This document shows positions 1 to 64,000 of a stretch of DNA of 64,000 nucleotides, one piece after another. Both the position numbers and the translations under genes were made by a program. The notes beneath the pieces are model-generated. The model did not search any database and was not told where the DNA came from. It worked only from the letters and a program-made list of their open reading frames with translations. Numbering within the stretch: the stretch's first letter is position 1; every line of letters begins with the position of its first letter. Location of the stretch: the NCBI RefSeq assembly GCF_003721565.1, contig NZ_RJJE01000017.1, forward strand, positions 1,538,636 to 1,602,635. Direction: 5' to 3'. Origin of the DNA: Rufibacter immobilis (GTDB lineage Bacteria > Bacteroidota > Bacteroidia > Cytophagales > Hymenobacteraceae).

Positions 1-369
1 GGTCTCCACTTCCTTCTCGGGCCGGTCGGCCAGGAAACCGGGCAGGCAGACGTTCTCCAGTGCCGTGAACTCGGGCAACAGATTGTGGAATTGGAAGATA
101 AAGCCAATGTTGCGGTTTCTGAAACGGGCCACTTCTTTGTTGCTCATGCCAGATATTTTCTGCCCGTGCAGGTACACCTCACCGGCATCTGGAGAGTCCA
201 AAGTGCCCAACAGGTGCAGGAGCGTGCTCTTGCCGGCCCCAGAGGCGCCTACAATGGAGACAACCTCGGCCTCGCCAATGATGAGGTCAATGCCTTTCAG
301 GACCGGAAGCTTTCCGTATGATTTATGCAGCCCGCGGGCCTCCAACAAAACTGGTTTCTCTATACTCAT
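1..369 (-). CDS. lolD: LolD-like ABC transporter ATP-binding protein (partial)
   Basis: The first 123 codons of an ABC ATPase that runs off the left edge of the window. The start is the ATG at 369 on the minus strand ([19 protein letters not shown]). A Walker A loop (GASGAGKST) is followed by a Q-loop region reading [16 protein letters not shown], which is typical of the LolD/MacB group of ATPases that power lipoprotein release from the inner membrane or peptide export. Signature and Walker B motifs lie outside the window. LolD is the likeliest role, given the Q-loop and the many lipoproteins nearby, but a MacB-type exporter ATPase is possible. Confidence 0.8.
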
Positions 370-461
370 GGGTACTACAAAAGAAGCGGGAACCGGCGGC
401 ATTTGCAAATCAAGTGCGCCCGTGCTGTCAACGGCAACCCCACCAGAAAGTTGTATCGGCT

Positions 462-500
462 TGTTTTGAGCCTAATTCAGGAAAAAGAGCCGCTAAACGG
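462..500. repeat. Dispersed palindromic element, copy 1 (degenerate)
   Basis: The right half is intact (GGAAAAAGAGCCGCTAAACGG); the left half is decayed but alignable (TTTTGAGCC). It lies in the divergent gap between the lolD-like gene and sucC, so it cannot act as a terminator for either gene. Confidence 0.65.
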
Positions 501-576
501 AACAGACCAGTTCATGCCGTAGCAACTGATTTTTGCCCCTGCTTACTATAAGGAGTCTTTCCGTTGGGTACCTACG

Positions 577-616
577 GCGTTTAGGGGCTCTTTTTCTGGA
601 AACAGGCCAAAACCGC
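577..616. repeat. Dispersed palindromic element, copy 2 (degenerate right half)
   Basis: An intact left half (GCGTTTAGGGGCTC, T5) is followed by a decayed right half (GGAAACAGGCCAAAACCGC). It is the second copy in the same 399-base divergent gap; apart from the two copies and the sucC promoter nothing else was seen there. Confidence 0.7.
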
Positions 617-710
617 TTCTTCTATTGTTCAGGCTAAACCGGAGGTTCGCTTAAAAACCGCTTTTAATTAGGCGCGCTGGGCACGGAACGGGCCACATCT
701 TGGCCGCTGC

Positions 711-741
711 TTTGAAAAGTTAGCCGTATACTGTACTTTCG
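711..741 (+). promoter_or_regulatory. Bacteroidota-type promoter of sucC
   Basis: TTTG at 711-714, a 19-base spacer, then TACTTTCG at 734-741. This fits the phylum consensus TTTG-N19-TAnnTTTG with one change. It predicts a start site near 745 and a leader of about 24 bases before the sucC ATG. Confidence 0.7.
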
Positions 742-768
742 TGCACCTAAAAACATCAACCTAACCTC

Positions 769-1965
769 ATGAATATACACGAGTACCAGGCGAAAGACAT
801 TCTGAAACGCTACGGCGTTAGAATTCAGGAAGGCATCGTGGCGGAAACCCCTGAAGAGGCGGTAGCCGCTGCCAAGCGTTTAACCGAGGAAACCGGCACT
901 GGCTGGCACGTAATCAAAGCCCAGATTCATGCGGGCGGCCGTGGTAAAGGCGGCGGGGTGAAATTGGCCAAAAACCTGGAGCAGGTGAAAGAACTGGCTG
1001 GTCAAATCATTGGCATGCAGCTGGTGACGCACCAGACCGGCCCCGAAGGCAAAAAAGTAAACAAAGTGCTTGTGGCGCAGGATGTATACTATCCCGGCGA
1101 CTCTGAGCCGAAAGAATTTTACCTGTCTATCCTGTTGGACAGAGCCAAAGGTCAGAACGTGATCATGGCCTCTACCGAGGGTGGTATGGACATTGAAGAA
1201 GTGGCGGAGCACACGCCAGACAAAATCTTCAAAGAGTGGATTGACCCAGCCGTTGGCCTGCAAGGCTTCCAGGCCCGTAAGATCGCGTTCGCGTTCGGGT
1301 TAGAGGGCGAGGCATTCAAGGAGATGGTGAAATTCGTGACCAACCTCTATAAGGCGTATCTGGACACTGACGCTTCTATGTTTGAGATCAACCCTGTGCT
1401 GAAGACCTCAGACAACAAAATCCTGGCTGTTGACGGGAAAGTGGACCTGGACGACAACGCCCTGTTCCGCCACAAAGACCTGGCCGACCTGCGCGACCTG
1501 GCCGAGGAAGATCCTTTGGAAGTGGAAGCCAGCAAAAGCAACCTGAACTACGTGAAGCTGGACGGTAACGTGGGTTGTATGGTGAACGGTGCCGGTCTGG
1601 CCATGGCCACCATGGACATCATCAAGCTTTCCGGCGGTGAGCCTGCTAACTTCCTGGACGTAGGAGGTGGAGCCAACGCGCAGACCGTAGAAGCCGGTTT
1701 CCGTCTCATTCTGCAAGACCCTAACGTGAAAGCCATCCTGATCAACATCTTCGGGGGTATTGTGCGTTGCGACCGCGTTGCCAACGGGGTGGTAGAGGCT
1801 TACAAGAACATAGGCACCATCAACGTTCCAATCATTGTGCGTCTGCAAGGTACCAACGCCGAGGAAGGTGCCCGTATCATTGACGAATCTGGCCTGAAAG
1901 TATTCTCTGCCGTGGCTCTGAAAGAAGCTGCCCAGAAAGTGAAAGACGTGCTGGCTACTGCCTAA
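769..1965 (+). CDS. sucC: Succinyl-CoA synthetase beta subunit (ADP-forming)
   Basis: 398 residues, the normal length for SucC. It begins [17 protein letters not shown], the hallmark start of the family, and continues with an ATP-grasp domain ([14 protein letters not shown]) and a C-terminal CoA-ligase domain containing [10 protein letters not shown]. With the alpha subunit SucD it interconverts succinyl-CoA and succinate with substrate-level phosphorylation in the TCA cycle. sucD is not adjacent: sucC stands alone between its own promoter and a strong terminator, so the two subunits must be expressed from separate loci. Split sucC/sucD loci are, as far as I know, common in Bacteroidota. No Shine-Dalgarno sequence precedes the ATG. 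Confidence 0.97.
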
Positions 1966-1988
1966 GTGTTTTTTGCTTATCAATAACT

Positions 1989-2027
1989 AAGAAGGCCTCT
2001 CCTACCACAGGAGAGGCCTTCTTGTTT
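1989..2027 (+). terminator. Rho-independent terminator of sucC
   Basis: Perfect 14-base arms (1989-2002 and 2010-2023), a 7-base loop, then a short T-rich stretch. It lies 24 bases after the sucC stop. It is unrelated to the dispersed palindrome. Confidence 0.85.
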
Positions 2028-2182
2028 TAGGCTTTTTTGGAAATCTGATGAAAAGGTAAGATATACTTGTTCCCTTTAATTTCAGATTTCTCTAGCAACA
2101 TAAGGTAAACCAAAGAAATTTAGTATTTTGATACGTGTTTTTCTACGGCAGCCAAAACCAGAAAGCGCATCATCTTTCCCTG

Positions 2183-3508
2183 ATGTTCATGCCCCTCACC
2201 GAAGACCAGATTACCCAGTTAGCCCCAGATGCGGCCTCTGTGAAGGCGGGTCAGCAGTTGGCCACCACCAGCAAATGGGTGAGCAAGGCCATCCATGAGA
2301 AAGCCATGTGGGGCAACTGCCAGGGCAGCGGCAAGAATCCCTACCGCACCATGGTGGACTTGCAGAAAATTGCCTTCAAATGCTCCTGCCCCAGCCGCAA
2401 ATTCCCCTGCAAGCACGGCTTGGGCCTGCTGTACCTCTATGCTCGCGCCTCAAGTGACTTCACTACCGCCGCTGCCCTGGAACCTGATGTAGAGGAATGG
2501 GTGAGCAAACGGGCGGCCAAGGCCGATGCCAAAGAACCCAAAGAAGAAACGGCCGCCCCAAAGAAAACAGACGCCAAAGGCCAGGAGAAGCGCGCCGAGG
2601 AACGGGAAAAGAAAGTGTCTGCCGGGCTGGAGGAACTGCGGGTGTGGCTCAGAGACCTAGTCCGGAACGGGATTCACCAAATCCCCTCGGTCTCTCCTTC
2701 GTTTTACCGCACCATAGCAGCCCGCATGGTAGATGCCCAGGTGCCCGCCATGGCCAATGCTTTGAACCGTTTACACCAACTGCCTTATCACCAAGACGGG
2801 TGGCAAAAACCTTTCCTCCGAAGAATCTCTTCGTTGTATCTGTTATCAGAAGCCTACCAATACCTGCCCCACGTCCCGGTACCGCTCCAGACCGATATAA
2901 AGACATTGATTGGCTGGAACACGCCCAAAGAGCAGGTGCTGCAACAGGAAGGAATTTTAGATGCCTGGCTGGTGCTGAGTCGGGAACTGGAGGAGGAAGA
3001 CCGCTTGACCACCGAGCACATTTGGCTGGTGGGCCAGCAGCACCAGCGCTTTGCCCTGCTTCTGAATTTCTACCCCATGGGCCAAGTGCCGCAGTTCGCG
3101 TTGGTAGTGGGTACTACCATCACGGCAGAATTGGTCTATTATCCTTCGGCTTATCCGTTGAGGGCTTTGGTGAAAGGACAACAGGGCCTGCAACCTTCTA
3201 CCCTTCCTTCGGCAGAGCCGGATTTCAACTCTGTCCTGAACCAGGTAGCCCACGCGCTGGCCCTCCAGCCTTTCCTGGAACAGCTTCCGTTTTTAGTATC
3301 CGAAGTTAAAGTGGTGCACCAAAAAGAGAAATGGTACCTGGTGGACCAGCACCAGCATCGTCTGCCCCTCCTGAACCCTGAGGTGGAGGGCTGGCGGGTT
3401 TTAGCGACCTCGGCCGCAGCGCCGTTTACCGCTTTCATTATTTATACTCCGGATGGGGTTACCCTGCGGGCGTATTGGGTGCAACAACAATTTTACCCCC
3501 TCCCCTAA
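2183..3508 (+). CDS. SWIM zinc-finger protein, first gene of the MoxR/VWA operon
   Basis: About 441 residues from the ATG at 2183; the ATG at 2189 (MPLTEDQITQLAPDA) is equally likely, and the longer frame from 2135 has no family support. Residues about 70-95 carry the SWIM motif CxCx(n)CxH (CSCPSRKFPCKHGLGLL), expected to bind zinc and mediate protein or DNA contacts. A charged Ala/Lys/Glu-rich linker follows (about residues 110-150), then a long helical C-terminal part with no motif I recognise. The stop lies 2 bases before the next ATG, so it is translationally linked to the DUF5691 gene. SWIM proteins are known to co-occur with MoxR and VWA genes; the actual role is unknown. Confidence 0.88.
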   Translation: MFMPLTEDQITQLAPDAASVKAGQQLATTSKWVSKAIHEKAMWGNCQGSGKNPYRTMVDLQKIAFKCSCPSRKFPCKHGLGLLYLYARASSDFTTAAALEPDVEEWVSKRAAKADAKEPKEETAAPKKTDAKGQEKRAEEREKKVSAGLEELRVWLRDLVRNGIHQIPSVSPSFYRTIAARMVDAQVPAMANALNRLHQLPYHQDGWQKPFLRRISSLYLLSEAYQYLPHVPVPLQTDIKTLIGWNTPKEQVLQQEGILDAWLVLSRELEEEDRLTTEHIWLVGQQHQRFALLLNFYPMGQVPQFALVVGTTITAELVYYPSAYPLRALVKGQQGLQPSTLPSAEPDFNSVLNQVAHALALQPFLEQLPFLVSEVKVVHQKEKWYLVDQHQHRLPLLNPEVEGWRVLATSAAAPFTAFIIYTPDGVTLRAYWVQQQFYPLP

Positions 3509-3510
3509 CC

Positions 3511-4980
3511 ATGGAAGCCGACCTCATCAAAGCCGCCATGCTGGGCACCAGCCAGTACGTGCCGTCCCAGCTTTCGCCCTTGGCAAAGGAATTACAGCAA
3601 ACCCTTGGCCCTACCAATGAAGACAAAGAAGATGCGTACCTGAAATTGACGGCGGGATTCTTTCTTGTTTCTGAGGCTGGCCAGCAGTTGCCTGAACTGA
3701 CGGTGCAGCTCCCTTCGCCCCCCGCTGAAACAAGGCTTTATATCACAACAGAAGCCAATGCGTTGCTCCGGCAATTCCTTCGGCATAAAGAAGACAACCT
3801 TCTGGAGTACTTCTTGTTCAGATGCGTGGCCGCGCAAAAGACTGTTTTACCAGAGATTCTGCCAGAGGTGCTTTCTATGGCCGTGGAGAAAAAAGCCCGG
3901 CAAGAGGCGCTGCTACAAATTAGTGGGCACCGCGGGCAATGGTTGGCACAGCTAAACCCTGCCTGGCAGACGTTGGTGGCCCCGGAGGAAGAAAACGTGT
4001 GGGAAACAGGCACCTGGGAGCAGCGCAAACGCTATTTCAAAAACCTTCGTGCCCGCCAACCCGAGCAGGCGCTCACCTTATTGCATAACCACCTGCAGGA
4101 GGAAAACACCAACGCCCGGGCAGAACTTCTGGAACTGCTGTACCCCAATCTTTCCCTAAACGATGAACCGTTTCTCACCTCCCTTTTAACAGATAAGAGC
4201 CAGAAAGTAAAGCAAGTTGTCTATCAATTATTACTGCAACTGCCGCAATCACGGTTGAACCAACTGGTGCAGGCGTATGTAAAAGCGGCGGTACAGGTGA
4301 AAGAAGAACGGGTGCTGCTGCTGGCCAAGCGGAAGGTGTTCAATATCCATCCAGACGTTCCTGTGCCGGAAGAACTGTTTGCCGCCGGCTTTGAAAAAAC
4401 CAGCAGTCAGAAAAACGTAGATGACGCTGAATATTGGGTTTCTCAGGCCATGGCCTACGTAGAGCCTGAATTCTGGCAAAACTCCTTCGGCTTGTCTTTA
4501 GTGGAAACGGTTCAGCTTTGGGCCAACCATGCCTCCAAACCTCTTTTCCTGCCCAGTTTGGTTCAGAGTGCCGTCAGGTACCAGCACAGAGAACTTGCCC
4601 AAACGCTGCTTTCCAAAAAAGAAGTGACGGGCATGGAACTGCTACAGGTACTTCCAGTGGCAGAAAGATTTACCTATGCAGATAGGTTTCTGGAGGAGAA
4701 CCCGGCCTTGTACCTGCACTTTCTGCTGGACGACACCTACGCCCCCATTCCCACCAAACTCAACCAACGGCTTCTACAGCAATTTGCTTTGAAACCTTAC
4801 GCCCTCACGCAGCAGCAGTACCAGCGCTGGGCATTGCAGATGGAAGCTACCATGTTGCCGGTGCTGCAGCAATACGCCCAACAAGAATACCAGGAGTACC
4901 AGATGCGGTTTTTCAGGAATGTCTGCGCAGACATGGCCCGCGTCCTGCACACCAAAGAACAACTAAACGCCTTGCTTTAA
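3511..4980 (+). CDS. DUF5691 family protein
   Basis: 489 residues. I place the start at the ATG at 3511 (MEADLIKAAMLGTSQ), 2 bases after the preceding stop; the open frame extends upstream to 3475 but would overlap the SWIM gene without conserved sequence. The protein is almost wholly helical, Leu/Gln-rich and without signal peptide or membrane segment, reminiscent of a HEAT-like scaffold. The opening LIKAAMLGT is the recognisable family feature. The function is unknown. Its fixed place between SWIM and MoxR genes suggests it is an adaptor or substrate-handling partner of the ATPase. Confidence 0.85.
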   Translation: MEADLIKAAMLGTSQYVPSQLSPLAKELQQTLGPTNEDKEDAYLKLTAGFFLVSEAGQQLPELTVQLPSPPAETRLYITTEANALLRQFLRHKEDNLLEYFLFRCVAAQKTVLPEILPEVLSMAVEKKARQEALLQISGHRGQWLAQLNPAWQTLVAPEEENVWETGTWEQRKRYFKNLRARQPEQALTLLHNHLQEENTNARAELLELLYPNLSLNDEPFLTSLLTDKSQKVKQVVYQLLLQLPQSRLNQLVQAYVKAAVQVKEERVLLLAKRKVFNIHPDVPVPEELFAAGFEKTSSQKNVDDAEYWVSQAMAYVEPEFWQNSFGLSLVETVQLWANHASKPLFLPSLVQSAVRYQHRELAQTLLSKKEVTGMELLQVLPVAERFTYADRFLEENPALYLHFLLDDTYAPIPTKLNQRLLQQFALKPYALTQQQYQRWALQMEATMLPVLQQYAQQEYQEYQMRFFRNVCADMARVLHTKEQLNALL

Positions 4981-4983
4981 CCT

Positions 4984-6063
4984 ATGTCAACCGTCTTACG
5001 CCAACACGCCGAACAGCAGTTTTCCCAGGAACTGGAAGAACTCAAAAAACAAGACCCACACAAAATCCCCCAAAACTGGCAGCTTTCGCCGCAGGCGGTG
5101 GTTTCTTACCTCATGGGCGACAAACTCAACAATGGGTTCCAGCTCACTCCAAAATACATTGGCAACCGGCGCCTCATGGAGATAGCCGTCGCGACCCTCA
5201 CCACCGACCGGGCCCTGCTGCTGTACGGCTTACCTGGCACAGCCAAATCCTGGGTTTCTGAGCATCTGGCCGCCGCCATTTCTGGAGATTCCACACTTTT
5301 AGTACAAGGCACGGCCGGAACCGGCGAGGAAGCCATACGGTACGGCTGGAACTACGCCCGCCTGCTCTCTACCGGCCCCACCCCAGAAGCCTTGGTGGAA
5401 ACACCCATGATGCGGGCCATGAAAGCAGGTAAAATTGCCCGGGTAGAGGAACTCACCCGCATTGGCTCAGATGTGCAGGATTCACTCATTACCATTCTCT
5501 CAGAAAAGTCATTGCCCGTTCCCGAGTTGAATACAGAAGTGCAGGCGGTCACCGGGTTCAACGTCATCGCCACGGCCAATAATCGGGATAAAGGCGTGAA
5601 CGAGTTGTCCAGTGCCTTAAAGCGGCGCTTCAATACCGTCATTTTACCCGTGCCAGATTCTATGGAAGAGGAAGTGGAGATTGTGCAGCAACGGGTAAAA
5701 TCCTTCAGTCAGCACATGGCGCTCCCCATAGAAAAACCCATCACCGAAGAGATTCGCCGCATTGTGACTATTTTCCGGGAGCTCCGGAGCGGGGTATCCA
5801 TGGACGGCAAAAACAAACTGAAGTCCCCTTCCGGTACGTTGAGCACCGCTGAGGCCATCTCTGTGATGAACAGTGGCCTGTCCCTTTCCCACCACTTCGG
5901 CGACGGAAGTTTAACCGCGCATGATTTGGCCTCTGGAGTGTTGGGGGCCGTGGTGAAAGACCCGGTACAGGATAAAATTGTGTGGCAGGAATACTTGGAA
6001 ACGGTGGTAAAACAGCGTGAGGGTTGGAAAGACCTATACCGTTCCTGCCGCGACATGATGTAA
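4984..6063 (+). CDS. MoxR-family AAA+ ATPase
   Basis: 359 residues. Walker A GLPGTAKS is at residues 82-89, a Walker B-equivalent segment is GKIARVEELTR, sensor 1 is VIATANNRD and the arginine-finger segment is LSSALKRRFN. A C-terminal lid (about 230-355) completes a MoxR/RavA-like module. Such ATPases act as chaperones that remodel or activate partner complexes and are usually encoded beside VWA proteins, as here. The second Walker B acidic residue sits in VEELTR rather than a classic DE pair. It is cytoplasmic, with 3 bases to the upstream gene and 6 to the downstream gene. Confidence 0.93.
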   Translation: MSTVLRQHAEQQFSQELEELKKQDPHKIPQNWQLSPQAVVSYLMGDKLNNGFQLTPKYIGNRRLMEIAVATLTTDRALLLYGLPGTAKSWVSEHLAAAISGDSTLLVQGTAGTGEEAIRYGWNYARLLSTGPTPEALVETPMMRAMKAGKIARVEELTRIGSDVQDSLITILSEKSLPVPELNTEVQAVTGFNVIATANNRDKGVNELSSALKRRFNTVILPVPDSMEEEVEIVQQRVKSFSQHMALPIEKPITEEIRRIVTIFRELRSGVSMDGKNKLKSPSGTLSTAEAISVMNSGLSLSHHFGDGSLTAHDLASGVLGAVVKDPVQDKIVWQEYLETVVKQREGWKDLYRSCRDMM

Positions 6064-6069
6064 GCAGGT

Positions 6070-8280
6070 ATGGCGGTTCACGTTTTAGGCATTCGGCATC
6101 ATGGCCCTGGCTCGGCGCGGCACGTGCGGCACGCTTTGGAGGAACTCAGGCCAGATATTATATTGATTGAAGGCCCACCCGAAGGGGAGGAACTGGTGCG
6201 CTGGGCCACGCACGCAGAGATGTCGCCCCCGGTAGCTTTGCTGGTGTACCGACCAGAGGCTCCGCAACAGGCGGTGTTTTACCCCTTTGCCGTCTTCTCC
6301 CCGGAGTGGCAGGCCATTCAGTACGGCCTGGAGCACAAGCTCCCCATTCGGTTCATTGACATGCCCCTGTCGCACAAATTCGCGTTGCAGGAAGAAGCGG
6401 CCAAGGCCGAAGCCGAAGATGCTCCTCTTGTAGAGGAAATCCACCACAACCCACTCCAGTACCTGGCGCAGATTGCCGGGTATGAAGACGCCGAGGTTTG
6501 GTGGGAGCAGCAGGTGGAGTTGAGCCAGAGTTCAGTAGAAACGTTTCAGGCCATCGCGGAGGGCATGCAGGCGCTGCGCGAAAATTATCCTGAGCCTAAA
6601 AACCAGGTGGAGGAAATCAGGGAGGCCTTTTTGCGCCGGGGCATCAGAACCGCCCAGAAAGAGATGTTCGCGCAGATTGCCGTGGTATGCGGGGCCTGGC
6701 ATGCACCGGCCTTGCAGAGCATGCCTACCCAGAAAGCAGATGATGACCTGCTGCGCAAACTACCCAAGACCAAAGTAGAATCCACCTGGATTCCCTGGAC
6801 GTACAGCCGCCTCTCTTTTGCCAGTGGCTACGGCGCAGGCATCAACTCCCCCGGCTGGTACCAGCACCTTTGGCTCCACCCCGAAGATGACGGCACGCAA
6901 TGGTTGGTACACGTGGCCAGAGTATTCAGGCAGAACCAGCTAGATATTTCGTCGGCGCACGTGATTGAAACGCTACGGCTGGCGCATTCACTGGCGGCGC
7001 TTCGGGGGCAACCCAAAGCCAGTTTGGTGGAATTCAATGAGGCAGTGCGCACGGTTATGTGCATTGGTGATGACATTCAGTTGCAGCTTATCTGGCGGGA
7101 ACTGATTGTAGGGCACCAGATAGGAAGCATCCCGGCTGAGTCGCCGCAGGTGCCGCTGCAGCGAGACATGGAGGCCTGGCAAAAGAAACTTCGCCTCAAA
7201 CCACAGGAACAGGCGAAGATACAGTCACTGGACCTTCGGGAGGAGACTGGGCTACAGCGGAGTATACTGTTGCATAGATTGCTTGTGCTGGAGATACCGT
7301 GGGGAGAGAAACGGCAGGTATCTGGCAAAGGCACCTTCAAAGAAGAGTGGGAACTGCTCTGGAAGCCGGAGCTACATATTCTGTTGCTGGAGAAAGCTGC
7401 GTGGGGCAATACCTTAGAAGAAGCGGCCAACGCGTATCTTGCTCACCTGGCTAGTCAGGCCCAGCAACTGCCGCAAATTACGCAGTTACTGGAAGACGCC
7501 ATTCCCGCCGAATTAACCGCGGGGGTAGAAGCATTAATGAAGCGTTTGGATGAACTGGCCGCCAAGACCTCAGACGTACAGGAACTCATGCAGGCATTTC
7601 TGCCGCTGGTGCAGGTAAAACGGTACGGCAACGTCAGGAACACAGAAGCAGATACTATTCAGCTTATCCTAGACTCGCTCATGGCCCGAATTTACGCAGG
7701 TCTGCCTCCGGCCTGCACCAATCTCAATGAGGAAACCGGAGAACTCTTGGCTGGTTTGATTCTGCAACTGGACCAGGCGGTTCAGCTTCTGGAGGAAGAG
7801 GCGTACCATGCGGAGTGGTATGAGGCGCTGGAGCAGGTGCTGCACGCCCACCAGGCCAACGCGCTCATCTGCGGCACCTGTTGCAAGCTCCTGCACAGCG
7901 CAGGAATCTATGATGCCACCGCTACGGCTCTGACTTTTAGCAGCGCGCTTTCGCGAGGCAATGACCCTAGTTATGCCTCTATATGGATTGAAGGTTTCCT
8001 GAAAAACAGCGCCACTACCTTATTATTAGATGACCGCATCTGGAGCATCATAGATGACTGGTTAGCTGACCTTTCCCCAGAGACTTTTCAGGAACTCGTA
8101 CCCATCCTTCGGCGCACGTTTTCTGATTATACCGGGGCCGAGAAACGGAAACTGGCCAGCAAAGCCAAGTCCGGCGGCAGCGTGGCCCTGGTTTCTACAG
8201 AGGAAGCTGCGCTGGATGAAGACCGTGCCCGCCGCTTATTGCCTGTCTTTTATAACCTGTTAGGCCTACCGCACGCATGA
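6070..8280 (+). CDS. DUF5682 family protein
   Basis: 736 residues. It opens with VHVLGIRHHGPGSARHV and LIEGPPEGEEL, the signature of DUF5682, which resembles the TraB/ChaN-type fold in having a histidine-rich first strand followed by a conserved E-G-P. The rest is long and helical with conserved WTYSRLSFASGYGAGINSPG. There is no signal peptide or clear membrane helix. The stop overlaps the VWA start by 4 bases (ATGA). Enzymatic activity is plausible from the HH and EGP motifs but unproven; the domain is known mainly from this gene arrangement. Confidence 0.85.
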   Translation: MAVHVLGIRHHGPGSARHVRHALEELRPDIILIEGPPEGEELVRWATHAEMSPPVALLVYRPEAPQQAVFYPFAVFSPEWQAIQYGLEHKLPIRFIDMPLSHKFALQEEAAKAEAEDAPLVEEIHHNPLQYLAQIAGYEDAEVWWEQQVELSQSSVETFQAIAEGMQALRENYPEPKNQVEEIREAFLRRGIRTAQKEMFAQIAVVCGAWHAPALQSMPTQKADDDLLRKLPKTKVESTWIPWTYSRLSFASGYGAGINSPGWYQHLWLHPEDDGTQWLVHVARVFRQNQLDISSAHVIETLRLAHSLAALRGQPKASLVEFNEAVRTVMCIGDDIQLQLIWRELIVGHQIGSIPAESPQVPLQRDMEAWQKKLRLKPQEQAKIQSLDLREETGLQRSILLHRLLVLEIPWGEKRQVSGKGTFKEEWELLWKPELHILLLEKAAWGNTLEEAANAYLAHLASQAQQLPQITQLLEDAIPAELTAGVEALMKRLDELAAKTSDVQELMQAFLPLVQVKRYGNVRNTEADTIQLILDSLMARIYAGLPPACTNLNEETGELLAGLILQLDQAVQLLEEEAYHAEWYEALEQVLHAHQANALICGTCCKLLHSAGIYDATATALTFSSALSRGNDPSYASIWIEGFLKNSATTLLLDDRIWSIIDDWLADLSPETFQELVPILRRTFSDYTGAEKRKLASKAKSGGSVALVSTEEAALDEDRARRLLPVFYNLLGLPHA

Positions 8281-9425
8281 TGGAAAAAAACGAAGCCGAA
8301 AAATTGAAGCGTTGGCGCCTGGTGCTGGGCAGCGAAACCAAAGAGGAGCTGACCATGCCGTTGAGTCCGCTGGAAACCGGCATTGACAAAACCCTGGACG
8401 CCCTTTACCAGAGCGGTCCCAGAAAAGGCGGACTGGGGGCTTCTTCGCCCAACGTGGCCCGTTGGCTGGGCGATATCAGGGAGTATTTCCCCAACACGGT
8501 GGTGAAGGTATTGCAGCAAGATGCCCTCAAGCGGCTGAACCTCACCTCCATGCTGCTGGAGCCCGAGATGCTGGAAACCGTGGTGCCAGACGTGCATCTG
8601 GTAGCCAACCTCATGAGCCTGAGCCGGGTTATTCCGGCCAAAACCAAAGACACGGCCAGCCAGGTGGTGAGAAAAGTGGTGGACGAGCTTATAAAAAAAT
8701 TGGCCGCCCCTACCCAGCAGGCCATTACGGGCAGCCTCAACCGGTCCACTAGAAGCCGCAGGCCCCGGCACAATGAAATAGACTGGCCTGCTACCATCCA
8801 GAAGAACCTGAAACACTACCAGCCACAGTACCAGACCATTATCCCGGAGGTGCGCATCGGCTATGGCCGAAAACGAAGAGCCTTGAAAGACGTGGTGCTG
8901 TGCATAGACCAAAGCGGCTCCATGGGGTCCTCAGTGGTGTATTCCGGTATTTTTGGGGCGGTGATGGCTTCTATTCCGGCGGTGCAGACCAAGATGGTGG
9001 TGTTTGATACCGCCGTAGCTGACCTCACCGAAGAACTGCAAGACCCCGTGGAACTGCTCTTTGGGGTACAGTTGGGCGGCGGCACCGATATTCACGCGGC
9101 CCTCACGTACTGCCAGCAAATCATTACCCGCCCCTCAGACACAGTGCTGGTTTTAATCACGGATCTCTACGAAGGTGGCAACGAAGCCGAGATGAAGAAG
9201 ACCGCCGCACGCCTGGTAGAGGCCGGTGTGCAAGTGGTGACGTTATTGGCGCTCAATGATGACGGCGCCCCGTCTTATGACCACCGCAACGCCGAATTCT
9301 ACGCCTCTATTGGCATCCCGGTGTTTGCCTGCACCCCGGACTTGTTTCCCGACTTAATGGCGCACGCCTTGAGCAAACAGGACATTGGGCAGTGGGCGGC
9401 GGCGCAATCTATTAAGGTAACGTAG
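8277..9425 (+). CDS. VWA domain protein, MoxR partner (CoxE-like)
   Basis: 382 residues. A helical N-terminal half (about 1-200) precedes a von Willebrand A domain. The MIDAS motif DxSxS is intact (DQSGSMGSS, starting at residue 211), with the downstream Thr in GGGTDIHAAL and the Asp in LITDLYEGG, so metal binding is expected. Proteins of this type bind a target through the VWA site and are remodelled by a MoxR ATPase. It is the last gene of the operon; its start overlaps the DUF5682 stop by 4 bases and a terminator follows at 9456. Confidence 0.92.
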   Translation: MMEKNEAEKLKRWRLVLGSETKEELTMPLSPLETGIDKTLDALYQSGPRKGGLGASSPNVARWLGDIREYFPNTVVKVLQQDALKRLNLTSMLLEPEMLETVVPDVHLVANLMSLSRVIPAKTKDTASQVVRKVVDELIKKLAAPTQQAITGSLNRSTRSRRPRHNEIDWPATIQKNLKHYQPQYQTIIPEVRIGYGRKRRALKDVVLCIDQSGSMGSSVVYSGIFGAVMASIPAVQTKMVVFDTAVADLTEELQDPVELLFGVQLGGGTDIHAALTYCQQIITRPSDTVLVLITDLYEGGNEAEMKKTAARLVEAGVQVVTLLALNDDGAPSYDHRNAEFYASIGIPVFACTPDLFPDLMAHALSKQDIGQWAAAQSIKVT

Positions 9426-9455
9426 ATCCTTTGGGCCTTTTCTATGAAAATAATG

Positions 9456-9487
9456 AAAACGGGAACTATGACATTGCTCCCGTTTTT
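9456..9487. terminator. Terminator between the VWA operon and ohr (convergent)
   Basis: Arms AAAACGGGA (9456-9464) and TCCCGTTTT (9478-9486) enclose a 13-base loop. A-tract on the left and T-tract on the right make it usable from both strands, as expected between convergent genes. Confidence 0.75.
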
Positions 9488-9523
9488 ACTCAGTTTTGAC
9501 CAAGATAGGTCTAAAATGCAGGC

Positions 9524-9943
9524 TTAGTCCAGCACGTTTAGTTTTACGTCGATATTGCCGCGGGTTCCTACGGAGTACGGACACACCTCATGCGCTTGGG
9601 CCACCAGTTCCTCGGCCTTGGCTTTGTCTACGCCGTCTACCTTCACATCCAACTGTACGGCCAGCCCGAAACGGCCATCCTCAAACTGATCAAGCCCCAC
9701 CTGGGCGGTAACAGTGGAGTTTTCGTCCAATCGGATTTTCTGCTTACCCGCCACCAGCATAAGGGCACTCTGGAAGCAGGCTGCGTAGCCTGCGGCAAAC
9801 AACTGCTCTGGGTTAGTGGCACCGCCTTTGCCGCCCAGGCCTTCGGGCAGGCGCACCGGCATGTCCAAGATTCCGTCAGATGATTTGATTTGGCCGCTGC
9901 GGCCTCCGGTGGCGGTTACCTCCGCCGTGTACATTCTTTTCAT
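9524..9943 (-). CDS. ohr: Organic hydroperoxide resistance protein (Ohr)
   Basis: 139 residues, full length for the Ohr branch of the OsmC/Ohr family. The two redox cysteines are present at about C56 (GYAACFQSA) and C121 (HEVCPYS); the second site reads VCPYS as in Ohr proteins. It is a thiol-dependent peroxidase that reduces organic hydroperoxides in the cytoplasm, normally recharged by dihydrolipoamide. No adjacent ohrR regulator is seen. The start is M1 (MKRMYTAEV); M4 is a possible alternative. It is convergent with the VWA operon. Confidence 0.95.
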   Translation of the reverse strand: MKRMYTAEVTATGGRSGQIKSSDGILDMPVRLPEGLGGKGGATNPEQLFAAGYAACFQSALMLVAGKQKIRLDENSTVTAQVGLDQFEDGRFGLAVQLDVKVDGVDKAKAEELVAQAHEVCPYSVGTRGNIDVKLNVLD

Positions 9944-10023
9944 GATGTCTTATTTTGTAGTAATGGCAATCTTCCTGTATAAACTGATTTCCTTCCGAAA
10001 TGTTAGCAGGGAGCCACACGGGA

Positions 10024-10066
10024 TTCGTATTTAGGGGCGCTTTTTCTAAAAACAGCAAAAAACGCC
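10024..10066. repeat. Dispersed palindromic element, copy 3 (degenerate)
   Basis: The left half is TTTAGGGGCGC plus T5; the right half is decayed (AAAAACAGCAAAAAACGCC). It lies in the divergent gap between ohr and tRNA-Arg. Confidence 0.6.
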
Positions 10067-10119
10067 AAACCCGCTTTCTTTCTTGGAAGGCATTTCCTAC
10101 ATTTGCCCACGCAAAAGCA

Positions 10120-10194
10120 GGCCACGTAGTACAACGGATAGTATTGGAGTTTCCGAAGCTCTCGATCCTGGTTCGATTCCAGGCGTGGCCACCA
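10120..10194 (+). tRNA. tRNA-Arg (anticodon CCG)
   Basis: A complete 75-base cloverleaf with CCA encoded. Acceptor GGCCACG pairs with CGTGGCC (10184-10190), with discriminator A and CCA at 10192-10194. D stem GTAC/GTAT; anticodon stem GGAGT/GCTCT with loop TTCCGAA, giving anticodon CCG, which reads CGG. T arm CCTGG-TTCGATT-CCAGG is perfect. The 3' end doubles as the left boundary of the island described below. Confidence 0.96.
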
Positions 10195-10197
10195 AAG
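10182..10197 (+). other. Putative attL: tRNA-Arg 3' end copy of the direct repeat
   Basis: The 16 bases GGCGTGGCCACCAAAG at the tRNA 3' end recur at 12239-12254 with one change (C to T). tRNA 3' ends are the commonest integration sites of tyrosine-recombinase elements. Confidence 0.6.
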
Positions 10198-10220
10198 AAT
10201 AGCGCATCATATTATATCGC

Positions 10221-10262
10221 AGTAAAATCCCTGTCTAATCCGCTTAGACAGGGATTTTACTT
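10221..10262 (+). terminator. Terminator downstream of tRNA-Arg, inside the island
   Basis: Arms of 17 bases (10222-10238 and 10244-10260) around a 5-base loop, followed by TTTA. A-rich left arm and T-rich right arm allow bidirectional use. It would end the tRNA transcript as it now stands. Confidence 0.8.
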
Positions 10263-10659
10263 TATAGGCTCTACAATAGCCTACGATGAAATGCAGACTA
10301 TTCCGCCCCCTTTTCCTTTCCCTACACCGCCCCCTTATCAATTTCTAACAATGGCTCCTTTTTTCGGCGTAGGAATAAGCGGAGCAGCTTTAATTGATTA
10401 TATTCATTTCCTTGAGAAGGGCTTTCCCAATATTTGCCCACAGGACATCTCATCTTTTGTTCTATAAATAAAGCACAGTTCAAGCAAGAATTCATAACTT
10501 AATCCCATACTACCTAAATTTTATAAAGAATTGCTTTTCTGTCTATGGGTTACTCACCATGGCTGGTATAATGAATAACTTCATAAGATATATATAGCTG
10601 TCTTATGAAATAACTAAGCAGACTTAATCAATCACTAAACCTATACTAAATCAAACACA
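10263..10659. other. 397-base stretch without a supported gene
   Basis: AT-rich relative to the rest of the window. A 58-codon frame from 10288 (MQTIPPPFPFPTPPPYQF) is proline-rich and matches nothing I recognise, so I do not call it. The only structured signal is the inverted repeat at 10580-10609. Confidence 0.5.
10580..10609. promoter_or_regulatory. Inverted repeat upstream of the restriction-type gene (candidate operator)
   Basis: Perfect 9-base arms TTCATAAGA (10580-10588) and TCTTATGAA (10601-10609) separated by 12 bases, ending 50 bases before the ATG at 10660. Arm size and spacing suit a dimeric repressor or controller protein, but no regulator gene is in the island. Confidence 0.4.
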
Positions 10660-11757
10660 ATGGATTTCCAAGATTCAATCAAAGCACTGGGCGAAAAGGT
10701 TGCCCGCATGCAAGAAAGCATTCAAACAGAAGAGGCCACCAAGATGGCTTTTGTCATGCCATTCATCGCGGCATTAGGATATGATGTATTCAACCCGATG
10801 GAAGTGGTTCCTGAATATATTGCAGATTTAGGCATCAAGAAGGGCGAAAAAGTTGATTACTGTATCTTTAAAGATGGCACTCCTACAATTATTATTGAAT
10901 GCAAGCATTGGAAGGAGAAGTTAGATGTACATAACTCTCAGTTGCACCGTTACTTTCACGTGACCACCTCCAAGTTCGGCATACTGACAAACGGCATTAT
11001 CTACCGGTTCTATACTGACTTAGTAGAGCCCAACAAAATGGACGACAAACCCTTTTGGGAATTCAACATCACAGACTTACACGAGCAGACCATTTTTGAA
11101 CTAAAGAAATACCACAAAGCCCAGTTTGATATAGAAAACATTCTCAGCTCTGCCACTGAACTCAAGTATGCGAAAGAGATAAAGCGGATCATGTTAGAAG
11201 AAATGGGCAATCCTACCGATGCCTTTGTAAAACATTTTACAAAACAGATAGTATCTGGGGCGGTAACGGCAAAGATTTTAGAACAATTCACCGGATTGGT
11301 TAAACGCTCGCTTAACCAACTTATCAGTGACATGATCAGTGACAGGCTTAAAAACGCGTTAGCTTCAGAGGAAGGACGGAATTCAGTACAGGCCCGGATA
11401 GAGGAAGATGTTACAGTGCAGCCTGTAAACCCAGAATCAGCCTCAAAAGTGGTAACCACTGATCTGGAGAAAGAGGCGTTCTATATCATCCGCTCTATAC
11501 TCCGCACCAAGATAGACGCAAGCCGTGTGATGCATAGAGACACTCAAAGCTATTTCGGGGTGCTTTTAGATAATAATAATAGAAAACCCATCTGCCGACT
11601 TTATCTGGAGGGGAACAAGAAGGTCCTTTCACTTCTGGATGAAGCCAAAAAAGAGACGCGCCATGAGATACAGACTTTGGATGATATCTATACCCATGCG
11701 GACCATTTGATAAATACAGCGTTAAGCTTCGACACTAAAGGAGCGCCAGCTTCTTAA
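10660..11757 (+). CDS. Orphan type I restriction endonuclease-like (PD-(D/E)xK) protein
   Basis: 365 residues. The N-terminal part matches the HsdR nuclease domain: an Asp in KVDYCIF, followed about 15 residues later by IIIECKHW, which supplies the E-x-K of a PD-(D/E)xK nuclease, and a Gln-containing helix after it (HNSQLHRYFHV). The motor (helicase) domains of true HsdR are missing. A C-terminal region (about 255-350) resembles a small substrate-recognition domain (FYIIRSILRTKID, YFGVLLDNN). No methylase or specificity subunit is nearby. Such stand-alone proteins are commonly named type I restriction endonuclease and often sit in prophages and islands; actual cleavage specificity is unknown. 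Confidence 0.8.
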   Translation: MDFQDSIKALGEKVARMQESIQTEEATKMAFVMPFIAALGYDVFNPMEVVPEYIADLGIKKGEKVDYCIFKDGTPTIIIECKHWKEKLDVHNSQLHRYFHVTTSKFGILTNGIIYRFYTDLVEPNKMDDKPFWEFNITDLHEQTIFELKKYHKAQFDIENILSSATELKYAKEIKRIMLEEMGNPTDAFVKHFTKQIVSGAVTAKILEQFTGLVKRSLNQLISDMISDRLKNALASEEGRNSVQARIEEDVTVQPVNPESASKVVTTDLEKEAFYIIRSILRTKIDASRVMHRDTQSYFGVLLDNNNRKPICRLYLEGNKKVLSLLDEAKKETRHEIQTLDDIYTHADHLINTALSFDTKGAPAS

Positions 11758-11769
11758 AAATACATTTCT

Positions 11770-11795
11770 ATTGGTGGACAAATCTGTCCACCAAT
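11770..11795. repeat. Perfect inverted repeat after the restriction-type gene
   Basis: 11-base arms (ATTGGTGGACA and its complement) around a 4-base loop, 12 bases after the stop at 11757. There is no T-tract, so it is either a factor-dependent terminator hairpin or a protein site. Confidence 0.55.
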
Positions 11796-11822
11796 ACCTC
11801 CCCTCACTTTCACTTTCCCACC

Positions 11823-12056
11823 ATGCCAAATTTCATCCAGCTACCGCAGGCCGGCAGCGCCTTGCTTATACTCATCAACGTTTCAGAGGTACGTCACGCC
11901 GCCCTGAAGAACAACCGCATCGTCTTATACGTGGACCACTACGGCCAACCCCTGAAACTGAGAAGCAGACCCGCTCCCCTCCACCCAGCGGGGGCCCTGT
12001 ACTGGTACATCCACGCCATGCTCATGTCCGCATCGCTGGAGCTGTGCCCGAATTAG
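11823..12056 (+). CDS. Small hypothetical protein in the tRNA-Arg island
   Basis: 77 codons (MPNFIQLPQAGSALLILINV). The first half looks like a normal beta/alpha protein fragment (VSEVRHAALKNNRIVLYVDH); the second half is proline-rich and low in regularity. No family is recognised. It may be a real small gene or a decayed one, and lies inside the island 65 bases after the restriction-type gene on the same strand. Confidence 0.4.
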   Translation: MPNFIQLPQAGSALLILINVSEVRHAALKNNRIVLYVDHYGQPLKLRSRPAPLHPAGALYWYIHAMLMSASLELCPN

Positions 12057-12238
12057 CCTTTGCCGCTTTCCCCCGGAATACGTATATTTATTTACCATCC
12101 AGCCTATGCTGCGTGGTCTTGGATTTGGAGCCTGTCTTTGGTCGGACTGGCTCCTCTCTTTTTAAAAGCTTCCCCTACAGCTTCCCCCTTTTTTGCCCCT
12201 TTTGCTAACTTATTGACTACCTTATGAACTGCGACCTC

Positions 12239-12254
12239 TGGCGTGGCCACTAAA
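12239..12254 (+). other. Putative attR: second copy of the tRNA-Arg 3' end
   Basis: GGCGTGGCCACTAAAG, 15 of 16 identical to 10182-10197. There is no tRNA body upstream of it, as expected for the far end of an integrated element. Confidence 0.6.
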
Positions 12255-12286
12255 GCCCCTTAAAACGCTGTTTTAAGGGGCTTTTT
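12252..12286 (+). terminator. Probable original terminator of tRNA-Arg
   Basis: Arms of 15 bases (12252-12266 and 12270-12284) with a 3-base loop and a T-rich tail. It starts within the right-hand repeat, in the position expected for the tRNA terminator before the island entered. Confidence 0.85.
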
Positions 12287-12574
12287 CTTTTAGCAAAGCT
12301 GGTTCAAAGTTCTGCCTATCAGCTTATATTTCCGCATCACCCTCCCTTTCTACCCAGGCACGTTGTGAACTTATACCTGCCAAACATAGTTCTTTATCCC
12401 TAACCAAATACTTCAATTACACTCTATCAGTACATCTATACAAGGAAGCCAATTTTATTTCTGCTATTTTCCTTTTAAACAGCGATATAGACTTGAATAC
12501 TTCTATAAAACATCGTACTTTACATCAACCACAAGCACGTGAAAACCACCTGCCTACACGATTAATACTACTTT
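12287..12574. other. Gene-free stretch before the 75-codon ORF
   Basis: AT-rich DNA with no recognised gene. Apart from the promoter-like site at 12492-12523 nothing was seen. Confidence 0.5.
12492..12523 (+). promoter_or_regulatory. Promoter-like site before the 75-codon ORF
   Basis: CTTG (12492-12495), a 20-base spacer and TACTTTAC (12516-12523), close to the phylum consensus. The predicted leader is about 48 bases to the ATG at 12575. Confidence 0.45.
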
Positions 12575-12802
12575 ATGGAAAATATATACGGTAGTAGCCT
12601 TAAAGCTCACCAATACCTCCCCCCCGTACAACCGGTAACGGTCAATAATTTGGCCGTGGCTATCCGGCTGAGCCGCATGGGCTATGGGTCAGATTACATC
12701 ACAGAATTTGTGACGGGCCCGTGGAGCCCCATTTCTCCGGGGCAGAACGAGATGCCCAAGTTATGTCCAGAGCTTTCTCTGCCGGGCAGAAAGCAAGAGT
12801 AA
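12575..12802 (+). CDS. Hypothetical protein
   Basis: 75 residues (MENIYGSSLKAHQYLPPVQP). No signal peptide, membrane helix or known motif is seen; the middle part (VNNLAVAIRLSRMGYGSDYITEF) could be a short helical domain. Support comes from the promoter-like site upstream and an inverted repeat that starts 7 bases after the stop. I do not recognise it. Confidence 0.45.
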   Translation: MENIYGSSLKAHQYLPPVQPVTVNNLAVAIRLSRMGYGSDYITEFVTGPWSPISPGQNEMPKLCPELSLPGRKQE

Positions 12803-12809
12803 GAAATGC

Positions 12810-12874
12810 GCCCACACCCGCCATTCACGGTCAGCCTTAAGGCAAAAGATGATCTTGGAATTGCGGGTGTGGGC
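12810..12874. repeat. Long-loop inverted repeat after the 75-codon ORF
   Basis: 12-base perfect GC-rich arms (12810-12821 and 12863-12874; GCCCACACCCGC) with a 41-base loop containing CCTTAAGG. No T-tract follows, so it is not a standard terminator. Confidence 0.5.
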
Positions 12875-12925
12875 CAAAAGGGTTAATTTGGTACATCAAC
12901 CCATCCCTCTACCAGTCACCGCACT

Positions 12926-13177
12926 ATGAACGTCTTAACCCTTCACCTCTCAGATACGGTCAAAATTGAAGTAGACAACTCCTTCACGGGCCAAGAAACC
13001 ATCAAGTACAACGGCGAGGTGGTCTCAGAAAAGAAATCGCTGCTGGGAGAGAACCACCGCTTTGAGAAGGAGGAGAACGGCGAACTGGTGCAGTACGAGG
13101 TTAGGATCAGTATTAAGCACCTCACCCGCGTGGGCATAGACATTTACCGCAACAACAAGGTGGTCTTGTTGAGCTAG
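12926..13177 (+). CDS. Hypothetical small beta-rich protein
   Basis: 83 residues (MNVLTLHLSDTVKIEVDN). Alternating strands with conserved-looking GQETIKYNGEVVSEKKSL and an acidic middle suggest a small all-beta cytoplasmic protein. No signal sequence. Composition and codon use look like a real gene; no named family is recognised. It stands alone, with the small basic-protein gene 128 bases downstream on the same strand. Confidence 0.65.
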   Translation: MNVLTLHLSDTVKIEVDNSFTGQETIKYNGEVVSEKKSLLGENHRFEKEENGELVQYEVRISIKHLTRVGIDIYRNNKVVLLS

Positions 13178-13243
13178 TCTTTCTACCAACTAGGGTTACT
13201 TGGTACAGGCTCAGCTAAATCACACAAAATGAAGTTTTTCCTG

Positions 13244-13274
13244 TTTTCATTGTCTGCTTAATTGCCTACCTTTA
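13244..13274 (+). promoter_or_regulatory. Promoter of the 36-residue basic protein
   Basis: TTTT (13244-13247), a 19-base spacer, then TACCTTTA (13267-13274): one change in each box from the phylum consensus. The predicted leader is about 28 bases. Confidence 0.55.
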
Positions 13275-13305
13275 GCCAAGAGCTTTCATCTAAAACACTA
13301 CGATC

Positions 13306-13416
13306 ATGGCAAAAGGAAAGACCCCTACCAAAGAGAACACCAAGAAAGTAGCTACCAAAAGCCTGAAAGAGAAAAGGGCCGAGAAGCAACAGAAACGAGA
13401 TTCCAAGCGGGATTAA
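13306..13416 (+). CDS. Small, highly basic 36-residue protein
   Basis: ATG at 13306, stop TAA at 13414-13416. The product begins MAKGKTPTKENTKKVATK and ends SKRD; about a third of the residues are Lys or Arg, with no hydrophobic segment. It has its own promoter and its own terminator, so it is an independent gene too short for standard gene finders. Small Lys-rich proteins of this kind occur in Bacteroidota; nucleic-acid or ribosome binding is a guess from composition only. Confidence 0.65.
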   Translation: MAKGKTPTKENTKKVATKSLKEKRAEKQQKRDSKRD

Positions 13417-13438
13417 CCTCCTGCCTTTCCAGTGTGAG

Positions 13439-13496
13439 CAAGCCTCAGTAAGGAAGGTTTCTGCCCAAAGCGGAACCTCCCTCGCTGAGGCTTTTT
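13439..13496 (+). terminator. Nested-stem terminator of the small basic protein
   Basis: Outer arms AAGCCTCAG (13439-13448 region) and CTGAGGCTT (13484-13493 region) enclose an inner imperfect stem (GGAAGGTTT/AACCTCC). The right arm runs into TTTTTCC. Confidence 0.65.
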
Positions 13497-13605
13497 CCAT
13501 TCTTGCCCAACGGCACCACCGGGTTCAGGAACTTTCAGCCTTCGTTTTCATGGGGTCTTTCACGGGCCATTAAACTATTTTCACCTCAACGTCAGGAAGT
13601 ACCCT

Positions 13606-13634
13606 AAAAATGGCAAAAATATATAGCCATTTTT
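13606..13634. repeat. AT-rich hairpin upstream of the ankyrin gene
   Basis: Arms AAAAATGGC and GCCATTTTT (9 bases) with an 11-base AT loop, 50 bases before the ankyrin ATG. It could be a leader structure or an operator; nothing decides. Confidence 0.4.
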
Positions 13635-13683
13635 GCATATTTAACGTACAGTCCATTAGTGCTCCCCTTAAAACTACCAGCCT

Positions 13684-14175
13684 ATGAACTTTACATCCAC
13701 TAGAGTTGAAGACATCCTGTTTGACGCCGCCCGCAAGGGAGACGTAGTCACCATTCAGGAAATGATTGCCGCCGGCGCAGACATCAACACCCGAAACGGC
13801 CGGGGGTTCACGCCCCTCATCCTAGCGTCTTATGAAGGCCACTATGAAGCCACCAAGGCCCTACTGGATGCCGGTGCCGATGTAAACATCCAGGACTACA
13901 GCGGCAACACCGCCCTCATGGGGCTCTGCTTCAAAGGCTACGCCGATATTGCCGAACTCCTCCTAGAGCGCGGTGCTGATCTCAATATCCAGAACGGCAG
14001 CGGCGGCACCGCCCTCATGTTCGCCACCATGTTTGGCCGTCACGAGGTGCTCAAGATGGTAGCCGAGCACGGCGCCGATCAAAGCATTAGAGACAGCCGC
14101 GGGCTTACGGCCTATGAGATGGCCGAGAAAGTAGGCAATGAAGAAGCCCTCAAAGTGCTCCACCACGGAGGTTAA
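13684..14175 (+). CDS. Ankyrin-repeat protein
   Basis: 163 residues made of about four ankyrin repeats, each showing the G-TPL-LA and LL-GAD-N pattern (GFTPLILASYEGHYEA, LLDAGADVNIQD, LLERGADLNIQNGSG, MVAEHGADQSIRD). There is no signal peptide, so it is a cytoplasmic protein-protein interaction module. In other bacteria similar proteins sit next to catalase genes; here no catalase is adjacent and the gene is monocistronic, ending at a perfect palindromic element. The partner is unknown. Confidence 0.9.
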   Translation: MNFTSTRVEDILFDAARKGDVVTIQEMIAAGADINTRNGRGFTPLILASYEGHYEATKALLDAGADVNIQDYSGNTALMGLCFKGYADIAELLLERGADLNIQNGSGGTALMFATMFGRHEVLKMVAEHGADQSIRDSRGLTAYEMAEKVGNEEALKVLHHGG

Positions 14176-14256
14176 CCGTTCCCCCTCCCCGGGCAGAACT
14201 GGTTCCCTCAGGTATACTTGTTGCCCTGGCACTGCGTCATTAACTTAAAATCTGCC

Positions 14257-14308
14257 ACGCCTGCGTTTAGGGGCTGTTTTTCGAAAAACAGCCCCTAAAC
14301 GCAGGCGT
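14257..14308. repeat. Dispersed palindromic element, copy 4 (perfect 52-base palindrome)
   Basis: All 52 bases are self-complementary, centred on TTTTTCGAAAAA. Outer arm extension ACGCCT/AGGCGT is specific to this locus. It lies 81 bases after the ankyrin stop, before the aldehyde dehydrogenase gene. Confidence 0.95.
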
Positions 14309-14394
14309 TTTTTCTTCCACATTCTCTTAAAACCCTCCAAACCAAATGCCACAGAAGGTGTAAAACCTATGAGAACTAGGAACATACCTTACTT

Positions 14395-15852
14395 ATGGAA
14401 AAATACCAAGACCTTGACAAACAATTCATTTCCGGGGAGTGGCAAGACGGAGGCGAAGAAGATTATCTGGAAAATCTGAACCCCTATGACAACTCTGTCC
14501 TGAACAGGTACAAAGGCGCCAGCACCCAAGACGTAGACCGGGCGTTTCAGGTGGCCAAGGAAAAAAGTAAAACCTGGAGCCAGTCTAGCCCAATTGAGCG
14601 GCGCGAGATTCTCCTCAAAGCCGCCGCCCTACTGGAGCAGCGCAAAGAGGAAATCACGCAGTGGCTTATAAAGGAGGTGGGCAGCACCCGCCTGAAAGCC
14701 GCGGTAGAGATACAGCAAACCCGCGACATGATTCTGGAGGCAAGCTCCTTCCCCACCCGCATGAAGGGCATGATCACCAATTCGTCGGTGCCGGGCAAGG
14801 AGAACTACATCTTCCGGAAGGCGCTGGGCGTGGTGGGCATCATCAGCCCCTGGAACTTCCCGCTCTACCTTTCCATGCGCTCCATTGCGCCCGCCATTGC
14901 CGTGGGGAACACCGTTGTGGTGAAACCCGCCTCCCAGTCGCCGGTGACCGGGGCTACTTTTGCCGCCAAACTGTTTGAGGAAGCCGGGCTGCCCGCCGGG
15001 GTCTTCAACGTGGTGGTAGGCAAGTCCAGCGTCATAGGCGACTACTTCACGGGGCACCCGGTGTCCAGGCTCATATCTTTTACCGGCTCCACGCCCGTAG
15101 GCAAAGGCATTGGCAGAATCGGCGGCGAAGGCCTCAAGAAACTGGCCCTGGAGTTGGGCGGGAACAACGCCTTCCTCATCCTGGACGATGCCGATGTAGA
15201 CCGGGCCGTAGACGCCGCCATTTTCGGGCGGTTCATGCACCAGGCCCAGATCTGCATGTCTACCAACCGCATCCTTATCCACGAGAGCATCAGGGAGGAG
15301 TTTACCCAGAAGTTCGTCCGGAAGGCGAAAAGCCTCAAATACGGAGACCCCGCTGAGGAAGGCACCGTGGTGGGTCCGCTTATTGACAACAAGGCCGCCA
15401 AACGGGTGGTAGACCTGGTGCAGCGCACGGTGGCGGCTGGCGCAACCCTGGAAATTGGCGGCTCCGCCGAAGGCAACGTGGTGCAGCCAACGGTCCTGAC
15501 CGGCGTCACCCGCGACATGCCCATCTTTCAGGAGGAAGTCTTCGGGCCGGCCGTGGGCATCATTTCTTTTAAAGACGATGAGGAAGCCATAGAACTGGCC
15601 AATGCCACTGAGTTCGGGCTCAGCGGCGCGCTGCACACCAAAGATTTGCAGCGCGGTATTCAGATAGCCAAACGCATAGAAACCGGCATGATCCACATCA
15701 ACGACCAATCGGTGAACGATGAGCCGCAGACTCCGTTTGGCGGCGAGAAGAACTCCGGCCTTGGCCGCTTCGGCGATGACTTCATCCTGGATGAAATGAC
15801 AACCGTGCAATGGGTGAGCGTTCAGGTAGAGCCTCGGCAATATCCATTCTAA
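14395..15852 (+). CDS. Aldehyde dehydrogenase family protein
   Basis: 485 residues. It contains the NAD-binding and catalytic landmarks of the superfamily: GIISPWNFPLYLSMRSIAPA, the SFTGSTPVGKGIG Rossmann turn, the general-base Glu in LELGGNNAFLILDDADVD, the region MHQAQICMSTNR holding the catalytic Cys, and EEVFGPAVGI near the C-terminus. It oxidises an aldehyde to an acid with NAD(P)+. QICMS resembles benzaldehyde/vanillin dehydrogenase-type members, but the substrate cannot be fixed from sequence. Single gene between two palindromic elements. Confidence 0.93.
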   Translation: MEKYQDLDKQFISGEWQDGGEEDYLENLNPYDNSVLNRYKGASTQDVDRAFQVAKEKSKTWSQSSPIERREILLKAAALLEQRKEEITQWLIKEVGSTRLKAAVEIQQTRDMILEASSFPTRMKGMITNSSVPGKENYIFRKALGVVGIISPWNFPLYLSMRSIAPAIAVGNTVVVKPASQSPVTGATFAAKLFEEAGLPAGVFNVVVGKSSVIGDYFTGHPVSRLISFTGSTPVGKGIGRIGGEGLKKLALELGGNNAFLILDDADVDRAVDAAIFGRFMHQAQICMSTNRILIHESIREEFTQKFVRKAKSLKYGDPAEEGTVVGPLIDNKAAKRVVDLVQRTVAAGATLEIGGSAEGNVVQPTVLTGVTRDMPIFQEEVFGPAVGIISFKDDEEAIELANATEFGLSGALHTKDLQRGIQIAKRIETGMIHINDQSVNDEPQTPFGGEKNSGLGRFGDDFILDEMTTVQWVSVQVEPRQYPF

Positions 15853-15877
15853 AGTTACCTCCAGCTGAATTATCTCT

Positions 15878-15919
15878 TGCGTTTAGGGGCTGTTTTTGGA
15901 AAAACGGCCCCTAAACGCA
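15878..15919. repeat. Dispersed palindromic element, copy 5
   Basis: Near-perfect, centre TTTTTGGAAAAA, one T/G pair in the stem (GGGGCTG against CGGCCCC). It lies in the convergent gap 26 bases after the aldehyde dehydrogenase stop. Confidence 0.93.
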
Positions 15920-16156
15920 TTTTCAGGCATCACCAACTTGATGAAAGAACGGGTACTACCTAGGGAAGATGGCTGGGACTGCATTGTGCTAAAGGGCTAT
16001 TTTGCTTCTCTGCTGCCCAGGAATTACAAATCTCCCTTCTCCACTGCTTTCAGATGGCAAAACTGAATGAGCCTTAGCTGTTCTCTTGGGCCGAGAACTC
16101 TAGGGTTCTGTTGCTCGGGCATTGCAAATACCCAAACATCGGCAGAGCCGCTACAG
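15920..16156. other. Gene-free remainder of the ALDH/NDH-2 convergent gap
   Basis: 237 bases after the palindromic element. No ORF with plausible composition, terminator or other structure was recognised. Confidence 0.5.
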
Positions 16157-17497
16157 TTAGAGCACTGTTTTGTGGGTGATGGTCTCCGTGATGGGCACGT
16201 TTTCCTGCTTATTGCCCAGAATGAGCCGGTTGCCGGAGTCAAAGGTGAAATAATTCCAGAACCAGTTGGTCATGACTACCAGCCGGTTCCGGAAGCCTAC
16301 AATGGACACCAGGTGAATGAACATCCAGATAAGCCAGGCAAAGAACCCCTGCGACTTCACTTCTTTCTTGAACAGCTTAAGATCTGCCACGGCTTTGTTG
16401 CGGCCAATGGTGGCCATGGAGCCCTGGTCCTTGTACACGAACGGCTGAAGCGGCTGCCCTGAGATGAGGTGCTGCAGGTTTTTGCCCAGCAGTTTTCCCT
16501 GCTGCATGGCGGGCTGGGCCAGCATGGGGTGCCCCTGCGGGTTCTCTGGCGTGACCATAGCCGCAATGTCGCCAATGGCGAAGACGTTTTCATAGCCCAT
16601 CACGCGGTTATGGGCGTCTACCTGCAGGCGGTTGCCCTTGAGGAGGCTCTCGGGACGCAGGCCGGGCACCGGGTTTCCGGTCACGCCAGCCGCCCAAATG
16701 AGCGTGCGGGTCACCAGGGTTTCGCCGGTATTGAAGGTAACGGTATAGCCGTCATAGGATTTCACGCGCTTGTTCAGCCAAACCTTCACCCCCATTTCCT
16801 CCAGAAACTGCTGTGATTTCTTAGACGCCTCCGCAGACATGCCCTTGAGCAACTCGCCGCCGCTCTGGATCAGGTAAATATCCATGGATTTGAAGTCCAG
16901 CTCTGGGTAATCTTTGGGGAAGACGTGCAGCCGGAGCTCGCTGAGGGCACCGGCCAGTTCCACGCCCGTGGGTCCGCCACCTACAATCACGTAGTCCATG
17001 AGGCTGTTGAGCTGTTCCTGGTCGTCTAGTTGCAGGGCGTTCTCAAAGTTGCAGAGAATGGTGTTGCGCAGGGTAATAGCGTCTGCCACGCTTTTCATGG
17101 CAATGGCGTTGTGCTCCATCTGCTCGTCTCCAAAGTAGTTGGTGGTGGCGCCCGTGGCGATGACCAGGAAATCATAGCGGATGAGCCCGATGTTGGTTTC
17201 CACCAACTGTTGCACCGTGTCTACGTGCTGCACTTCGGCCAGCCGGAAAAAGAAATTCTTCTGTTCCTCAAAAATCTTCCGGAACGGGTGAATGATGGCG
17301 TCTGCCTCCACCCCAGAGGTGGCCACCTGGTACAGGAGCGGCTGAAACGTGTGGTAATTCTGCTTGTCAATCAATATCACCTGCACGTCTGCGTGCCTCA
17401 GCGACTTCACCAGTTCCAGCCCGGCAAAACCGCCGCCAATAATTACCACCTTGGGTTTACCAATGTCTTGTATTCTTGCATAGTTGGCCATACGCAC
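16157..17497 (-). CDS. Type II NADH:quinone oxidoreductase (NDH-2 like)
   Basis: 446 residues. FAD-binding motif VVIIGGGFAGLELVKSL is near the N-terminus, the NADH-binding motif DYVIVGGGPTGVELAGAL is central, and NVFAIGDIAAM closes the FAD site. A hydrophobic C-terminal segment (FFAWLIWMFIHLVSIVGF) matches the membrane-anchoring part of NDH-2 enzymes. It would pass electrons from NADH to quinone without proton pumping at the cytoplasmic membrane. M1 or M3 (MANYARIQD) may be the start. The gene stands alone. Confidence 0.9.
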   Translation of the reverse strand: MRMANYARIQDIGKPKVVIIGGGFAGLELVKSLRHADVQVILIDKQNYHTFQPLLYQVATSGVEADAIIHPFRKIFEEQKNFFFRLAEVQHVDTVQQLVETNIGLIRYDFLVIATGATTNYFGDEQMEHNAIAMKSVADAITLRNTILCNFENALQLDDQEQLNSLMDYVIVGGGPTGVELAGALSELRLHVFPKDYPELDFKSMDIYLIQSGGELLKGMSAEASKKSQQFLEEMGVKVWLNKRVKSYDGYTVTFNTGETLVTRTLIWAAGVTGNPVPGLRPESLLKGNRLQVDAHNRVMGYENVFAIGDIAAMVTPENPQGHPMLAQPAMQQGKLLGKNLQHLISGQPLQPFVYKDQGSMATIGRNKAVADLKLFKKEVKSQGFFAWLIWMFIHLVSIVGFRNRLVVMTNWFWNYFTFDSGNRLILGNKQENVPITETITHKTVL

Positions 17498-17689
17498 CTG
17501 CTCAATTGACTCACCGGCTACGGTGAGGGTTCCCAGAGACAGCCCTCCCGCATCTTCGGCAGAACTTCTTTTTCTGTTCCTTATAATTGGTTGGTAAATC
17601 TACCCTTGCCGGAAAAGCATCTACGGGCGGAAATCAGGCGGCTTGCGCAAAAGACTTCCGGCTACCGGCAACGGCAGAAGCTACAGAAT

Positions 17690-17968
17690 TTACCCGTTTC
17701 TGCGCTTGGCCTCGGTCTGCATTACCCGCAATTGGTCCTGGGCGGCTTTGAGGCGGCTTTTGGCGGCTTTCTCTTTTTCCTCGGCGTATTCCACATCCTG
17801 CTCGGCTTTGGTTACTTCGGCCTTGAGGGCCTCTACCCGGCGTTGCTGGTCTGCGATGACAGGGTCGCTGGAGAGGCTGGAGCTGGTGAAAACCGAGCAT
17901 CCCACCATGAACGGGAAAGCGAAGGCAAGGAGAGCAGTAGACAGTTTAGGGAGCGACAAATGGTTCAT
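17690..17968 (-). CDS. Small coiled-coil lipoprotein
   Basis: 92 residues. A signal peptide (STALLAFAFPFMVGC) ends in a lipobox with Cys near residue 24. The mature part from DQQRRVEALKAEVTKAEQ is a continuous heptad-like coiled coil rich in Glu, Lys and Ala, of the Lpp-like/periplasmic tether type. No specific family is recognised. It is probably anchored in the outer or inner membrane, facing the periplasm. Upstream lies a palindromic element separating it from the next gene on the same strand. Confidence 0.75.
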   Translation of the reverse strand: MNHLSLPKLSTALLAFAFPFMVGCSVFTSSSLSSDPVIADQQRRVEALKAEVTKAEQDVEYAEEKEKAAKSRLKAAQDQLRVMQTEAKRRNG

Positions 17969-18063
17969 GGGAAGAAGTTTATGGTTTCATTCTTGTACGG
18001 GCAGCCCGAAAAAGGTTGTACAGCCCCTGTTCTAGACGTGCGCCGGAGGCGGTCAAAAGCGCA

Positions 18064-18117
18064 GCGCCTTGCGTTTAGGGGCCGTTTTTGGAAAAACGGC
18101 CCCTAAACGCAAGGCGC
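18064..18117. repeat. Dispersed palindromic element, copy 6 (26-base perfect arms)
   Basis: A 54-base palindrome with only the central GG unpaired. The locus-specific extension GCGCCTT/AAGGCGC lengthens the core by 7 base pairs. Confidence 0.95.
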
Positions 18118-18139
18118 GCACGTGTCTTAAGAACGGGTA

Positions 18140-18550
18140 TTACAAAGCCGGCAGCGCGTCTGCCCTGAGTTTTAGTTTTCTCACTTTGGCCGGGTCCATT
18201 TCCTCTGGTCTGGAAAGCAGACCCACCACCAGACCGGTTAAGCCAATGGTGAGGAAGGTGTTGCGGGCTTTGGTGTTATGGGCAAACCCGAAGAGCCAGG
18301 GCGCCGCCAGGGAGAACGCGCTGGTCACAAAATCAATGGCCAGGTGCGCCTTGTAGGGCATTACCTGCACCGCGCCCCACTCTGCCTTGGTCACCAGCGC
18401 CGACACCAGGGTGCCTCCGCTAATGGCACGGCAAAGCGTGGTGGCGGTTTCTTCTTCGGTGAAGCCAACAGTTTCTGGGGCCGAGGCCACTGCCGGAATA
18501 TAGGCTACGTCTGCGATGCCGTGCAACGGCCGGGGAATTGGTTGCCACAT
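18140..18550 (-). CDS. Predicted membrane protein, SPW-repeat-like
   Basis: 136 residues with two to three predicted membrane helices (GGTLVSALVTKAEWG, LAIDFVTSAFSLAAPWLFGF, FLTIGLTGLVVGLLS). The stretch AIDF-x-APWLFGF resembles SPW-repeat proteins, in which a helix ends in S/A-P-W. The N-terminal 40 residues are soluble and begin MWQPIPRPLHGIADVAYI. The function is unknown. On the minus strand ahead of the lipoprotein gene but separated from it by a palindromic element. Confidence 0.7.
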   Translation of the reverse strand: MWQPIPRPLHGIADVAYIPAVASAPETVGFTEEETATTLCRAISGGTLVSALVTKAEWGAVQVMPYKAHLAIDFVTSAFSLAAPWLFGFAHNTKARNTFLTIGLTGLVVGLLSRPEEMDPAKVRKLKLRADALPAL

Positions 18551-18677
18551 GGGTTTTCTTCTTTAGGGGTGAAACATTACCAGCTGTTATGACACAGCCT
18601 TTTACCTCCCATCTGTACGAGGCCTTCTGCCGTTTGTTCCTGCCTCGCCGTTGCACGCCCAATTAAACCGGAGAGCT

Positions 18678-18717
18678 AGTTTAAGCCTTTTTCCGGAAAA
18701 ACGGGCGCTAAACGCAA
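18678..18717. repeat. Dispersed palindromic element, copy 7 (degenerate)
   Basis: The right half GGGCGCTAAACGC is recognisable; the left half has lost bases (AGTTTAAGCC plus T5). Confidence 0.65.
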
Positions 18718-18766
18718 AAGCCCCCATGAAATAGTTACGCACTTGGTTGGGCGCGGCCGCGGAGAA

Positions 18767-18961
18767 CTAGATGCCTCTTACCTCCAGCCGGATGAGCTGG
18801 GTAATCCGTTCGCTGAGTTTATCACTGATCGCTTTGAGCTCGGCCTGCGAGTATTGATAGAAATCCAGCTGGTTAATAAATTCTATTGCGTCTGCACAGT
18901 CCACTAAGTCGGCTTTCTCAATGGTAGCGATCACTCTCTCCACGGGTATTTTCTCCTGCAT
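18767..18961 (-). CDS. Hypothetical 64-residue helical protein
   Basis: Begins MQEKIPVERVIATIEKADLV and is predicted almost wholly helical and acidic in its first half, ending LSERITQLIRLEVRGI. There is no signal peptide or membrane helix. No family is recognised. It is isolated, with palindromic elements on both sides (18678 and 19137). Confidence 0.55.
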   Translation of the reverse strand: MQEKIPVERVIATIEKADLVDCADAIEFINQLDFYQYSQAELKAISDKLSERITQLIRLEVRGI

Positions 18962-19460
18962 CGGCTTTGCGTTTTAGTTAATGGCGCAACAGAAAACATT
19001 ACAAATAATTCCTGGTTTAAAATAATTGAGTACTAATGCGCCATTTTCCGTATTAACCACCTCACTACCACTCCTTTCGGACGAAATGTATAAGAACCCG
19101 TAGGTAAAAAAAGGCATTGGGAAACAGCGATGGCCATTTGCGTTTAGGGCCGCTTTTTCAAAAAAGAGCCCCTAAACAAAAGGCTCTTGAGCGGGAGGTT
19201 CCTGATGGAGCAGTATGTTCTTTTCACCGCCAGAACCGGCCAGAAATTATTCAGACGCAACGCCTATGCTGCAACGCGCTGCCTGGGAACTCGTTAAATA
19301 AAATTATTTAAAAAGTTAAGATGTGTTAATTCATGTGCAGACGAGAGATGAGACGGGCAGAGCAGCAGAATTATCAAATACTTCCTAAATTGTCGGCCAC
19401 AGACGGCGACAATGTCACTTTGGTTTCATCCTTAACACCAAGCTGCGGCACGGTTCTCCC
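18962..19460. other. 499-base divergent gap
   Basis: Holds the palindromic element at 19137-19182 and AT-rich flanks before each start. No gene or clear promoter box pair was recognised. Confidence 0.55.
19137..19182. repeat. Dispersed palindromic element, copy 8
   Basis: TTTGCGTTTAGGGCCGC, T5 and a right half AGAGCCCCTAAAC that has lost the terminal GC of the core. Confidence 0.8.
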
Positions 19461-19910
19461 ATGCACATAGATTTACAACTCCAACCCCTGCACCAGGACG
19501 ATTACCTGAAAATTGAGATAGATCCCCACGTAAGTTTCATTTATCTGGAATGGCTCAAAACACCTCAGAATGACACCTTTAGAGAGTTGTTTAGGATGGC
19601 TGTCTCCCTTGCCGTTGACCTGAACTCTGAGTACTGGCTCAGTGACGCCCGCACCATCCCCTATCTGGACTTCGCGAACCAAAACTGGGTTATACGGGAA
19701 GTTACTCCCCTGCTGGCCGCCTCCAAACTTAGAAAGTACGCCCGCCTGTCTTCTAAAGAAAGCATAGACCTGCTGGACATTCACCGTATTTATGAGACGC
19801 TGAGCAGCCAAACCAATTTTACCGCCATCACCAAATTTGAGTCTTTCACAAGCAAAGAGGCGGCGCAGGAATGGCTTTTCTCAGACTACGGAGAGGTACA
19901 TTGTTCTTGA
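19461..19910 (+). CDS. Hypothetical protein, STAS/SpoIIAA-like
   Basis: 149 residues (MHIDLQLQPLHQDDYLKI). The pattern of an early beta hairpin (ISFIYLEWLKTP-like), a helix FRELFRMAVSLAVDL and then YWLSDARTIPYLDF recalls STAS-like domains in which a strand ends in a conserved D. It is soluble. Proteins of this type are frequent in Hymenobacteraceae and usually uncharacterised. The fold suggestion rests on pattern only. Confidence 0.65.
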   Translation: MHIDLQLQPLHQDDYLKIEIDPHVSFIYLEWLKTPQNDTFRELFRMAVSLAVDLNSEYWLSDARTIPYLDFANQNWVIREVTPLLAASKLRKYARLSSKESIDLLDIHRIYETLSSQTNFTAITKFESFTSKEAAQEWLFSDYGEVHCS

Positions 19911-20023
19911 GCGGCCTCTGGGGCTGCAACTGCTTTGCCTGCTACAACGGGTATTAACCCAAAAGGCAGGTTGTCCGTTTCAGAGCTCTGGCAAGGCGAA
20001 ACAAGCGCCCTTGTTACTCTTGC

Positions 20024-20497
20024 ATGGCAGAAGACAAACACATAGACACCCAAGTTAGGGCCCAACTGGTAGAGCTTTTAAGAGGCGGTTTTGCGCCCAA
20101 CGTGATCCTGCTCCGCGAATTCCACTATGACAAAGCCGGTATTATGTTGCCCGGCCTCCATTTCTCGGGGTGGGTGCTGCTGGGCCACATGCAGGCGCGG
20201 CAACACACCCTCCTTCAGTTCATGAAAGACCCGGAGAAGAACCTGGAAATCTGGCCAGACGCGCATTGGCCCCAGAACCACACGCCCCAGAGTGCCGTGG
20301 AATGGAACACCGCCATTGACGCCTTTGAGCGGGAACTGGAGGAAATGGTGCAACTGGTGCAGGACCCCTCCATTGATTTATTCAAAGTGTACCCCAACGG
20401 CAAAACCCTCTCCTGGGCCGCCATGACCGCGCTGCACCACAACGGCTACCACACCGGCCAGCTCAAAACCGTAGGCCGACAGGTAGGCGTTTGGTAA
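20024..20497 (+). CDS. DinB-like putative metal-dependent protein
   Basis: 157 residues. The arrangement of a first histidine in WVLLGHMQARQHTLLQF and a C-terminal HHNGYHTGQLK segment fits the three-histidine metal site of the DinB/YfiT four-helix-bundle superfamily (PF12867-like). Members include thiol transferases and many proteins of unknown function. It is soluble and monocistronic, lies 114 bases after the preceding gene, and is convergent with the sulfotransferase. Confidence 0.8.
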   Translation: MAEDKHIDTQVRAQLVELLRGGFAPNVILLREFHYDKAGIMLPGLHFSGWVLLGHMQARQHTLLQFMKDPEKNLEIWPDAHWPQNHTPQSAVEWNTAIDAFERELEEMVQLVQDPSIDLFKVYPNGKTLSWAAMTALHHNGYHTGQLKTVGRQVGVW

Positions 20498-20507
20498 AGC
20501 ATGCTGC

Positions 20508-21401
20508 TTAAGCGTACAGCGGTTGCTGCGAGGCAATGATCTCCTGCTTCAGCTCCTCAAAATCTACGTCGGCTAAGGTGGGGGCGTACGTCATGGGGCC
20601 GCCCGCCGAAGTTGGGTAGTTCAGGTAACGGAGCAAAGGTCCGGCTATGACCTGGGCGCGCTCCACCTGTTCTGGGGTGAGTTGCTCCATCCAGTAACCG
20701 GCCTGCCCTTTCTTGAGGTGCTTGGGGTTCTTCTGCTTGAGGGTGGCAAAGCTCATGGCCACCTCCAGCTCCTCCTGTTGCCGCTCGTCCAGTTCCAGGC
20801 CCAGGTAGGCCAGCAAATGGTTCAGCTCCTGCCGGAAATCCAGCAGAAAGGCTTCGTAGAGCGTGATGTGGAGGTTGTATTCCTGCCGCAGGCGCAGATG
20901 GTCAAACACGTGCCACACCCATTCCTGCAGGAGCGCGTCAAAATGCTGTGCCAGGTATTGCTGCGGATCCCTTATTTCCTGCGGATAGTATTTGAGCATG
21001 TAGTCTGAGCAATAGTACTTGGCCGCCGAAATGGCCCGGTCTCTGGGGTCCCGGATGATGTACACCTTCTTGTCAAAGAGGTTCAGCAGCTCACCGCTCC
21101 TTTTGCAGATAGGCGAATGCGTCCAGACATGGTTCGTCTGGCGCACATAGTCTTCTATGTCTTCCACCGGCATCCTGAAAATACTACTGATCCGGTAGCT
21201 GTACTGCAAATCAGTAATGTCTAACACGTCTATGCTGGCCTGGCTGGGGTAGTTGAGGTCCCAGTCTTTGGCCAGTTGGTAGATGGCGTGCCGCTGAATA
21301 AAGCTTTGGTGGGGTTGGCCGGTTCTCTGTAGAATTGCCTGGATGATCTGGTAGAGCCAGAAGTTTCCGCACTTAGGTGCGCCGCCTTGCAGAATGTGCA
21401 T
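20508..21401 (-). CDS. Sulfotransferase family protein
   Basis: 297 residues. The 5'-phosphosulfate loop is at the very N-terminus (GGAPKCGNFWLYQII) and the 3'-phosphate-binding segment is YIIRDPRDRAISAAKYY. Both define PAPS-dependent sulfotransferases. It should transfer sulfate from PAPS to a hydroxyl or amino group of a lipid, glycan or small molecule; the acceptor is unknown. It has no signal peptide. The gene is divergent from an APS kinase and close to a PAP phosphatase, so donor synthesis and by-product removal are encoded next to it. Confidence 0.88.
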   Translation of the reverse strand: MHILQGGAPKCGNFWLYQIIQAILQRTGQPHQSFIQRHAIYQLAKDWDLNYPSQASIDVLDITDLQYSYRISSIFRMPVEDIEDYVRQTNHVWTHSPICKRSGELLNLFDKKVYIIRDPRDRAISAAKYYCSDYMLKYYPQEIRDPQQYLAQHFDALLQEWVWHVFDHLRLRQEYNLHITLYEAFLLDFRQELNHLLAYLGLELDERQQEELEVAMSFATLKQKNPKHLKKGQAGYWMEQLTPEQVERAQVIAGPLLRYLNYPTSAGGPMTYAPTLADVDFEELKQEIIASQQPLYA

Positions 21402-21636
21402 GAGGTTTGGGTTTGCGGTTGAGTTTGTCTCCCCTCACGTATTTACCGGCCCAAAGGTTATAGCCCTGCCCTACCACCGCTTCCCTTCGCTTCTTTTCCA
21501 CACCAGGCAGCCACCCTTTGATTTTTGCGTAGAAGGAAAATTTCTGTTTCAGAACCAAGCTGCCACTGCTTCACCCCATGCTATGAAATACCTCTTCCCT
21601 TTTCAATCTAAAATCTGCACCCGCCAACGCAAAGAG

Positions 21637-22203
21637 ATGATGCAACAGGAACCCAGGCTGGTCTGGCTCACGGGACTTTCGGGCTCCGGGAAAACCACGT
21701 TGGCGCTGCGGCTGGAGCATTACCTGTTTCACCGCGGTTTCAAGGTGTTCTTGCTGGACGGCGACAACGTGCGGCACGGTCTCAATCAGGACCTGGGTTT
21801 TACAGCGGCAGACCGCAAAGAGAACCTTAGGCGCGTGGCCGAAGTAGCGAAGCTCATGCTGGAGGCAGGCATGGTGGTGCTGTGCGCGTTCATCTCGCCC
21901 TACGAGGAAGAGCGGGAACTGGTGAAGCAGATTGTGGGCCCGGACCGGTTCACGCAGATTTATGTAAATGCCTCCCTGGAAGTCTGCGAGCAGCGCGATG
22001 TGAAAGGTTTGTACCAAAAAGCCCGCCAGGGTATCATCCCTAATTTCACGGGCATCAGCGCACCCTATGAAGCCCCGCTGGCCCCAGACGTGGAAGTATG
22101 CACGGGTGAAGAATCGGTGGAAGAATCGCTCCTGAAAATAATTGACGTGGTGGAACCCCTGGTCTCACTGCCAGAAAAAGCCAGTGCCCTGCTGAACAAC
22201 TGA
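21637..22203 (+). CDS. cysC: Adenylylsulfate (APS) kinase
   Basis: 188 residues from the ATG at 21637 (MMQQEPRLVWLTGLSGSGKT); the frame is open upstream to 21394, and the ATG at 21583 is an alternative, but family similarity starts at the P-loop GLSGSGKTT. Other landmarks are LDGDNVRHGLNQDLGF, ENLRRVAEVAKLM, CAFISPYEEER and KGLYQKARQG. It phosphorylates APS to PAPS, the donor for the neighbouring sulfotransferase. ATP sulfurylase (cysDN) is not in the window. A palindromic element separates it from cysQ. Confidence 0.93.
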   Translation: MMQQEPRLVWLTGLSGSGKTTLALRLEHYLFHRGFKVFLLDGDNVRHGLNQDLGFTAADRKENLRRVAEVAKLMLEAGMVVLCAFISPYEEERELVKQIVGPDRFTQIYVNASLEVCEQRDVKGLYQKARQGIIPNFTGISAPYEAPLAPDVEVCTGEESVEESLLKIIDVVEPLVSLPEKASALLNN

Positions 22204-22248
22204 TCTGCCCCAGTACTGTGAAACTCCTCTTACCTTTGTTCATTCAGC

Positions 22249-22298
22249 CCTTTGCATTTAGCGGCCGTTTTTCCAAAAAGAGCCCCTAAACGCAAAGC
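22249..22298. repeat. Dispersed palindromic element, copy 9 (between cysC and cysQ)
   Basis: Core with variant left arm ATTTAGCGGCCG and right arm GAGCCCCTAAACGC; outer CTTT/AAAG pair. Three stem mismatches. Confidence 0.9.
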
Positions 22299-22322
22299 AC
22301 ATTGTCACCGCAGTACCCCGCC

Positions 22323-23108
22323 ATGAAAAACACCACTACCCAGGAACTGCTTTCCCTTGCCCGCACCGCCGCTCTGGAGGCCGGTGCCGCCATTCTGGAA
22401 GTGTACCACAGCCCTAACTTTGGGGTACAGCTGAAAGAGGACGACTCCCCGCTCACCCGCGCCGACCAAGCCGCCCACGCCATTATCTCCCGGCATTTGG
22501 CCGCCACCGGCTTGCCCGTTCTGTCTGAAGAAGGAACCCACCTCAACTACGAAGCGCGCTCCGTCTGGACCTGGTACTGGCTGGTGGACCCGCTGGACGG
22601 CACCAAGGAATTTATCAAGAGAAACGGAGAGTTCACGGTGAACATCGCGCTCATGCACCAAAACCAACCGGTGGCGGGCGTGGTGTTTGCGCCATGTCTG
22701 GAGACGCTTTATTGGGGAGCAGGAGAGACTGGGGTTTTTAAAGAAGAGAGAGGCGAAAGCACGCCATTAATCCCGCTGCCGCAGAAACAGAACCTGCAAG
22801 AATTAGGCAAGCGCCCGCACCTGAAAATCATCGCCTCGCGCACCCACCTGAGCCCAGAGACCAAAACGTTCATTGAGCAGTTCAGCCAGGCGCAATTGGT
22901 TTCCATGGGCAGTTCCCTCAAGTTCATGCTGCTGGCCGAGGGGAAGGCGGACCTCTACCCCAGGTTCGCGCCTACCATGGAATGGGACACCGCCGCGGCC
23001 CACGCCCTGCTAAACGCCCTTGGCTACGGCATCTACCAAACTGATCTATCTGCGGAGTTGCACTACAATAAACCTTCCTTGCTGAACCCCTCATTTCTGG
23101 CGTTTTAA
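22323..23108 (+). CDS. cysQ: 3'(2'),5'-bisphosphate nucleotidase
   Basis: 261 residues from the ATG at 22323 (MKNTTTQELLSLARTAA); the in-frame ATG at 22302 is less likely. The inositol-monophosphatase-fold metal motifs are present: LTRADQAAH, SEEGTH, the WLVDPLDGTKEFI signature and EWDTAAAHALL near the C-terminus. It hydrolyses PAP, the product of sulfotransferases, to AMP, relieving product inhibition. Its position after cysC and beside a sulfotransferase fits a dedicated sulfation module. Confidence 0.94.
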   Translation: MKNTTTQELLSLARTAALEAGAAILEVYHSPNFGVQLKEDDSPLTRADQAAHAIISRHLAATGLPVLSEEGTHLNYEARSVWTWYWLVDPLDGTKEFIKRNGEFTVNIALMHQNQPVAGVVFAPCLETLYWGAGETGVFKEERGESTPLIPLPQKQNLQELGKRPHLKIIASRTHLSPETKTFIEQFSQAQLVSMGSSLKFMLLAEGKADLYPRFAPTMEWDTAAAHALLNALGYGIYQTDLSAELHYNKPSLLNPSFLAF

Positions 23109-23277
23109 GCTCAGCACATCGCTGTTCCCAACTCTGCCTTCAAATAAGCCATCAATGCAGGCTACTACTGCATCTAATCTTTTTTTGAGATAAAATTTAA
23201 AAGATTACCACATCTTTGCAGGATTAGAGAAATGCGTCCATTTGGGCGTATTCATGATGACTTTCCTTGCGATCAAG

Positions 23278-26200
23278 ATGAAAAATAAAACCATTCGGTA
23301 CCTGTTATTTGGCTTCGGGGTTTCTCTGCTGCTGCTGCTCATCAGTTCCACCGCCTCTTACATGAGCATTAACCGGCTGGTGAACAGCTCTGAGCAGGTA
23401 AACAACTCTAACCTTATCTCACTGGAACTGGAGAACATCATCTCCAGCATGAAAGACGCCGAAACCGGCTACCGGGGCATTCTGCTCATGAAGGATTCCC
23501 TCTACTTGGGGCCATACGCAGGTGCCTATGAGCGGGCGCAGGCAAGCTTTAACCGCGCCAAGGAACTCTCCGCCAACAACCCGGTGCAACAGAAGAACCT
23601 GGAAGCCTTTCTGCCCATCATGAACCAGCGGTTTAAGGTCATTGACGATGGTCTCATGAACCTTTCCGATCCGGCTTTCGCCCTGAAGAACATCCCAACC
23701 GGCAAAAGCCTGATGAACCAGTCCCGCGCCATGGTGGACAAAATGCAGGCCGAGGAACAGCGGTTTCTGCTGGATGAAAGCGAACGTCTGGAAAAGTATA
23801 CCAGCGTTACCCCTATCCTGGTAGTGGGCGCCGCGCTCCTCTCCTTTGTGATCACCTTTTTCGCATTTGGCCGCATCACCTCAGACCTGCGCAAACGGGA
23901 GGAACTCCAGCAACAGATAGAAGAGGCCTCTGAGGAAATGAAGCAGCGGGTGGCCATCATCTCAGACATCGCCCAGAAAATTTCGCGCGGCGAATACAGC
24001 ACCAGAATTGACATCACCAAGAATGACCGCCTAGGCGGCTTAGCCGATGCCCTGAACCAGATGGCCGCTGAGCTGGAACAGAGTTTCAACCAACTGGAGA
24101 AGCAGGCCTGGCTCCAGCAAGGCGTAGTAGAGCTCAACGACCACCTGAAAGGCGAGAAAAACCCCTCTGAACTGGCCGAAGACGCCCTGAGCCACACGCT
24201 CCATTACCTCAATGCCACCCTTGGGAAATTTTACCTCATGGACGAGGCCAACACCTTCATGACTACCGCTGCCGCCTACGCCACTGAACTGGAAACCCAA
24301 AGCAGAATTCTCCCGGGCGAAGGCCTGGTGGGCCAGGTAGCCCAGGACAAAGAGCCGCTGGTGCTGCGCAACGTCCCTTCTGAGTTGTTCAGGGTAAATT
24401 CTGGGCTGTTACAGGGTACACCGGCTACTGTTATCATTTACCCGCTGGTATTCAATGACCAGCTGCTGGGCGTGCTGGAGATGGGTACTATTCAACCCTT
24501 ACCTGAAATGGCCCTGGAGTTTCTCCAGATTGCGTCTACCAACACCGCCGTAGCCCTGCACACGGCCAACAACCGCTTGCGCGTGCATGAACTCTTACAG
24601 GAGACCCAGACCCAGTCTGAGGAACTCATGGTACAGCAAGACGAACTGCAACGCACCAATGCAGACCTGGAAGAGCAGCAGCAGAAACTACAGGCCTCTG
24701 AAGAGGAACTGCGGGTGCAGCAGGAAGAGTTACTGCAATCTAACCAGGAACTGGAAGAGAAGGCCCAGCTACTGGAAGAACAAAACCAATACATTGCACA
24801 GAAGAGCCGTGAGCTTATTCAGTTAAACAAAGAAGTAGAGCAGAAAAACCGGGAACTGGAGCTGTCTGGCAAGTACAAATCTGAATTTCTGGCCAACATG
24901 AGCCATGAACTGCGTACACCGCTCAATTCCATCCTCCTCTTGGCCAAGCTCCTGGCCGACAGCAAAGACCTGGATCTGGGAGATGACCGCTATGAGTACG
25001 CCCGCGTGATCCATAACTCTGGGCAAGGTTTGCTGGAGCTTATCAATGAAATTCTGGACCTGTCTAAAATTGAAGCGGGCCAAATGGAAATCACGATTGA
25101 TCAGGTTCCTTTCACGGCAATAGCCAATGACCTGCAGGCCATGTTTACCCCGTTGGCGAAAAACAAAGGCCTTGACCTGGTTTTCGACTTTGCTCCTTCC
25201 CTGCCCGCTCACCTCTCCACCGATAAGCAACGGCTGGAGCAAGTCCTGAAGAACCTGTTGTCTAACGCCATCAAGTTCACCGACAAGGGGCAGGTGACGC
25301 TGCAGGTGGCTCCGGTAAACCCGTCTGAAGTAACATTCAAAAATGATGCTCTCAACCAAACCTCGGTTGTTGCCTTCAAGGTGAAAGACACCGGCATTGG
25401 CATACCCAAAGAAAAACAGGCGCTGGTGTTTGAAGCCTTCAAACAAGTAGACGGCTCCAGCCGGCGCAGTTACGGCGGTACCGGTTTGGGCTTGTCTATC
25501 AGCCGGGAAATCTCCAAACTCTTGGGCGGCGAAATCCAGCTGGAAAGCGAACCGGGGCAGGGCAGTGAGTTTACCATTTACATACCGCTATCCCTCTCCC
25601 CTGTTGCGCCACAGGATTACCCAGAGGAAAACGCTAATAAGGTCACTCCAGCCCCAGAACCGGTAGCAACCACTGTCCCAGAAAAAGCATCACCAGCGGT
25701 AGCGGCTCCTAGTGCTGTGCCAGATGACCGCGCCAGCATCACCTCTGAAGACAAAGTCATTCTTATCATTGAAGATGATGAACTCTTTATCAAAGCTCTG
25801 GTACCGTTCATTACCCGCAAAGGCTACAAAACCCTCATTGCCACCCGCGGCGATGAGGGTGTGGAACTAGCCCGCCAGTACCAACCGCAGGGTATCCTGC
25901 TAGACATCCACCTGCCCGTCATGGATGGCTGGAACGTGATGGAACACCTGAAGCAGGATGCGGCTACCCGTCATATACCGGTGCACACCATGTCCTCAGA
26001 GGAAGCCCGCCGAAAGAGCCTTCAGTTAGGGGCCGTGGAGTTCATCAACAAACCGCTCGCGGAGAAAGAACTGGGCATTATGCTGGAGCGTCTGGAAAGC
26101 GCCGGCAACAAAAACTCCCGCTTGCTGCTCATAGTGGAGAATGATGAGAAGCACGCCCAGGCGCTTTCCACCTACTTCCGGGAGAACGGCATAGACACCG

Positions 26201-26916
26201 TAGTCACCCATACCGGCTCTGAAGGGTTGGAAAAGCTTAAATCAAACGAGGTAGACGGAGTGATTCTGGACATCTCCATCAATGAACAGGTGGCTTACAA
26301 TGTGCTGGAGCAAATCAAGAAAGATACTTCTTTTGAGAAGCTGCCCGTTATAGTGTATACCGGCAACACCATCACCAAGGAAGATGAGAACAGGATAAAC
26401 AAATACGCCACTACCAGCATTGTGCGCAAAGGGAACACGTACGAGAAACTGCTCAATGAGGTGAGCATCTTCCTGCACATTGTGAACCAGACCCAGCAAC
26501 CGTCTTCTGAGGCACCCAAGAAAAATAAACTAATAGAACGTGAGCTGACCGGTAAGACTATTCTGCTCGCCGATGATGACAATCGAAATCTTTATTCACT
26601 CACCAAAGTATTGCAACAGCACCAGGTAAACGTGATCACGGCCGTCAACGGGAAACAGGTCATGGACCTACTGGAGTCAGACCCGCATCTAGATGCAGTC
26701 CTCATTGACATCATGATGCCCGAAATGGACGGTTATGAGACCACGGCGGCTATCCGGAAGAAACCTAAGTACAAGAACACGCCTATCATTGCGGTTACGG
26801 CCAAGACCATGCCTAATGACCGGCACCAGTGCATTGCCGCCGGAGCGTCTGATTACATTGCCAAACCAGTAGACATAGACCAGTTGCTCTCGCTTCTGCG
26901 GGTGTGGCTCTACTAA
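23278..26916 (+). CDS. Hybrid sensor histidine kinase with three receiver domains
   Basis: About 1212 residues from the ATG at 23278 (MKNKTIRYLLFGFG); ATGs at 23242-23257 are alternatives. Order: membrane helix 1, CHASE3-like periplasmic domain, membrane helix 2 (VVGAALLSFVITFFAFG), HAMP, GAF (about 285-430), a Gln/Glu-rich coiled coil, HisKA with phospho-His at about residue 543 (SHELRTPLN), HATPase_c with GGTGLGLSISREI, then receivers with phospho-Asp near 876 (LLDIHLPVMDG), 998 (VILDISINEQ) and 1144 (LIDIMMPEMDG). The second receiver lacks the usual MPxMDG after its Asp. It heads an operon with two receivers, CheR and CheB. Confidence 0.93.
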   Translation: MKNKTIRYLLFGFGVSLLLLLISSTASYMSINRLVNSSEQVNNSNLISLELENIISSMKDAETGYRGILLMKDSLYLGPYAGAYERAQASFNRAKELSANNPVQQKNLEAFLPIMNQRFKVIDDGLMNLSDPAFALKNIPTGKSLMNQSRAMVDKMQAEEQRFLLDESERLEKYTSVTPILVVGAALLSFVITFFAFGRITSDLRKREELQQQIEEASEEMKQRVAIISDIAQKISRGEYSTRIDITKNDRLGGLADALNQMAAELEQSFNQLEKQAWLQQGVVELNDHLKGEKNPSELAEDALSHTLHYLNATLGKFYLMDEANTFMTTAAAYATELETQSRILPGEGLVGQVAQDKEPLVLRNVPSELFRVNSGLLQGTPATVIIYPLVFNDQLLGVLEMGTIQPLPEMALEFLQIASTNTAVALHTANNRLRVHELLQETQTQSEELMVQQDELQRTNADLEEQQQKLQASEEELRVQQEELLQSNQELEEKAQLLEEQNQYIAQKSRELIQLNKEVEQKNRELELSGKYKSEFLANMSHELRTPLNSILLLAKLLADSKDLDLGDDRYEYARVIHNSGQGLLELINEILDLSKIEAGQMEITIDQVPFTAIANDLQAMFTPLAKNKGLDLVFDFAPSLPAHLSTDKQRLEQVLKNLLSNAIKFTDKGQVTLQVAPVNPSEVTFKNDALNQTSVVAFKVKDTGIGIPKEKQALVFEAFKQVDGSSRRSYGGTGLGLSISREISKLLGGEIQLESEPGQGSEFTIYIPLSLSPVAPQDYPEENANKVTPAPEPVATTVPEKASPAVAAPSAVPDDRASITSEDKVILIIEDDELFIKALVPFITRKGYKTLIATRGDEGVELARQYQPQGILLDIHLPVMDGWNVMEHLKQDAATRHIPVHTMSSEEARRKSLQLGAVEFINKPLAEKELGIMLERLESAGNKNSRLLLIVENDEKHAQALSTYFRENGIDTVVTHTGSEGLEKLKSNEVDGVILDISINEQVAYNVLEQIKKDTSFEKLPVIVYTGNTITKEDENRINKYATTSIVRKGNTYEKLLNEVSIFLHIVNQTQQPSSEAPKKNKLIERELTGKTILLADDDNRNLYSLTKVLQQHQVNVITAVNGKQVMDLLESDPHLDAVLIDIMMPEMDGYETTAAIRKKPKYKNTPIIAVTAKTMPNDRHQCIAAGASDYIAKPVDIDQLLSLLRVWLY

Positions 26917-26930
26917 TTTTCCAGCTTACC

Positions 26931-27293
26931 ATGACTACCCAAAAGAAATCAATCTTGATAGTGGATGACCAAAGCACCAACATCTTTGCGCTCTCCGCCG
27001 TGTTGATTCCCAGAGGCTACAGCTGTACCGCAGCCCTCACCGGGGAACAATGCCTCCAGATTTTAGATGAGCGTCCGCACTTAGACGCCATTCTCATGGA
27101 CTATAACATGCCCCAGATGAATGGGGTGGAAACCATCAAATACATCCGCCAGATTCCACAGTACAAGAAAACCAAGGTCATTGTCATTACCGCAGACGAC
27201 AGCCCCGGCCTCAAGCTGAAGAGTATCTCAGCCGGCGCCGACGGCTTCCTCACCAAACCCATTGACGTAGACCTGCTGGAAACCCTGTTTTAA
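26931..27293 (+). CDS. Single-domain response regulator
   Basis: 120 residues from MTTQKKSILIVDDQ; the open frame begins at 26904 but that would overlap the kinase stop. It has the acidic pair DD, phospho-Asp in AILMDYNMPQMNGVE, Thr in VIVITADD and Lys in FLTKPID. There is no output domain, so it acts through protein contacts, most simply as a phospho-acceptor for the upstream hybrid kinase. It starts 14 bases after the kinase stop. Confidence 0.92.
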   Translation: MTTQKKSILIVDDQSTNIFALSAVLIPRGYSCTAALTGEQCLQILDERPHLDAILMDYNMPQMNGVETIKYIRQIPQYKKTKVIVITADDSPGLKLKSISAGADGFLTKPIDVDLLETLF

Positions 27294-27309
27294 GCTTAAT
27301 TTCAGAAAA

Positions 27310-27687
27310 ATGGCCCCTAAACCCACGCTCCTCCTCGCGGATGATGACCCACGTAACATTTTCGCCTTAAAGGCTGTTCTACAACTCAAAGGCTACACCA
27401 TCTTAACCGCCCAGAACGGAAAGGAATGTCTGGATGTGCTGGCGAAGCAGCCCGAAGTGGATGTAGTACTCATGGACATGATGATGCCCGTCATGGATGG
27501 ATATGAGGCTACCCAGGCGTTGCGCCAACAGCCCCAGTTCCGTGATTTGCCTATTATTGCGGTTACCGCCCAGGCCATGCCCGGCGACAAAGAAAGATGC
27601 CTGGCCGCTGGGGCCACAGAGTACATAGCCAAACCCATTGACACAGACCAGCTGGAGGCTCTTATTCACCAGCACCTAACAAAATAG
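27310..27687 (+). CDS. Single-domain response regulator
   Basis: 125 residues. Acidic triplet DDD, phospho-Asp in VLMDMMMPVMDGYE, Thr in IIAVTAQAMPGD and Lys in YIAKPID; a closer match to the third receiver of the hybrid kinase than to its neighbour. There is no output domain. It sits 16 bases after the previous receiver and 7 bases before cheR. Confidence 0.93.
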   Translation: MAPKPTLLLADDDPRNIFALKAVLQLKGYTILTAQNGKECLDVLAKQPEVDVVLMDMMMPVMDGYEATQALRQQPQFRDLPIIAVTAQAMPGDKERCLAAGATEYIAKPIDTDQLEALIHQHLTK

Positions 27688-27694
27688 CAATTAG

Positions 27695-28552
27695 ATGCAG
27701 GAACCTGAGCTGAGGATTGTAGACGAGGAACTGGAGAAGCTGCTCAAGGAAATGGCCAGGCTGTACCGCTATGACTTCACGGCCTACTCCAGAGAATCGC
27801 TTAAGCGCAGGATCAACCGGGTGCTGTTGTTAAAAAAGATCCCCAGCATAGCGGAGCTGCATTACCAGGTCACCACAGACCCAGATTTCTTTGCGTATCT
27901 GGTAGAACAGATCACGGTGAACGTGACCGAGATGTTCCGGAACCCGGCCTTCTTCCACACCCTGCGGCAAGAGGTATTCCCAATATTGGCTCAGGAGCCG
28001 TTCATCAGAATCTGGCACGCGGGCTGCTCCACCGGGGAGGAAGTCTATTCCCTGGCCATCCTGCTCCAGGAGGCTAATCTGCTAAACCGCACGCTTCTTT
28101 ACGGCACAGACCTGAACCCGCACGTACTGCAACAGGCCAAAAGCGGCCTCTTTCACGTCGCCAACCTGAAAACTTACTCAGAGAACTACCTGCAAAGTGG
28201 TGGTACTTCCAGTTTGTCAGACTATTACACGGTGCGTTATAACCAGGCTTTGTTCTCCGATGAACTGCGCCAGCGCATGGTGTTCTCGGTGCACAATCTG
28301 GTGTCTGACCAGTCTTTCAATGAGTTCAACCTCATTCTGTGCCGCAACGTGCTTATCTATTTCAACCGCGACCTGCAAGACCGCGTATTCAACCTGTTCA
28401 CGGAGAGCCTTCCTGCCGGTGGCATACTGGCATTGGGGGCCAAGGAAACGTTAGTGCATTCCACCAGTAAAGACGCCTACACGTACCTGAACCGGGAACA
28501 GAAAATCTGGATGAAAAGCGGAAGCGCCTCCTATGCAGGAAAGAAAATTTGA
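27695..28552 (+). CDS. CheR-type protein-glutamate methyltransferase
   Basis: 285 residues. The N-terminal helical domain (SLKRRINRVLLLKKI) is followed by a SAM-dependent methyltransferase with VTEMFRNPAFF, IWHAGCSTGEEVYSLAI, GTDLNPHVLQQAKSG and NLILCRNVLIYFN, all typical of CheR. It would methylate Glu side chains of a receptor. No methyl-accepting chemotaxis protein, CheA, CheW or flagellar gene is in the window, so the substrate may be the coiled-coil region of the hybrid kinase or a protein elsewhere. It overlaps cheB by 20 bases. Confidence 0.93.
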   Translation: MQEPELRIVDEELEKLLKEMARLYRYDFTAYSRESLKRRINRVLLLKKIPSIAELHYQVTTDPDFFAYLVEQITVNVTEMFRNPAFFHTLRQEVFPILAQEPFIRIWHAGCSTGEEVYSLAILLQEANLLNRTLLYGTDLNPHVLQQAKSGLFHVANLKTYSENYLQSGGTSSLSDYYTVRYNQALFSDELRQRMVFSVHNLVSDQSFNEFNLILCRNVLIYFNRDLQDRVFNLFTESLPAGGILALGAKETLVHSTSKDAYTYLNREQKIWMKSGSASYAGKKI

Positions 28553-29108
28553 GTTTATTGTAATTGGAGGTTCAGCGGGTAGCATTGGAGTGGCCATTCA
28601 GATGATTCCGGCGCTGTCTGGGCGGTTTCAGGTGCCCATCCTGTTTGTGTTGCACCGCAACGCGTCCTCCTCCAGCGGCTTTCTCTCAGATATTCTGCAG
28701 CCCCGCACCCCGCTGCGCATCAAAGAAGCCGAAGAGAAAGAAAAGATCTGCCCCGGCACGGTCTACGTGGCGCCCGCCGATTACCATCTGCTGGTGGAAA
28801 CAGACTTCACCTTCAGCCTGGATGCCTCAGAGAAAGTCCATTACAGCCGCCCCAGCATTGATGTCACCTTTGAGAGCCTTGCGGCCCACTACGGAGAGAA
28901 ACTACTGGGCATTCTGCTAACCGGCGCCAACGCCGACGGTGCCCGAGGCATGGCGGAAATTGCCCGCGCCGGAGGCCTCACCATTGCCCAGAACCCCGCC
29001 ACCGCCGAAGTACCCACCATGCCCCAGGCCGCCATTAACACCGGCATGGTACACCACGTGTTCTCCACCTCAGAAATCATCTCTTTTTTGAACGATCTGG
29101 TAGATTAA
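28533..29108 (+). CDS. CheB-type methylesterase without receiver domain
   Basis: 191 residues. Catalytic Ser in IGGSAGSIGVA, His in VLHRNASS and Asp in LTGANADGARGM form the CheB triad; DYHLLVE and TAEVPTMPQAA are further family marks. The regulatory receiver of canonical CheB is absent, so activity may be controlled in trans by one of the free receivers upstream. It would demethylate or deamidate the CheR target. Last gene of the operon. Confidence 0.92.
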   Translation: MQERKFEFIVIGGSAGSIGVAIQMIPALSGRFQVPILFVLHRNASSSSGFLSDILQPRTPLRIKEAEEKEKICPGTVYVAPADYHLLVETDFTFSLDASEKVHYSRPSIDVTFESLAAHYGEKLLGILLTGANADGARGMAEIARAGGLTIAQNPATAEVPTMPQAAINTGMVHHVFSTSEIISFLNDLVD

Positions 29109-29162
29109 CCATCCTCTCTCGTGCCTTTAGAGTACCCATTTCCAGTAGGTATCTCCCATCAT

Positions 29163-29206
29163 CTGTTTAGAGCCTCTTTTCCGAAAAACGGCTCCTAAAC
29201 GTAAAC
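29163..29206. repeat. Dispersed palindromic element, copy 10
   Basis: Variant arms CTGTTTAGAGCC and GGCTCCTAAACG, centre TTTTCCGAAAAA. It follows the CheB stop by 54 bases and marks the end of the signalling operon. Confidence 0.85.
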
Positions 29207-29356
29207 CTGTCATTCCCTTTTCTTAGCTCCATCGGCACAAGCTAGCTCCTTAGCTTCACCTCCCTTTCTTTATAAAATTATTTTAATAACTCCCTCTTTC
29301 CCAAACCAAAGTATTTGTATGTTTAGCCCAATAAGGCACTCCCACTTTCTCTCTTT

Positions 29357-32300
29357 ATGACACCTCATAAAAACGCCTCTCTCTGGTCTAGTTTCCTCCC
29401 TTTTCTGACCTTTCTTCTGTTGCTGCAACTAGTGGGCTGCCGGGGCAAAAGCGATGAGCTGCGGCTGGAGAAAAAGAACTTTGAGGCCGAGGTGGCACAG
29501 GAACAGAACCTCGTCTTCACCTTTGACAAAGAGCTGGTCTCAGATTCGCTGCTGAACCAGTGGGACACCATCCCCTACCTCACGTTCAGCCCCAAAGTAG
29601 AGGGCAAGTTTAAATGGACAGCCCCCAATGAGCTGGTGTTCTCCCCTGCCAAATCCTTCGCGCCCAGCACCGCCTATACCGCCGAACTCTCTTCGCTCCT
29701 GTTGCAGCATTCGGCCACTAAATACAAGATCCCGAGTGGGCAGGAAATGAAGTTCCATACGCCGTACCTGCAACTCACCTCCACCAAAGCCTACTGGACC
29801 CAGAACGATAACAATCCCACGCAGCTGGAGGCCAATCTGCTCTTCGATTTCAACTACCCCGTGCCGTTCCCGCACCTGCGCGACAAGCTCAAGGTCTATT
29901 CCGGAAATCAGGAGCTGCCGGTGGAACTGGTGAGCGGCAACCGCGAGAACTTGTCCATCAAAGTAAAAGGGCTGGACCAGAACAGCACCGCCGGTATCCC
30001 GGTGCGGGTGTCCATAGACAAAGGACTCTCTACGCCCGGCAGCACCTACCAAACCCCGGAGCCTATTCAAACCATTGCCACCGTACCCAGCCGTGACCAG
30101 ATGCAGATCATGGAGGTGGTGGCCGTGCAGGAAGAAGGGCAGGATAAAATCTATGTACTCACCACCCAGCCCATCGTGAACCCCGACCTGAACGCGCTGG
30201 TTGCCGTGAGTCCGCGGCGTGACTTCACGGTGGAGCGGCTGGAGAACGGCATGGTGCTCAGCGGAAACTTTTCGGCGCAGACGCTCACCCTCATGGTGTC
30301 AGGGGAGTTAAGCGGCGTGGTGGGCAAACCGCTGGGCAAAGACTACACGCATCCGGTTTCGTTTGAATCGGCGCAGCCCACGGTGGCGTTTGTGAACAAG
30401 AAAAGTATTTACCTGAACAGCCAGGGCGCCCGCAACATCGCCCTTAATCTGGCCAAGGTGCCGCGCGTGAAGGTGAGCATCAGCAAGGTGTTTGAGAACA
30501 ATATTCTGCGCTACCTGCAGGAAGGCCAGACCTATGACGGCCATTATGATGAGGAAACCGAGGAGTATTACGAAACCTCCTACTATGACGTGAACGAGAC
30601 CAACGGTAAAACCATTTTTGAGCGGGAATATGAAACCAACAGCCTGCGCAAACAGGGCAAGCACCACCTCCTTAACCTGGACTTAGCCGATCTGGACTTT
30701 GACAGCCACTTCAAAGGCTTGTACGTGATCACCATTGCCAGCATCGAGCAAAACTGGCTCAAAGATTCCAAAATCGTGTCAATGTCGGATATTGGGCTTA
30801 TTGCCAAGCAGGGCAAAAACGAGGTGCTGGTCTTCGCCAACTCCATCCGGACGGCCCAAACCCTGCCGGAGGTGGAGGTGCGCTTCATTAGTACGAACAA
30901 TCAGGTGGTGCACACCGCCACTACTGACAAAGACGGTGTAGCCCGTTTCCCGGATATAGACAAAACCGCCGCCGGGTTCAAGATTGCCCTCATCACTGCC
31001 CGCCAGGGCAATGACTTCAATTATTTGCCGTACACCCAAACCGAGGTGAACACCTCCCGCTTTGACGTGGGCGGAAAGCGCCTGGCCGATCTGAACTATG
31101 ATGCCTTCGTCTACGGTGACCGCGACCTCTACCGCCCCGGTGATACTGTTCATGTGAACACGGTGGTACGCACCCCCAACTGGAAAACCGTGAGCGGCCT
31201 GCCCCTGAAAGTGAAACTGCTCCTGCCCAACGGCAAAGAGTACCGTAGCCAGAAGGGCACCCTAAACAAAGAAGGGGCCTATGAAGCCTCTTTCGTGCTC
31301 AGCACTTCGGTGGTAACTGGTACTTATACCCTGGAAGTCTACTCCGGGAACGATGTGCTCCTCAACTCACGGAAGATTGGCGTGGAGGAATTCATGCCCG
31401 ACCGACTCAAGGTAACCACCCTCCTGAATAAAACCGACTTCAACGCGGGTGAAAACGTGCAGGTGAACCTGACGGCACAGAACCTCTTCGGGCCACCAGC
31501 CGCCGGGCGCAATTATGAAGTGCAACTCAGCCTGAAGAAGAAAACCTTTGAAGCCCCTCGTTACCCAGACTATACCTTTGAATTAAACAACGCCGGAGAA
31601 ACCAACCTACAGAACAGCGTGCGCCAGGGCGAGACCAATGCGCAGGGCAAAGGCCAGGAAACGTTCTCCCTGAGCGGTTTTCAGGATGTAGGGCTGCTGG
31701 AAGGATCGCTCTTCACTACCGTGTTTGATGAGACCGGCCGCCCCGTGAACCGCCTGAACAAGTTCAACGTGAGCACCCAGTACGCCTTCTTCGGGCTCAA
31801 AAAATTCGACACCTACGTGAGCACGCGTCAGCAGATGCAGGTGCCTATCATTGCCCTCAACGCCCAGGGGCAGCCCATTTCCACCAAAGTTCAGGTGCAG
31901 TTGGTGCGCTATACCTATGAGACGGTGATGGAACGCTACAGCGAGAACTACAACTACAAATCGCAAAGGCGGGAAAGTATTCTCCTGAACACGGTGTTAC
32001 AGGTAGACAAAGGCCGTACGGCGGTGAGCTTCCTACCCTCCACTTCCGGCGAGTACGAGCTACGCATCATGAGGCCCGGAGCCTACAACTACGTGGCCCA
32101 GGAATTTTACGCCTACGGTTGGGGCGATACCGAAAGCACCTCGTTTGAGGTAAACACCGAAGGCGAAGTAGACATTGCGCTGGACAAAGAAACCTACGAG
32201 GTAGGCGACGATGCCAAAATTCTCTTCAAGTCACCGTTTGCGGGCAAGATTTTGGTCACCGTGGAGCAGAACAAAGTCCTTAGTTACCACTACCTCAAAA

Positions 32301-34789
32301 CCGATAAGAAAGCAGCCTCGCTTAAGCTGCCCATCAAAGACGAGCATTTGCCTACGGTGTACATCTCGGCGGTGGCCTTGCGCGAAGTGAAAGACAATCA
32401 GATGCCGCTCACCATTGCGCGGGGCTTCAAACCTTTAACCGTTACCAAGAAGCAGACCAAGCTGGACGTAGCCATCACCGCGCCGGAACTTTCCCGCTCT
32501 AACCGCACCCAACAGGTGACCATCAAAACGGCGCCTAACGCAGAAGTGACGCTGGCCGTGGTAGACGAAGGAATTTTGCAGCTGAAAGACTATCAGACGC
32601 CAGACCCGCACGCCTTCTTCTACCAGAAGCGGGCGCTGGAGGTGCAGGCTTTTGATCTTTACCCGTTTCTCTTCCCCGAGCTCAGCGGCTCCCGTTCCAG
32701 CGTGGGCGGCGATGGCTATGATCTGGAGAAACGCATCAATCCGCTCACTTCCAAACGGGTGAAACTGGTGTCTCTGTGGAGCGGACGGCTTAAAACCAAC
32801 GGCAGCGGCCAGGCTACGGTGAAAGTCAAGATTCCCGAGTTCTCCGGGGCGGTTCGCGTCATGGCGGTGGCCTACAAAGAGAACGCCTTCGGCTCCGCCG
32901 AGAAACTGATGCGCGTGGCTGATCCCATGGTGATCAGTACGGCGCTGCCCCGGTTCATGAGCCCCAAAGACACGCTCTTGGTGCCCGTGACCATCAGCAA
33001 TACCACGGCCAAAAACGCCGCTTTCAGCAGTTCCATTTCGGTGACGGGTCCGTTGAGAGTGGTAGGGGCGGCCACGGCATCGTCTACTTCCGCGGCTAAC
33101 GCCGAAAAGCAGGTGGTGTACAAAGTAGTGGCCGCACCAGCTATTGGGCAGGCCACCGTGAAAGTGCTGGTGAAGGCGCTGGGTGAACAGTTCAGCAATA
33201 CCACGGAGCTGTCTGTAAGACCGGCGGCGCCTCTGGCCCAGATTACCGGCTCTGGTACGCTCAAGAACGGGGCCAGCGTGCAGATCAAGCCCGCCCATGA
33301 CTTTATCCCGTCCTCGGTGTCTTCCAAACTGGTGGTCAGTTCTTCGCCGCTGGCGCAGTTCACAGATGACATCACGTTTTTACTCCGGTATCCGCATGGC
33401 TGTCTGGAGCAGACTACGTCCACGGCGTTCCCGCTCCTGTATTATGCAGATCTGGCCAAAGCCTTGAACCAGGGGCAGAAAGGCCGAAGCTACAACCCCG
33501 CCTATCTGGTGCAGGAGGCCATCACCAAAATTGAAGGCATGCAGCAGTATGACGGCGGCTTCACCTACTGGCCCGGCGGCTCCGATACTGATTGGTGGAG
33601 CAGCGCCTACGCGGTCCATTTCCTGCTGGAGGCTCGCAAAGCCGGTTATCCGGTGAACCAGCAGGTGCTCAGCCGTGCCCAGTCTTACCTGCAGCGCATG
33701 GTCAAAACCAAAGGCACCGAGGAGTACCGCTACTATGATGCCGCCCGCAAGCTGCAACAGAAAGTGATTGCCGCCCATGAAACCGCTTACTCGCTCTACG
33801 TGCTCAGCCTGGCGGGCAAGCCCGATTGGTCTACCATGAACTTCTACAAAGCCAAGCCCGAACTTCTTTCCCTGGATGCCCGCTATGTCTTGGCCAGCAC
33901 CTACGCCCTCAACGGCGGCCACCAGAGTTTCCGGCAGCTGCTGCCCCGCTCATTTGCCGGCGAAACCTCGGTGCGGGCGCTGAACGGCTCTTTCTACTCG
34001 CCCCTCCGGGACATGGCGCTTTCCCTGAACAGCCTGCTGGAAGCCAACCCAGACCATCCGCAGGTGCCGGTGCTGGCGCGTCATCTTTCACAGGAACTGC
34101 GGTCTAGCCGCTGGTACAACACTCAGGAACGGGCCTTCGCATTGCTGGCCCTGGGGAAACAGGCCAAGAGAAGCGGCGGCAACATGACTGCAAAGGCGAT
34201 CCAGAATGGCAAAACCGTGGGCACCTACCAAGGCAAGGACCTGCTGCTGCCCAACAAGCTGAATGCCGGTCCAATTACGCTACAGGGTAAAGGCCAGGGC
34301 ACCTTGTACTACTTCTGGGAAACTGAAGGCATCAGCCGCAGCGGCAGCTATCAGCAGCAGGACAACTTCCTGCAGGTGCGCAAAACCTTCTTCACCCGTG
34401 ACGGGAAGGAAATCACCGACGCGACAGTAGGGCAGAATGATCTGGTGGTGGTGCGAATCGCATTGCAGTCGTTGGACGGGAGAACCATCCCGAACGTGGC
34501 CGTCACAGACCTGCTGCCCGCCGGGTTCGAGATTGAGAATCCCCGCCTCATGGTGTCGCGCGAGTTTGGATGGCTCCAGAAAATGGAACCCGCCACACCG
34601 GAGCACCTCGACATCCGGGACGACCGCATCAACCTCTACACCACCGCCCGCCCCAACACACAGTATTTCTTCTACCAGGTGCGCGCGGTCTCTAAAGGAG
34701 ATTTCCAGATGGGACCCGTGGGCGCAGACGCCATGTACAACGCCGAATACCACTCTTACCATGGAGCCGGCGTGATGAAGGTGCGCTAG
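29357..34789 (+). CDS. Bacterial alpha-2-macroglobulin family lipoprotein
   Basis: 1810 residues. A signal peptide with lipobox (LLLLQLVGC) anchors it to a membrane facing the periplasm. Multiple macroglobulin domains follow (FMPDRLKVTTLL, YRPGDTVHVNTVVR are typical). The thioester motif is intact: GCLEQTTS with Cys at about residue 1349 and Gln at 1352. Bacterial A2M proteins are thought to trap proteases that reach the periplasm, and their gene commonly precedes pbpC, exactly as here. The C-terminal part is the receptor-binding-like domain. Two palindromic elements separate it from pbpC. Confidence 0.95.
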   Translation: MTPHKNASLWSSFLPFLTFLLLLQLVGCRGKSDELRLEKKNFEAEVAQEQNLVFTFDKELVSDSLLNQWDTIPYLTFSPKVEGKFKWTAPNELVFSPAKSFAPSTAYTAELSSLLLQHSATKYKIPSGQEMKFHTPYLQLTSTKAYWTQNDNNPTQLEANLLFDFNYPVPFPHLRDKLKVYSGNQELPVELVSGNRENLSIKVKGLDQNSTAGIPVRVSIDKGLSTPGSTYQTPEPIQTIATVPSRDQMQIMEVVAVQEEGQDKIYVLTTQPIVNPDLNALVAVSPRRDFTVERLENGMVLSGNFSAQTLTLMVSGELSGVVGKPLGKDYTHPVSFESAQPTVAFVNKKSIYLNSQGARNIALNLAKVPRVKVSISKVFENNILRYLQEGQTYDGHYDEETEEYYETSYYDVNETNGKTIFEREYETNSLRKQGKHHLLNLDLADLDFDSHFKGLYVITIASIEQNWLKDSKIVSMSDIGLIAKQGKNEVLVFANSIRTAQTLPEVEVRFISTNNQVVHTATTDKDGVARFPDIDKTAAGFKIALITARQGNDFNYLPYTQTEVNTSRFDVGGKRLADLNYDAFVYGDRDLYRPGDTVHVNTVVRTPNWKTVSGLPLKVKLLLPNGKEYRSQKGTLNKEGAYEASFVLSTSVVTGTYTLEVYSGNDVLLNSRKIGVEEFMPDRLKVTTLLNKTDFNAGENVQVNLTAQNLFGPPAAGRNYEVQLSLKKKTFEAPRYPDYTFELNNAGETNLQNSVRQGETNAQGKGQETFSLSGFQDVGLLEGSLFTTVFDETGRPVNRLNKFNVSTQYAFFGLKKFDTYVSTRQQMQVPIIALNAQGQPISTKVQVQLVRYTYETVMERYSENYNYKSQRRESILLNTVLQVDKGRTAVSFLPSTSGEYELRIMRPGAYNYVAQEFYAYGWGDTESTSFEVNTEGEVDIALDKETYEVGDDAKILFKSPFAGKILVTVEQNKVLSYHYLKTDKKAASLKLPIKDEHLPTVYISAVALREVKDNQMPLTIARGFKPLTVTKKQTKLDVAITAPELSRSNRTQQVTIKTAPNAEVTLAVVDEGILQLKDYQTPDPHAFFYQKRALEVQAFDLYPFLFPELSGSRSSVGGDGYDLEKRINPLTSKRVKLVSLWSGRLKTNGSGQATVKVKIPEFSGAVRVMAVAYKENAFGSAEKLMRVADPMVISTALPRFMSPKDTLLVPVTISNTTAKNAAFSSSISVTGPLRVVGAATASSTSAANAEKQVVYKVVAAPAIGQATVKVLVKALGEQFSNTTELSVRPAAPLAQITGSGTLKNGASVQIKPAHDFIPSSVSSKLVVSSSPLAQFTDDITFLLRYPHGCLEQTTSTAFPLLYYADLAKALNQGQKGRSYNPAYLVQEAITKIEGMQQYDGGFTYWPGGSDTDWWSSAYAVHFLLEARKAGYPVNQQVLSRAQSYLQRMVKTKGTEEYRYYDAARKLQQKVIAAHETAYSLYVLSLAGKPDWSTMNFYKAKPELLSLDARYVLASTYALNGGHQSFRQLLPRSFAGETSVRALNGSFYSPLRDMALSLNSLLEANPDHPQVPVLARHLSQELRSSRWYNTQERAFALLALGKQAKRSGGNMTAKAIQNGKTVGTYQGKDLLLPNKLNAGPITLQGKGQGTLYYFWETEGISRSGSYQQQDNFLQVRKTFFTRDGKEITDATVGQNDLVVVRIALQSLDGRTIPNVAVTDLLPAGFEIENPRLMVSREFGWLQKMEPATPEHLDIRDDRINLYTTARPNTQYFFYQVRAVSKGDFQMGPVGADAMYNAEYHSYHGAGVMKVR

Positions 34790-34830
34790 TTTAGCCCTGA
34801 TTTTAAAAAAAGAGCCGCTAAACGCAAAAC
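34787..34830. repeat. Dispersed palindromic element, copy 11 (degenerate)
   Basis: The right half AGAGCCGCTAAACGC is intact; the left half has decayed (AGTTTAGCCCTGATTTT) and overlaps the A2M stop codon. Confidence 0.7.
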
Positions 34831-34909
34831 ATGAATAACTGACGAAAAAAGCTTGGTCTGAACTTCGGTTAAAAGCTTCTTGACAAGATAAACTGGGCTG
34901 AAATGACAT

Positions 34910-34955
34910 TTTGCGTTTAGGGGCTCTTTTTCGAAAAAGAGCCCCTAAACGCAAA
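34910..34955. repeat. Dispersed palindromic element, copy 12 (perfect 46-base palindrome)
   Basis: Every base is self-complementary around TTTTTCGAAAAA; outer TTT/AAA. Lies 45 bases before the pbpC start, in the A2M-pbpC gap. Confidence 0.95.
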
Positions 34956-34999
34956 GCCAAAAGTTCTGTCACTATACGATTAACAGCTTCTCCTTCTCT

Positions 35000-37357
35000 A
35001 TGCCGCTTACCCAGCTCAAACGTACCTTAGACTCCTGGCCATTGCCGCAGAAAGGCAGGCCGTGGCTGCGCTATGCGGGTGGAAGTTTACTGGCAGTTGC
35101 GGCGCTTTTTATTCTGTTGAACCTCCTGTTTCCGCTGCGCATCAAAATTTCTTACTCCCCGGTGATCACGGCCGCAGACGGCACTATTCTGCACTCGTTC
35201 CTGAGCCAGGATGACAAATGGCGGATGCAGTTGGAGGAAGGTGAGATAAGCCCCACCCTCAAAAAGGCGGTGCTGCTCAAAGAAGACCGGTACTTTTATT
35301 TCCACCCAGGAGTGAATCCGGTGGCCATTGGTCGGGCGCTGGTGAAGAATCTGACGCAGGGCAAAACTACCTCGGGGGCTTCTACCATCACCATGCAGGT
35401 GGCGCGGCTGCTGTACCCCAAGGAGCGCACGTACTGGCATAAACTGACGGAAGTGTTCAGGGCGTTGCAACTGGAGTGGCGCTACAGCAAAGATGAGATT
35501 CTGCACCTGTACCTGAACCTGGTGCCCTACGGCGGCAACATTGAGGGCGTGAAAGCGGCTTCGGTGCTGTACTTCCACCAATCGCCCAAAGAACTGAGTC
35601 TGGCGCAGGCGGTGGCCTTGACGGTGATCCCCAACAAACCCTCCTCCCTCCGCATTGGGGTGCAGAATGAGAAAATTGTAGCCTTCCGGAACAAATGGTT
35701 GCAGTACTACGCCCGGCAAAAGACTTTTCCTCAGGAGGCGTTGGATGATGCCCTGCTGGAGCCGCTCAATGCCGAACGGCTGGAAGCCCCCAAGGTAGCC
35801 CCGCATTTCTCGTACCGCCTGTATCGGCAGTACCCGGGTAAAACCACCATCAGGACCACGCTCAACCTGGCGGTGCAGGAAAAAGTGGAGCAGCTGGCCT
35901 ATAACTACTTGCAACAGCTCAAGTACCGGAACATCCACAACGCGGCCGTGCTGGTTATCAACAACCAAACCAACGCCATGGAAGCCTACCTCGGCTCCGC
36001 CGATTTCTCTGACGCCATGCACGGCGGACAGGTAGACGGCATACGGGCGGTGCGGTCGCCGGGCAGCACCCTGAAGCCTTTTCTGTACGCCACCGCCTTT
36101 GAGCGCGGCCTCATCACGCCCAAGACCATGATCTCAGACGTGCCCATTGACTACGCCGGTTATCGGCCCGAGAATTATTTTGGCACCTACAGCGGCAACA
36201 TCACCATTGAACGGGCACTGGCTACTTCGCTCAACATTCCGGCGGTAAAACTGCTGGACCGGGTGGGTGTGAACGCGTTTGTGCAGAAATTGAAACAGGC
36301 CGAGTTCTCGCAGATAAAGAAAGAGGGAGACCAACTGGGGCTTTCGCTGATTCTGGGCGGCTGCGGCGTGAAACTGGAGGAACTCACCGCCCTTTACGCC
36401 ACCTTCGCCCGGCAGGGGACTTATGCACCGGTGCGCTGGCTCCAGGAAGACACGGTAATGGCCAGAAAAGCGCTTCTCTCACCGGGGGCAGCCTTTATGG
36501 TGAACCAGATTTTAACCCAGCTGCAGCGCCCAGATCTGCCGCACAACGCCCTAAACAGCGCCCACTTACCCAAAATAGCCTGGAAAACCGGCACCTCTTA
36601 CGGCCGAAAAGACGCCTGGAGCATTGGCTACAACCAAAAATACACAGTGGGGGTTTGGGTAGGGAATTTCTCGGGCGAAGGGGTTCCGGAACTGAACGGT
36701 ACCGACACGGCCACTCCGCTCCTGTTCTCCATCTTCAACACCATTGACTATAACAGCCCGAACCAGTGGTACACGGCCCCCAAAAGCATTGGCACCCGTA
36801 GCGTCTGCCTGGAGAGTGGTTTACCCGTGAATACGTTTTGTGAAGATGTGGTGGTAGACACCTATTTACCGGGCATCTCTTCAGGCACCAGATGCAGCCA
36901 TCTCAAACAAGTACCGGTTTCTTTAGACGGGAAATATGCGTACTGCACCAGTTGCCTGCCGGAGGAGGAAGACTATCAGCAGAAATGGTACCCCAACCAC
37001 TCCCCCGAAATACTCACCTATTTTGTGACGCAGCACCTGCCATACGTAAGCCTGCCGCCCCACAACCCTGCCTGCCACCGTATTTTCCAGGAGTTCGCGC
37101 CTGTTATCTCGTCGCCCACGGCCGGAATGGAGTATTTGCTGGAGAAAGCCGACCAGCAGAAGCTCATGCTGCAATGCAATGCCTACAATGAAGTAAAGAA
37201 GGTGTATTGGTACGTCAACGACAAACTGGTGAAAGCGGCCGCCCGAGATGAACCCGTTTTCTTCCAGCCTGACCGGGCGGGCAAGCTGAAAATCTCCTGC
37301 CTGGATGACCAGGGCCGGAACACCAACAGCTATGTAACGGTTCGGTTTATAGACTAG
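35000..37357 (+). CDS. pbpC: Penicillin-binding protein 1C
   Basis: 785 residues. One N-terminal membrane anchor (GGSLLAVAALFILLNLLF) is followed by a GT51 glycosyltransferase domain with the catalytic Glu in KEDRYFYFHPG (about residue 95) and STITMQVARLL. The transpeptidase domain has SxxK at about 356-359 (GSTLKPF), SLN in ATSLNIPAV and KTGTS at about 529. A C-terminal biPBP_C domain closes it. It polymerises and crosslinks peptidoglycan outside the inner membrane; pairing with an A2M protein is a well-known arrangement, proposed to link wall repair with protease defence. Its TAG stop shares the palindrome CTAG with the stop of the convergent kinase gene. Confidence 0.96.
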   Translation: MPLTQLKRTLDSWPLPQKGRPWLRYAGGSLLAVAALFILLNLLFPLRIKISYSPVITAADGTILHSFLSQDDKWRMQLEEGEISPTLKKAVLLKEDRYFYFHPGVNPVAIGRALVKNLTQGKTTSGASTITMQVARLLYPKERTYWHKLTEVFRALQLEWRYSKDEILHLYLNLVPYGGNIEGVKAASVLYFHQSPKELSLAQAVALTVIPNKPSSLRIGVQNEKIVAFRNKWLQYYARQKTFPQEALDDALLEPLNAERLEAPKVAPHFSYRLYRQYPGKTTIRTTLNLAVQEKVEQLAYNYLQQLKYRNIHNAAVLVINNQTNAMEAYLGSADFSDAMHGGQVDGIRAVRSPGSTLKPFLYATAFERGLITPKTMISDVPIDYAGYRPENYFGTYSGNITIERALATSLNIPAVKLLDRVGVNAFVQKLKQAEFSQIKKEGDQLGLSLILGGCGVKLEELTALYATFARQGTYAPVRWLQEDTVMARKALLSPGAAFMVNQILTQLQRPDLPHNALNSAHLPKIAWKTGTSYGRKDAWSIGYNQKYTVGVWVGNFSGEGVPELNGTDTATPLLFSIFNTIDYNSPNQWYTAPKSIGTRSVCLESGLPVNTFCEDVVVDTYLPGISSGTRCSHLKQVPVSLDGKYAYCTSCLPEEEDYQQKWYPNHSPEILTYFVTQHLPYVSLPPHNPACHRIFQEFAPVISSPTAGMEYLLEKADQQKLMLQCNAYNEVKKVYWYVNDKLVKAAARDEPVFFQPDRAGKLKISCLDDQGRNTNSYVTVRFID

Positions 37358-39363
37358 GCCTCCACGGGGTGCAAAGCCTCCTCCGGTACTACCTCAGAAG
37401 ATGCCATCTGCACCGTGCAGGGCAGGTAAATGGTAAAGACGCTGCCCTGGTTCACCACGCTTTCCACTTTGATCTCGCCACCCAGGCTCTCCATCAGCTC
37501 TTTACACAGCATGAGGCCAAGGCCAGTGCCTTGCTCGCGGGCAGTGCCGGGCGTAGTAAAGCGCTTGTCTGAGAAAAGTTTGGCCAGGTTGCGTTCAGAA
37601 ATGCCTTTGCCGGTATCTGTGACCACAAAGGAAATCCCGTTTTCCTCCAGCTGCGCTTCCAGCGTCACTACCCCACCCGCAAAACTGAATTTGATGGCGT
37701 TGGCCACCAGGTTCCGCAGCACAAAAGCCAAACGCTCCTTATCCGTGAGAACGGTCAGGTCTTTGTTCACGATGTTAAAGAGCCGTACTTCTTTGGCTTT
37801 GGCTTGTGCCTCCATCACAGAGAAGTTCTCACGCACCATTTCATGCAGGTTCACGGGGTGTAGTTCCAGGCTGGAGCCCTGCATCTGGGCCTTTGACCAG
37901 CCCAACAGGTTGTTCATCATGTTCACCACCACTTCCATGTTCCGGCCCAGGGATTCAAAGATGCGTTTCACTTCGCCTTCGGTGAGGGTACGGTTCTGTA
38001 CCAGCTGCAGAATGCCCTGAATGGTATTGAACGGTGACCGCAGATCATGCGAAACAATAGAGAAAATCTTGCTTTTGAAGCTGTTGTGCCGGTCTAACTG
38101 CGCATTATTGCTTTCCAGAATGGCCGCCTGCGTAGAGATTTCCTCTTTCTGCGCCGTTATTTCCTCGTTCTTCAGCAACAACATGGAAGTAGCTTCCTGT
38201 AGCTGTTGTGAGATTTTCTTAAAGTTTTGTTTACTAATGTACAGACCTATGGCCAGCAGCAACAGCAAGAGCAGGATAGCGCCTTCAAACCACATGGTCT
38301 TTTGCTGCTGCGCTATGTCCAGCGCCTGGATGCGTTGCTGGGCTTTGAGCTTGATGTTCTCCAATTCCTGCTGGCTATTCTCGTATTTGGAAGCAATTTC
38401 GGCGGCTTTTTGATTTTGCTGTTCCATGTTCAGCTTGAGGTCTTCCTGCCCGAAAACAGCCTGGTACTTGTACGCATTCTCAAAGTCTTTCACTGAGGCG
38501 TAGAGATCGGCCAGGCGTTGGGCCGCAGCCATAATTTTCTTGCTGGACACCGTACCCACCGCCACCTCGTAGCTTTGCTGCGCATAGCGCAAGGCCTTCT
38601 GCGGCTGGTTCAGGTTTTGGTAAATGTTGGCAATACCGCCCAGCGTCACAGTCTTGTTCATGTTGTTGCCTAGCTCCTCGTCTATCTGGAGCGCTTCCTG
38701 TAGGTAAGGCAAGCCTTGGGCCGGTTTTCCCATGAAATTATAGGCGTTGCCTATGTTGGCCAACCCAACGCCGTAGCTTTTCCGGTTGCCCGTCTTCCTA
38801 TGGATTTCCGCGGCCTTTTGGTAATAGTTTAATGCCGTTGCGTAGTCTTTCCTGGTCTCATAGATGTTGCCCAGGTTGTTGTAGACTCTGCCTAAGCCGT
38901 TCTGGTTGTTTGTTTTAAGGGCAAGAGCTTGCGCAGTACCATAATGCTGTAGGGCCCGCTTCTCGTCTTTAGTCCTGAAACTCAGAATGCCCAAATTGTT
39001 GTAGGTAGTCACCAGCAAGGCGGTGTCTTTGAGTTGCTGGCCAATTTTGAGGGAGGTGTAGAAGAACGGGAAGGCTTTGTCATACTCGCCCAGCACCAGG
39101 TGCCCGTGCCCAATCAGCCCAATGGCTTCGGCTTCCCCTTTAGGATACTTAGCTTTTTTGGCCAGCGCTTGGGAAGAACGGCCCTGCTCCATCGCCTTCA
39201 AAACATCATAGAGCATGTACTCGCGACTGAGGGCGCACCCAATGTTCACCCTGGCGGTGTCACTTGAGGCGCTGGCGAGTTGCCGCTCTAACTCCTCCAC
39301 CCGGTTCTGTTGCGCAAACAGGTGCCCCGGAAGCAGGAGCAATAGTATCAGAAGAAACCTCAT
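37354..39363 (-). CDS. Tetratricopeptide-repeat sensor histidine kinase
   Basis: 669 residues from the ATG at 39363 (MRFLLILLLLLPGHLFAQ, a signal peptide); the open frame reaches 39450 but that extension has no family support. Five to six TPRs follow (ALQHYGTAQALALK, GLGRVYNNLGNIYETRKD, SYGVGLANIGNAYNF), then a coiled coil, a membrane helix (ILLLLLLAIGLYI), HisKA with His at about residue 439 (SIVSHDLRSPFN) and HATPase_c with DTGKGIS and GTGLGLMLCKELM. The periplasmic TPRs presumably sense a protein partner. No response regulator is adjacent. It is convergent with pbpC. Confidence 0.92.
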   Translation of the reverse strand: MRFLLILLLLLPGHLFAQQNRVEELERQLASASSDTARVNIGCALSREYMLYDVLKAMEQGRSSQALAKKAKYPKGEAEAIGLIGHGHLVLGEYDKAFPFFYTSLKIGQQLKDTALLVTTYNNLGILSFRTKDEKRALQHYGTAQALALKTNNQNGLGRVYNNLGNIYETRKDYATALNYYQKAAEIHRKTGNRKSYGVGLANIGNAYNFMGKPAQGLPYLQEALQIDEELGNNMNKTVTLGGIANIYQNLNQPQKALRYAQQSYEVAVGTVSSKKIMAAAQRLADLYASVKDFENAYKYQAVFGQEDLKLNMEQQNQKAAEIASKYENSQQELENIKLKAQQRIQALDIAQQQKTMWFEGAILLLLLLLAIGLYISKQNFKKISQQLQEATSMLLLKNEEITAQKEEISTQAAILESNNAQLDRHNSFKSKIFSIVSHDLRSPFNTIQGILQLVQNRTLTEGEVKRIFESLGRNMEVVVNMMNNLLGWSKAQMQGSSLELHPVNLHEMVRENFSVMEAQAKAKEVRLFNIVNKDLTVLTDKERLAFVLRNLVANAIKFSFAGGVVTLEAQLEENGISFVVTDTGKGISERNLAKLFSDKRFTTPGTAREQGTGLGLMLCKELMESLGGEIKVESVVNQGSVFTIYLPCTVQMASSEVVPEEALHPVEA

Positions 39364-39499
39364 ACAGAAATGAAAAAACAGCGTTAGGCCTTTTTCAGCT
39401 GTGGCTGTTGAATATAGATTAAGGACAATGCCTTTACCGTATAGATTCAATTTTTAAGAAATATTTTTCCTGAAAGCCTTTTTGCCCCAAAGAAATTAA

Positions 39500-39555
39500 C
39501 ATTATTTCCGTTTAGCGGCCGTTTTTCCAAAAAAGGCTCCTAAACGGAAATAATG
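39500..39555. repeat. Dispersed palindromic element, copy 13 (extended arms)
   Basis: Core arms CCGTTTAG/CTAAACGG extended outward by the locus-specific pair CATTATTT/AAATAATG. It lies in the divergent gap between the TPR kinase and the M28 peptidase. Confidence 0.92.
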
Positions 39556-39651
39556 CCCCAGAGCTTCATGGACACATGCTAGATCAGATGTATGGCCTTC
39601 TCCGCTTCAATCAGTATCTTATCGGCTCAAAGCGTTTCACAAAAATAGTCC

Positions 39652-41118
39652 ATGAAAAAATATTTTACGCTAGGCGTGTTGGCGGCCGCGCTTTCTCTGC
39701 CGGCGAAGGCACAGGAAAACAAGGCCTGGCCTGAGATTTTCCAGAAGATTAACACCGAGGTACAAACCAATTCCAAGGCGTACAGCTCTCTCAAAACCGC
39801 CTCCGAAACCATTGGCCACCGCATGACGGGCTCCGAGAACGGGAAGAAAGCAGAAGAGTTTGCCTACAACCTGTTCAAATCTTATGGCTTCTCTGATGTA
39901 CAATACCAGCCCTTTGAAGTGGAAAGCTGGAGCCGCGGCACCTTAACCCTACAGGTGGGTCCAGACGCCCGCCAGCTTACAAACATCAAGTCTGTTTCGC
40001 TCGCGCATTCGCCGGTAAAGGCCAGCCTCACGGGCCAACTGGTAGACATGGGCAACGGACTGGAGGCAGATTACGCGGCCAAACCTAATGCTGTGAAAGG
40101 CAAGGTCGCGCTGGTGTATCTGGGGGTATTGCCAGGCTCGCCGCAAGGCACCCGCAGCCTGCACCGCTCTGAGAAAACGGCCCTGGCCCTTAAGTACGGC
40201 GCCAAAGGCATCATCATCATCAACACGGTGGCGGGCGGAACGTTATTGACCGGCACGGCCTCCGTGACCGGAAAATTGATTCCCATTCCGGCGGTGTGCG
40301 TGGGCCGCGAAGACGGTTTCAGGCTGAAAGAGCAACTCAAAACGGCTCCGCTCACGGCTAAGATTGACATGACCAATTTCTCCGGCAAGATCAAGGCCCG
40401 CAACGTAATTGCCACGCTCAAAGGTGCTGAGCTGCCCAAGGAGAAAATCGTGATTGGCGGCCACCTGGACAGCTGGGACCTGGCCACCGGCGCCATTGAC
40501 AACGGCATTGGTTCTTTCTCCGTGCTAGACATGGCCCGCACGTTCCAGACCCTGAAACTGCGCCCCAAACGCACCATTGAGTTTGTCATGTTCATGGGTG
40601 AGGAAGAGGGTTTGCTGGGTTCTGAGGCGTACCTGGAGCAGGCCATCAAAAATAAATCTCTGGACCAGGTGGCGTTCATGCTCAACTATGACATGACCAA
40701 TGACCCCAAAGGCTATACCGCCAGCCAGGAAGCCTGCAAAGGGTTGTTCCAGTCCATAGGCGCTATTGCGGCGCAGATAGACACCACGTTCAAGAACAGC
40801 TTCAGTGCCCGGGCGGGGCTGCACTCAGACCACCAGCCGTTCATGTTGCACGGCATCCCAACCGGGGGCTCGTCGGGGGGGAAACTGCCTGCGGGCGCCG
40901 GTGACTGCTACCACGCCGACTGTGACTCCTTCACTCTGGTAGACGAACAAGGCATGAAAAACACGGTACGGTTCAGCAGCATGCTTCTGTACGGCCTCGC
41001 CGATGCCGCCACCCTGCCCTCCAAACGCCTCTCAGACGCTGAAACCAAAGCCTTCCTGCTCCAGAACAACCTCAAAGAGCCGCTCAAGATAGCCGGTGAG
41101 TGGCGCTGGAAAGATTAG
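39652..41118 (+). CDS. M28 family zinc aminopeptidase with PA domain
   Basis: 488 residues. The signal peptide MKKYFTLGVLAAALSLPAKA predicts export. A protease-associated insert (about 140-240) precedes the M28 catalytic domain. Zinc ligands are visible in GGHLDSWDLATGAIDNGIG (His and bridging Asp), MGEEEGLLGSEAY (catalytic and ligand Glu), LNYDMTNDP (Asp) and ADCDSF/SDHQPF (His-containing C-terminal segments). It likely trims peptides in the periplasm or outside. It is monocistronic and ends at a palindromic element. Confidence 0.93.
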   Translation: MKKYFTLGVLAAALSLPAKAQENKAWPEIFQKINTEVQTNSKAYSSLKTASETIGHRMTGSENGKKAEEFAYNLFKSYGFSDVQYQPFEVESWSRGTLTLQVGPDARQLTNIKSVSLAHSPVKASLTGQLVDMGNGLEADYAAKPNAVKGKVALVYLGVLPGSPQGTRSLHRSEKTALALKYGAKGIIIINTVAGGTLLTGTASVTGKLIPIPAVCVGREDGFRLKEQLKTAPLTAKIDMTNFSGKIKARNVIATLKGAELPKEKIVIGGHLDSWDLATGAIDNGIGSFSVLDMARTFQTLKLRPKRTIEFVMFMGEEEGLLGSEAYLEQAIKNKSLDQVAFMLNYDMTNDPKGYTASQEACKGLFQSIGAIAAQIDTTFKNSFSARAGLHSDHQPFMLHGIPTGGSSGGKLPAGAGDCYHADCDSFTLVDEQGMKNTVRFSSMLLYGLADAATLPSKRLSDAETKAFLLQNNLKEPLKIAGEWRWKD

Positions 41119-41140
41119 TATTTTTTACTCGCTCCCCACT

Positions 41141-41202
41141 AAAACCCTGTTGCGTTTAGGGGCTGTTTTTGGAAAAACAGTCCCTAAACGCAACAGGGTT
41201 TT
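41141..41202. repeat. Dispersed palindromic element, copy 14 (longest arms, 62 bases)
   Basis: Core plus an 11-base locus-specific outer extension AAAACCCTGTT/AACAGGGTTTT; a G/T pair in the stem and an unpaired GG centre. It follows the M28 stop by 22 bases in a convergent gap. Confidence 0.95.
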
Positions 41203-41243
41203 GTTTTGCTTTGCCTAGCGGAGGGCTTTTTTCGCTACTGCGG

Positions 41244-41936
41244 CTAACAGACTACGGCGGGCTTCCATTCCCGGCTTCCGCACTGGTTGCAGTCAGCGGT
41301 GGGCGAAGTGCTGCTCTCCACCAAATTGCCGCAGTGGCAGCAGGCAAAGACTCCTTCGGCTTTGGGCTGCTCTTCCACCAGGTCTGGGTCAAGGTCCGGC
41401 ACCAGCGACAGCCCCACCTTCTCGTCTGGGAACTGGATGATGGTGAAGGCTCCGTTGGCTTCCATGTACGTGCGCTGCACCTTGCCCAGGTTGTAGATGT
41501 CTTCATGCCGAAACTGCGCGAACAGCCGGTCGCGGGTAATACGGGCGTGTTCCATCACCGGCAGCTGCAGCAAGCCATCTTTCACCAAGATGTCAAGGTC
41601 ATCCATAACGGTATGTTCAAAACTAGCGTCCTGGGTGCTTCGCCAGGCAATAAGGCGTTCTATGCCCACCACCACCACCGCAATAATGGCTATGGGCAGC
41701 AAACCTCTGGAAGGGTCCATGAGTGCCACCCCGTTGGCCGCCGCCAAAGACACCAGAGCGGCCATCTCGGTTCTGCTGAGCATAGAGGCCATGCGCTTGC
41801 CCATGACCCGCATGGAGAGCATGAGCACAAAATAGATGAAGGCAATCCGGATGACTACTTCCAGCAGGAAACTCCAGGGCACTTCGCCCAGCACAATGCG
41901 CAGCCAATCGGTGATCTGTATATCTTCTGGTTTCAT
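41244..41936 (-). CDS. DUF421 (YetF-like) membrane protein with zinc ribbon
   Basis: 230 residues. Three membrane helices in the first 90 residues (VVIRIAFIYFVLMLS, AALVSLAAANGVAL, GLLPIAIIAVVVVGI) with the family signature LRVMGKR-like SMRVMGKRMASMLS, followed by the soluble YetF domain (ILVKDGLLQLPVME, LFAQFRHEDIYNLGKVQRTYME). The C-terminal 35 residues form a CxxC...CxxC zinc ribbon (FACCHCGNLV, DCNQCGSREW), which is an addition to the plain DUF421 domain. The function is unknown. It lies 9 bases downstream of a paralogue with the same architecture. Confidence 0.9.
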   Translation of the reverse strand: MKPEDIQITDWLRIVLGEVPWSFLLEVVIRIAFIYFVLMLSMRVMGKRMASMLSRTEMAALVSLAAANGVALMDPSRGLLPIAIIAVVVVGIERLIAWRSTQDASFEHTVMDDLDILVKDGLLQLPVMEHARITRDRLFAQFRHEDIYNLGKVQRTYMEANGAFTIIQFPDEKVGLSLVPDLDPDLVEEQPKAEGVFACCHCGNLVESSTSPTADCNQCGSREWKPAVVC

Positions 41937-41945
41937 GGTAATTGG

Positions 41946-42635
41946 TTAGTTGGTGGCGGGAATCCACTCGTAGCAGGAGCAGTTGGGGCAGGGTTTACCT
42001 TGCTGCTGCGTGGCCTGGGCAATGTAGCCGCAGCGGGTGCAGGCCTGGTGCTCCTTGTCGCGGGACAGGGACTGCATCAGGGATTTGTCTTTGGCCGGAT
42101 AGATGGGCAGGCCGGGCTTGGGGTGCTTGGCTTTCACAATACTGAACAGGCCGTAGGCTTCCATGTACAGGCGTTTCACCTCACCCAAGTGTTTGATGTT
42201 GTGGGTCCTCAGGGCCGCAAACACCTGGTCTTTGGAAAGCCGGGCGTTTTCCATCTCCTCAATCCGCAGCACGCCTTCCTTCACCACCATGGAAATGTCT
42301 CCCTGGGTCAGCAGCTCCACCTTCCGGTTGCGGAAGGCCCACAGGTTGAGTCCCCGCTGGAAGATGAGGGCGCAGAACAATACCAACACTCCCACCAGAA
42401 TACCCCTGTCGGGCAATTGCATGGGAGCCGAGGCAATACCGCCCAGCGTGACCATCACGGCCAGTTCTGAAATGGTGAGCTGCCCGTTCATGCGCTTGCC
42501 CATGAGGCGCAGCACAAGGAGCAACGCAAGATAGATGACGAGTGTGCGGATGAGCACTTCGGCCATAAACTCCCAGGGGGTGTTGCCAATGAGCAGGCGC
42601 TGCCAGTCTGGGAAATAGATCTCTTCTTTTTTCAT
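41946..42635 (-). CDS. DUF421 (YetF-like) membrane protein with zinc ribbon, paralogue
   Basis: 229 residues from MKKEEIYFPDWQ at 42635; the frame extends to 42668 without support. It has three N-terminal helices (EVLIRTLVIYLALLLVLRL, AVMVTLGGIASAP, ILVGVLVLFCALIF), LRLMGKRMNGQLTISEL and the soluble domain (SMVVKEGVLRIEEME). The C-terminus again carries CTRCGY...PCPNCSCYEW. It shares layout but limited sequence with its neighbour, so the duplication is old. First gene of the two-gene operon, with 9 bases between the two. Confidence 0.9.
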   Translation of the reverse strand: MKKEEIYFPDWQRLLIGNTPWEFMAEVLIRTLVIYLALLLVLRLMGKRMNGQLTISELAVMVTLGGIASAPMQLPDRGILVGVLVLFCALIFQRGLNLWAFRNRKVELLTQGDISMVVKEGVLRIEEMENARLSKDQVFAALRTHNIKHLGEVKRLYMEAYGLFSIVKAKHPKPGLPIYPAKDKSLMQSLSRDKEHQACTRCGYIAQATQQQGKPCPNCSCYEWIPATN

Positions 42636-42668
42636 ACCCTTCTGCAATACGAGCGGGCAACGGACCAT

Positions 42669-43096
42669 AGTTACCCTGATTCTAAGAGAATTAATACGGT
42701 AGTTTTACAGAAGGTATAAGGGAGAAGACCTTTTTTCTCTCCCGTTCAAAGCTGGTTCACTTATTTTCTGCCCCGGGATTTTATGCCTCGGCCTCGCTGC
42801 TGGCACCCTCTTCCCCAAAACCAAACCCAAGACCAACCACGCGCAAGCCACTGGTATGAATGCGTTTAGGGGCTATTTTTCGAAAAACGGCCCCTAAACG
42901 CATTCAGGTGCAATGGGGAATTTCATCGCACCGGGCGCAGGCCGAAGTGTAAATGCACCCAATAATTTCAAGGCAGCTTTATGGATTCTGGCCCGGGGCG
43001 GCATCTTGTCTACAAAGAATAGAGGGGCTCAGACTTAAACGTTTCACAAATTGGCTATAATCTGTTTCTTTATGGCCGCTTACCAGACTCCGCCGC
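42669..43096. other. 428-base divergent gap between DUF421 pair and sigma factor
   Basis: It contains the palindromic element at 42857-42906. No ORF or convincing promoter box pair was found in the rest. Confidence 0.55.
42857..42906. repeat. Dispersed palindromic element, copy 15
   Basis: Outer extension TGAAT/ATTCA specific to the locus; centre TTTTTCGAAAAA; two non-Watson-Crick positions (CTA against CGG). It sits in a divergent promoter region, far from any gene end. Confidence 0.92.
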
Positions 43097-43684
43097 ATGT
43101 TTCTAAAGCTGTTCTCGCGTTCAAAGCCGCTTCAAGACCTGGACCTGATCCAGCAGTACCGCGCTACCGGAGATTTGGCGCTGGTGGGGGAATTGTTTGA
43201 ACGCTACACCGAGATGGTGTACCTGGTCTGCCTCAAGTACCTCAAAAACGAAGACGAGAGCAAAGATGCCACCATGCAGATCTTTGAGCTCCTTATCACG
43301 GCCCTGCACAAGCATGAGATCACCAATTTTAAGAGTTGGCTGCACGTGCTGGCCAAGAACCACTGCCTCATGTACCTGAGGGCCCAGAAGAAACGCACCG
43401 CCGAATCTATTGACGACATGCCTTTGGCGGCCGTGGAGCACGCGGCCCTGCTGGAACAGACAGACGCCTCTGAGCAGGAACTGGAATTGCAGCACCTAAA
43501 TCAGGCTCTGAATTCCCTGAGCCCCGAACAGCGCGCCTGCGTGGAGCTCTTCTACCTCCAGAAGAAAAGCTACAAAGAGATAGCTGAAATCACCGGTTAC
43601 GAGATGGGGCAAGTGAAAAGCCACCTCCAGAACGGGAAAAGAAACCTGAAAATCTTTATGAACAAGAACTATGAGCAGGAATAA
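43097..43684 (+). CDS. ECF-type RNA polymerase sigma factor
   Basis: 195 residues. Region 2 (LIQQYRATGDLALVGELFERY, DATMQIFELLI, FKSWLHVLAKNHCLMYLR) and region 4 (LSPEQRACVELFYLQKKSYKEIAEITGYEMGQVKSHLQNGKR) are both complete and match sigma-70 family ECF factors. A short N-terminal extension (MFLKLFSRSKPLQ) is basic. It overlaps the next gene, its probable anti-sigma factor, by 14 bases, indicating translational coupling. Confidence 0.94.
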   Translation: MFLKLFSRSKPLQDLDLIQQYRATGDLALVGELFERYTEMVYLVCLKYLKNEDESKDATMQIFELLITALHKHEITNFKSWLHVLAKNHCLMYLRAQKKRTAESIDDMPLAAVEHAALLEQTDASEQELELQHLNQALNSLSPEQRACVELFYLQKKSYKEIAEITGYEMGQVKSHLQNGKRNLKIFMNKNYEQE

Positions 43685-44315
43685 TCACGCCGTGGATTGG
43701 TACCCTGAGGAGCACCCGTCATTGGACGTGCTGCGGCAGTACCAGGCCGGTGAACTGCCCGCTCCCCTACACCGGCAGGTGGCAGAGCACCTGGCCACCT
43801 GTGAGCTGTGCTCAGACCTGTCTGAAGGACTGGCCCTGTCAAAGCCCGCCAACCTGCGCTCTGCCGTACGCGAGACCCGCGGCCGCCTGAAACAGTTGCT
43901 GGCCCAGAAAAAGCGGAAGCGCAGAAGTTTCCAATGGCCTATCTGGCAAACGGCGGCCGTTCTGCTGGTGCTGCTTTTCGCCATTGCCGAGGTGGTGTAT
44001 CATCATTACTTCGCCAATTCAGATAAGCCACGAACTGAGCAAAAAAAGGAGACACCTTCGGGCACCGCCATTTCTGGCGCCTGGATGTTGAGGGGTAACG
44101 TGATGAGCGAGTCTGATGCTGTTCTTTCCGGAGCAAACGTTCAGGTAAGAGGACAAGGCGCTGCGGTAAACACCAATTCCAACGGTTTTTTTGAGATAGA
44201 AGTAAAAACAGAGAGCGCTGTCATAGTGGTGACCAAAGCTGGTTTCGTGCCGAAGGAAATGACAGTCCAGAAAACCCATGATTGGCAGGAGATCAAGCTC
44301 AGCCGCACAGACTAG
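43671..44315 (+). CDS. Anti-sigma factor with carboxypeptidase-regulatory-like domain
   Basis: 214 residues. The N-terminal cytoplasmic part has a zinc-finger anti-sigma motif HxxxCxxC (VAEHLATCELCSDL). A basic patch (KKRKRR) precedes one membrane helix (TAAVLLVLLFAIAEVVYHHYF). The periplasmic part is a CarboxypepD_reg-like beta-sandwich (LRGNVMSESDAVLSGANVQV, NGFFEIEV, VVTKAGFVPKEM), the domain type found at the N-termini of TonB-dependent SusC proteins. It probably binds the upstream sigma factor at the membrane and releases it on a signal sensed by the beta-sandwich. Confidence 0.85.
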   Translation: MSRNNHAVDWYPEEHPSLDVLRQYQAGELPAPLHRQVAEHLATCELCSDLSEGLALSKPANLRSAVRETRGRLKQLLAQKKRKRRSFQWPIWQTAAVLLVLLFAIAEVVYHHYFANSDKPRTEQKKETPSGTAISGAWMLRGNVMSESDAVLSGANVQVRGQGAAVNTNSNGFFEIEVKTESAVIVVTKAGFVPKEMTVQKTHDWQEIKLSRTD

Positions 44316-44322
44316 ATGTTCT

Positions 44323-44970
44323 ATGGAAACAAACTCAATAAACCAGTACCTACGTACCCGCTGGCAGGCCACCGCTTCGGTTTATTCTGATGACCAGCCC
44401 CTCCTGGAGCAGCTTTGGGCCGAACTGGAGCAAGCTTACTCCGCCACCTCCAGGCACTACCACACCTTGGCGCACCTGGAGGCCATGCTGCAACTGGCGG
44501 AGCAGCACGCCGCTGACATCAGCGCTGGTGCTGCCCTCTCCCTGGCCATCTTCTACCATGACGCGGTTTACAAAGCCACCCGTTCAGACAATGAGGAAAA
44601 AAGCGCTTTGCTTGCCCAGGACCGTCTCCAGCAACTGAGCGTACCGGCCTATGAGCGGGCGCTGGTCACGGAGATGATTCTGGCCACCAAGCGCCACCAG
44701 TTCCACCAGAACCCAGACGTGAATCTGCTACTGGATTTTGACCTCACCATCTTGGGTGCTTCCTGGGACAGGTACCTTCTCTACAGTGGGCAGATCAGAA
44801 AGGAATACAGTTTCTATCCAGATTTTCTGTATCACAGCGGCCGCAAAAAAGTGCTTCGGCATTTTCTGGAGCAGGAAAGCATCTTCAAAACCAATCATTT
44901 CAAGCAGCAGCTGGAACAATCCGCCAGATCTAATTTGGCCCAGGAACTCCAACTGCTCACGGGATCTTAG
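44323..44970 (+). CDS. HD-fold putative metal-dependent hydrolase
   Basis: 215 residues from METNSINQYLRTRW at 44323; the frame is open from 44278 but would overlap the anti-sigma gene. It has RHYHTLAHLEAML and, about 40 residues later, LAIFYHDAVYKA, the H...HD pattern of HD-superfamily phosphohydrolases, then DFDLTILGASWDRY with the distal Asp and a C-terminal helix. Proteins of this group are annotated as predicted metal-dependent HD phosphohydrolases; the substrate is unknown. It lies 7 bases after the anti-sigma stop, so probably co-transcribed. Confidence 0.82.
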   Translation: METNSINQYLRTRWQATASVYSDDQPLLEQLWAELEQAYSATSRHYHTLAHLEAMLQLAEQHAADISAGAALSLAIFYHDAVYKATRSDNEEKSALLAQDRLQQLSVPAYERALVTEMILATKRHQFHQNPDVNLLLDFDLTILGASWDRYLLYSGQIRKEYSFYPDFLYHSGRKKVLRHFLEQESIFKTNHFKQQLEQSARSNLAQELQLLTGS

Positions 44971-44974
44971 CCAG

Positions 44975-45022
44975 ATTTGCGTTTAGGGGCTATTTTTGGA
45001 AAAACGGCCTCTAAACGCAAAT
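44975..45022. repeat. Dispersed palindromic element, copy 16
   Basis: Outer ATTT/AAAT; centre TTTTTGGAAAAA; two G/T pairs in the stem read on the plus strand. It starts 5 bases after the HD-protein stop. Confidence 0.92.
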
Positions 45023-45119
45023 TTGATTCCCGCCCCATAAAAATCGTTTCTGGCATTGTCTTCTTCCGCAGAACTGCCCTACTTTAGAGAGCGGCTAAAT
45101 ACCTCCGCACGTACCGGCC

Positions 45120-46112
45120 ATGTTTGAGAAATTGAGAGGAAAAACCATCCGCTGGGGCATTATTGGCTGCGGCGATGTCACCGAAGTCAAGAGTGGCCCC
45201 GCTTTCCAGAAAATTGCGGGATCAGAACTGGTGGCCGTCATGCGGCGCAACGGCGCGAAAGCCCAGGACTACGCCCAGCGGCACGGCGTTCCCAAGTGGT
45301 ATGATCAGGCGCAAGACCTTATTCAGGACCCCGAGGTAGACGCGGTCTACATTGCCACCCCGCCAGATTCCCACGCCGCCTATACCTTGGCGGTGGCCGC
45401 CGCCGGAAAACCGGTGTACGTGGAGAAACCCATGGCCCTCAATTTCGCCCAGTGCCAGCAGATGGTGGAGGCATGTGAGAAAGCGCAGGTACCGCTCTTT
45501 GTGGCCTATTACCGCCGCCGGCTGCCCTCATTCCTGAAGGTGAAGGAACTGGTGGACAGCGGCGCCATTGGCGACATCCGGTTGGTGAATATCCGGCTGT
45601 ACCATCCGCCGCAGCAGAACCTGGACCCCAACTATTTGCCCTGGCGCGTGCAACCCCATATAGCGGGCGGCGGACTCTTCCACGACTTGGCCTCGCACCA
45701 ACTGGATTACCTTGATTACCTGTTGGGCCCTATTTCCTCGGCCTCTGGGCAAACCGCTAACCAAGCAGGCCTCTACCCCCCCGAAGACGTGGTCACGGCG
45801 CAGTTCCGGTTTGGGAACGGTGTTTTGGGGACCGGGGTCTGGTGTTTTACGGTCAACGCGGCCCAGTTCACAGATAGCACGGAGATCATCGGGAGCCAGG
45901 GCCGCATCACGTTTCCGTCCTTCGCGCAGGAGCCCGTACGGTTGCACACCGCGGCGGGTACCCAGGAATTTATGCTCCCGCCCCCTGCCCACGTGCAACA
46001 ACCGTTCATCCAGACCATCATAGAAGAACTCAGCGGCGCCGGCACTTGCCCCAGCACCGGCCAAACCGCCGCCCGCACCGCCTGGGTCATGGACCAGATT
46101 ACCGGCAGGTAG
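45120..46112 (+). CDS. Gfo/Idh/MocA family oxidoreductase
   Basis: 330 residues. Rossmann motif WGIIGCGDVTEVKSG, then VYIATPPDSHAAY and the conserved EKPMALN of the family; a substrate-binding C-terminal alpha/beta domain with GGGLFHDLASHQLDYLDYL. NAD(P)-dependent dehydrogenase acting on a sugar or cyclitol; the substrate cannot be told. It precedes the uronate genes but is separated from them by a palindromic element and a regulated promoter, so a link to pectin sugars is only suggestive. No signal peptide. Confidence 0.92.
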   Translation: MFEKLRGKTIRWGIIGCGDVTEVKSGPAFQKIAGSELVAVMRRNGAKAQDYAQRHGVPKWYDQAQDLIQDPEVDAVYIATPPDSHAAYTLAVAAAGKPVYVEKPMALNFAQCQQMVEACEKAQVPLFVAYYRRRLPSFLKVKELVDSGAIGDIRLVNIRLYHPPQQNLDPNYLPWRVQPHIAGGGLFHDLASHQLDYLDYLLGPISSASGQTANQAGLYPPEDVVTAQFRFGNGVLGTGVWCFTVNAAQFTDSTEIIGSQGRITFPSFAQEPVRLHTAAGTQEFMLPPPAHVQQPFIQTIIEELSGAGTCPSTGQTAARTAWVMDQITGR

Positions 46113-46168
46113 TTTCTGAACCGCTTATCTCTTCCTATTCTCACTTGGCCTTGCCTGGTGGAACCTTC

Positions 46169-46212
46169 TTCCGTTTAGGGGCTGTTTTTGGAAAAACGGC
46201 CCCTAAACGGAA
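46169..46212. repeat. Dispersed palindromic element, copy 17
   Basis: Arms TTCCGTTTAGGGG and its complement; centre TTTTTGGAAAAA; one T/G pair. It lies 57 bases after the oxidoreductase stop. The following 170 bases up to the uxaA promoter contain an imperfect inverted repeat (AGGAAGC at 46219, GCTTCCT at 46262) and no gene. Confidence 0.92.
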
Positions 46213-46385
46213 AACCTCAGGAAGCGGGAATGGAGTAGTACTGTGCTCGGCATTCCAGGGTGCTTCCTACTCGTTGTTTTATGAAAATGAAACCGTGGCT
46301 TGCGGTATTGGGGACTTCATTTTGTTTTTCATAGTGAGACAAAGAACTGGTTTGAATTTTCCTATTTCTGACAATTATTGATATA

Positions 46386-46415
46386 TTGCGCAATCGATTG
46401 CACATTCTACCCTTG
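46386..46415 (+). promoter_or_regulatory. uxaA promoter with LacI-type operator in the spacer
   Basis: TTG (46386-46388), a 19-base spacer, TACCCTTG (46408-46415): a phylum-type promoter. The spacer contains the perfect palindrome GCAATCGATTGC (46390-46401), the form bound by LacI/GalR-family repressors with the central CG. Binding there would block RNA polymerase. The leader to the ATG at 46428 would be only about 9 bases. No LacI gene is in the window. Confidence 0.65.
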
Positions 46416-46427
46416 GTATAGATAGAG

Positions 46428-48074
46428 ATGCTAAAAAGATTATTGAAAATCCATCCGAATGACAATGTGCTGGTGGCACTTACGGATCTGAAAAAAGGCG
46501 AGACCGTAACCCATGACGGTACCTCCATTGTTCTGGTAGACGATGTACAGGCCAAGCACAAATTTGCGCAGAAGCCTATTGCCGCCGGGGAAGAGATTCT
46601 CATGTACGGTTCGCTGGTGGGCATCGCCGTCTCTGACATTCCGGTGGGCGGCGTTCTGACCACGGCCAACGTGAAGCACCAGGTACACGGGTTCACCGGC
46701 AAAACCAAAACCATAGGCTGGCAGGCGCCAGATGTGTCTAAGTGGCAGCACCGCACGTTCATGGGCTACCATCGCCCCGATGGGCAGGTGGGCACTGCCA
46801 ACTTCTGGCTCGTGATTCCCATGGTGTTCTGCGAGAACCGCAACGTAGACATTATCAAACAGGCGTTTCTGGATGAGCTGGGCTTCGGCCAACGCGATGT
46901 GTACAAATCATATGTGCAGCAGATGGTAGACCTGTACCAATCCGGAAACACGGAAGCTATTCAGACGCTCACCTTGCAGAAGGCGGCGGCGCCGGCGCAA
47001 AAGCGCGTGTTTGAGAACATAGACGGCATCAAATTTCTCACCCACCAGGGCGGCTGCGGCGGTACCCGTCAGGATTCTGACCTGCTGTGCGCCCTCCTCG
47101 CCGACTACATCCACCACCCTAACGTGGCCGGGGCTACCGTGCTCAGCCTGGGCTGCCAGAACGCGCAGGTGAGCATCCTGGAAAACAAACTTAGAGCCCT
47201 TAACCCCAACTTCTCCAAACCACTCATCATTCTGGAGCAGCAGAAGGAAGGCACTGAGGAGGAAATGATGTCTAAGGCCATCCGGCAGACCTTCCTGGCT
47301 TTGATTGAAGCCGATAAACTTAAGCGCCAGCCCGCGCCTTTGAGCAAACTTTCCATTGGGCTGGAGTGCGGCGGCTCAGATGGTTTCTCCGGTATTTCCG
47401 CCAACCCTTCCATTGGGCATACCTCAGATATTCTGGTGGCTTTGGGCGGCAAAACCGTTCTCTCTGAGTTCCCCGAGCTGTGCGGCGTGGAGCAGGAACT
47501 GATGAACCGCTGTGAGACCGAAGAGGCCGCCGAGCGGTTCGCGTCCTTGATGCGGGCGTATGCGGCCTCCGCTGAGGCGGTGGGCTCTGGTTTTGACATG
47601 AACCCCAGCCCGGGCAACATCCGCGACGGTCTTATCACAGATGCCATCAAGTCGGCCGGGGCGGCCAAGAAAGGCGGTACCTCTCCTATTGTAGATGTGC
47701 TGGATTATCCCGGCTACGTCACCAAACCCGGCCTCAACCTGCTCTGCACTCCCGGTAACGACGTGGAATGCACCACGGCGCTGGTAGGCGCGGGCACCAA
47801 TATTGTGTTGTTCACCACCGGCTTGGGAACCCCTACCGGCAACCCTATTACGCCGGTCATCAAGATCTCGTCTAACACCAAACTGGCCCAGCGCATGCCA
47901 GACATCATTGACATTGATACCGGGCCGGTCATCTCCGGGGAGAAAACCATTGAGGAAATGGGCGAAGACGTGCTGGATTTCATCATTGAGGTTGCCAGCG
48001 GCCGTATAGAAACCAAAGAGAAAATCCTGCAGCAAGATGATTTCATTCCTTGGAAACGGGGTGTTTCTTTATAA
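46428..48074 (+). CDS. uxaA: Altronate dehydratase (UxaA family)
   Basis: 548 residues. An N-terminal SAF domain (KIHPNDNVLVALTDLKKGETV) is joined to the large dehydratase domain with GYHRPDGQVGTANFWLVIP, FLTHQGGCGGTRQDS, GLECGGSDGFSGISANP and a C-terminal cluster with TGLGTPTGNPITPVIKISSN. It converts D-altronate to 2-keto-3-deoxygluconate in the galacturonate branch, so it lies downstream of the pectinases encoded later in the window. Galactarate/altronate dehydratases share this layout, but the position beside pectin genes favours altronate. Cytoplasmic; Fe-dependent by family knowledge. Confidence 0.92.
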   Translation: MLKRLLKIHPNDNVLVALTDLKKGETVTHDGTSIVLVDDVQAKHKFAQKPIAAGEEILMYGSLVGIAVSDIPVGGVLTTANVKHQVHGFTGKTKTIGWQAPDVSKWQHRTFMGYHRPDGQVGTANFWLVIPMVFCENRNVDIIKQAFLDELGFGQRDVYKSYVQQMVDLYQSGNTEAIQTLTLQKAAAPAQKRVFENIDGIKFLTHQGGCGGTRQDSDLLCALLADYIHHPNVAGATVLSLGCQNAQVSILENKLRALNPNFSKPLIILEQQKEGTEEEMMSKAIRQTFLALIEADKLKRQPAPLSKLSIGLECGGSDGFSGISANPSIGHTSDILVALGGKTVLSEFPELCGVEQELMNRCETEEAAERFASLMRAYAASAEAVGSGFDMNPSPGNIRDGLITDAIKSAGAAKKGGTSPIVDVLDYPGYVTKPGLNLLCTPGNDVECTTALVGAGTNIVLFTTGLGTPTGNPITPVIKISSNTKLAQRMPDIIDIDTGPVISGEKTIEEMGEDVLDFIIEVASGRIETKEKILQQDDFIPWKRGVSL

Positions 48075-48135
48075 ATTTAGAGCTTTAAAGAGGGGCCGCC
48101 GGTAAAGCAAACAGAACTGGCTCTCTCAACTCGCT

Positions 48136-48202
48136 ATGAAAGCCCTGCCTTTTGGCTTTTGGCGCTCTTTTAGGCCCAGAAGCAAACCGGCAGGGCTTTC
48201 AT
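48136..48202. terminator. Long-loop hairpin between uxaA and fbp
   Basis: Perfect 14-base arms (48136-48149, 48189-48202; ATGAAAGCCCTGCC) around a 39-base loop. The right arm ends in CTTTCATTGTT. A possible terminator for uxaA, and not a member of the dispersed palindrome family. Confidence 0.55.
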
Positions 48203-48246
48203 TGTTATTGTAAACACACCGGCATGTAGCCACATTTATTACCCTC

Positions 48247-49236
48247 ATGAACGATGCACTTGCCCTGCCTGTAGGCACCACGTTAGACAGATTCATCCAC
48301 AGAAAGCAGGAAGACTTCCCCTACGCCACCGGCGAGCTGTCTCAGCTCCTCCGCGACATTGCCCTAGCCGCCAAGATTGTGAGCCGGGAGATAAGCCGCT
48401 ATGACCAGAACACCACCGGGGCCGTGGGGCTCCAGAATGTGCAGGGAGAGCAGCAGCAGAAAATGGACATGATCGCCAACATCCGGTTCATTAGGGCGCT
48501 GCGCAACGGCGGCGAGGTCTGCGCCATTGTTTCTGAGGAAGAGGAAGACATCATCCATACCGGCAACGCGCACGCCAAGTACATTGTAGCCATGGACCCG
48601 CTGGACGGCTCCTCCAACCTGGATGTGAACATCCCCGTGGGCACCATATTCTCGGTGTACCGCCGGGTTTCCACTCAGCAGGAACAGGGCACCCTGGCCG
48701 ACTGCCTGCAACAGGGCACGCAACAGGTGGCCGCCGGCTATATTCTGTACGGCGCCTCCACCATGCTGGTGTACACCACCGGCCGAGGCGTGAACGGCTT
48801 CACCTATGAGCCTTCTTTGGGCGAGTTCTTCCTCTCGCACCCAGACATCAAGATTCCCGCCACGGGCCATGATTATTCCTGCAACGAGGCTAACGTGAGC
48901 TTTTTCCCGCTGGGCATCCAGAATTACCTGGCCTTCTGCAAAGCCGAGAAATATTCTTCGCGCTACATAGGTTCGCTGGTGGCCGATTTTCACCGGAACC
49001 TGCTCAAGGGCGGCATCTATTTCTACCCCGGCACCGACAAAAACCCCGAGGGGAAACTGCGGCTGCTGTATGAGTGCAACCCCCTGGCCTTCCTGGCCGA
49101 ACAAGCGGGCGGCAAAGCCACCGACGGGGTAGCGCGCATCCTGGAGAAAATGCCTGCCCAACTGCACGAACGCTGCCCGCTGGTCATCGGCTCTGCCGAA
49201 ATGGTAGACAAAGTGCAGAAATACATGACTTTGTAA
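48247..49236 (+). CDS. fbp: Class 1 fructose-1,6-bisphosphatase
   Basis: 329 residues. The metal and substrate motif [20 protein letters not shown] is complete, preceded by VSEEEEDI and followed by [10 protein letters not shown] and [19 protein letters not shown]. It removes the 1-phosphate from fructose-1,6-bisphosphate in gluconeogenesis. Growth on uronic acids yields pyruvate and glyceraldehyde-3-phosphate from KDG, which makes this enzyme necessary for making hexoses, so its place after uxaA is sensible. It is separated from uxaA by a hairpin and probably has its own promoter. Confidence 0.97.
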
Positions 49237-49249
49237 CAAGCTAATTGTC

Positions 49250-49295
49250 TTTGCGTTTAGGGGCTGTTTTTCCAAAAACGGCCCCTAAACGCAAA
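49250..49295. repeat. Dispersed palindromic element, copy 18
   Basis: Outer TTT/AAA, centre TTTTTCCAAAAA, one T/G pair. In the convergent gap between fbp and the LamG gene. Confidence 0.93.
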
Positions 49296-49301
49296 CAACG
49301 G

Positions 49302-49997
49302 CTAGAGGTAATCTGAGTACTTCTTGGGCTGCAAGGCCCGATGCCAGAATCTTACCCGCCTTATTTCGCCGTTGAACCAGGAACGTTTGTCCATTCTGGT
49401 GCCCAAGGAGGTTTTGGCCGTGCCAGCGATAGGCTGATAGTCAATTTCACCGGACACTTCCAGTTTTCCGTTCACGTAGCCCTTCAGTTGCCCATTTTGG
49501 TAGCTGAGCGTCATGGTGGCCCACTCGCCCACCGGGTGCGTTTTAGTGGAGTCCAGGAGCGTGAGGGAAGCGGTTTCGGTGCGCAGGAAGAAATCGGCGT
49601 ACCACTGTTTCCGGTTGTTGAGGCGCAGCTCCAGCAGAATCCGGCGGTTGGGGTTGGCAGGGTCCTCAATATGCAGGAACCGCTGTTCTGCGTTGGCCGG
49701 CCACGCGTCTTTGGGTTTGAACACCACTTCTATGGAAAACTCCGCGGCCCCGGCAATGGGGTTGGCAGCTACCAGCAGCCCATCTTTTACCCCATCAAAC
49801 GCCACCGCCGTCTGTCCATCCTGCGTCTGCACCACCTGGGGCGCACCTAGCACCTGGGGCGCACCTAGCACCTGAGCCGCAGCGCCGCCAATATCAGAAA
49901 CCGAATGCATCTCCCATTGCTGCGGCTTTACGGCCGTACAGGAAACGGTGCCCAGACCCAAAGAGAGGAAAACCAAATGCCAAAAGATACTTTTCAT
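49302..49997 (-). CDS. LamG/concanavalin-like lipoprotein
   Basis: 231 residues from MKSIFWHLVFL at 49997. The open frame reaches 50057 only because the palindromic element is translated (SEKEPLN), so that start is false. The signal peptide ends in TVSC, a lipobox. The mature part is a LamG-like beta-sandwich (EFSIEVVFKPKDAWP, LELRLNNRKQWYADF, WFNGEIRRVRFWHRAL). It is likely a surface or periplasmic glycan-binding module. An 18-base tandem duplication at 49833-49868 gives VLGAPQVLGAP just after the lipobox linker. It is the last gene of the minus-strand pectin run. Confidence 0.8.
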   Translation of the reverse strand: MKSIFWHLVFLSLGLGTVSCTAVKPQQWEMHSVSDIGGAAAQVLGAPQVLGAPQVVQTQDGQTAVAFDGVKDGLLVAANPIAGAAEFSIEVVFKPKDAWPANAEQRFLHIEDPANPNRRILLELRLNNRKQWYADFFLRTETASLTLLDSTKTHPVGEWATMTLSYQNGQLKGYVNGKLEVSGEIDYQPIAGTAKTSLGTRMDKRSWFNGEIRRVRFWHRALQPKKYSDYL

Positions 49998-50020
49998 AGG
50001 AGCAGGTGATGTAAAGTGGT

Positions 50021-50060
50021 TTCGGTTTAGGGGCTCTTTTTCCGAAAACGGGGGCAAAAC
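50021..50060. repeat. Dispersed palindromic element, copy 19 (degenerate right half)
   Basis: Left half TTCGGTTTAGGGGCTC plus T5; right half eroded (GAAAACGGGGGCAAAAC). It lies just upstream of the LamG gene start. Confidence 0.75.
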
Positions 50061-50070
50061 AGAGATTTGG

Positions 50071-50838
50071 CTACTTCACCGGCCGCTTCACAATGCGGTC
50101 TGCCAGACCTAGTTTCAAGGCTTTGACCTCGGCTAAGACAAGCTGGGCCATTTCACGGGCGCCCAGCTCGTTGAAGTGGGTATCGTCTGCCTTACCTTGC
50201 GGATAGTTGGGGTGCTCGCCGGGTTGCAGGTGCACGAACAGTTTTTTGGAAGTCTCTGGGCCGTACTGCTGCAACAGCGCCTGGCTTTTACGGTCTAGGT
50301 CAATGAGGGGCACCTGGTGCTGCTGCTGCGCCACAGAACGCACAATGCCAGAATATACCGCATGGGTTTCTTCCACTTTACCGGCGGCATCAAACTTACG
50401 GCGGGCGGCGGGCGTGATGAGCACCGGCTGGGCTTTTTTCTTTCTGGCCTCCGAGACAAACCGTTCCAGATTGGCCCTATAATCTGCCTCAGTGGTATAG
50501 CTTTTCTTGGTGCTCACCTCGTCATTGTGCCCGAACTGGATGAACACGTAATCTCCGGCTTTGAGCGCGGCGGACACCGGTTGCCAGCGGTTCTCCTCCA
50601 GAAAGGTTCGTGTGCTTCGGCCGTTCATGGCGCGGTTATCTACCGTGACCGTGGAGTCAAAGAAATACACAAACGGCATGCCCCACCCCGTCTCTGGGTA
50701 AGCTCTGGTTTCTTTCACAGATAAGGTAGAATCCCCCACCAGGTACACTGTGATGGGCTGCTTTCGCTCCTTCGGCAGGAAAGACCACAGCGCCAGACAG
50801 CATAGACATAGGGCAAGAACCGCGAATCTAGATTTCAT
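50071..50838 (-). CDS. Rhamnogalacturonan acetylesterase (CE12-like)
   Basis: 255 residues. Signal sequence at the N-terminus (FAVLALCLCCLALWSFL). SGNH-hydrolase blocks: GDSTLS (Ser nucleophile), NRAMNGRSTRTF with the oxyanion Gly/Asn, FIQFGHNDE, and the C-terminal DDTHFN that supplies Asp and His. The order and spacing match CE12 rhamnogalacturonan acetylesterases, which remove acetyl groups from galacturonic residues of pectin. A paralogue lies at 53500-54300. Presumed periplasmic or exported. Confidence 0.9.
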   Translation of the reverse strand: MKSRFAVLALCLCCLALWSFLPKERKQPITVYLVGDSTLSVKETRAYPETGWGMPFVYFFDSTVTVDNRAMNGRSTRTFLEENRWQPVSAALKAGDYVFIQFGHNDEVSTKKSYTTEADYRANLERFVSEARKKKAQPVLITPAARRKFDAAGKVEETHAVYSGIVRSVAQQQHQVPLIDLDRKSQALLQQYGPETSKKLFVHLQPGEHPNYPQGKADDTHFNELGAREMAQLVLAEVKALKLGLADRIVKRPVK

Positions 50839-50943
50839 ATCTCCTTAATAGAATATTAACGTGTGACAGGCTCCGGTTTCGGCCAGACTTGTTTCCTGAA
50901 GCAGGTTTGGCCTCTCACCAAAGGCAGATGCTGGACCAAATGC

Positions 50944-50984
50944 TGATTAGAGGCGCTTTTTCCGAAAAAAGCCCTAAACCGGAA
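50944..50984. repeat. Dispersed palindromic element, copy 20 (degenerate)
   Basis: GATTAGAGGCGC, T5, then AAAAAAGCCCTAAACCGG; shorter stem than the consensus. Lies between the CE12 gene and the VOC gene. Confidence 0.75.
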
Positions 50985-50990
50985 GCAAGA

Positions 50991-51389
50991 TTACCATTCA
51001 AACCTGGCCAGCATGGGGGTGCCTCTCTTGCAGAGTTGCAGCGCCAGGCCCCAAGGGTCGCGCAGCATGACCAGGTGCGATCCGTCTTCCAGGTGCTGGT
51101 CAGACACCAGGGTGGCCCCGGCGGCGCAGAGCCTTGCCCGGTCCTCGGTGGGGTTCTCAGACACAAAAGCCAGGTGCACCAGCAAGGGGTCCATGGTGCG
51201 GTAAGGCGGCACCTGGTCTGCGGGGTTCAGGTAGATTTCCACCATGATTCTACCCGAGTCATCGGCGAGGAAAGTGGTGTACGGGGCGTCTTTCATCTGC
51301 CGCACCAGACGCAGGCCCAGGTGGGTGATATACCAATCAGCCATGGCCAGCGGGTCTTCCACGTTGAGGGCGAAGTGTTCTAATTTCAT
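50991..51389 (-). CDS. VOC-family (glyoxalase/bleomycin-resistance fold) protein
   Basis: 132 residues. Two paired beta-alpha-beta-beta-beta units (MKLEHFALNVEDPLAMADWY, LLVHLAFVSENPTEDRARL) with candidate metal ligands His5, Glu (IMVEIYLN) and His in the second unit. Substrate unknown. It is translationally coupled to the acetylxylan-esterase-like gene by a 4-base ATGA overlap, an unusual partner for a carbohydrate enzyme, which suggests a sugar-derived ligand. No signal peptide. Confidence 0.85.
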   Translation of the reverse strand: MKLEHFALNVEDPLAMADWYITHLGLRLVRQMKDAPYTTFLADDSGRIMVEIYLNPADQVPPYRTMDPLLVHLAFVSENPTEDRARLCAAGATLVSDQHLEDGSHLVMLRDPWGLALQLCKRGTPMLARFEW

Positions 51390-53374
51390 AGCGTAAGGTT
51401 CTTGATTCTGGCGTTGCTTCGGTTCACCAGATCTGGTAAATCATAAAATTGCAGCAGGCCCGGCACCACGTTGGAGTACATGTTCTGCTGAATGGGTTTT
51501 ACGAGATAAGTCTCAAAAGAGGAAATGGACTCTGCCACCTGCGCCTGCGTGATTCTCTCGTCCAGAAAGGCCGCATGGGTGAGCACGGGTCCGTAGAGGC
51601 CGTTGGCCCACACATGCACGGGCAGGTTCTTCCAGTGGGGCTGCGCGTGCAGGAAATCCAAGAGCGTAACGAGGTCCTGCACCCGCTGCCCCAGCAAAGG
51701 GCGTTTCAGGTGCAGGCTCAGCACGGCGTTCCGGTACTCGTGGGTCCAGTATTTGGGGTCGTTGAGTTTGGGATCATCCTGGGTTTCCCCTACGCCCCTC
51801 AGATCGGGCAACACTAACACGTTTCCGGCGGCCATTTCCCCTTGAATCAGGCTGTCGTTCTTGGCGGCCGCGGCTTTCCCTTTCTCCTCCAGCCTGATCA
51901 CCAGTTTGTGCGGCTTCCCGGTTAGAGGCCTGTAAATCAGCACCGGGAGGGGCAGTTCGCCCTGGCGCAGCAGAATCCGTTTCTCCAGCCGATAGTTTTT
52001 GCCCTGGCTTTCGCCGCTCAGCTCAGAGGAAACCGGCGAAGTGTTCGGCCTCCAGCCGATGACCTCCCGCACTTTGGCTTGCAGGGCCGCCGTGTTCTGT
52101 TCCGCCAGAAAAGCCTGCCGTTGCGGGGCCAGTGCCTTGAACTGCCGGTAAGTTACGTCTGGAATGGTGGTTTCCGGGGCAAAGGCGGTGTTGGCCTGCC
52201 CAGTGGTGGTGGCCAGCAGGTCTTTCTCGGGCAAGGTCCCTATTTCGCCTTCCTGCACGGGTTTCTCGTCCTGGTACAGCCATTTCCGGAACCAGGCCAC
52301 GGCTACCTCACGCTTAGGCCGGGAAATGCCGTGCCCGTCGGGCCAGGTGAAGAGTTTCAGTTGCTGGGGCTGGCCCAGCGTGGCGTATACTTTCTGAAGT
52401 TCCTGATATCCTTCCTGCACGCCCCGGTAATCCACGAAATCATGCTCACCGGCCAGCAGCAGCAGAGGCTTGGGGCCCGACATCAGGAGAAAATCTGCGA
52501 ACTCCAGCTGCTCCTCGCCGGGAATGAACTGGCAGCCGTCCGGAATGCCGCCCAACTCCAAGGAGCGCTCGCGCAGGGTGAAATAACTGCAGGGCGCGGC
52601 CACCTTGATGCGGATGTCATAAGCCATGAGGTAAGCGGTCTGGGTGCCGCCTCCGGAATTCCCAATGGCCCCGATGCGGTTTCGGTCTACCTCGGGCCTT
52701 GTCTCCAGATAATCTATCCCGCGCAGGTTGTCCCAGAGCATGTAAGCCGCCACGCTGCTGCCCACCAAGTTGGCGCCGGCGTTGAGTAAGGTGTGTTCCG
52801 TGGTGGAGCCTCTGGTCAGGGATTTGCCGGTTTTATCGGTTAGCTGCACGCGCTCGCCCTGCGAAAAGGGATCAATGGACAGCACCACAAACCCGTTGAG
52901 CGCGAACAGGCGGGCCGTTTTCTGGTAAGACTCCGTGGCTTTGGAAGTCATCTCGTGGCCGTTCAGGAGCACCACCGCCGGAAACGGGCCTTTGCCCTGC
53001 GGTACATACAGGTTGGCCGTGGCGTGGTGGTTGGGCCGGCTCTGGTAAATAACGTTCTCTATGCGGTACCCTTTCTGGTTTAGCTGCCGGGTGGTTTTGG
53101 CGTTTAGCGGCCCTTTTTCCGGAAACTGCCCCAAAACAGAAAGGTACTGCCGTTTCGCCTGAGCCTGGTATTCTTTGAGGGCCTGGGGCGAGGCCAGGGC
53201 TTTTTGCAGCCGCTCCCGGCGCTGGTCATACGCGGCGTGCAGGTCGCGCAGCAGGTAGGCGTTGAACGTGGTCTGGGCTTTCCAGGTGAGTGCCTGCGGC
53301 GAGGACTGGGCAAACGCCGCCGGGGCCAAACCCACCGCCATCAACCATGCGCAGAAAGTCTTTTTCAATCTCAT
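51386..53374 (-). CDS. Two-domain alpha/beta-hydrolase, acetylxylan esterase-like
   Basis: 662 residues from MRLKKTFCAWLMAVGLAPAAFAQ at 53374. The longer frame to 53476 begins MEKQPLNAN, which is the translated palindromic element, so it is a false start. The N-terminal domain is an acetylxylan-esterase/CE7-type alpha/beta-hydrolase: VVLLNGHEMTSKATE, SIDPFSQGERV, nucleophile elbow IGNSGGGTQTAY, LLAGEHDFVDYRG (Asp) and DGHGISRP (His). The C-terminal 230 residues look like a second, degenerate hydrolase domain (VLPDLRGVGETQD). Signal peptide predicts export. It probably deacetylates pectin or hemicellulose. Only the N-terminal domain has a complete-looking catalytic set. Confidence 0.85.
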   Translation of the reverse strand: MRLKKTFCAWLMAVGLAPAAFAQSSPQALTWKAQTTFNAYLLRDLHAAYDQRRERLQKALASPQALKEYQAQAKRQYLSVLGQFPEKGPLNAKTTRQLNQKGYRIENVIYQSRPNHHATANLYVPQGKGPFPAVVLLNGHEMTSKATESYQKTARLFALNGFVVLSIDPFSQGERVQLTDKTGKSLTRGSTTEHTLLNAGANLVGSSVAAYMLWDNLRGIDYLETRPEVDRNRIGAIGNSGGGTQTAYLMAYDIRIKVAAPCSYFTLRERSLELGGIPDGCQFIPGEEQLEFADFLLMSGPKPLLLLAGEHDFVDYRGVQEGYQELQKVYATLGQPQQLKLFTWPDGHGISRPKREVAVAWFRKWLYQDEKPVQEGEIGTLPEKDLLATTTGQANTAFAPETTIPDVTYRQFKALAPQRQAFLAEQNTAALQAKVREVIGWRPNTSPVSSELSGESQGKNYRLEKRILLRQGELPLPVLIYRPLTGKPHKLVIRLEEKGKAAAAKNDSLIQGEMAAGNVLVLPDLRGVGETQDDPKLNDPKYWTHEYRNAVLSLHLKRPLLGQRVQDLVTLLDFLHAQPHWKNLPVHVWANGLYGPVLTHAAFLDERITQAQVAESISSFETYLVKPIQQNMYSNVVPGLLQFYDLPDLVNRSNARIKNLTL

Positions 53375-53450
53375 TGGGTGTACTCGCATCAAGATTCGCT
53401 TTTGCTGCCTTTTTCCGGTTCCGTACTTCGGCAACGGCCGGAAACTAAAA

Positions 53451-53496
53451 TTTGCGTTTAAGGGCTGTTTTTCCAAAAAGAGCCCCTAAACGCAAA
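53451..53496. repeat. Dispersed palindromic element, copy 21
   Basis: TTTGCGTTTAAGGGCTG and right arm GAGCCCCTAAACGCAAA, centre TTTTTCCAAAAA. It lies upstream of the esterase start and 4 bases after the CE12 stop. Confidence 0.9.
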
Positions 53497-53499
53497 CCT

Positions 53500-54300
53500 C
53501 TACATTTTCTGGGGCAAGGCTTTCATGCCTTCAAACACCAAGCGGGCTACTTCTTTCGCGCCTTCGGGCTGGAAATGGGTATTGTCTTTCTGCCCTTGGG
53601 GATAGTTCTTGTACTGGCCCGCCGGAAGGTTCATGAAATACGTATTGGTCACAAACTCCTGGCCTTTGGCCGAAAAAGACTCAATCGACAGTTGCTCCAG
53701 GTCTATCAACAGCACGTTCAGTTCTTTGGCCACGTCTTTCACCGCCTGCGGATAGTTGCCATGCACGTTGCCCAATCTACCGTCTTTCCAGGGGTAGTTG
53801 CGGGTCACGGGCGTGAGCAGCACCGGAACAGCGCCTTTCTGGCGGGTTTGGGTCACGTACAGCCGCAGAAACTCTTTGTAGCCCTGGATGTTGACGTAGC
53901 GTTCCGGCTTGTCTACGGCGGCATCATTGTGCCCGAACTGGATCATGACCACATCATCCTTCTTTAGATCCTGGTACACCGCCGCCCACCGGCCTTCCTC
54001 AAAAAAAGTGCGGGTGCTGCGGCCGCCCCGGGCTTTGTCCAGGAGCACCACGCTGTCTCCCTTGATGAGATGCTTGACTTTAGACAGGCTGTCTTTGGTT
54101 AGAAACGGCCTGAACACCTGCCCCCAGCCCATGATTGGGTAGCGTTTGTTCAGGTAGTCTTCGCCGTCATAGTCAGAATAGTCGGCCACGGTAGAGTCGC
54201 CAATGAGGTAAACCCGCACCACTTTCTTCTTGAACGGCACGAAGGCCAGCGCCACAAGCGCCGCCAGGAGCAGGAAGGAATAAAGGAATTGCTTCTTCAT
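53500..54300 (-). CDS. Rhamnogalacturonan acetylesterase (CE12-like), paralogue
   Basis: 266 residues. N-terminal signal/anchor (FLYSFLLLAALVALAFV). SGNH blocks: YLIGDSTVADYSDYDGED, DKARGGRSTRTF, VMIQFGHNDAA and NTHFQPEGAKEVA. Relative to the copy at 50071 it carries an insertion after GDS (ADYSDYDGEDYLNKRYP). It deacetylates rhamnogalacturonan or homogalacturonan. Next gene upstream is the GH28 polygalacturonase with 58 bases between. Confidence 0.91.
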   Translation of the reverse strand: MKKQFLYSFLLLAALVALAFVPFKKKVVRVYLIGDSTVADYSDYDGEDYLNKRYPIMGWGQVFRPFLTKDSLSKVKHLIKGDSVVLLDKARGGRSTRTFFEEGRWAAVYQDLKKDDVVMIQFGHNDAAVDKPERYVNIQGYKEFLRLYVTQTRQKGAVPVLLTPVTRNYPWKDGRLGNVHGNYPQAVKDVAKELNVLLIDLEQLSIESFSAKGQEFVTNTYFMNLPAGQYKNYPQGQKDNTHFQPEGAKEVARLVFEGMKALPQKM

Positions 54301-54358
54301 CTTGCATATATCTTCTCAAGCAGTATCAGATCGGCCGCAGGGCCACTCTATTCCTATT

Positions 54359-56125
54359 CTACTGAACGCTGACGGCGGTTTTGCCCAGGTCTTTGCCTTT
54401 GGAAATTTGCGTCTGCGTATTCTTGAAGTCTTTGTTCGCCAGTTTCACATTCTGCGTGAGCGGGCCCAGCACTTTCACCACCGGCTCCTGGGTGTCTTTG
54501 TAGGTTAGCCCCTGCACGTTCACGTTTTTGCTGTTGTAGATGGTGAGGGCGGGGCCTTTCTCGGCTAAGACTTTCACGTTCTTGAGCGTGATACCCGAGG
54601 CGTCTACCGCCGAGATTCCTTTCCTGGCTTTAAGGTAGGCGTTCTCAATGGTCACGTTCTGGAGATTCATCTCAGGCAGGCCTTGCAGGGCCACGGCCTC
54701 ATCGGCACCCGAAACGGTGATGTTGCGCATCCAGATGTTTCTGAACGACGGCGTTTCCTCCGTCACGGGCACCAGTTTCTCCACGCGGGCCTCATCGCTG
54801 GCTTTCTGGTCTTCCTCCAGCACAGGAGAATTTCCGCCGTAGAACAGGTTAAAGCTGATGGCCTGCGTGGGGATGTTGATCATGTCAATGTTGGAGATCC
54901 AGATGTTTTCCACCACGCCGCCGCGGCCCCGGGTGCTCTTGAACCGCAGGCCAATGTCGGTGCCCATGAAGGTGCAGTCAGATACGTGCACGTTGCGCAC
55001 GCCGCTGCTCATCTCGCTGCCCACCACAAAACCGCCGTGGCCGTGGTACACCACGTTGTTCTTCACAATCACGTTCTCAGTAGGTACACCCCGCTCACGG
55101 CCGTCTTTGTCTTTCCCAGACTTGAAGCAGATGGCATCGTCGCCCACGTCAAAGGTGTTGTTATAGACCAGCGCGTTCTTGCAGGACTCCAGATCCAGGC
55201 CGTCGCCATTCTGGCTGTACCAGGGGTTGCGCACGTTGAGGTTGCGCAGGATGATGTCCTGGCACATGAGCGGGTGCAGGTTCCAGGCGGGCGAGTTCTG
55301 GAATGTAGGTCCGTCCAGCAGTACTCGTTTGCAGTTTATGAGGCTCAACAGCACGGGGCGCAGGTAGTCTTTCACGGCCTCAAACTCGGCGCGGGTTTTC
55401 AGGTCGGGCACGTTGAAGTTGCTGCCCTGGGTATCGCCTTTCAGGGCATTTTCAGTGGGGTACCACATATCGCCTTTGGCGTTGAGCACGCCGGTTTTGG
55501 TCAGTTCTTTCCACTGGGCGGCGGTCATCTTGCTTTTTTTCACGGGGCGCCAGGCATCACCGTTGCCGTCAAACGTACCTGAGCCCGTGATGGCGATGTT
55601 CTCCAGGTTTCTGCCCGAGATAGGCGACTGGCAGCGGAACGTGTTCAGGCCCTCAAAGCTGGTTTCCACCACCGGATAGTCGTTGAAATCACGGCTGAAG
55701 ATGACCATGGCCCCGGCCTCGGCGTGCAGGTTGATGTTGCTTTTGAGCACGATGGGGCCCGTGAGCCAGAGTCCGCGGGGGATGACCACCGTTCCGCCGC
55801 CCTTGGCGGAAACGTCATTGATGGCCTGCTCAAAGGCTTGGGTATTTTTGGTGATGCCGTCTGCCACGGCCCCGTACTGGGTAATGCTCACGCGATAATT
55901 GGGGAAGCTGGTTTCCTGCACCCGGGGCATGTTGAACTCCACACCTTTGTACACTTCATCTATAGAAGTGATGCCCTGGCCGTTCCCGGAGGTTGCAGTG
56001 GCCGTCGGAGCCGGAGCCGCCGCCGTCATCACATGGGCTGGCTGACGCTGGCAGGAAATCTGAAACACGCCCGCCACGGCTACCGCCACAGCTAGTCTGG
56101 ATGTAAGCAAATTCTTCATATTCAT
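54359..56125 (-). CDS. GH28 polygalacturonase family lipoprotein
   Basis: 588 residues. Lipobox Cys in VFQISCQRQ. Parallel beta-helix with the four GH28 motifs: NGDGLDL (NxD), VGDDAICFKSGKD (DD), YHGHGGFVVGSEM (GHG) and LRFKSTRGRGG (RxK). It hydrolyses alpha-1,4 linkages between galacturonic acid residues, or rhamnogalacturonan. An insertion about residues 195-240 (PVKKSKMTAAQWKELTKTG) is typical of Bacteroidota GH28. The lipid anchor points to the periplasm or cell surface. Start M1 or M3. Confidence 0.93.
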   Translation of the reverse strand: MNMKNLLTSRLAVAVAVAGVFQISCQRQPAHVMTAAAPAPTATATSGNGQGITSIDEVYKGVEFNMPRVQETSFPNYRVSITQYGAVADGITKNTQAFEQAINDVSAKGGGTVVIPRGLWLTGPIVLKSNINLHAEAGAMVIFSRDFNDYPVVETSFEGLNTFRCQSPISGRNLENIAITGSGTFDGNGDAWRPVKKSKMTAAQWKELTKTGVLNAKGDMWYPTENALKGDTQGSNFNVPDLKTRAEFEAVKDYLRPVLLSLINCKRVLLDGPTFQNSPAWNLHPLMCQDIILRNLNVRNPWYSQNGDGLDLESCKNALVYNNTFDVGDDAICFKSGKDKDGRERGVPTENVIVKNNVVYHGHGGFVVGSEMSSGVRNVHVSDCTFMGTDIGLRFKSTRGRGGVVENIWISNIDMINIPTQAISFNLFYGGNSPVLEEDQKASDEARVEKLVPVTEETPSFRNIWMRNITVSGADEAVALQGLPEMNLQNVTIENAYLKARKGISAVDASGITLKNVKVLAEKGPALTIYNSKNVNVQGLTYKDTQEPVVKVLGPLTQNVKLANKDFKNTQTQISKGKDLGKTAVSVQ

Positions 56126-56154
56126 ACGCTCTTTTATTCCCTCTTTGGGTTACT

Positions 56155-56194
56155 GCGTTTAGGGGCTCTTTTTGGTAAAACAGCTCCTAAACGT
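56155..56194. repeat. Dispersed palindromic element, copy 22
   Basis: GCGTTTAGGGGCTC, T5, then GGTAAAACAGCTCCTAAACG. Lies 30 bases upstream of the GH28 start. Confidence 0.88.
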
Positions 56195-56317
56195 CTGAAT
56201 TGTTTTGTTACTTATCTCACTCACCTCCGGCGAGTATTGGCTACTTTCGGTCCCTGCCCGAGTTTCTGGTAAGCAAATCAAGGGGCCGGGAGCCGATCTT
56301 AGTTCACAAAGTGTTGC

Positions 56318-56361
56318 TTCAGTTTAGGGCCTCTTTTTCGAAAAACAGCCCCTAAACGGAA
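56318..56361. repeat. Dispersed palindromic element, copy 23
   Basis: TTCAGTTTAGGGCCTC and right arm CAGCCCCTAAACGGAA, centre TTTTTCGAAAAA. It is the second copy in the same 245-base gap, 10 bases after the GH43 stop; nothing else was seen in that gap. Confidence 0.9.
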
Positions 56362-56370
56362 ACGGCCGGC

Positions 56371-58032
56371 TTAAGGGCTTATCCTGAACCAGTCATAATC
56401 GGCGTAGCCGGAGTCATTGGTTTTGTCCTGGCGCGTGGCGAAGAGCCCCACCTTGGCGCCTATCCAGCGGCCAGGCACGGCGGTAAAGGGAGCCCCTGCG
56501 TCTTTGAAGTTCTGCCCATCCTGGCTGTAGCTGAACTGGCATTGGGCGCCGGCGCTTACTTTTACCCTGAAATAGACTTCGTTCCCGGTGAGTTTGCCCA
56601 GTTCCTGCTCTTTCTCCGGGGTGCCTTTGTCGGCTTTCTGGGCGGTGTTGTAGGTGAGGTACAGCCCGTCTTTTCTGCTCACCAGCGACAGGTGCGCGTA
56701 GTCTGCGCCCATAATGACCAGCCCGGTGCGTTCGTTCTGGAGCTTGGGATTGGGCGTGAATTTAAGCTTAGTAGTCACGGTAAAAGCCTGGGCCGGGAAT
56801 TTCTGGAGCAGCAGATTGGGCACGTCCCAGAGGTTCTGCGCGCCTTCGGGAACCTGGTCTGTGAAAAGGCGCAGGTGGCCTTTGTTGGAGGCGAAGGCCC
56901 AGGTGCTTCTGGGGTTGGCGTGCCACTGCCACTGCAGGCCCAACCCGTGCCCGTTGAATTCATCAGACTCAGCGGGCGTGGCAACGGGATAGGCTTTGCC
57001 CACGTTAGGCTTCTTGTACGTGAGTACCGGTTGGCCTTTGCCGTCGTTGTCTGGGTCTTCACCAATCACGGGCCAGTCATTGATCCATTTCATGGGTTGC
57101 AGGTGCACCACGCGGCCGTAGGCTTCCTTGTCCTGGAAGTGCAGGAACCAGTCTTCGCCGGTTTTGGTGTCTACCCACGCGCCCTGGTGCGGACCGTTGA
57201 TGGGCGTTTTTCCCTGGTCCATGACAATCTTCTCCTCATAGGGGCCATAGATGTTCTTAGACCGAAGCACCAGTTGCCAGCCCGTGGCCACCCCGCCCGC
57301 TGGCGCGAAGATGTAGTAATAGCCGTTGCGCTTGTAGAACTTGGGGCCTTCCACGGTGGGGTGCGCATCATGGCCGTCAAAGACCATCACGCCCTCGTCC
57401 AGAACCTTGGTGCCCTCTGGGTTCATGCGGTTAACGGTGAGAATGCTCTTGATGCCCGCGCGGCTACCGGCCCACCCGTGCACCAGGTACGCCTGGCCGT
57501 CCTCATCCCAGAACGGGCAGGAATCAATGAGGCCTTTGCCGGGCATCACCAGCACCGGCTCCTCCCACTTCCCGGCGGGGTTCCTGGTCTTCACCATGTA
57601 AATCCCGAAGTCTGGGTCGCCCCAATAAATATAGAAATCGCCTTTGTGGTGCCGGATGGCCGGGGCCCACACCCCGTTGCCGTGCTGCGGTTTGGCAAAA
57701 TGATCATAGGGCGGCAAGCGGTCCAGGGCGTAGCCAATGAGTTTCCAGTTCACAAGGTCTTTGGAGTGCAGGATCTGCAAACCCGGGATGGCGTTGAAAC
57801 TGGACGAGGTCATGTAGTAATCATCGCCCACGCGGCAGACATCAGGGTCTGAGTAATCAGCGTCCAGGACGGGGTTGCGGTAGGTGCCGTCGCCTTTGTC
57901 AGAAACCCACACGCGGGAAGGGGCGGGCGCTTCGGCCACCGTCTGGGCAACTTGCGGCACAGCGGCCTTTTCTGTCTGGCAGGCCAGCAGGAAAAGGAAT
58001 CCGGCCACGGTGTACTGTCTCATTTGCATCAT
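56371..58032 (-). CDS. GH43 family glycosidase lipoprotein with C-terminal beta-sandwich
   Basis: 553 residues. Lipobox in FLFLLACQTEK. Five-bladed propeller with GH43 residues: general base Asp in DADYSDPDVCR, pKa-modulating Asp in IDSCPFWDEDG and general acid Glu in TVEGPKFYKRNG. Residues about 370-553 form the GH43-associated beta-sandwich (LGLQWQWHANPRSTWAF, SGYADYDWF). It should remove arabinose or xylose side chains from pectin or hemicellulose; the exact linkage is not decidable. Confidence 0.93.
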   Translation of the reverse strand: MMQMRQYTVAGFLFLLACQTEKAAVPQVAQTVAEAPAPSRVWVSDKGDGTYRNPVLDADYSDPDVCRVGDDYYMTSSSFNAIPGLQILHSKDLVNWKLIGYALDRLPPYDHFAKPQHGNGVWAPAIRHHKGDFYIYWGDPDFGIYMVKTRNPAGKWEEPVLVMPGKGLIDSCPFWDEDGQAYLVHGWAGSRAGIKSILTVNRMNPEGTKVLDEGVMVFDGHDAHPTVEGPKFYKRNGYYYIFAPAGGVATGWQLVLRSKNIYGPYEEKIVMDQGKTPINGPHQGAWVDTKTGEDWFLHFQDKEAYGRVVHLQPMKWINDWPVIGEDPDNDGKGQPVLTYKKPNVGKAYPVATPAESDEFNGHGLGLQWQWHANPRSTWAFASNKGHLRLFTDQVPEGAQNLWDVPNLLLQKFPAQAFTVTTKLKFTPNPKLQNERTGLVIMGADYAHLSLVSRKDGLYLTYNTAQKADKGTPEKEQELGKLTGNEVYFRVKVSAGAQCQFSYSQDGQNFKDAGAPFTAVPGRWIGAKVGLFATRQDKTNDSGYADYDWFRISP

Positions 58033-58104
58033 TCAGGTTCTTTCATGCTGCTTCTCCAGAGTTGCGGCACGTGGCCGTTGCCTGAGAAGCCTTCCTTATA
58101 TCTT

Positions 58105-58148
58105 GGTTCTGGTTTGGGCCTTTTTCTGGAAAAAGAGCCGCTAAACGC
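58105..58148. repeat. Dispersed palindromic element, copy 24 (degenerate left half)
   Basis: Left half GGTTTGGGCC plus T5, right half AAAAAGAGCCGCTAAACGC intact. It abuts the stop of the pectate lyase gene. Confidence 0.8.
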
Positions 58149-59848
58149 TATTCATGGACCAGCGCAATCCGTTTGACTACCCGTTCTTTGCCCATCTGGA
58201 GGGAGTACAGGTACAGTCCGGCGCCTAGTTTTCTGCCGCTGGCATCGGTGCCGTTCCATTCCACTTTGTGCGCCCCCGCCCCCATAGCCGCGTGCCGCAC
58301 CGTGGTAATCTCCCTTCCCGCCAAGTCCAGAATTTTAAGCGACACCACAGCTTTCTGAGCCGAAGTAAACGTGAACGTGACGTTGCGGGAGAAGGGATTG
58401 GGGTAAGCGCCGCTGGCAAAAACATCTACCTCTTCTTTAGCGGATGTGACCAAAGCCGTGGGCGACTGGCCGTTCAGGTATTCTTCCAGATTGGTGTAGC
58501 CGTTGTTATTGGCGTCTGCGTTTCTGTCTGCGGGGTTGTTGGGGTTGAGGCCGTACTGGGTTTCCCAGGCATCGGGCATGCCGTCATGGTCAGTGTCTGC
58601 GGGGGCGGGCAGGCTTTCCAGCACGGGCCAGCCGCCTACCGTCGCCTGCGTGTCAATAATGCCTTTCTTCTCCCCGAACGCGCCGCCGTACGTGGCCGTG
58701 CCGGTGCGCACTTCCCGGATGATTCTGGTATCTACCGGATCGCGTTTGAGGCTGGCCCCGGCCTGCGCCAGCACGGCCTCATAGGCTTCCACGGCGGTAT
58801 GGTCGGTCTGCATGTGGTAGGCGATGGGCGCGGTGAGTTTTACCTGAGCTCTCTTCTCTATGGGGAGGTTACTGGCGTAGTCTACTCCGCCGGCCCAATT
58901 GTCCTGGGTGACGGCGGCGTTGCCCTCCACGTGGTTTCCGTTGATGTAGAAAGTGCCATAGCCTGCCCCATACGCGGGATCTGCCTCAAAAGACACCTGC
59001 ACAATGCGTTTGTTTTTGCTGCCGGGCGTGGCCGGACCGGGTTTGTAGTAGTTGTTCACAAGATTGTATTGCCCGTTTTCGCCGCCGTAGGCGCTGTTGT
59101 CTGCCCAGTTGTAGAGCACGTTGTTCCGGAAATCTACATGCTCTTTGGGATAGGTACCGCCATTAATGCCGGAGCGACCACCGCCGTTGAACCGCGGGTT
59201 GCGGCTGCTGTGGTGCGCCAGCAGGTTGTGGTGGAACGAGGCCTGGTCTCCGCCCCAGATGCCGCCGTAGCCGTGGTTCCCTTTGTCATGCACTGATTTG
59301 TACAGGCTCTCGCTCAAAATACACCACTGCATGGTGAAGTTCCTGTTGAGGTAAAAGCTGGCCGTCTCATCTACCGACCAACTCATGGAGCAGTGGTCTA
59401 TAATGATGTTCTGGTGATTACGGCCCCAGATGGCATCATTCTCCACCTTGGCCTCATCGCCTAGCCTGAACCGCAGGTACCGGATAATCACGTTGTCGGC
59501 GTCAAGGGTTACGGTTTGGTTACTCAGGCAGATGCCGTCGCCGGGGGCGGTCTGGCCGGCAATGGTGAGGTCGCCGTTTTTGATGGAAAGCGGAGACAGC
59601 AGTTTGATGGTACCGCTCACCCTGAACACAATGGTTCTGGCCCCGGAGGCCAACACCGCGCTTCTAAAGCTTCCGGGCCCGGAGTCATTCAGGTTGGTGA
59701 CTTCTATGACAGTACCGCCCCGACCGCCGGTGGTGAAACGTCCAAACCCTTCGGCCCCGGGAAAAGCCAGCTGCTGCGCAGACGCAATGGGTGAACTCAG
59801 CGCCAACAGCATCAGCAGCGACATAAGATGCGGTAGATGTTTTTTCAT
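58148..59848 (-). CDS. Pectate lyase (PL1-like) with type IX secretion C-terminal domain
   Basis: 566 residues. Signal peptide ending ALSSPIASA. Beta-helix lyase domain beginning LAFPGAEGFGRFTTGGRGGTV with NIIIDHCSMSWSVDET and the SRNPRFNGGG segment typical of bacterial pectate lyases; Asp/Arg of the active site are in these blocks. A calcium-binding motif (DTDHDGMPDAWETQYGLNP) and a type IX secretion C-terminal domain (YPNPFSRNVTFTF ... GLYLYSLQ) follow. It is secreted across the outer membrane and cuts polygalacturonate by beta-elimination. A paralogue at 63377 lacks the C-terminal domain. Confidence 0.94.
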   Translation of the reverse strand: MKKHLPHLMSLLMLLALSSPIASAQQLAFPGAEGFGRFTTGGRGGTVIEVTNLNDSGPGSFRSAVLASGARTIVFRVSGTIKLLSPLSIKNGDLTIAGQTAPGDGICLSNQTVTLDADNVIIRYLRFRLGDEAKVENDAIWGRNHQNIIIDHCSMSWSVDETASFYLNRNFTMQWCILSESLYKSVHDKGNHGYGGIWGGDQASFHHNLLAHHSSRNPRFNGGGRSGINGGTYPKEHVDFRNNVLYNWADNSAYGGENGQYNLVNNYYKPGPATPGSKNKRIVQVSFEADPAYGAGYGTFYINGNHVEGNAAVTQDNWAGGVDYASNLPIEKRAQVKLTAPIAYHMQTDHTAVEAYEAVLAQAGASLKRDPVDTRIIREVRTGTATYGGAFGEKKGIIDTQATVGGWPVLESLPAPADTDHDGMPDAWETQYGLNPNNPADRNADANNNGYTNLEEYLNGQSPTALVTSAKEEVDVFASGAYPNPFSRNVTFTFTSAQKAVVSLKILDLAGREITTVRHAAMGAGAHKVEWNGTDASGRKLGAGLYLYSLQMGKERVVKRIALVHE

Positions 59849-60032
59849 ACTATTCAGTTGGTCTTACCTGGTCTTTCCTTGTTCATCTGTTCTAGCTACT
59901 CTTCCAGATTTCTAATCCCTAACAGCTGAATCAAACTGTTCTTTCATTGTAGCTTCAGTTTTTGCTACTCTTCACGCTTTCATCATCCCCCTACCCCCTT
60001 CAAAGGAGGACGTGGAATGTGTTGCCTTTTCT

Positions 60033-60078
60033 TTTGCGTTTAGGGGCTGTTTTTGGAAAAAGAGCCGCTAAACGCAAA
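60033..60078. repeat. Dispersed palindromic element, copy 25
   Basis: TTTGCGTTTAGGGGCTG, T5, GG, A5, then GAGCCGCTAAACGCAAA; the two arms belong to different subtypes, giving mismatches at two stem positions. It starts 7 bases after the CE8 stop. The other 180 bases of the gap hold nothing recognised. Confidence 0.9.
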
Positions 60079-60084
60079 TGCTGG

Positions 60085-61074
60085 TTATTTCGCCGCCTGA
60101 GGGGTCTGCTTTTCGGCTTTGGGGTCCCAGTCCTGGAAGATGTTCTTCAGGGTGTATTGCTGGGCTTCCTGGGTGGTAAGCTGTTTAGACCACGGCACCC
60201 GGTTCTTAGAAGCGGCTCCCGGACCGGTAGAATTGTACTCGGCGTAGAAGGTGGTTTTCTCGGCCTCGGGCTTGCTCCAGTTGTGCCAGCCCTCGGGCCT
60301 GATGTGTTTGCCCAGATAAGTGTTAATGAAAACCGTTTTGGCGAAAGGTCTCCAGGGGCGGCCCAGATAGAAAGAATTCTGGGGAGCATCGCCGGTGAGG
60401 CGGCAGTTGAGGAACACGAAGCCATAGGGAGCGCCTTCCAACGTGGAGGCCGCCGTGATGTAGTTGCCGCCTTTCTTGCAGAAGATCTCGCAGTTCTCAA
60501 ACACCGCCGTAGACCACCCGAAGATGAAGTCGGTGGTGCCTTCTATGTAGCAGTTCTGGTAGTACTGGCGGCTCTTCTCGCCGTGTGGGTACAGGGTATC
60601 CTGAAAGCCCAGGAACCGACAGTTTCTGAAGATGACCTTGTCACCGTCTACCCGCACGGCCACCGCCTGCCCCACCGGGCCCGCGCTGTTCTCAAAGGTG
60701 AGGTTCTCCGCCGTGAAATCATCGCCATAGACAAAGAAACTGGTAGAGCCGGTGGTGCCCATCTCCTCGCCAAACCTGTTCTTCTTAGCGGCATAATCAT
60801 CATAGGTGAGAATGGTTTTCTTCACGTCCTGGCCCACCAGGCGCACGTTGGTTTTGGTGGGCGGCAGTGTGATTTTCTCTTTGTAGACCCCGTTCTTGAT
60901 GTAGATGCTGGTCTGGTTCTTCCGGAAATCCGGTACGGCGTTGATGGCTTCCTGCACGGTTCTGAACTGGCCGCTGCCGTCTTTGGCTACCACAAAATCA
61001 TAGGTCTGCGCGCGCGCCTGCCCCAACAAAAGGCTGAACCACACCAGCAGAAGAAGCGATTTTCTCAATGTCAT
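60085..61074 (-). CDS. Pectinesterase (CE8)
   Basis: 329 residues. Signal peptide (LLLLVWFSLLLGQARA). CE8 blocks: YIKNGVYKEKITLP, SAGPVGQAVAVRVDGD, CRFLGFQDTLYPHG with the catalytic Asp, CYIEGTTDFIFGWSTAVFE with the second Asp, and LGRPWRPFAKTVF with the Arg/Trp. It demethylates pectin. It is a close paralogue of the gene at 62421, with long stretches of near-identical DNA, and lies 8 bases downstream of the GH105 gene on the same strand. Confidence 0.95.
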   Translation of the reverse strand: MTLRKSLLLLVWFSLLLGQARAQTYDFVVAKDGSGQFRTVQEAINAVPDFRKNQTSIYIKNGVYKEKITLPPTKTNVRLVGQDVKKTILTYDDYAAKKNRFGEEMGTTGSTSFFVYGDDFTAENLTFENSAGPVGQAVAVRVDGDKVIFRNCRFLGFQDTLYPHGEKSRQYYQNCYIEGTTDFIFGWSTAVFENCEIFCKKGGNYITAASTLEGAPYGFVFLNCRLTGDAPQNSFYLGRPWRPFAKTVFINTYLGKHIRPEGWHNWSKPEAEKTTFYAEYNSTGPGAASKNRVPWSKQLTTQEAQQYTLKNIFQDWDPKAEKQTPQAAK

Positions 61075-61082
61075 ACCCTCGC

Positions 61083-62315
61083 TTATTTTGCCGCCTGCGC
61101 GGTGCCCATTTCCTCAAATTCCAGCGAAGCCATGATGAACGGCGACACCGCCTTGGGGTCATTGTCACGGCGCTCCTCGTTGATGTAGTACTCATAGCTT
61201 CCCGACCGGTACGGCGTGCCGCCCAAACCCGCCACGGCGCACACCTGCGTGATACTGATGGTGCCATCCGGGTTCTGTTTGATCAGGTGGTTAAGCAGGC
61301 CAGTATAGCCTTTGCGGGCGTTGTCCAGATATTTTTTTTCTATGTAGCCTTTCTTGGCAGCCTTCACCAGAAAGTACGTGAACATGCTGGAGGCCGAACC
61401 TTCCAGGTAATTCCCTTCGCGGCCGCCCTGGTCCACCACTTGCCACCACAGTCCGGTTTTGGGGTCCTGGTACTGGGCAATGGCCCCGGCCATTTTCTGC
61501 GTGATCTTCAGGATGTCGTCTCTTCTGGGGTGGTTCTGCGGGAAGAAATCCAGCACATCCACCAAAGCCATGGCGTACCAACCCATGGCGCGGCCCCATA
61601 CGTTCGGCGAAAGCCCAGTCTGTTTATCGGCCCAGGGTTGTTCGCGTTTTTCGTCCCAGCCATGGTAGAACAGGTTCTTTTCTTTTACATAGGTGTGCTT
61701 ATCCACCAGCGTGATTTGCAGGGCCACATCGTCATAGTTGGCGGGCTCATGGTAGGTAGCGGCATATTGCGTAAGGAACGGCGAGGCCATGTACAGACCG
61801 TCTAGCCACATCTGGTGCGGATAGATTTTCTTGTGCCAGAAACCGCCCTCAGAAGTTCTGGGGTGGGTGCGCATCTGGTCACGCAGTTCGTCTAAAGCGA
61901 TTTTATATTTCTGCTGACCGGTTTCCTGGTGCAGGAAAATCAGGAACTTGCCGGGGTTCACGCGGTCAATGTTGTAGTCGCTTTTCTTGTAGGTCTTGAT
62001 CTTGCCGTCCTGGGTAATCATGGTATCGGCGAAGGCCTGGATGTAGGTGAGGTACTTCTGGTCACGGGTGCGTTTCCAGACCCGCTCCAGCGCACTGGCG
62101 AAGAGGCCTTGGGTATAGTCCCATTTGGGTTCTTTCCGGAAGTCGATCATCCAGCCCTGCGGACTGCGTTTCATCTCAGAGTCGGCCATCCAGACGGAAT
62201 AGGGTTTGCCAGCCGGCGAGAGGGCAGCCGTGCTTCCGGCGGGGGTTTGGCCAGAGCGGCAAGCCGAAAACAGCAAGGCCAGCAGGGTGAGAATCAGTGA
62301 GGTACGCTTCTTCAT
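61083..62315 (-). CDS. GH105/GH88-like unsaturated (rhamno)galacturonyl hydrolase
   Basis: 410 residues from MKKRTSLILTLLALLFSAC at 62315; the frame extends to 62339 (MKRLPQEV) without signal features. Lipobox Cys in LLFSAC. The alpha6/alpha6 barrel has the family marks YTQGLFASALERVW, DGLYMASPFLTQYA (catalytic Asp), VWGRAMGWYAMALVDVL and EGSASSMFTYFLVKAA. It removes the 4,5-unsaturated uronic residue left by the pectate lyases. It sits between two CE8 genes; the stop is 8 bases before the downstream CE8 start. Confidence 0.94.
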   Translation of the reverse strand: MKKRTSLILTLLALLFSACRSGQTPAGSTAALSPAGKPYSVWMADSEMKRSPQGWMIDFRKEPKWDYTQGLFASALERVWKRTRDQKYLTYIQAFADTMITQDGKIKTYKKSDYNIDRVNPGKFLIFLHQETGQQKYKIALDELRDQMRTHPRTSEGGFWHKKIYPHQMWLDGLYMASPFLTQYAATYHEPANYDDVALQITLVDKHTYVKEKNLFYHGWDEKREQPWADKQTGLSPNVWGRAMGWYAMALVDVLDFFPQNHPRRDDILKITQKMAGAIAQYQDPKTGLWWQVVDQGGREGNYLEGSASSMFTYFLVKAAKKGYIEKKYLDNARKGYTGLLNHLIKQNPDGTISITQVCAVAGLGGTPYRSGSYEYYINEERRDNDPKAVSPFIMASLEFEEMGTAQAAK

Positions 62316-62375
62316 AACTTCTTGGGGTAATCGTTTCAAAGTGCACGGCTCCCTCTGGCAGATGAACCATGTTTT

Positions 62376-62413
62376 CGTTTAGGGGCCGTTTTTCCGAAAA
62401 GAGCCGCTAAACG
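62376..62413. repeat. Dispersed palindromic element, copy 26
   Basis: CGTTTAGGGGCCG, T5, CC, GAAAAGAGCCGCTAAACG: right arm of the AGAGCCGC subtype. It is in the gap between the second CE8 gene and the GH105 gene. Confidence 0.88.
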
Positions 62414-62420
62414 CGCTTCT

Positions 62421-63365
62421 TCATTTCTTAGGGTTCCAGTGGTCCTGGCCCGCCAGCACCACCTCGGGTTTAGCCAGTTTCTTCGCTTCTTTTTTCTTCA
62501 GTTGCTTTGACCAGGCCACCCGCTTCTCGGGCGCAGCCCCGGGGCCGGTAGAGTTGTACTCGGCGTAGAAGGTGGTTTTCTCGGCTTCGGGTTTGCTCCA
62601 GTTGTGCCAGCCCTCGGGCCTGATGTGCGCGCCCAAGGTTGAGTTGAGGAAAACCGTCTGCGCGAAAGGCCGCCAGGGCCTGCCCAGGTATACTTTGGGG
62701 GCCTCCGGGATTCCGGTCACGGTGCAGTTCAGGAACACAAACCCGTAAGGCTGGCCCTGCGGCGTAGAGGCCGCCGTGATGTACGAGTTCTTTTTGCAGT
62801 GAATGGTGCAGTTCTCAAAGAAGGCAGTGGCCGGCCCGAAGATAAAGTCGGTGGTGCCTTCAATGTAGCAGTTCTGGTAGTATTGGCGGCTGTTGTCTAC
62901 CCCGGCGTACAGGGTGTCCTGGTTGCCCACAATGCGGCAGTTGGTAAACACGCAGCGGTCGGCCTCAACGTGCAGCGCCACGGCCTGCCCCACCGGGCCC
63001 GCGCTGTTCTCAAAGGTGAGGTTCTGGGCCCTGAACTCATTGCCCTGCACCAGCACCGTGTAAGACGTGAATGTGTTGATGTTGCCTTTGCCCGAATAAT
63101 CATCCCAGACAATGATGGTTTTATCGCGGTCTTCGCCAATGAAGGAGACCTTGGTTTTCCAAGACGAAATCACCAGTTTCTCTTTGTAGACCCCGTTCCT
63201 GATCTGGATTTCCATGCGCTCACTGGGGAAAGCCGGAATAGCGTCTACCGCCGCCTGGATGGAGGTGTAGTCGCCGCTCCCATCCTGGGCCACCACCAGC
63301 TTCTGCTGCTGCGCCTGCGCCAGAAATCCGGCAAGAGACAATACGAGTACTGCTATCCACTTCAT
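62421..63365 (-). CDS. Pectinesterase (CE8), paralogue
   Basis: 314 residues. Short signal peptide (IAVLVLSLAGFLAQA). CE8 blocks: AQDGSGDYTSIQAAVDAIPA, SAGPVGQAVALHVEAD, CRIVGNQDTLYAG (catalytic Asp), CYIEGTTDFIFGPATAFFE (second Asp) and LGRPWRPFAQTVF. It has the same reaction as the neighbour at 60085. It lies 11 bases after the stop of the pectate lyase at the window edge, in the same transcription direction. Confidence 0.95.
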   Translation of the reverse strand: MKWIAVLVLSLAGFLAQAQQQKLVVAQDGSGDYTSIQAAVDAIPAFPSERMEIQIRNGVYKEKLVISSWKTKVSFIGEDRDKTIIVWDDYSGKGNINTFTSYTVLVQGNEFRAQNLTFENSAGPVGQAVALHVEADRCVFTNCRIVGNQDTLYAGVDNSRQYYQNCYIEGTTDFIFGPATAFFENCTIHCKKNSYITAASTPQGQPYGFVFLNCTVTGIPEAPKVYLGRPWRPFAQTVFLNSTLGAHIRPEGWHNWSKPEAEKTTFYAEYNSTGPGAAPEKRVAWSKQLKKKEAKKLAKPEVVLAGQDHWNPKK

Positions 63366-63376
63366 GTGCGTCCCTC

Positions 63377-64000
63377 CTACTTTACCAGGCTGTTCAGATA
63401 CACTTCTATGTTGGAATACTGCTGGTGCAGCGTGAACGTGGATGCGTCTGCCGCATTGGCCGGGTCAAGTTTATGCGCTTTCTCCCAGGCGTCTGGCATG
63501 CCGTCCTGATCCTTATCTGGGGGAGCCTCCGAAGATTTCAGTTGCGGGAAGCCCCCTACATCCTGTGGCGAGTCTATGATGCCGTTCTGCTTTTTGCCGC
63601 TTCTGGAGTTTCCGGTCCGCACTTCCTGCACCACCCGCGCATCAACGGCGTCTCGCTTCAAACTGGCGCCCGCATGGGCCAGCACCGCCTCATAGGCCGC
63701 TTTGGGTTCCTGCACCTGTATGGTGGCAGCCTGGAAAGGCTGGTTTGCTTTTACCGCCTGCACAGAATCCTGATGGTCTGGCTGCACCCCGCCTGCCCAA
63801 TTGTCTTTGCTTACCGCGGCAAATCCTTCCACGTAATTTCCCTGCACGTAAAATTTCCCGTAAGGCGCCGATGGGTTCACAATTCTGTTCCGCTTAGATT
63901 CTAAGGTAGCCGGACCGGATTTGAAATAATTGTTGACCACGTTGTAACGGCCCTTCTCACCACCGTACATGCTGTTGTGCCCCCAGTTGTAGATTACGTT
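63377..64000 (-). CDS. Pectate lyase (PL1-like), partial at window edge
   Basis: The C-terminal 207 codons of a gene that continues past the right edge. The visible part (NVIYNWGHNSMYGGEKGRYNV, YVEGFAAVSKDNWAGG, AYEAVLAHAGASLKRDAVD, DKDQDGMPDAWEKAHKL) is collinear with residues about 245-470 of the pectate lyase at 58148. It stops soon after the calcium-binding motif (SNIEVYLNSLVK) and has no type IX sorting domain, so its final location should differ. The stop is TAG at 63377-63379. Confidence 0.92.
   Translation of the reverse strand, partial: NVIYNWGHNSMYGGEKGRYNVVNNYFKSGPATLESKRNRIVNPSAPYGKFYVQGNYVEGFAAVSKDNWAGGVQPDHQDSVQAVKANQPFQAATIQVQEPKAAYEAVLAHAGASLKRDAVDARVVQEVRTGNSRSGKKQNGIIDSPQDVGGFPQLKSSEAPPDKDQDGMPDAWEKAHKLDPANAADASTFTLHQQYSNIEVYLNSLVK

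Follow-up and report, generated by a model that had tools for sequence, protein, structure and literature searches.

The genome of Rufibacter immobilis contains a dense family of dispersed palindromes, the reality of which is confirmed here, and comparison with its relatives suggests fixed sites read by a putative factor rather than jumping DNA or ordinary terminators. Our preferred explanation, held tentatively and at somewhat less than even confidence, is that they are ancient, position-fixed pairs of inverted half-sites, read as DNA by a putative dimeric protein. For dispersed palindromes of bacteria, the usual explanation is a mobile REP-like element or a terminator; in this family, species largely agree in position across the regions compared, while the spelling shifts genome-wide in separate lineages. 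At least one test goes against each of the REP/RAYT, MITE, terminator, and uptake-sequence readings.

Structure, number and placement of the palindromes

In the window (the whole stretch of 64 kb that was analysed), the initial annotation had described about 26 copies recurring roughly every 2.5 kb; the family proved real, and the figures shifted to 28 palindromes of ~40-46 bp (two-arm weight matrix, >14 bits) with an average spacing of ~2.3 kb and a median of 1.8 kb. The arm GCGTTTAGGGGCTG with ≤3 mismatches gave 44 matches in the window (mean 8.3 and maximum 17 in 100 shuffles), many of which are paired arms with a centre of 0-2 bp, and a 46-mer search requiring at least 28 matching letters recovered 27 copies. 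Another count of 29 included a match at 9476 that overlaps an ordinary hairpin, and its exclusion gives 28. The proposal that the family is dense and genome-wide was upheld by 422 copies of a strict pattern in the genome (0 for the reversed-pattern control) and by 220 copies detected with the two-arm matrix in a 464-kb sample (0 in 400 kb of shuffled sequence), from which ~2,250 copies per genome are extrapolated.

The core arm, the T5 and A5 runs, and the centres CG, GG, and CC are present as first described, together with further centre spellings. The consensus is symmetric, with CGTTTAG in both arms and neither a GTAG nor a CGTC tag, and each site consists of two inverted half-sites of ~18-20 bp around a short centre, mostly non-complementary. 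Its information content in R. immobilis is ~23 bits per arm and 46 per site, whereas, by simple arithmetic, ~11 bits would suffice to mark ~2,250 sites in 4.77 Mb; such an excess usually points to copying and counts against the putative protein-site reading. The suggestion that the family might be undescribed is in line with an Rfam search of the window at the gathering score, which returned only a tRNA, and with literature searches, among whose listed papers no description of it appeared. The palindrome was also unmatched in plasmids (blastn, E up to 0.001) and in viral contigs (exact pattern, zero mismatches).

Only 7 of the 220 sampled copies lie inside called genes. A copy is present in 42 of 46 convergent and 22 of 51 divergent gaps (5.1 versus 1.5 per kb), counts that omit gaps <60 bp (5 of 89 such gaps hold a copy) and that, like the terminator counts below, are approximate because genes and terminators were called by simple rules. 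Tandem gaps also hold copies, so the occurrence in all three kinds of gap was borne out. Two tight operons had been considered free of copies, which is true for the one at 2.2-9.4 kb; the other (23.3-29.1 kb) contains a weak element at 27281..27328.

Two of the elements in the window are hybrids (one ancestral-spelling arm and one new-spelling arm) located upstream of sucC, at 457..504 in the divergent gap and at 573..620, 172 bp before the gene. Further hybrids were found at 10023..10070 (second arm weak), 18672..18719, 58105..58152, and 53096..53143, the last within a called gene ~220 bp from its 5' end. Perfect palindromes are present at 34909..34956 and, with flank extension, at 18067..18114. 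Elements without such particular features occupy 15875..15922, 19136..19183, 22250..22297, 29159..29206, 42858..42905, 44975..45022, 53450..53497, 56151..56198, 56316..56363, and 60032..60079.

Positions and spelling across the genus

The check in related genera that had been recommended gave a clear distribution: a generic pattern is matched by all 16 genomes of the genus and by none of 104 genomes from five sister genera. In samples from each of the 16 species, its own matrix detected 2.9-6.8 copies per 10 kb; the estimate per genome is 1,300 to 3,900 copies. The count was 0 in 344 kb of DNA taken from sister genera and other families, in which the union of the 16 matrices gives 5 chance matches >18 bits (1 in 400 kb of shuffled sequence). 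As the family is absent from sister genera, its seeding probably took place near the genus root. The architecture is common to all 16 genomes, several of which have their own uniform spelling, so that the question shifts from the identity of a transposon to what keeps and respells fixed sites.

In the regions compared, positions are largely shared across species that are ~78-87% identical, with one genome per species and the nearest compared pair 85-87% identical. Between the congeners G207 and G204, an element is found in both members of 26 intervals, in the first only of 2, in the second only of 1, and in neither of 6, and one-to-one copies are offset by a median of 3.5 bp, compared with 80 bp at random, although random placement as a null takes no account of the preference for gene ends, so that part of the agreement may reflect shared preference. 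For R. immobilis and its sister species G203, the corresponding numbers in two regions are 14, 0, 2, and 6 (p = 4e-4), while the window alone (10, 0, 2, and 1) gives no significant agreement in presence (p = 0.23). Matching G203 gaps also have elements for the copies at 46167..46214, 50019..50066 (hybrid), 50939..50986 (degenerate), and 62371..62418, and the hybrid at 34782..34829 resembles the same place in G203 in its left arm and flank, its right arm having the new spelling. Before sucC, an element lies at 151-195 bp in 10 of the 15 species that could be judged with their own matrices, 3 of these 10 being weak (17-18 bits). In G200, the element match near sucC sits after the gene, not before it. 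At 4.7 copies per 10 kb, the density in R. immobilis is not raised but falls among the values of its relatives; considering this and the largely shared positions, the genome probably acquired its uniform spelling in place.

The two arms appear to change nearly independently. New/new, mixed, and old/old copies number 94, 79, and 23, compared with 91, 85, and 20 expected under independence (28 of 224 copies are unclassed, and old/old copies may be undercounted owing to lower scores). Arm scores are uncorrelated in R. immobilis (0.03), whereas those of G205 correlate (0.50). Among 122 copies with both arms >20 bits, positions 4, 5, 10, 11, and 12 pair above chance and positions 16 and 17 do not; since positions 10 and 11 are spelling-diagnostic, their pairing argues against full independence of the arms. 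Variants within arms mostly do not form linked haplotypes (in new arms, linkage exceeds z = 4 for 11 of 105 position pairs, all within six positions). The majority spelling of the new arm differs between hybrids and new/new copies, and a subfamily history is thus possible. In tandem hybrids, the new arm lies upstream in 31 copies and downstream in 23, which reveals no clear polarity.

Half-sites occur almost exclusively as pairs: for 289 of 293 strong arms the partner scores above the 99.9th percentile of random sequence, and 352 of the 354 strong half-sites belong to a palindrome, the other 2 being single sites in intergenic DNA, while no gene contains a single one. This is why we rejected the idea that the palindromes are akin to DNA uptake sequences (DUS), arranged as inverted pairs and spelled in species dialects. 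The DUS of Neisseriaceae as outlined in PMC3630211 do offer a parallel, with inverted pairs and with dialects that track phylogeny, but they are, in the same outline, common inside genes, and we consider an uptake function very improbable.

Mobility, homogenization and transcript ends

The palindromes could be REP/REPIN- or MITE-like elements that were moved by a Y1/RAYT or other transposase, amplified in the genus, and are now mostly immobile. High copy number, uniform arms, intergenic placement, the lack of the family in sister genera, and an information content beyond what the number of sites needs, which favours copying, would all fit; moreover, Y1 genes (PF01797) are present in 18 of 19 relatives, and the main Y1 gene of R. 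immobilis is flanked on both sides by elements ~280 bp off. However, elements within 400 bp on both sides were observed at 3 of 15 Y1 loci (a subset of the Y1 places found, with the main R. immobilis gene among the 3) versus 77 of 361 background genes, and the Y1 gene is preceded by palindromes of its own that differ from the element. Y1 homologues occur in 43 of 60 genomes of the family, including genera without the element, but were not found in G199, which carries elements. A match beside a Y1 gene in a sister genus (L149) turned out to be that gene's own palindrome, scored by chance. The absence of a RAYT gene had been noted for the window; Y1/RAYT genes do exist elsewhere in the genome, but the 15 Y1 loci compared show no link to the palindrome, and RAYT-driven mobility was rejected on this ground. 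Direct repeats of 3-8 bp show no clear excess at eight boundaries in 127 copies, consistent with the lack of flanking target duplication reported at first, and a modest excess of 2-bp repeats appears at several boundaries (e.g., 18 versus 8.9). Together with shared positions, unraised density in the uniform R. immobilis genome, and mostly unlinked arm variants, these results do not support the suggested currently mobile hairpin and make an origin by transposition unlikely.

Alternatively, the family could be old and passive, and its palindromes could have been homogenized where they lie, through short ectopic gene conversion or template switching from copy to copy and between the two arms of a copy. 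Such a process would account for respelling in place, nearly independent arms, flank-extended stems in unique sequence, and high information content. The tracts would measure ~20 bp, which is very short for conversion of the RecA type, the mostly unlinked variants within arms count against it, and it leaves the maintained positions unexplained; we regard this process as quite unlikely.

With respect to transcription, the palindrome may form an RNA hairpin at transcript ends, either a two-way terminator or a 3'-end protector whose apical part drifts in a lineage-specific manner. Copies are densest between convergent genes, very stable folds were obtained for five well-formed copies (z -7 to -11), and outer positions and flanks pair above chance, the flanks well above it. 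The M28 gene that precedes the convergent-gap element at 41148..41195 (extended stem and T tail) is followed by a long hairpin of like build in 9 of the 10 species with a full-length gene match, with stems whose letters differ between species except that G197 and G207 are nearly alike. An extended stem and T tail are also present in the perfect palindrome at 14259..14306. Nevertheless, divergent gaps are occupied too, including that at 39504..39551, where unique flanks lengthen the stem, and the copy in a convergent gap of 65 bp (49249..49296) is without a T tail. Among gene ends that have an element, an element hairpin with T tail is present in 10 of 62 convergent and 14 of 96 tandem cases, TTTT follows within 10 nt downstream in just 12 of 85 tandem copies, and a general U tract on the transcribed strand was not found.

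Arm complementarity gives z 6.3 for new/new copies, z 2.0 for old/old ones, and z 0.1 to 4.1 for congeners. In the 79 mixed-arm copies, out of 196 classed, it does not exceed that of shuffled arms (z -1.4), the one mixed-arm copy that was folded is no better than its own shuffles (z -0.03), and a GU-over-CA bias on the mRNA strand is absent (63 versus 77). Separate canonical terminators lie beside elements at 37 of 84 ends in R. immobilis, 22 of 38 in G207/G204, and 4 of 14 in G203, compared with 14 of 46 gene ends in sister genera and 8 of 24 in other families; they are not depleted beside elements, and replacement of terminators by the palindrome was rejected. The judgement that a simple terminator role is insufficient therefore stands, and a general role in RNA 3' ends, proposed at the same time, is weakened. 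Inner positions are fully matched in 13 of 26 flank-extended copies versus 16 of 68 others (p = 0.023), which, with the complementary flanks, implies that hairpin formation matters for a subset, and a minority of copies resemble terminators of the hairpin type as well. As an explanation of the family as a whole, an RNA hairpin seems improbable.

A putative protein-read site system and its relation to known systems

We return to the preferred reading of position-fixed half-site pairs. The sites were probably seeded near the genus root, judging from their absence in sister genera, and selection would since have kept them in place, as their shared positions in otherwise scrambled gaps suggest. 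A dimeric protein may read them as double-stranded DNA, one half-site per subunit, putatively where transcription units end or meet, for example as boundary, topology, or nucleoid sites. If the specificity of this protein drifts in a lineage, sites would be respelled in place, arm by arm. The more specific possibility of a genus-wide system of 1-4 thousand inverted half-site pairs per genome, respelled with a drifting, putative genus-specific dimeric factor, is put forward as a rather doubtful one. If a protein reads the sites, they would represent a new kind of abundant chromosomal site in which coevolution of factor and site is visible; if not, they would represent very short dispersed sequences that undergo concerted evolution in place. 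The genus is cultured, and both outcomes are open to experiment.

Among known systems, nucleoid and domain sites such as matS/MatP and BIME-gyrase sites are likewise dispersed palindromes read as DNA (putatively so in Rufibacter), but the Rufibacter family has far more copies, is restricted to a genus, and is respelled between lineages. Intrinsic bidirectional terminators share stable hairpins at convergent gene ends, and some copies resemble true terminators, whereas most palindromes have no U tract, pairing is poor in many, and divergent gaps are also occupied. Neisseriaceae DUS comprise thousands of short sites with species-specific spelling, often as inverted pairs near terminators, as outlined in PMC3630211; the Rufibacter sites differ in being ~40 bp long, almost never single, and never alone in genes. 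With REP/REPIN elements, the family shares short intergenic palindromes in high copy number (>100). According to PMC3733652, REP super-families are defined by an unpaired tag (GTAG or CGTC) at one end, and CGTC repeats occur in Bacteroidetes, apparently without a dedicated transposase; according to PMC3686654, related strains have different REP classes next to syntenic RAYTs. In contrast, the Rufibacter palindrome is symmetric, with no unpaired end tag and no association with Y1/RAYT genes at the loci compared, and its positions are common to species while its arms are respelled nearly independently.

Copy number and distribution in the genus

The element is an intergenic palindrome of ~40-46 bp, with two inverted half-sites (arms) around a short centre. 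The initial annotation had described such palindromes in the Rufibacter immobilis window, and they were recovered there: the core arm with up to three mismatches has 44 matches against 8.3 expected, mostly arranged as inverted pairs, and a two-arm weight matrix detects 28 copies above 14 bits. Two operons had been considered free of the element, which holds for 2.2-9.4 kb but not for 23.3-29.1 kb, where one weak copy lies. A T-tract hairpin of the ordinary kind at window positions 9456-9486, which has a weak element score (9476), was excluded from the count. The copies are not confined to the window, which lies on contig C10 of the 4.77-Mb genome; a strict pattern yields 422 copies genome-wide (control 0). 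In a 464-kb sample comprising the window and 400 kb of contig C1, 220 copies exceed 14 bits with the two-arm matrix, and shuffled sequence (400 kb) has no hit; the extrapolated genome total is ~2,250 copies.

The strict R. immobilis spelling is nearly private (0-6 copies per genome in 15 congeners, none in 193 other genomes of the same order). From coordinate matches, at least four of these congeners could be assigned: R. sediminis H-1 (G203), R. latericius (G196), Rufibacter sp. XAAS-G3-1 (G202), and Sabulibacter ruber (G204). Counting in related genera, as had been proposed, was carried out with patterns and weight matrices and separated the congeneric genomes, all positive, from five other genera. 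Congener palindromes have the same architecture as those of R. immobilis, and a generic pattern allowing up to three mismatches matches every genome of the genus (16/16, with 2 to 150 copies each; control 0) but 0/104 genomes from the five other genera. Using species-own weight matrices, all 16 species show 2.9-6.8 copies per 10 kb (40-464 kb samples), or by extrapolation 1,300 to 3,850 copies per genome, and 344 kb of sister-genus and other-family DNA contains none.

Scored over arm positions 4-22, arm uniformity is 23 bits in R. immobilis, 16.5 bits in R. sediminis H-1, 21-26 bits in five other congeners (G194, G198, G205, G199, and G208, the last two having one spelling in common), and 12-19 bits in the remaining nine species, whose spelling is looser and broadly similar among them. 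In a single-gene tree (sucC, 19 genomes without G200, good support on only 4 of 16 inner branches), R. immobilis is sister to R. sediminis (97/96), and G198, G205, G199, and G208 form one group (86/96). Judged from this placement, uniform spellings had separate origins in at least two lineages.

Placement relative to genes, terminators and orthologous gaps

According to our own simple gene calls, on which the gap counts rest, 7 of the 220 copies in the 464-kb sample are inside genes, and copies are present in 42/46 convergent, 102/173 tandem, and 22/51 divergent gaps of at least 60 bp and in 5/89 shorter gaps (5.1, 3.0, and 1.5 copies per kb in convergent, tandem, and divergent gaps, 0.02 in genes). 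For 95 of 136 copies in tandem gaps, the upstream stop is the closer side. The initial annotation had reported all three gap types and considered a simple terminator role insufficient; both statements agree with these counts, the latter also with the finding of TTTT within 10 nt downstream of only 12/85 tandem copies. Of 62 element-bearing convergent gene ends (gaps of at least 100 bp), 28 carry a separate canonical terminator, 10 a T-tailed stem formed by the element itself, and 27 neither, these classes being overlapping. Separate canonical terminators accompany elements at 37/84 ends in R. immobilis, 22/38 in G207 (a congener) and Sabulibacter ruber, and 4/14 in R. sediminis, and for comparison canonical terminators were found at 14/46 ends in sister genera and 8/24 in other families. 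They often abut the element, the T tract entering the outer arm (TTTTCTG-TTTAGG), for example at L032:13966-14040 (a sampled locus) and in other convergent gaps; the distance is 16 bp or less in 30/51 measured cases. No GU preference was found among mRNA-strand mismatches (63 GU vs 77 CA), and folding is very stable in five well-formed copies but not in the one hybrid folded.

Presence or absence at matching gaps, examined between species, revealed largely shared occupancy. Intervals in six region pairs were scored as occupied in both/first only/second only/neither, and one-to-one median offsets were compared with random placement, a null that ignores the preference for gene ends and thus overstates the contrast: G207-S. 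ruber, 26/2/1/6, 3.5 vs 80 bp (12 intervals); window-R. sediminis, 10/0/2/1 (p = 0.23), 12.5 vs 69 bp (6 intervals); window-G207, 3/0/0/2, 4 vs 32 bp (1 interval); window-S. ruber, 9/2/2/5, 10.5 vs 56 bp (6 intervals); R. sediminis-G207, 10/1/1/7, 22.5 vs 83 bp (4 intervals); and R. sediminis-S. ruber, 18/2/1/8, 11 vs 59 bp (6 intervals). A second R. immobilis region compared with R. sediminis has four intervals occupied in both and five in neither, and pooling it with the window gives 14/0/2/6 (p = 4e-4). Among the gaps listed, such genomes are otherwise barely alignable. With species-own matrices, an element was detected 151-195 bp upstream of sucC in 10 of 15 judgeable species (loci L185-L200; seven at 24 bits or more, three weak at 17-18 bits) and 74-85 bp downstream of it in 7/16 species, being absent from the latter position in R. 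immobilis. In R. immobilis (window region 369-768), the upstream element sits in a divergent gap.

Y1/RAYT genes and mobility

The proposed search for RAYT genes, which are associated with REP palindromes, detected one Y1/RAYT-like gene (PF01797, 181 aa) in R. immobilis, and a query with this protein added a second open frame (33% identity) and three further pieces, apparently one broken copy. A link to the element did not emerge: elements are located within 400 bp on both sides at 3/15 checked Y1 loci (the main R. immobilis gene among them) vs 77/361 genes. Y1 homologues are found in 43/60 genomes of the family, some of them from genera that lack the element, and G199 has no Y1 match although elements are present. 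The Y1/RAYT-like gene in the dnaE-trxA gap (L032:12450-13200; R. immobilis C1:452450-453200) has its own upstream palindromes, of CCGGATTTACTAATCCGG and GGGATTTATCAATCCC types, and similar ones precede the syntenic R. sediminis Y1 gene and sister-genus Y1 genes; these are perhaps the real cognate sites of that RAYT family. Consistent with the reported absence of flanking target duplication, direct repeats of 3-8 bp are not clearly evident at the copies, and 2-bp repeats are in modest excess. A plasmid search and an exact-pattern search of viral contigs gave no element match.

Arm structure and a putative dimeric factor

Arms were classed as new or ancestral (old) spelling, giving 94 new/new, 79 mixed, and 23 old/old copies (28 of 224 unclassed) compared with 91, 85, and 20 if arms were independent, and the two arm scores of a copy are uncorrelated (0.03). 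Among 122 copies with both arms above 20 bits, positions 16 and 17 pair no more than chance; arm independence is incomplete, because positions 4, 5, 10, 11, and 12 pair above chance. Relative to shuffled arms, new/new copies show raised pairing (z 6.3, mostly at outer positions) and mixed copies do not (z -1.4), with z of 2.0 in old/old copies and 0.1 to 4.1 in congener copies. Linkage at z>4 is seen for 11/105 position pairs in new arms, never spanning more than six positions. Half-sites above 18 bits lie within palindromes in 352/354 cases, and 289/293 of those above 25 bits face a second arm whose score exceeds the 99.9th percentile for random sequence.

Inner positions are fully matched more often where the stem extends into the flanks (13/26 vs 16/68), and therefore a subset of copies are true long hairpins. 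In gaps of all three orientations, some copies remain perfectly palindromic for 7-17 bp past the core, where the flanking sequence is otherwise unique; hairpin selection or template-switch correction could have made these extensions. The central dinucleotide in R. immobilis is often GG or CC. Self-complementary centres are under-represented (9/122 vs 45 expected), perhaps owing to palindrome instability or polarity.

Considering that positions are shared, density is unraised, arms are nearly independent, and variants are mostly unlinked, we argue that respelling happens in place at fixed sites, a pattern that half-sites read by a putative dimeric DNA-binding factor would match more closely than would transposition, an RNA hairpin, or an uptake sequence. 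Copying would explain the high information content more simply, each R. immobilis site holding ~46 bits vs ~11 needed by our arithmetic. This information content speaks against the dimeric-factor reading, as do the positions at which the arms partly pair and the fact that the factor itself is only postulated. The accessible parts of the open-licence literature matches listed (including PMC3733652, PMC3116915, PMC5217627, PMC3630211, and PMC3686654) contained no description of the palindrome family. By our calculation on the half-site matrix, the two arms place their GGGGC blocks at a spacing of ~21 bp and their GTTT blocks at ~32 bp, close to two and three helical turns, the geometry that putative one-face binding would require.
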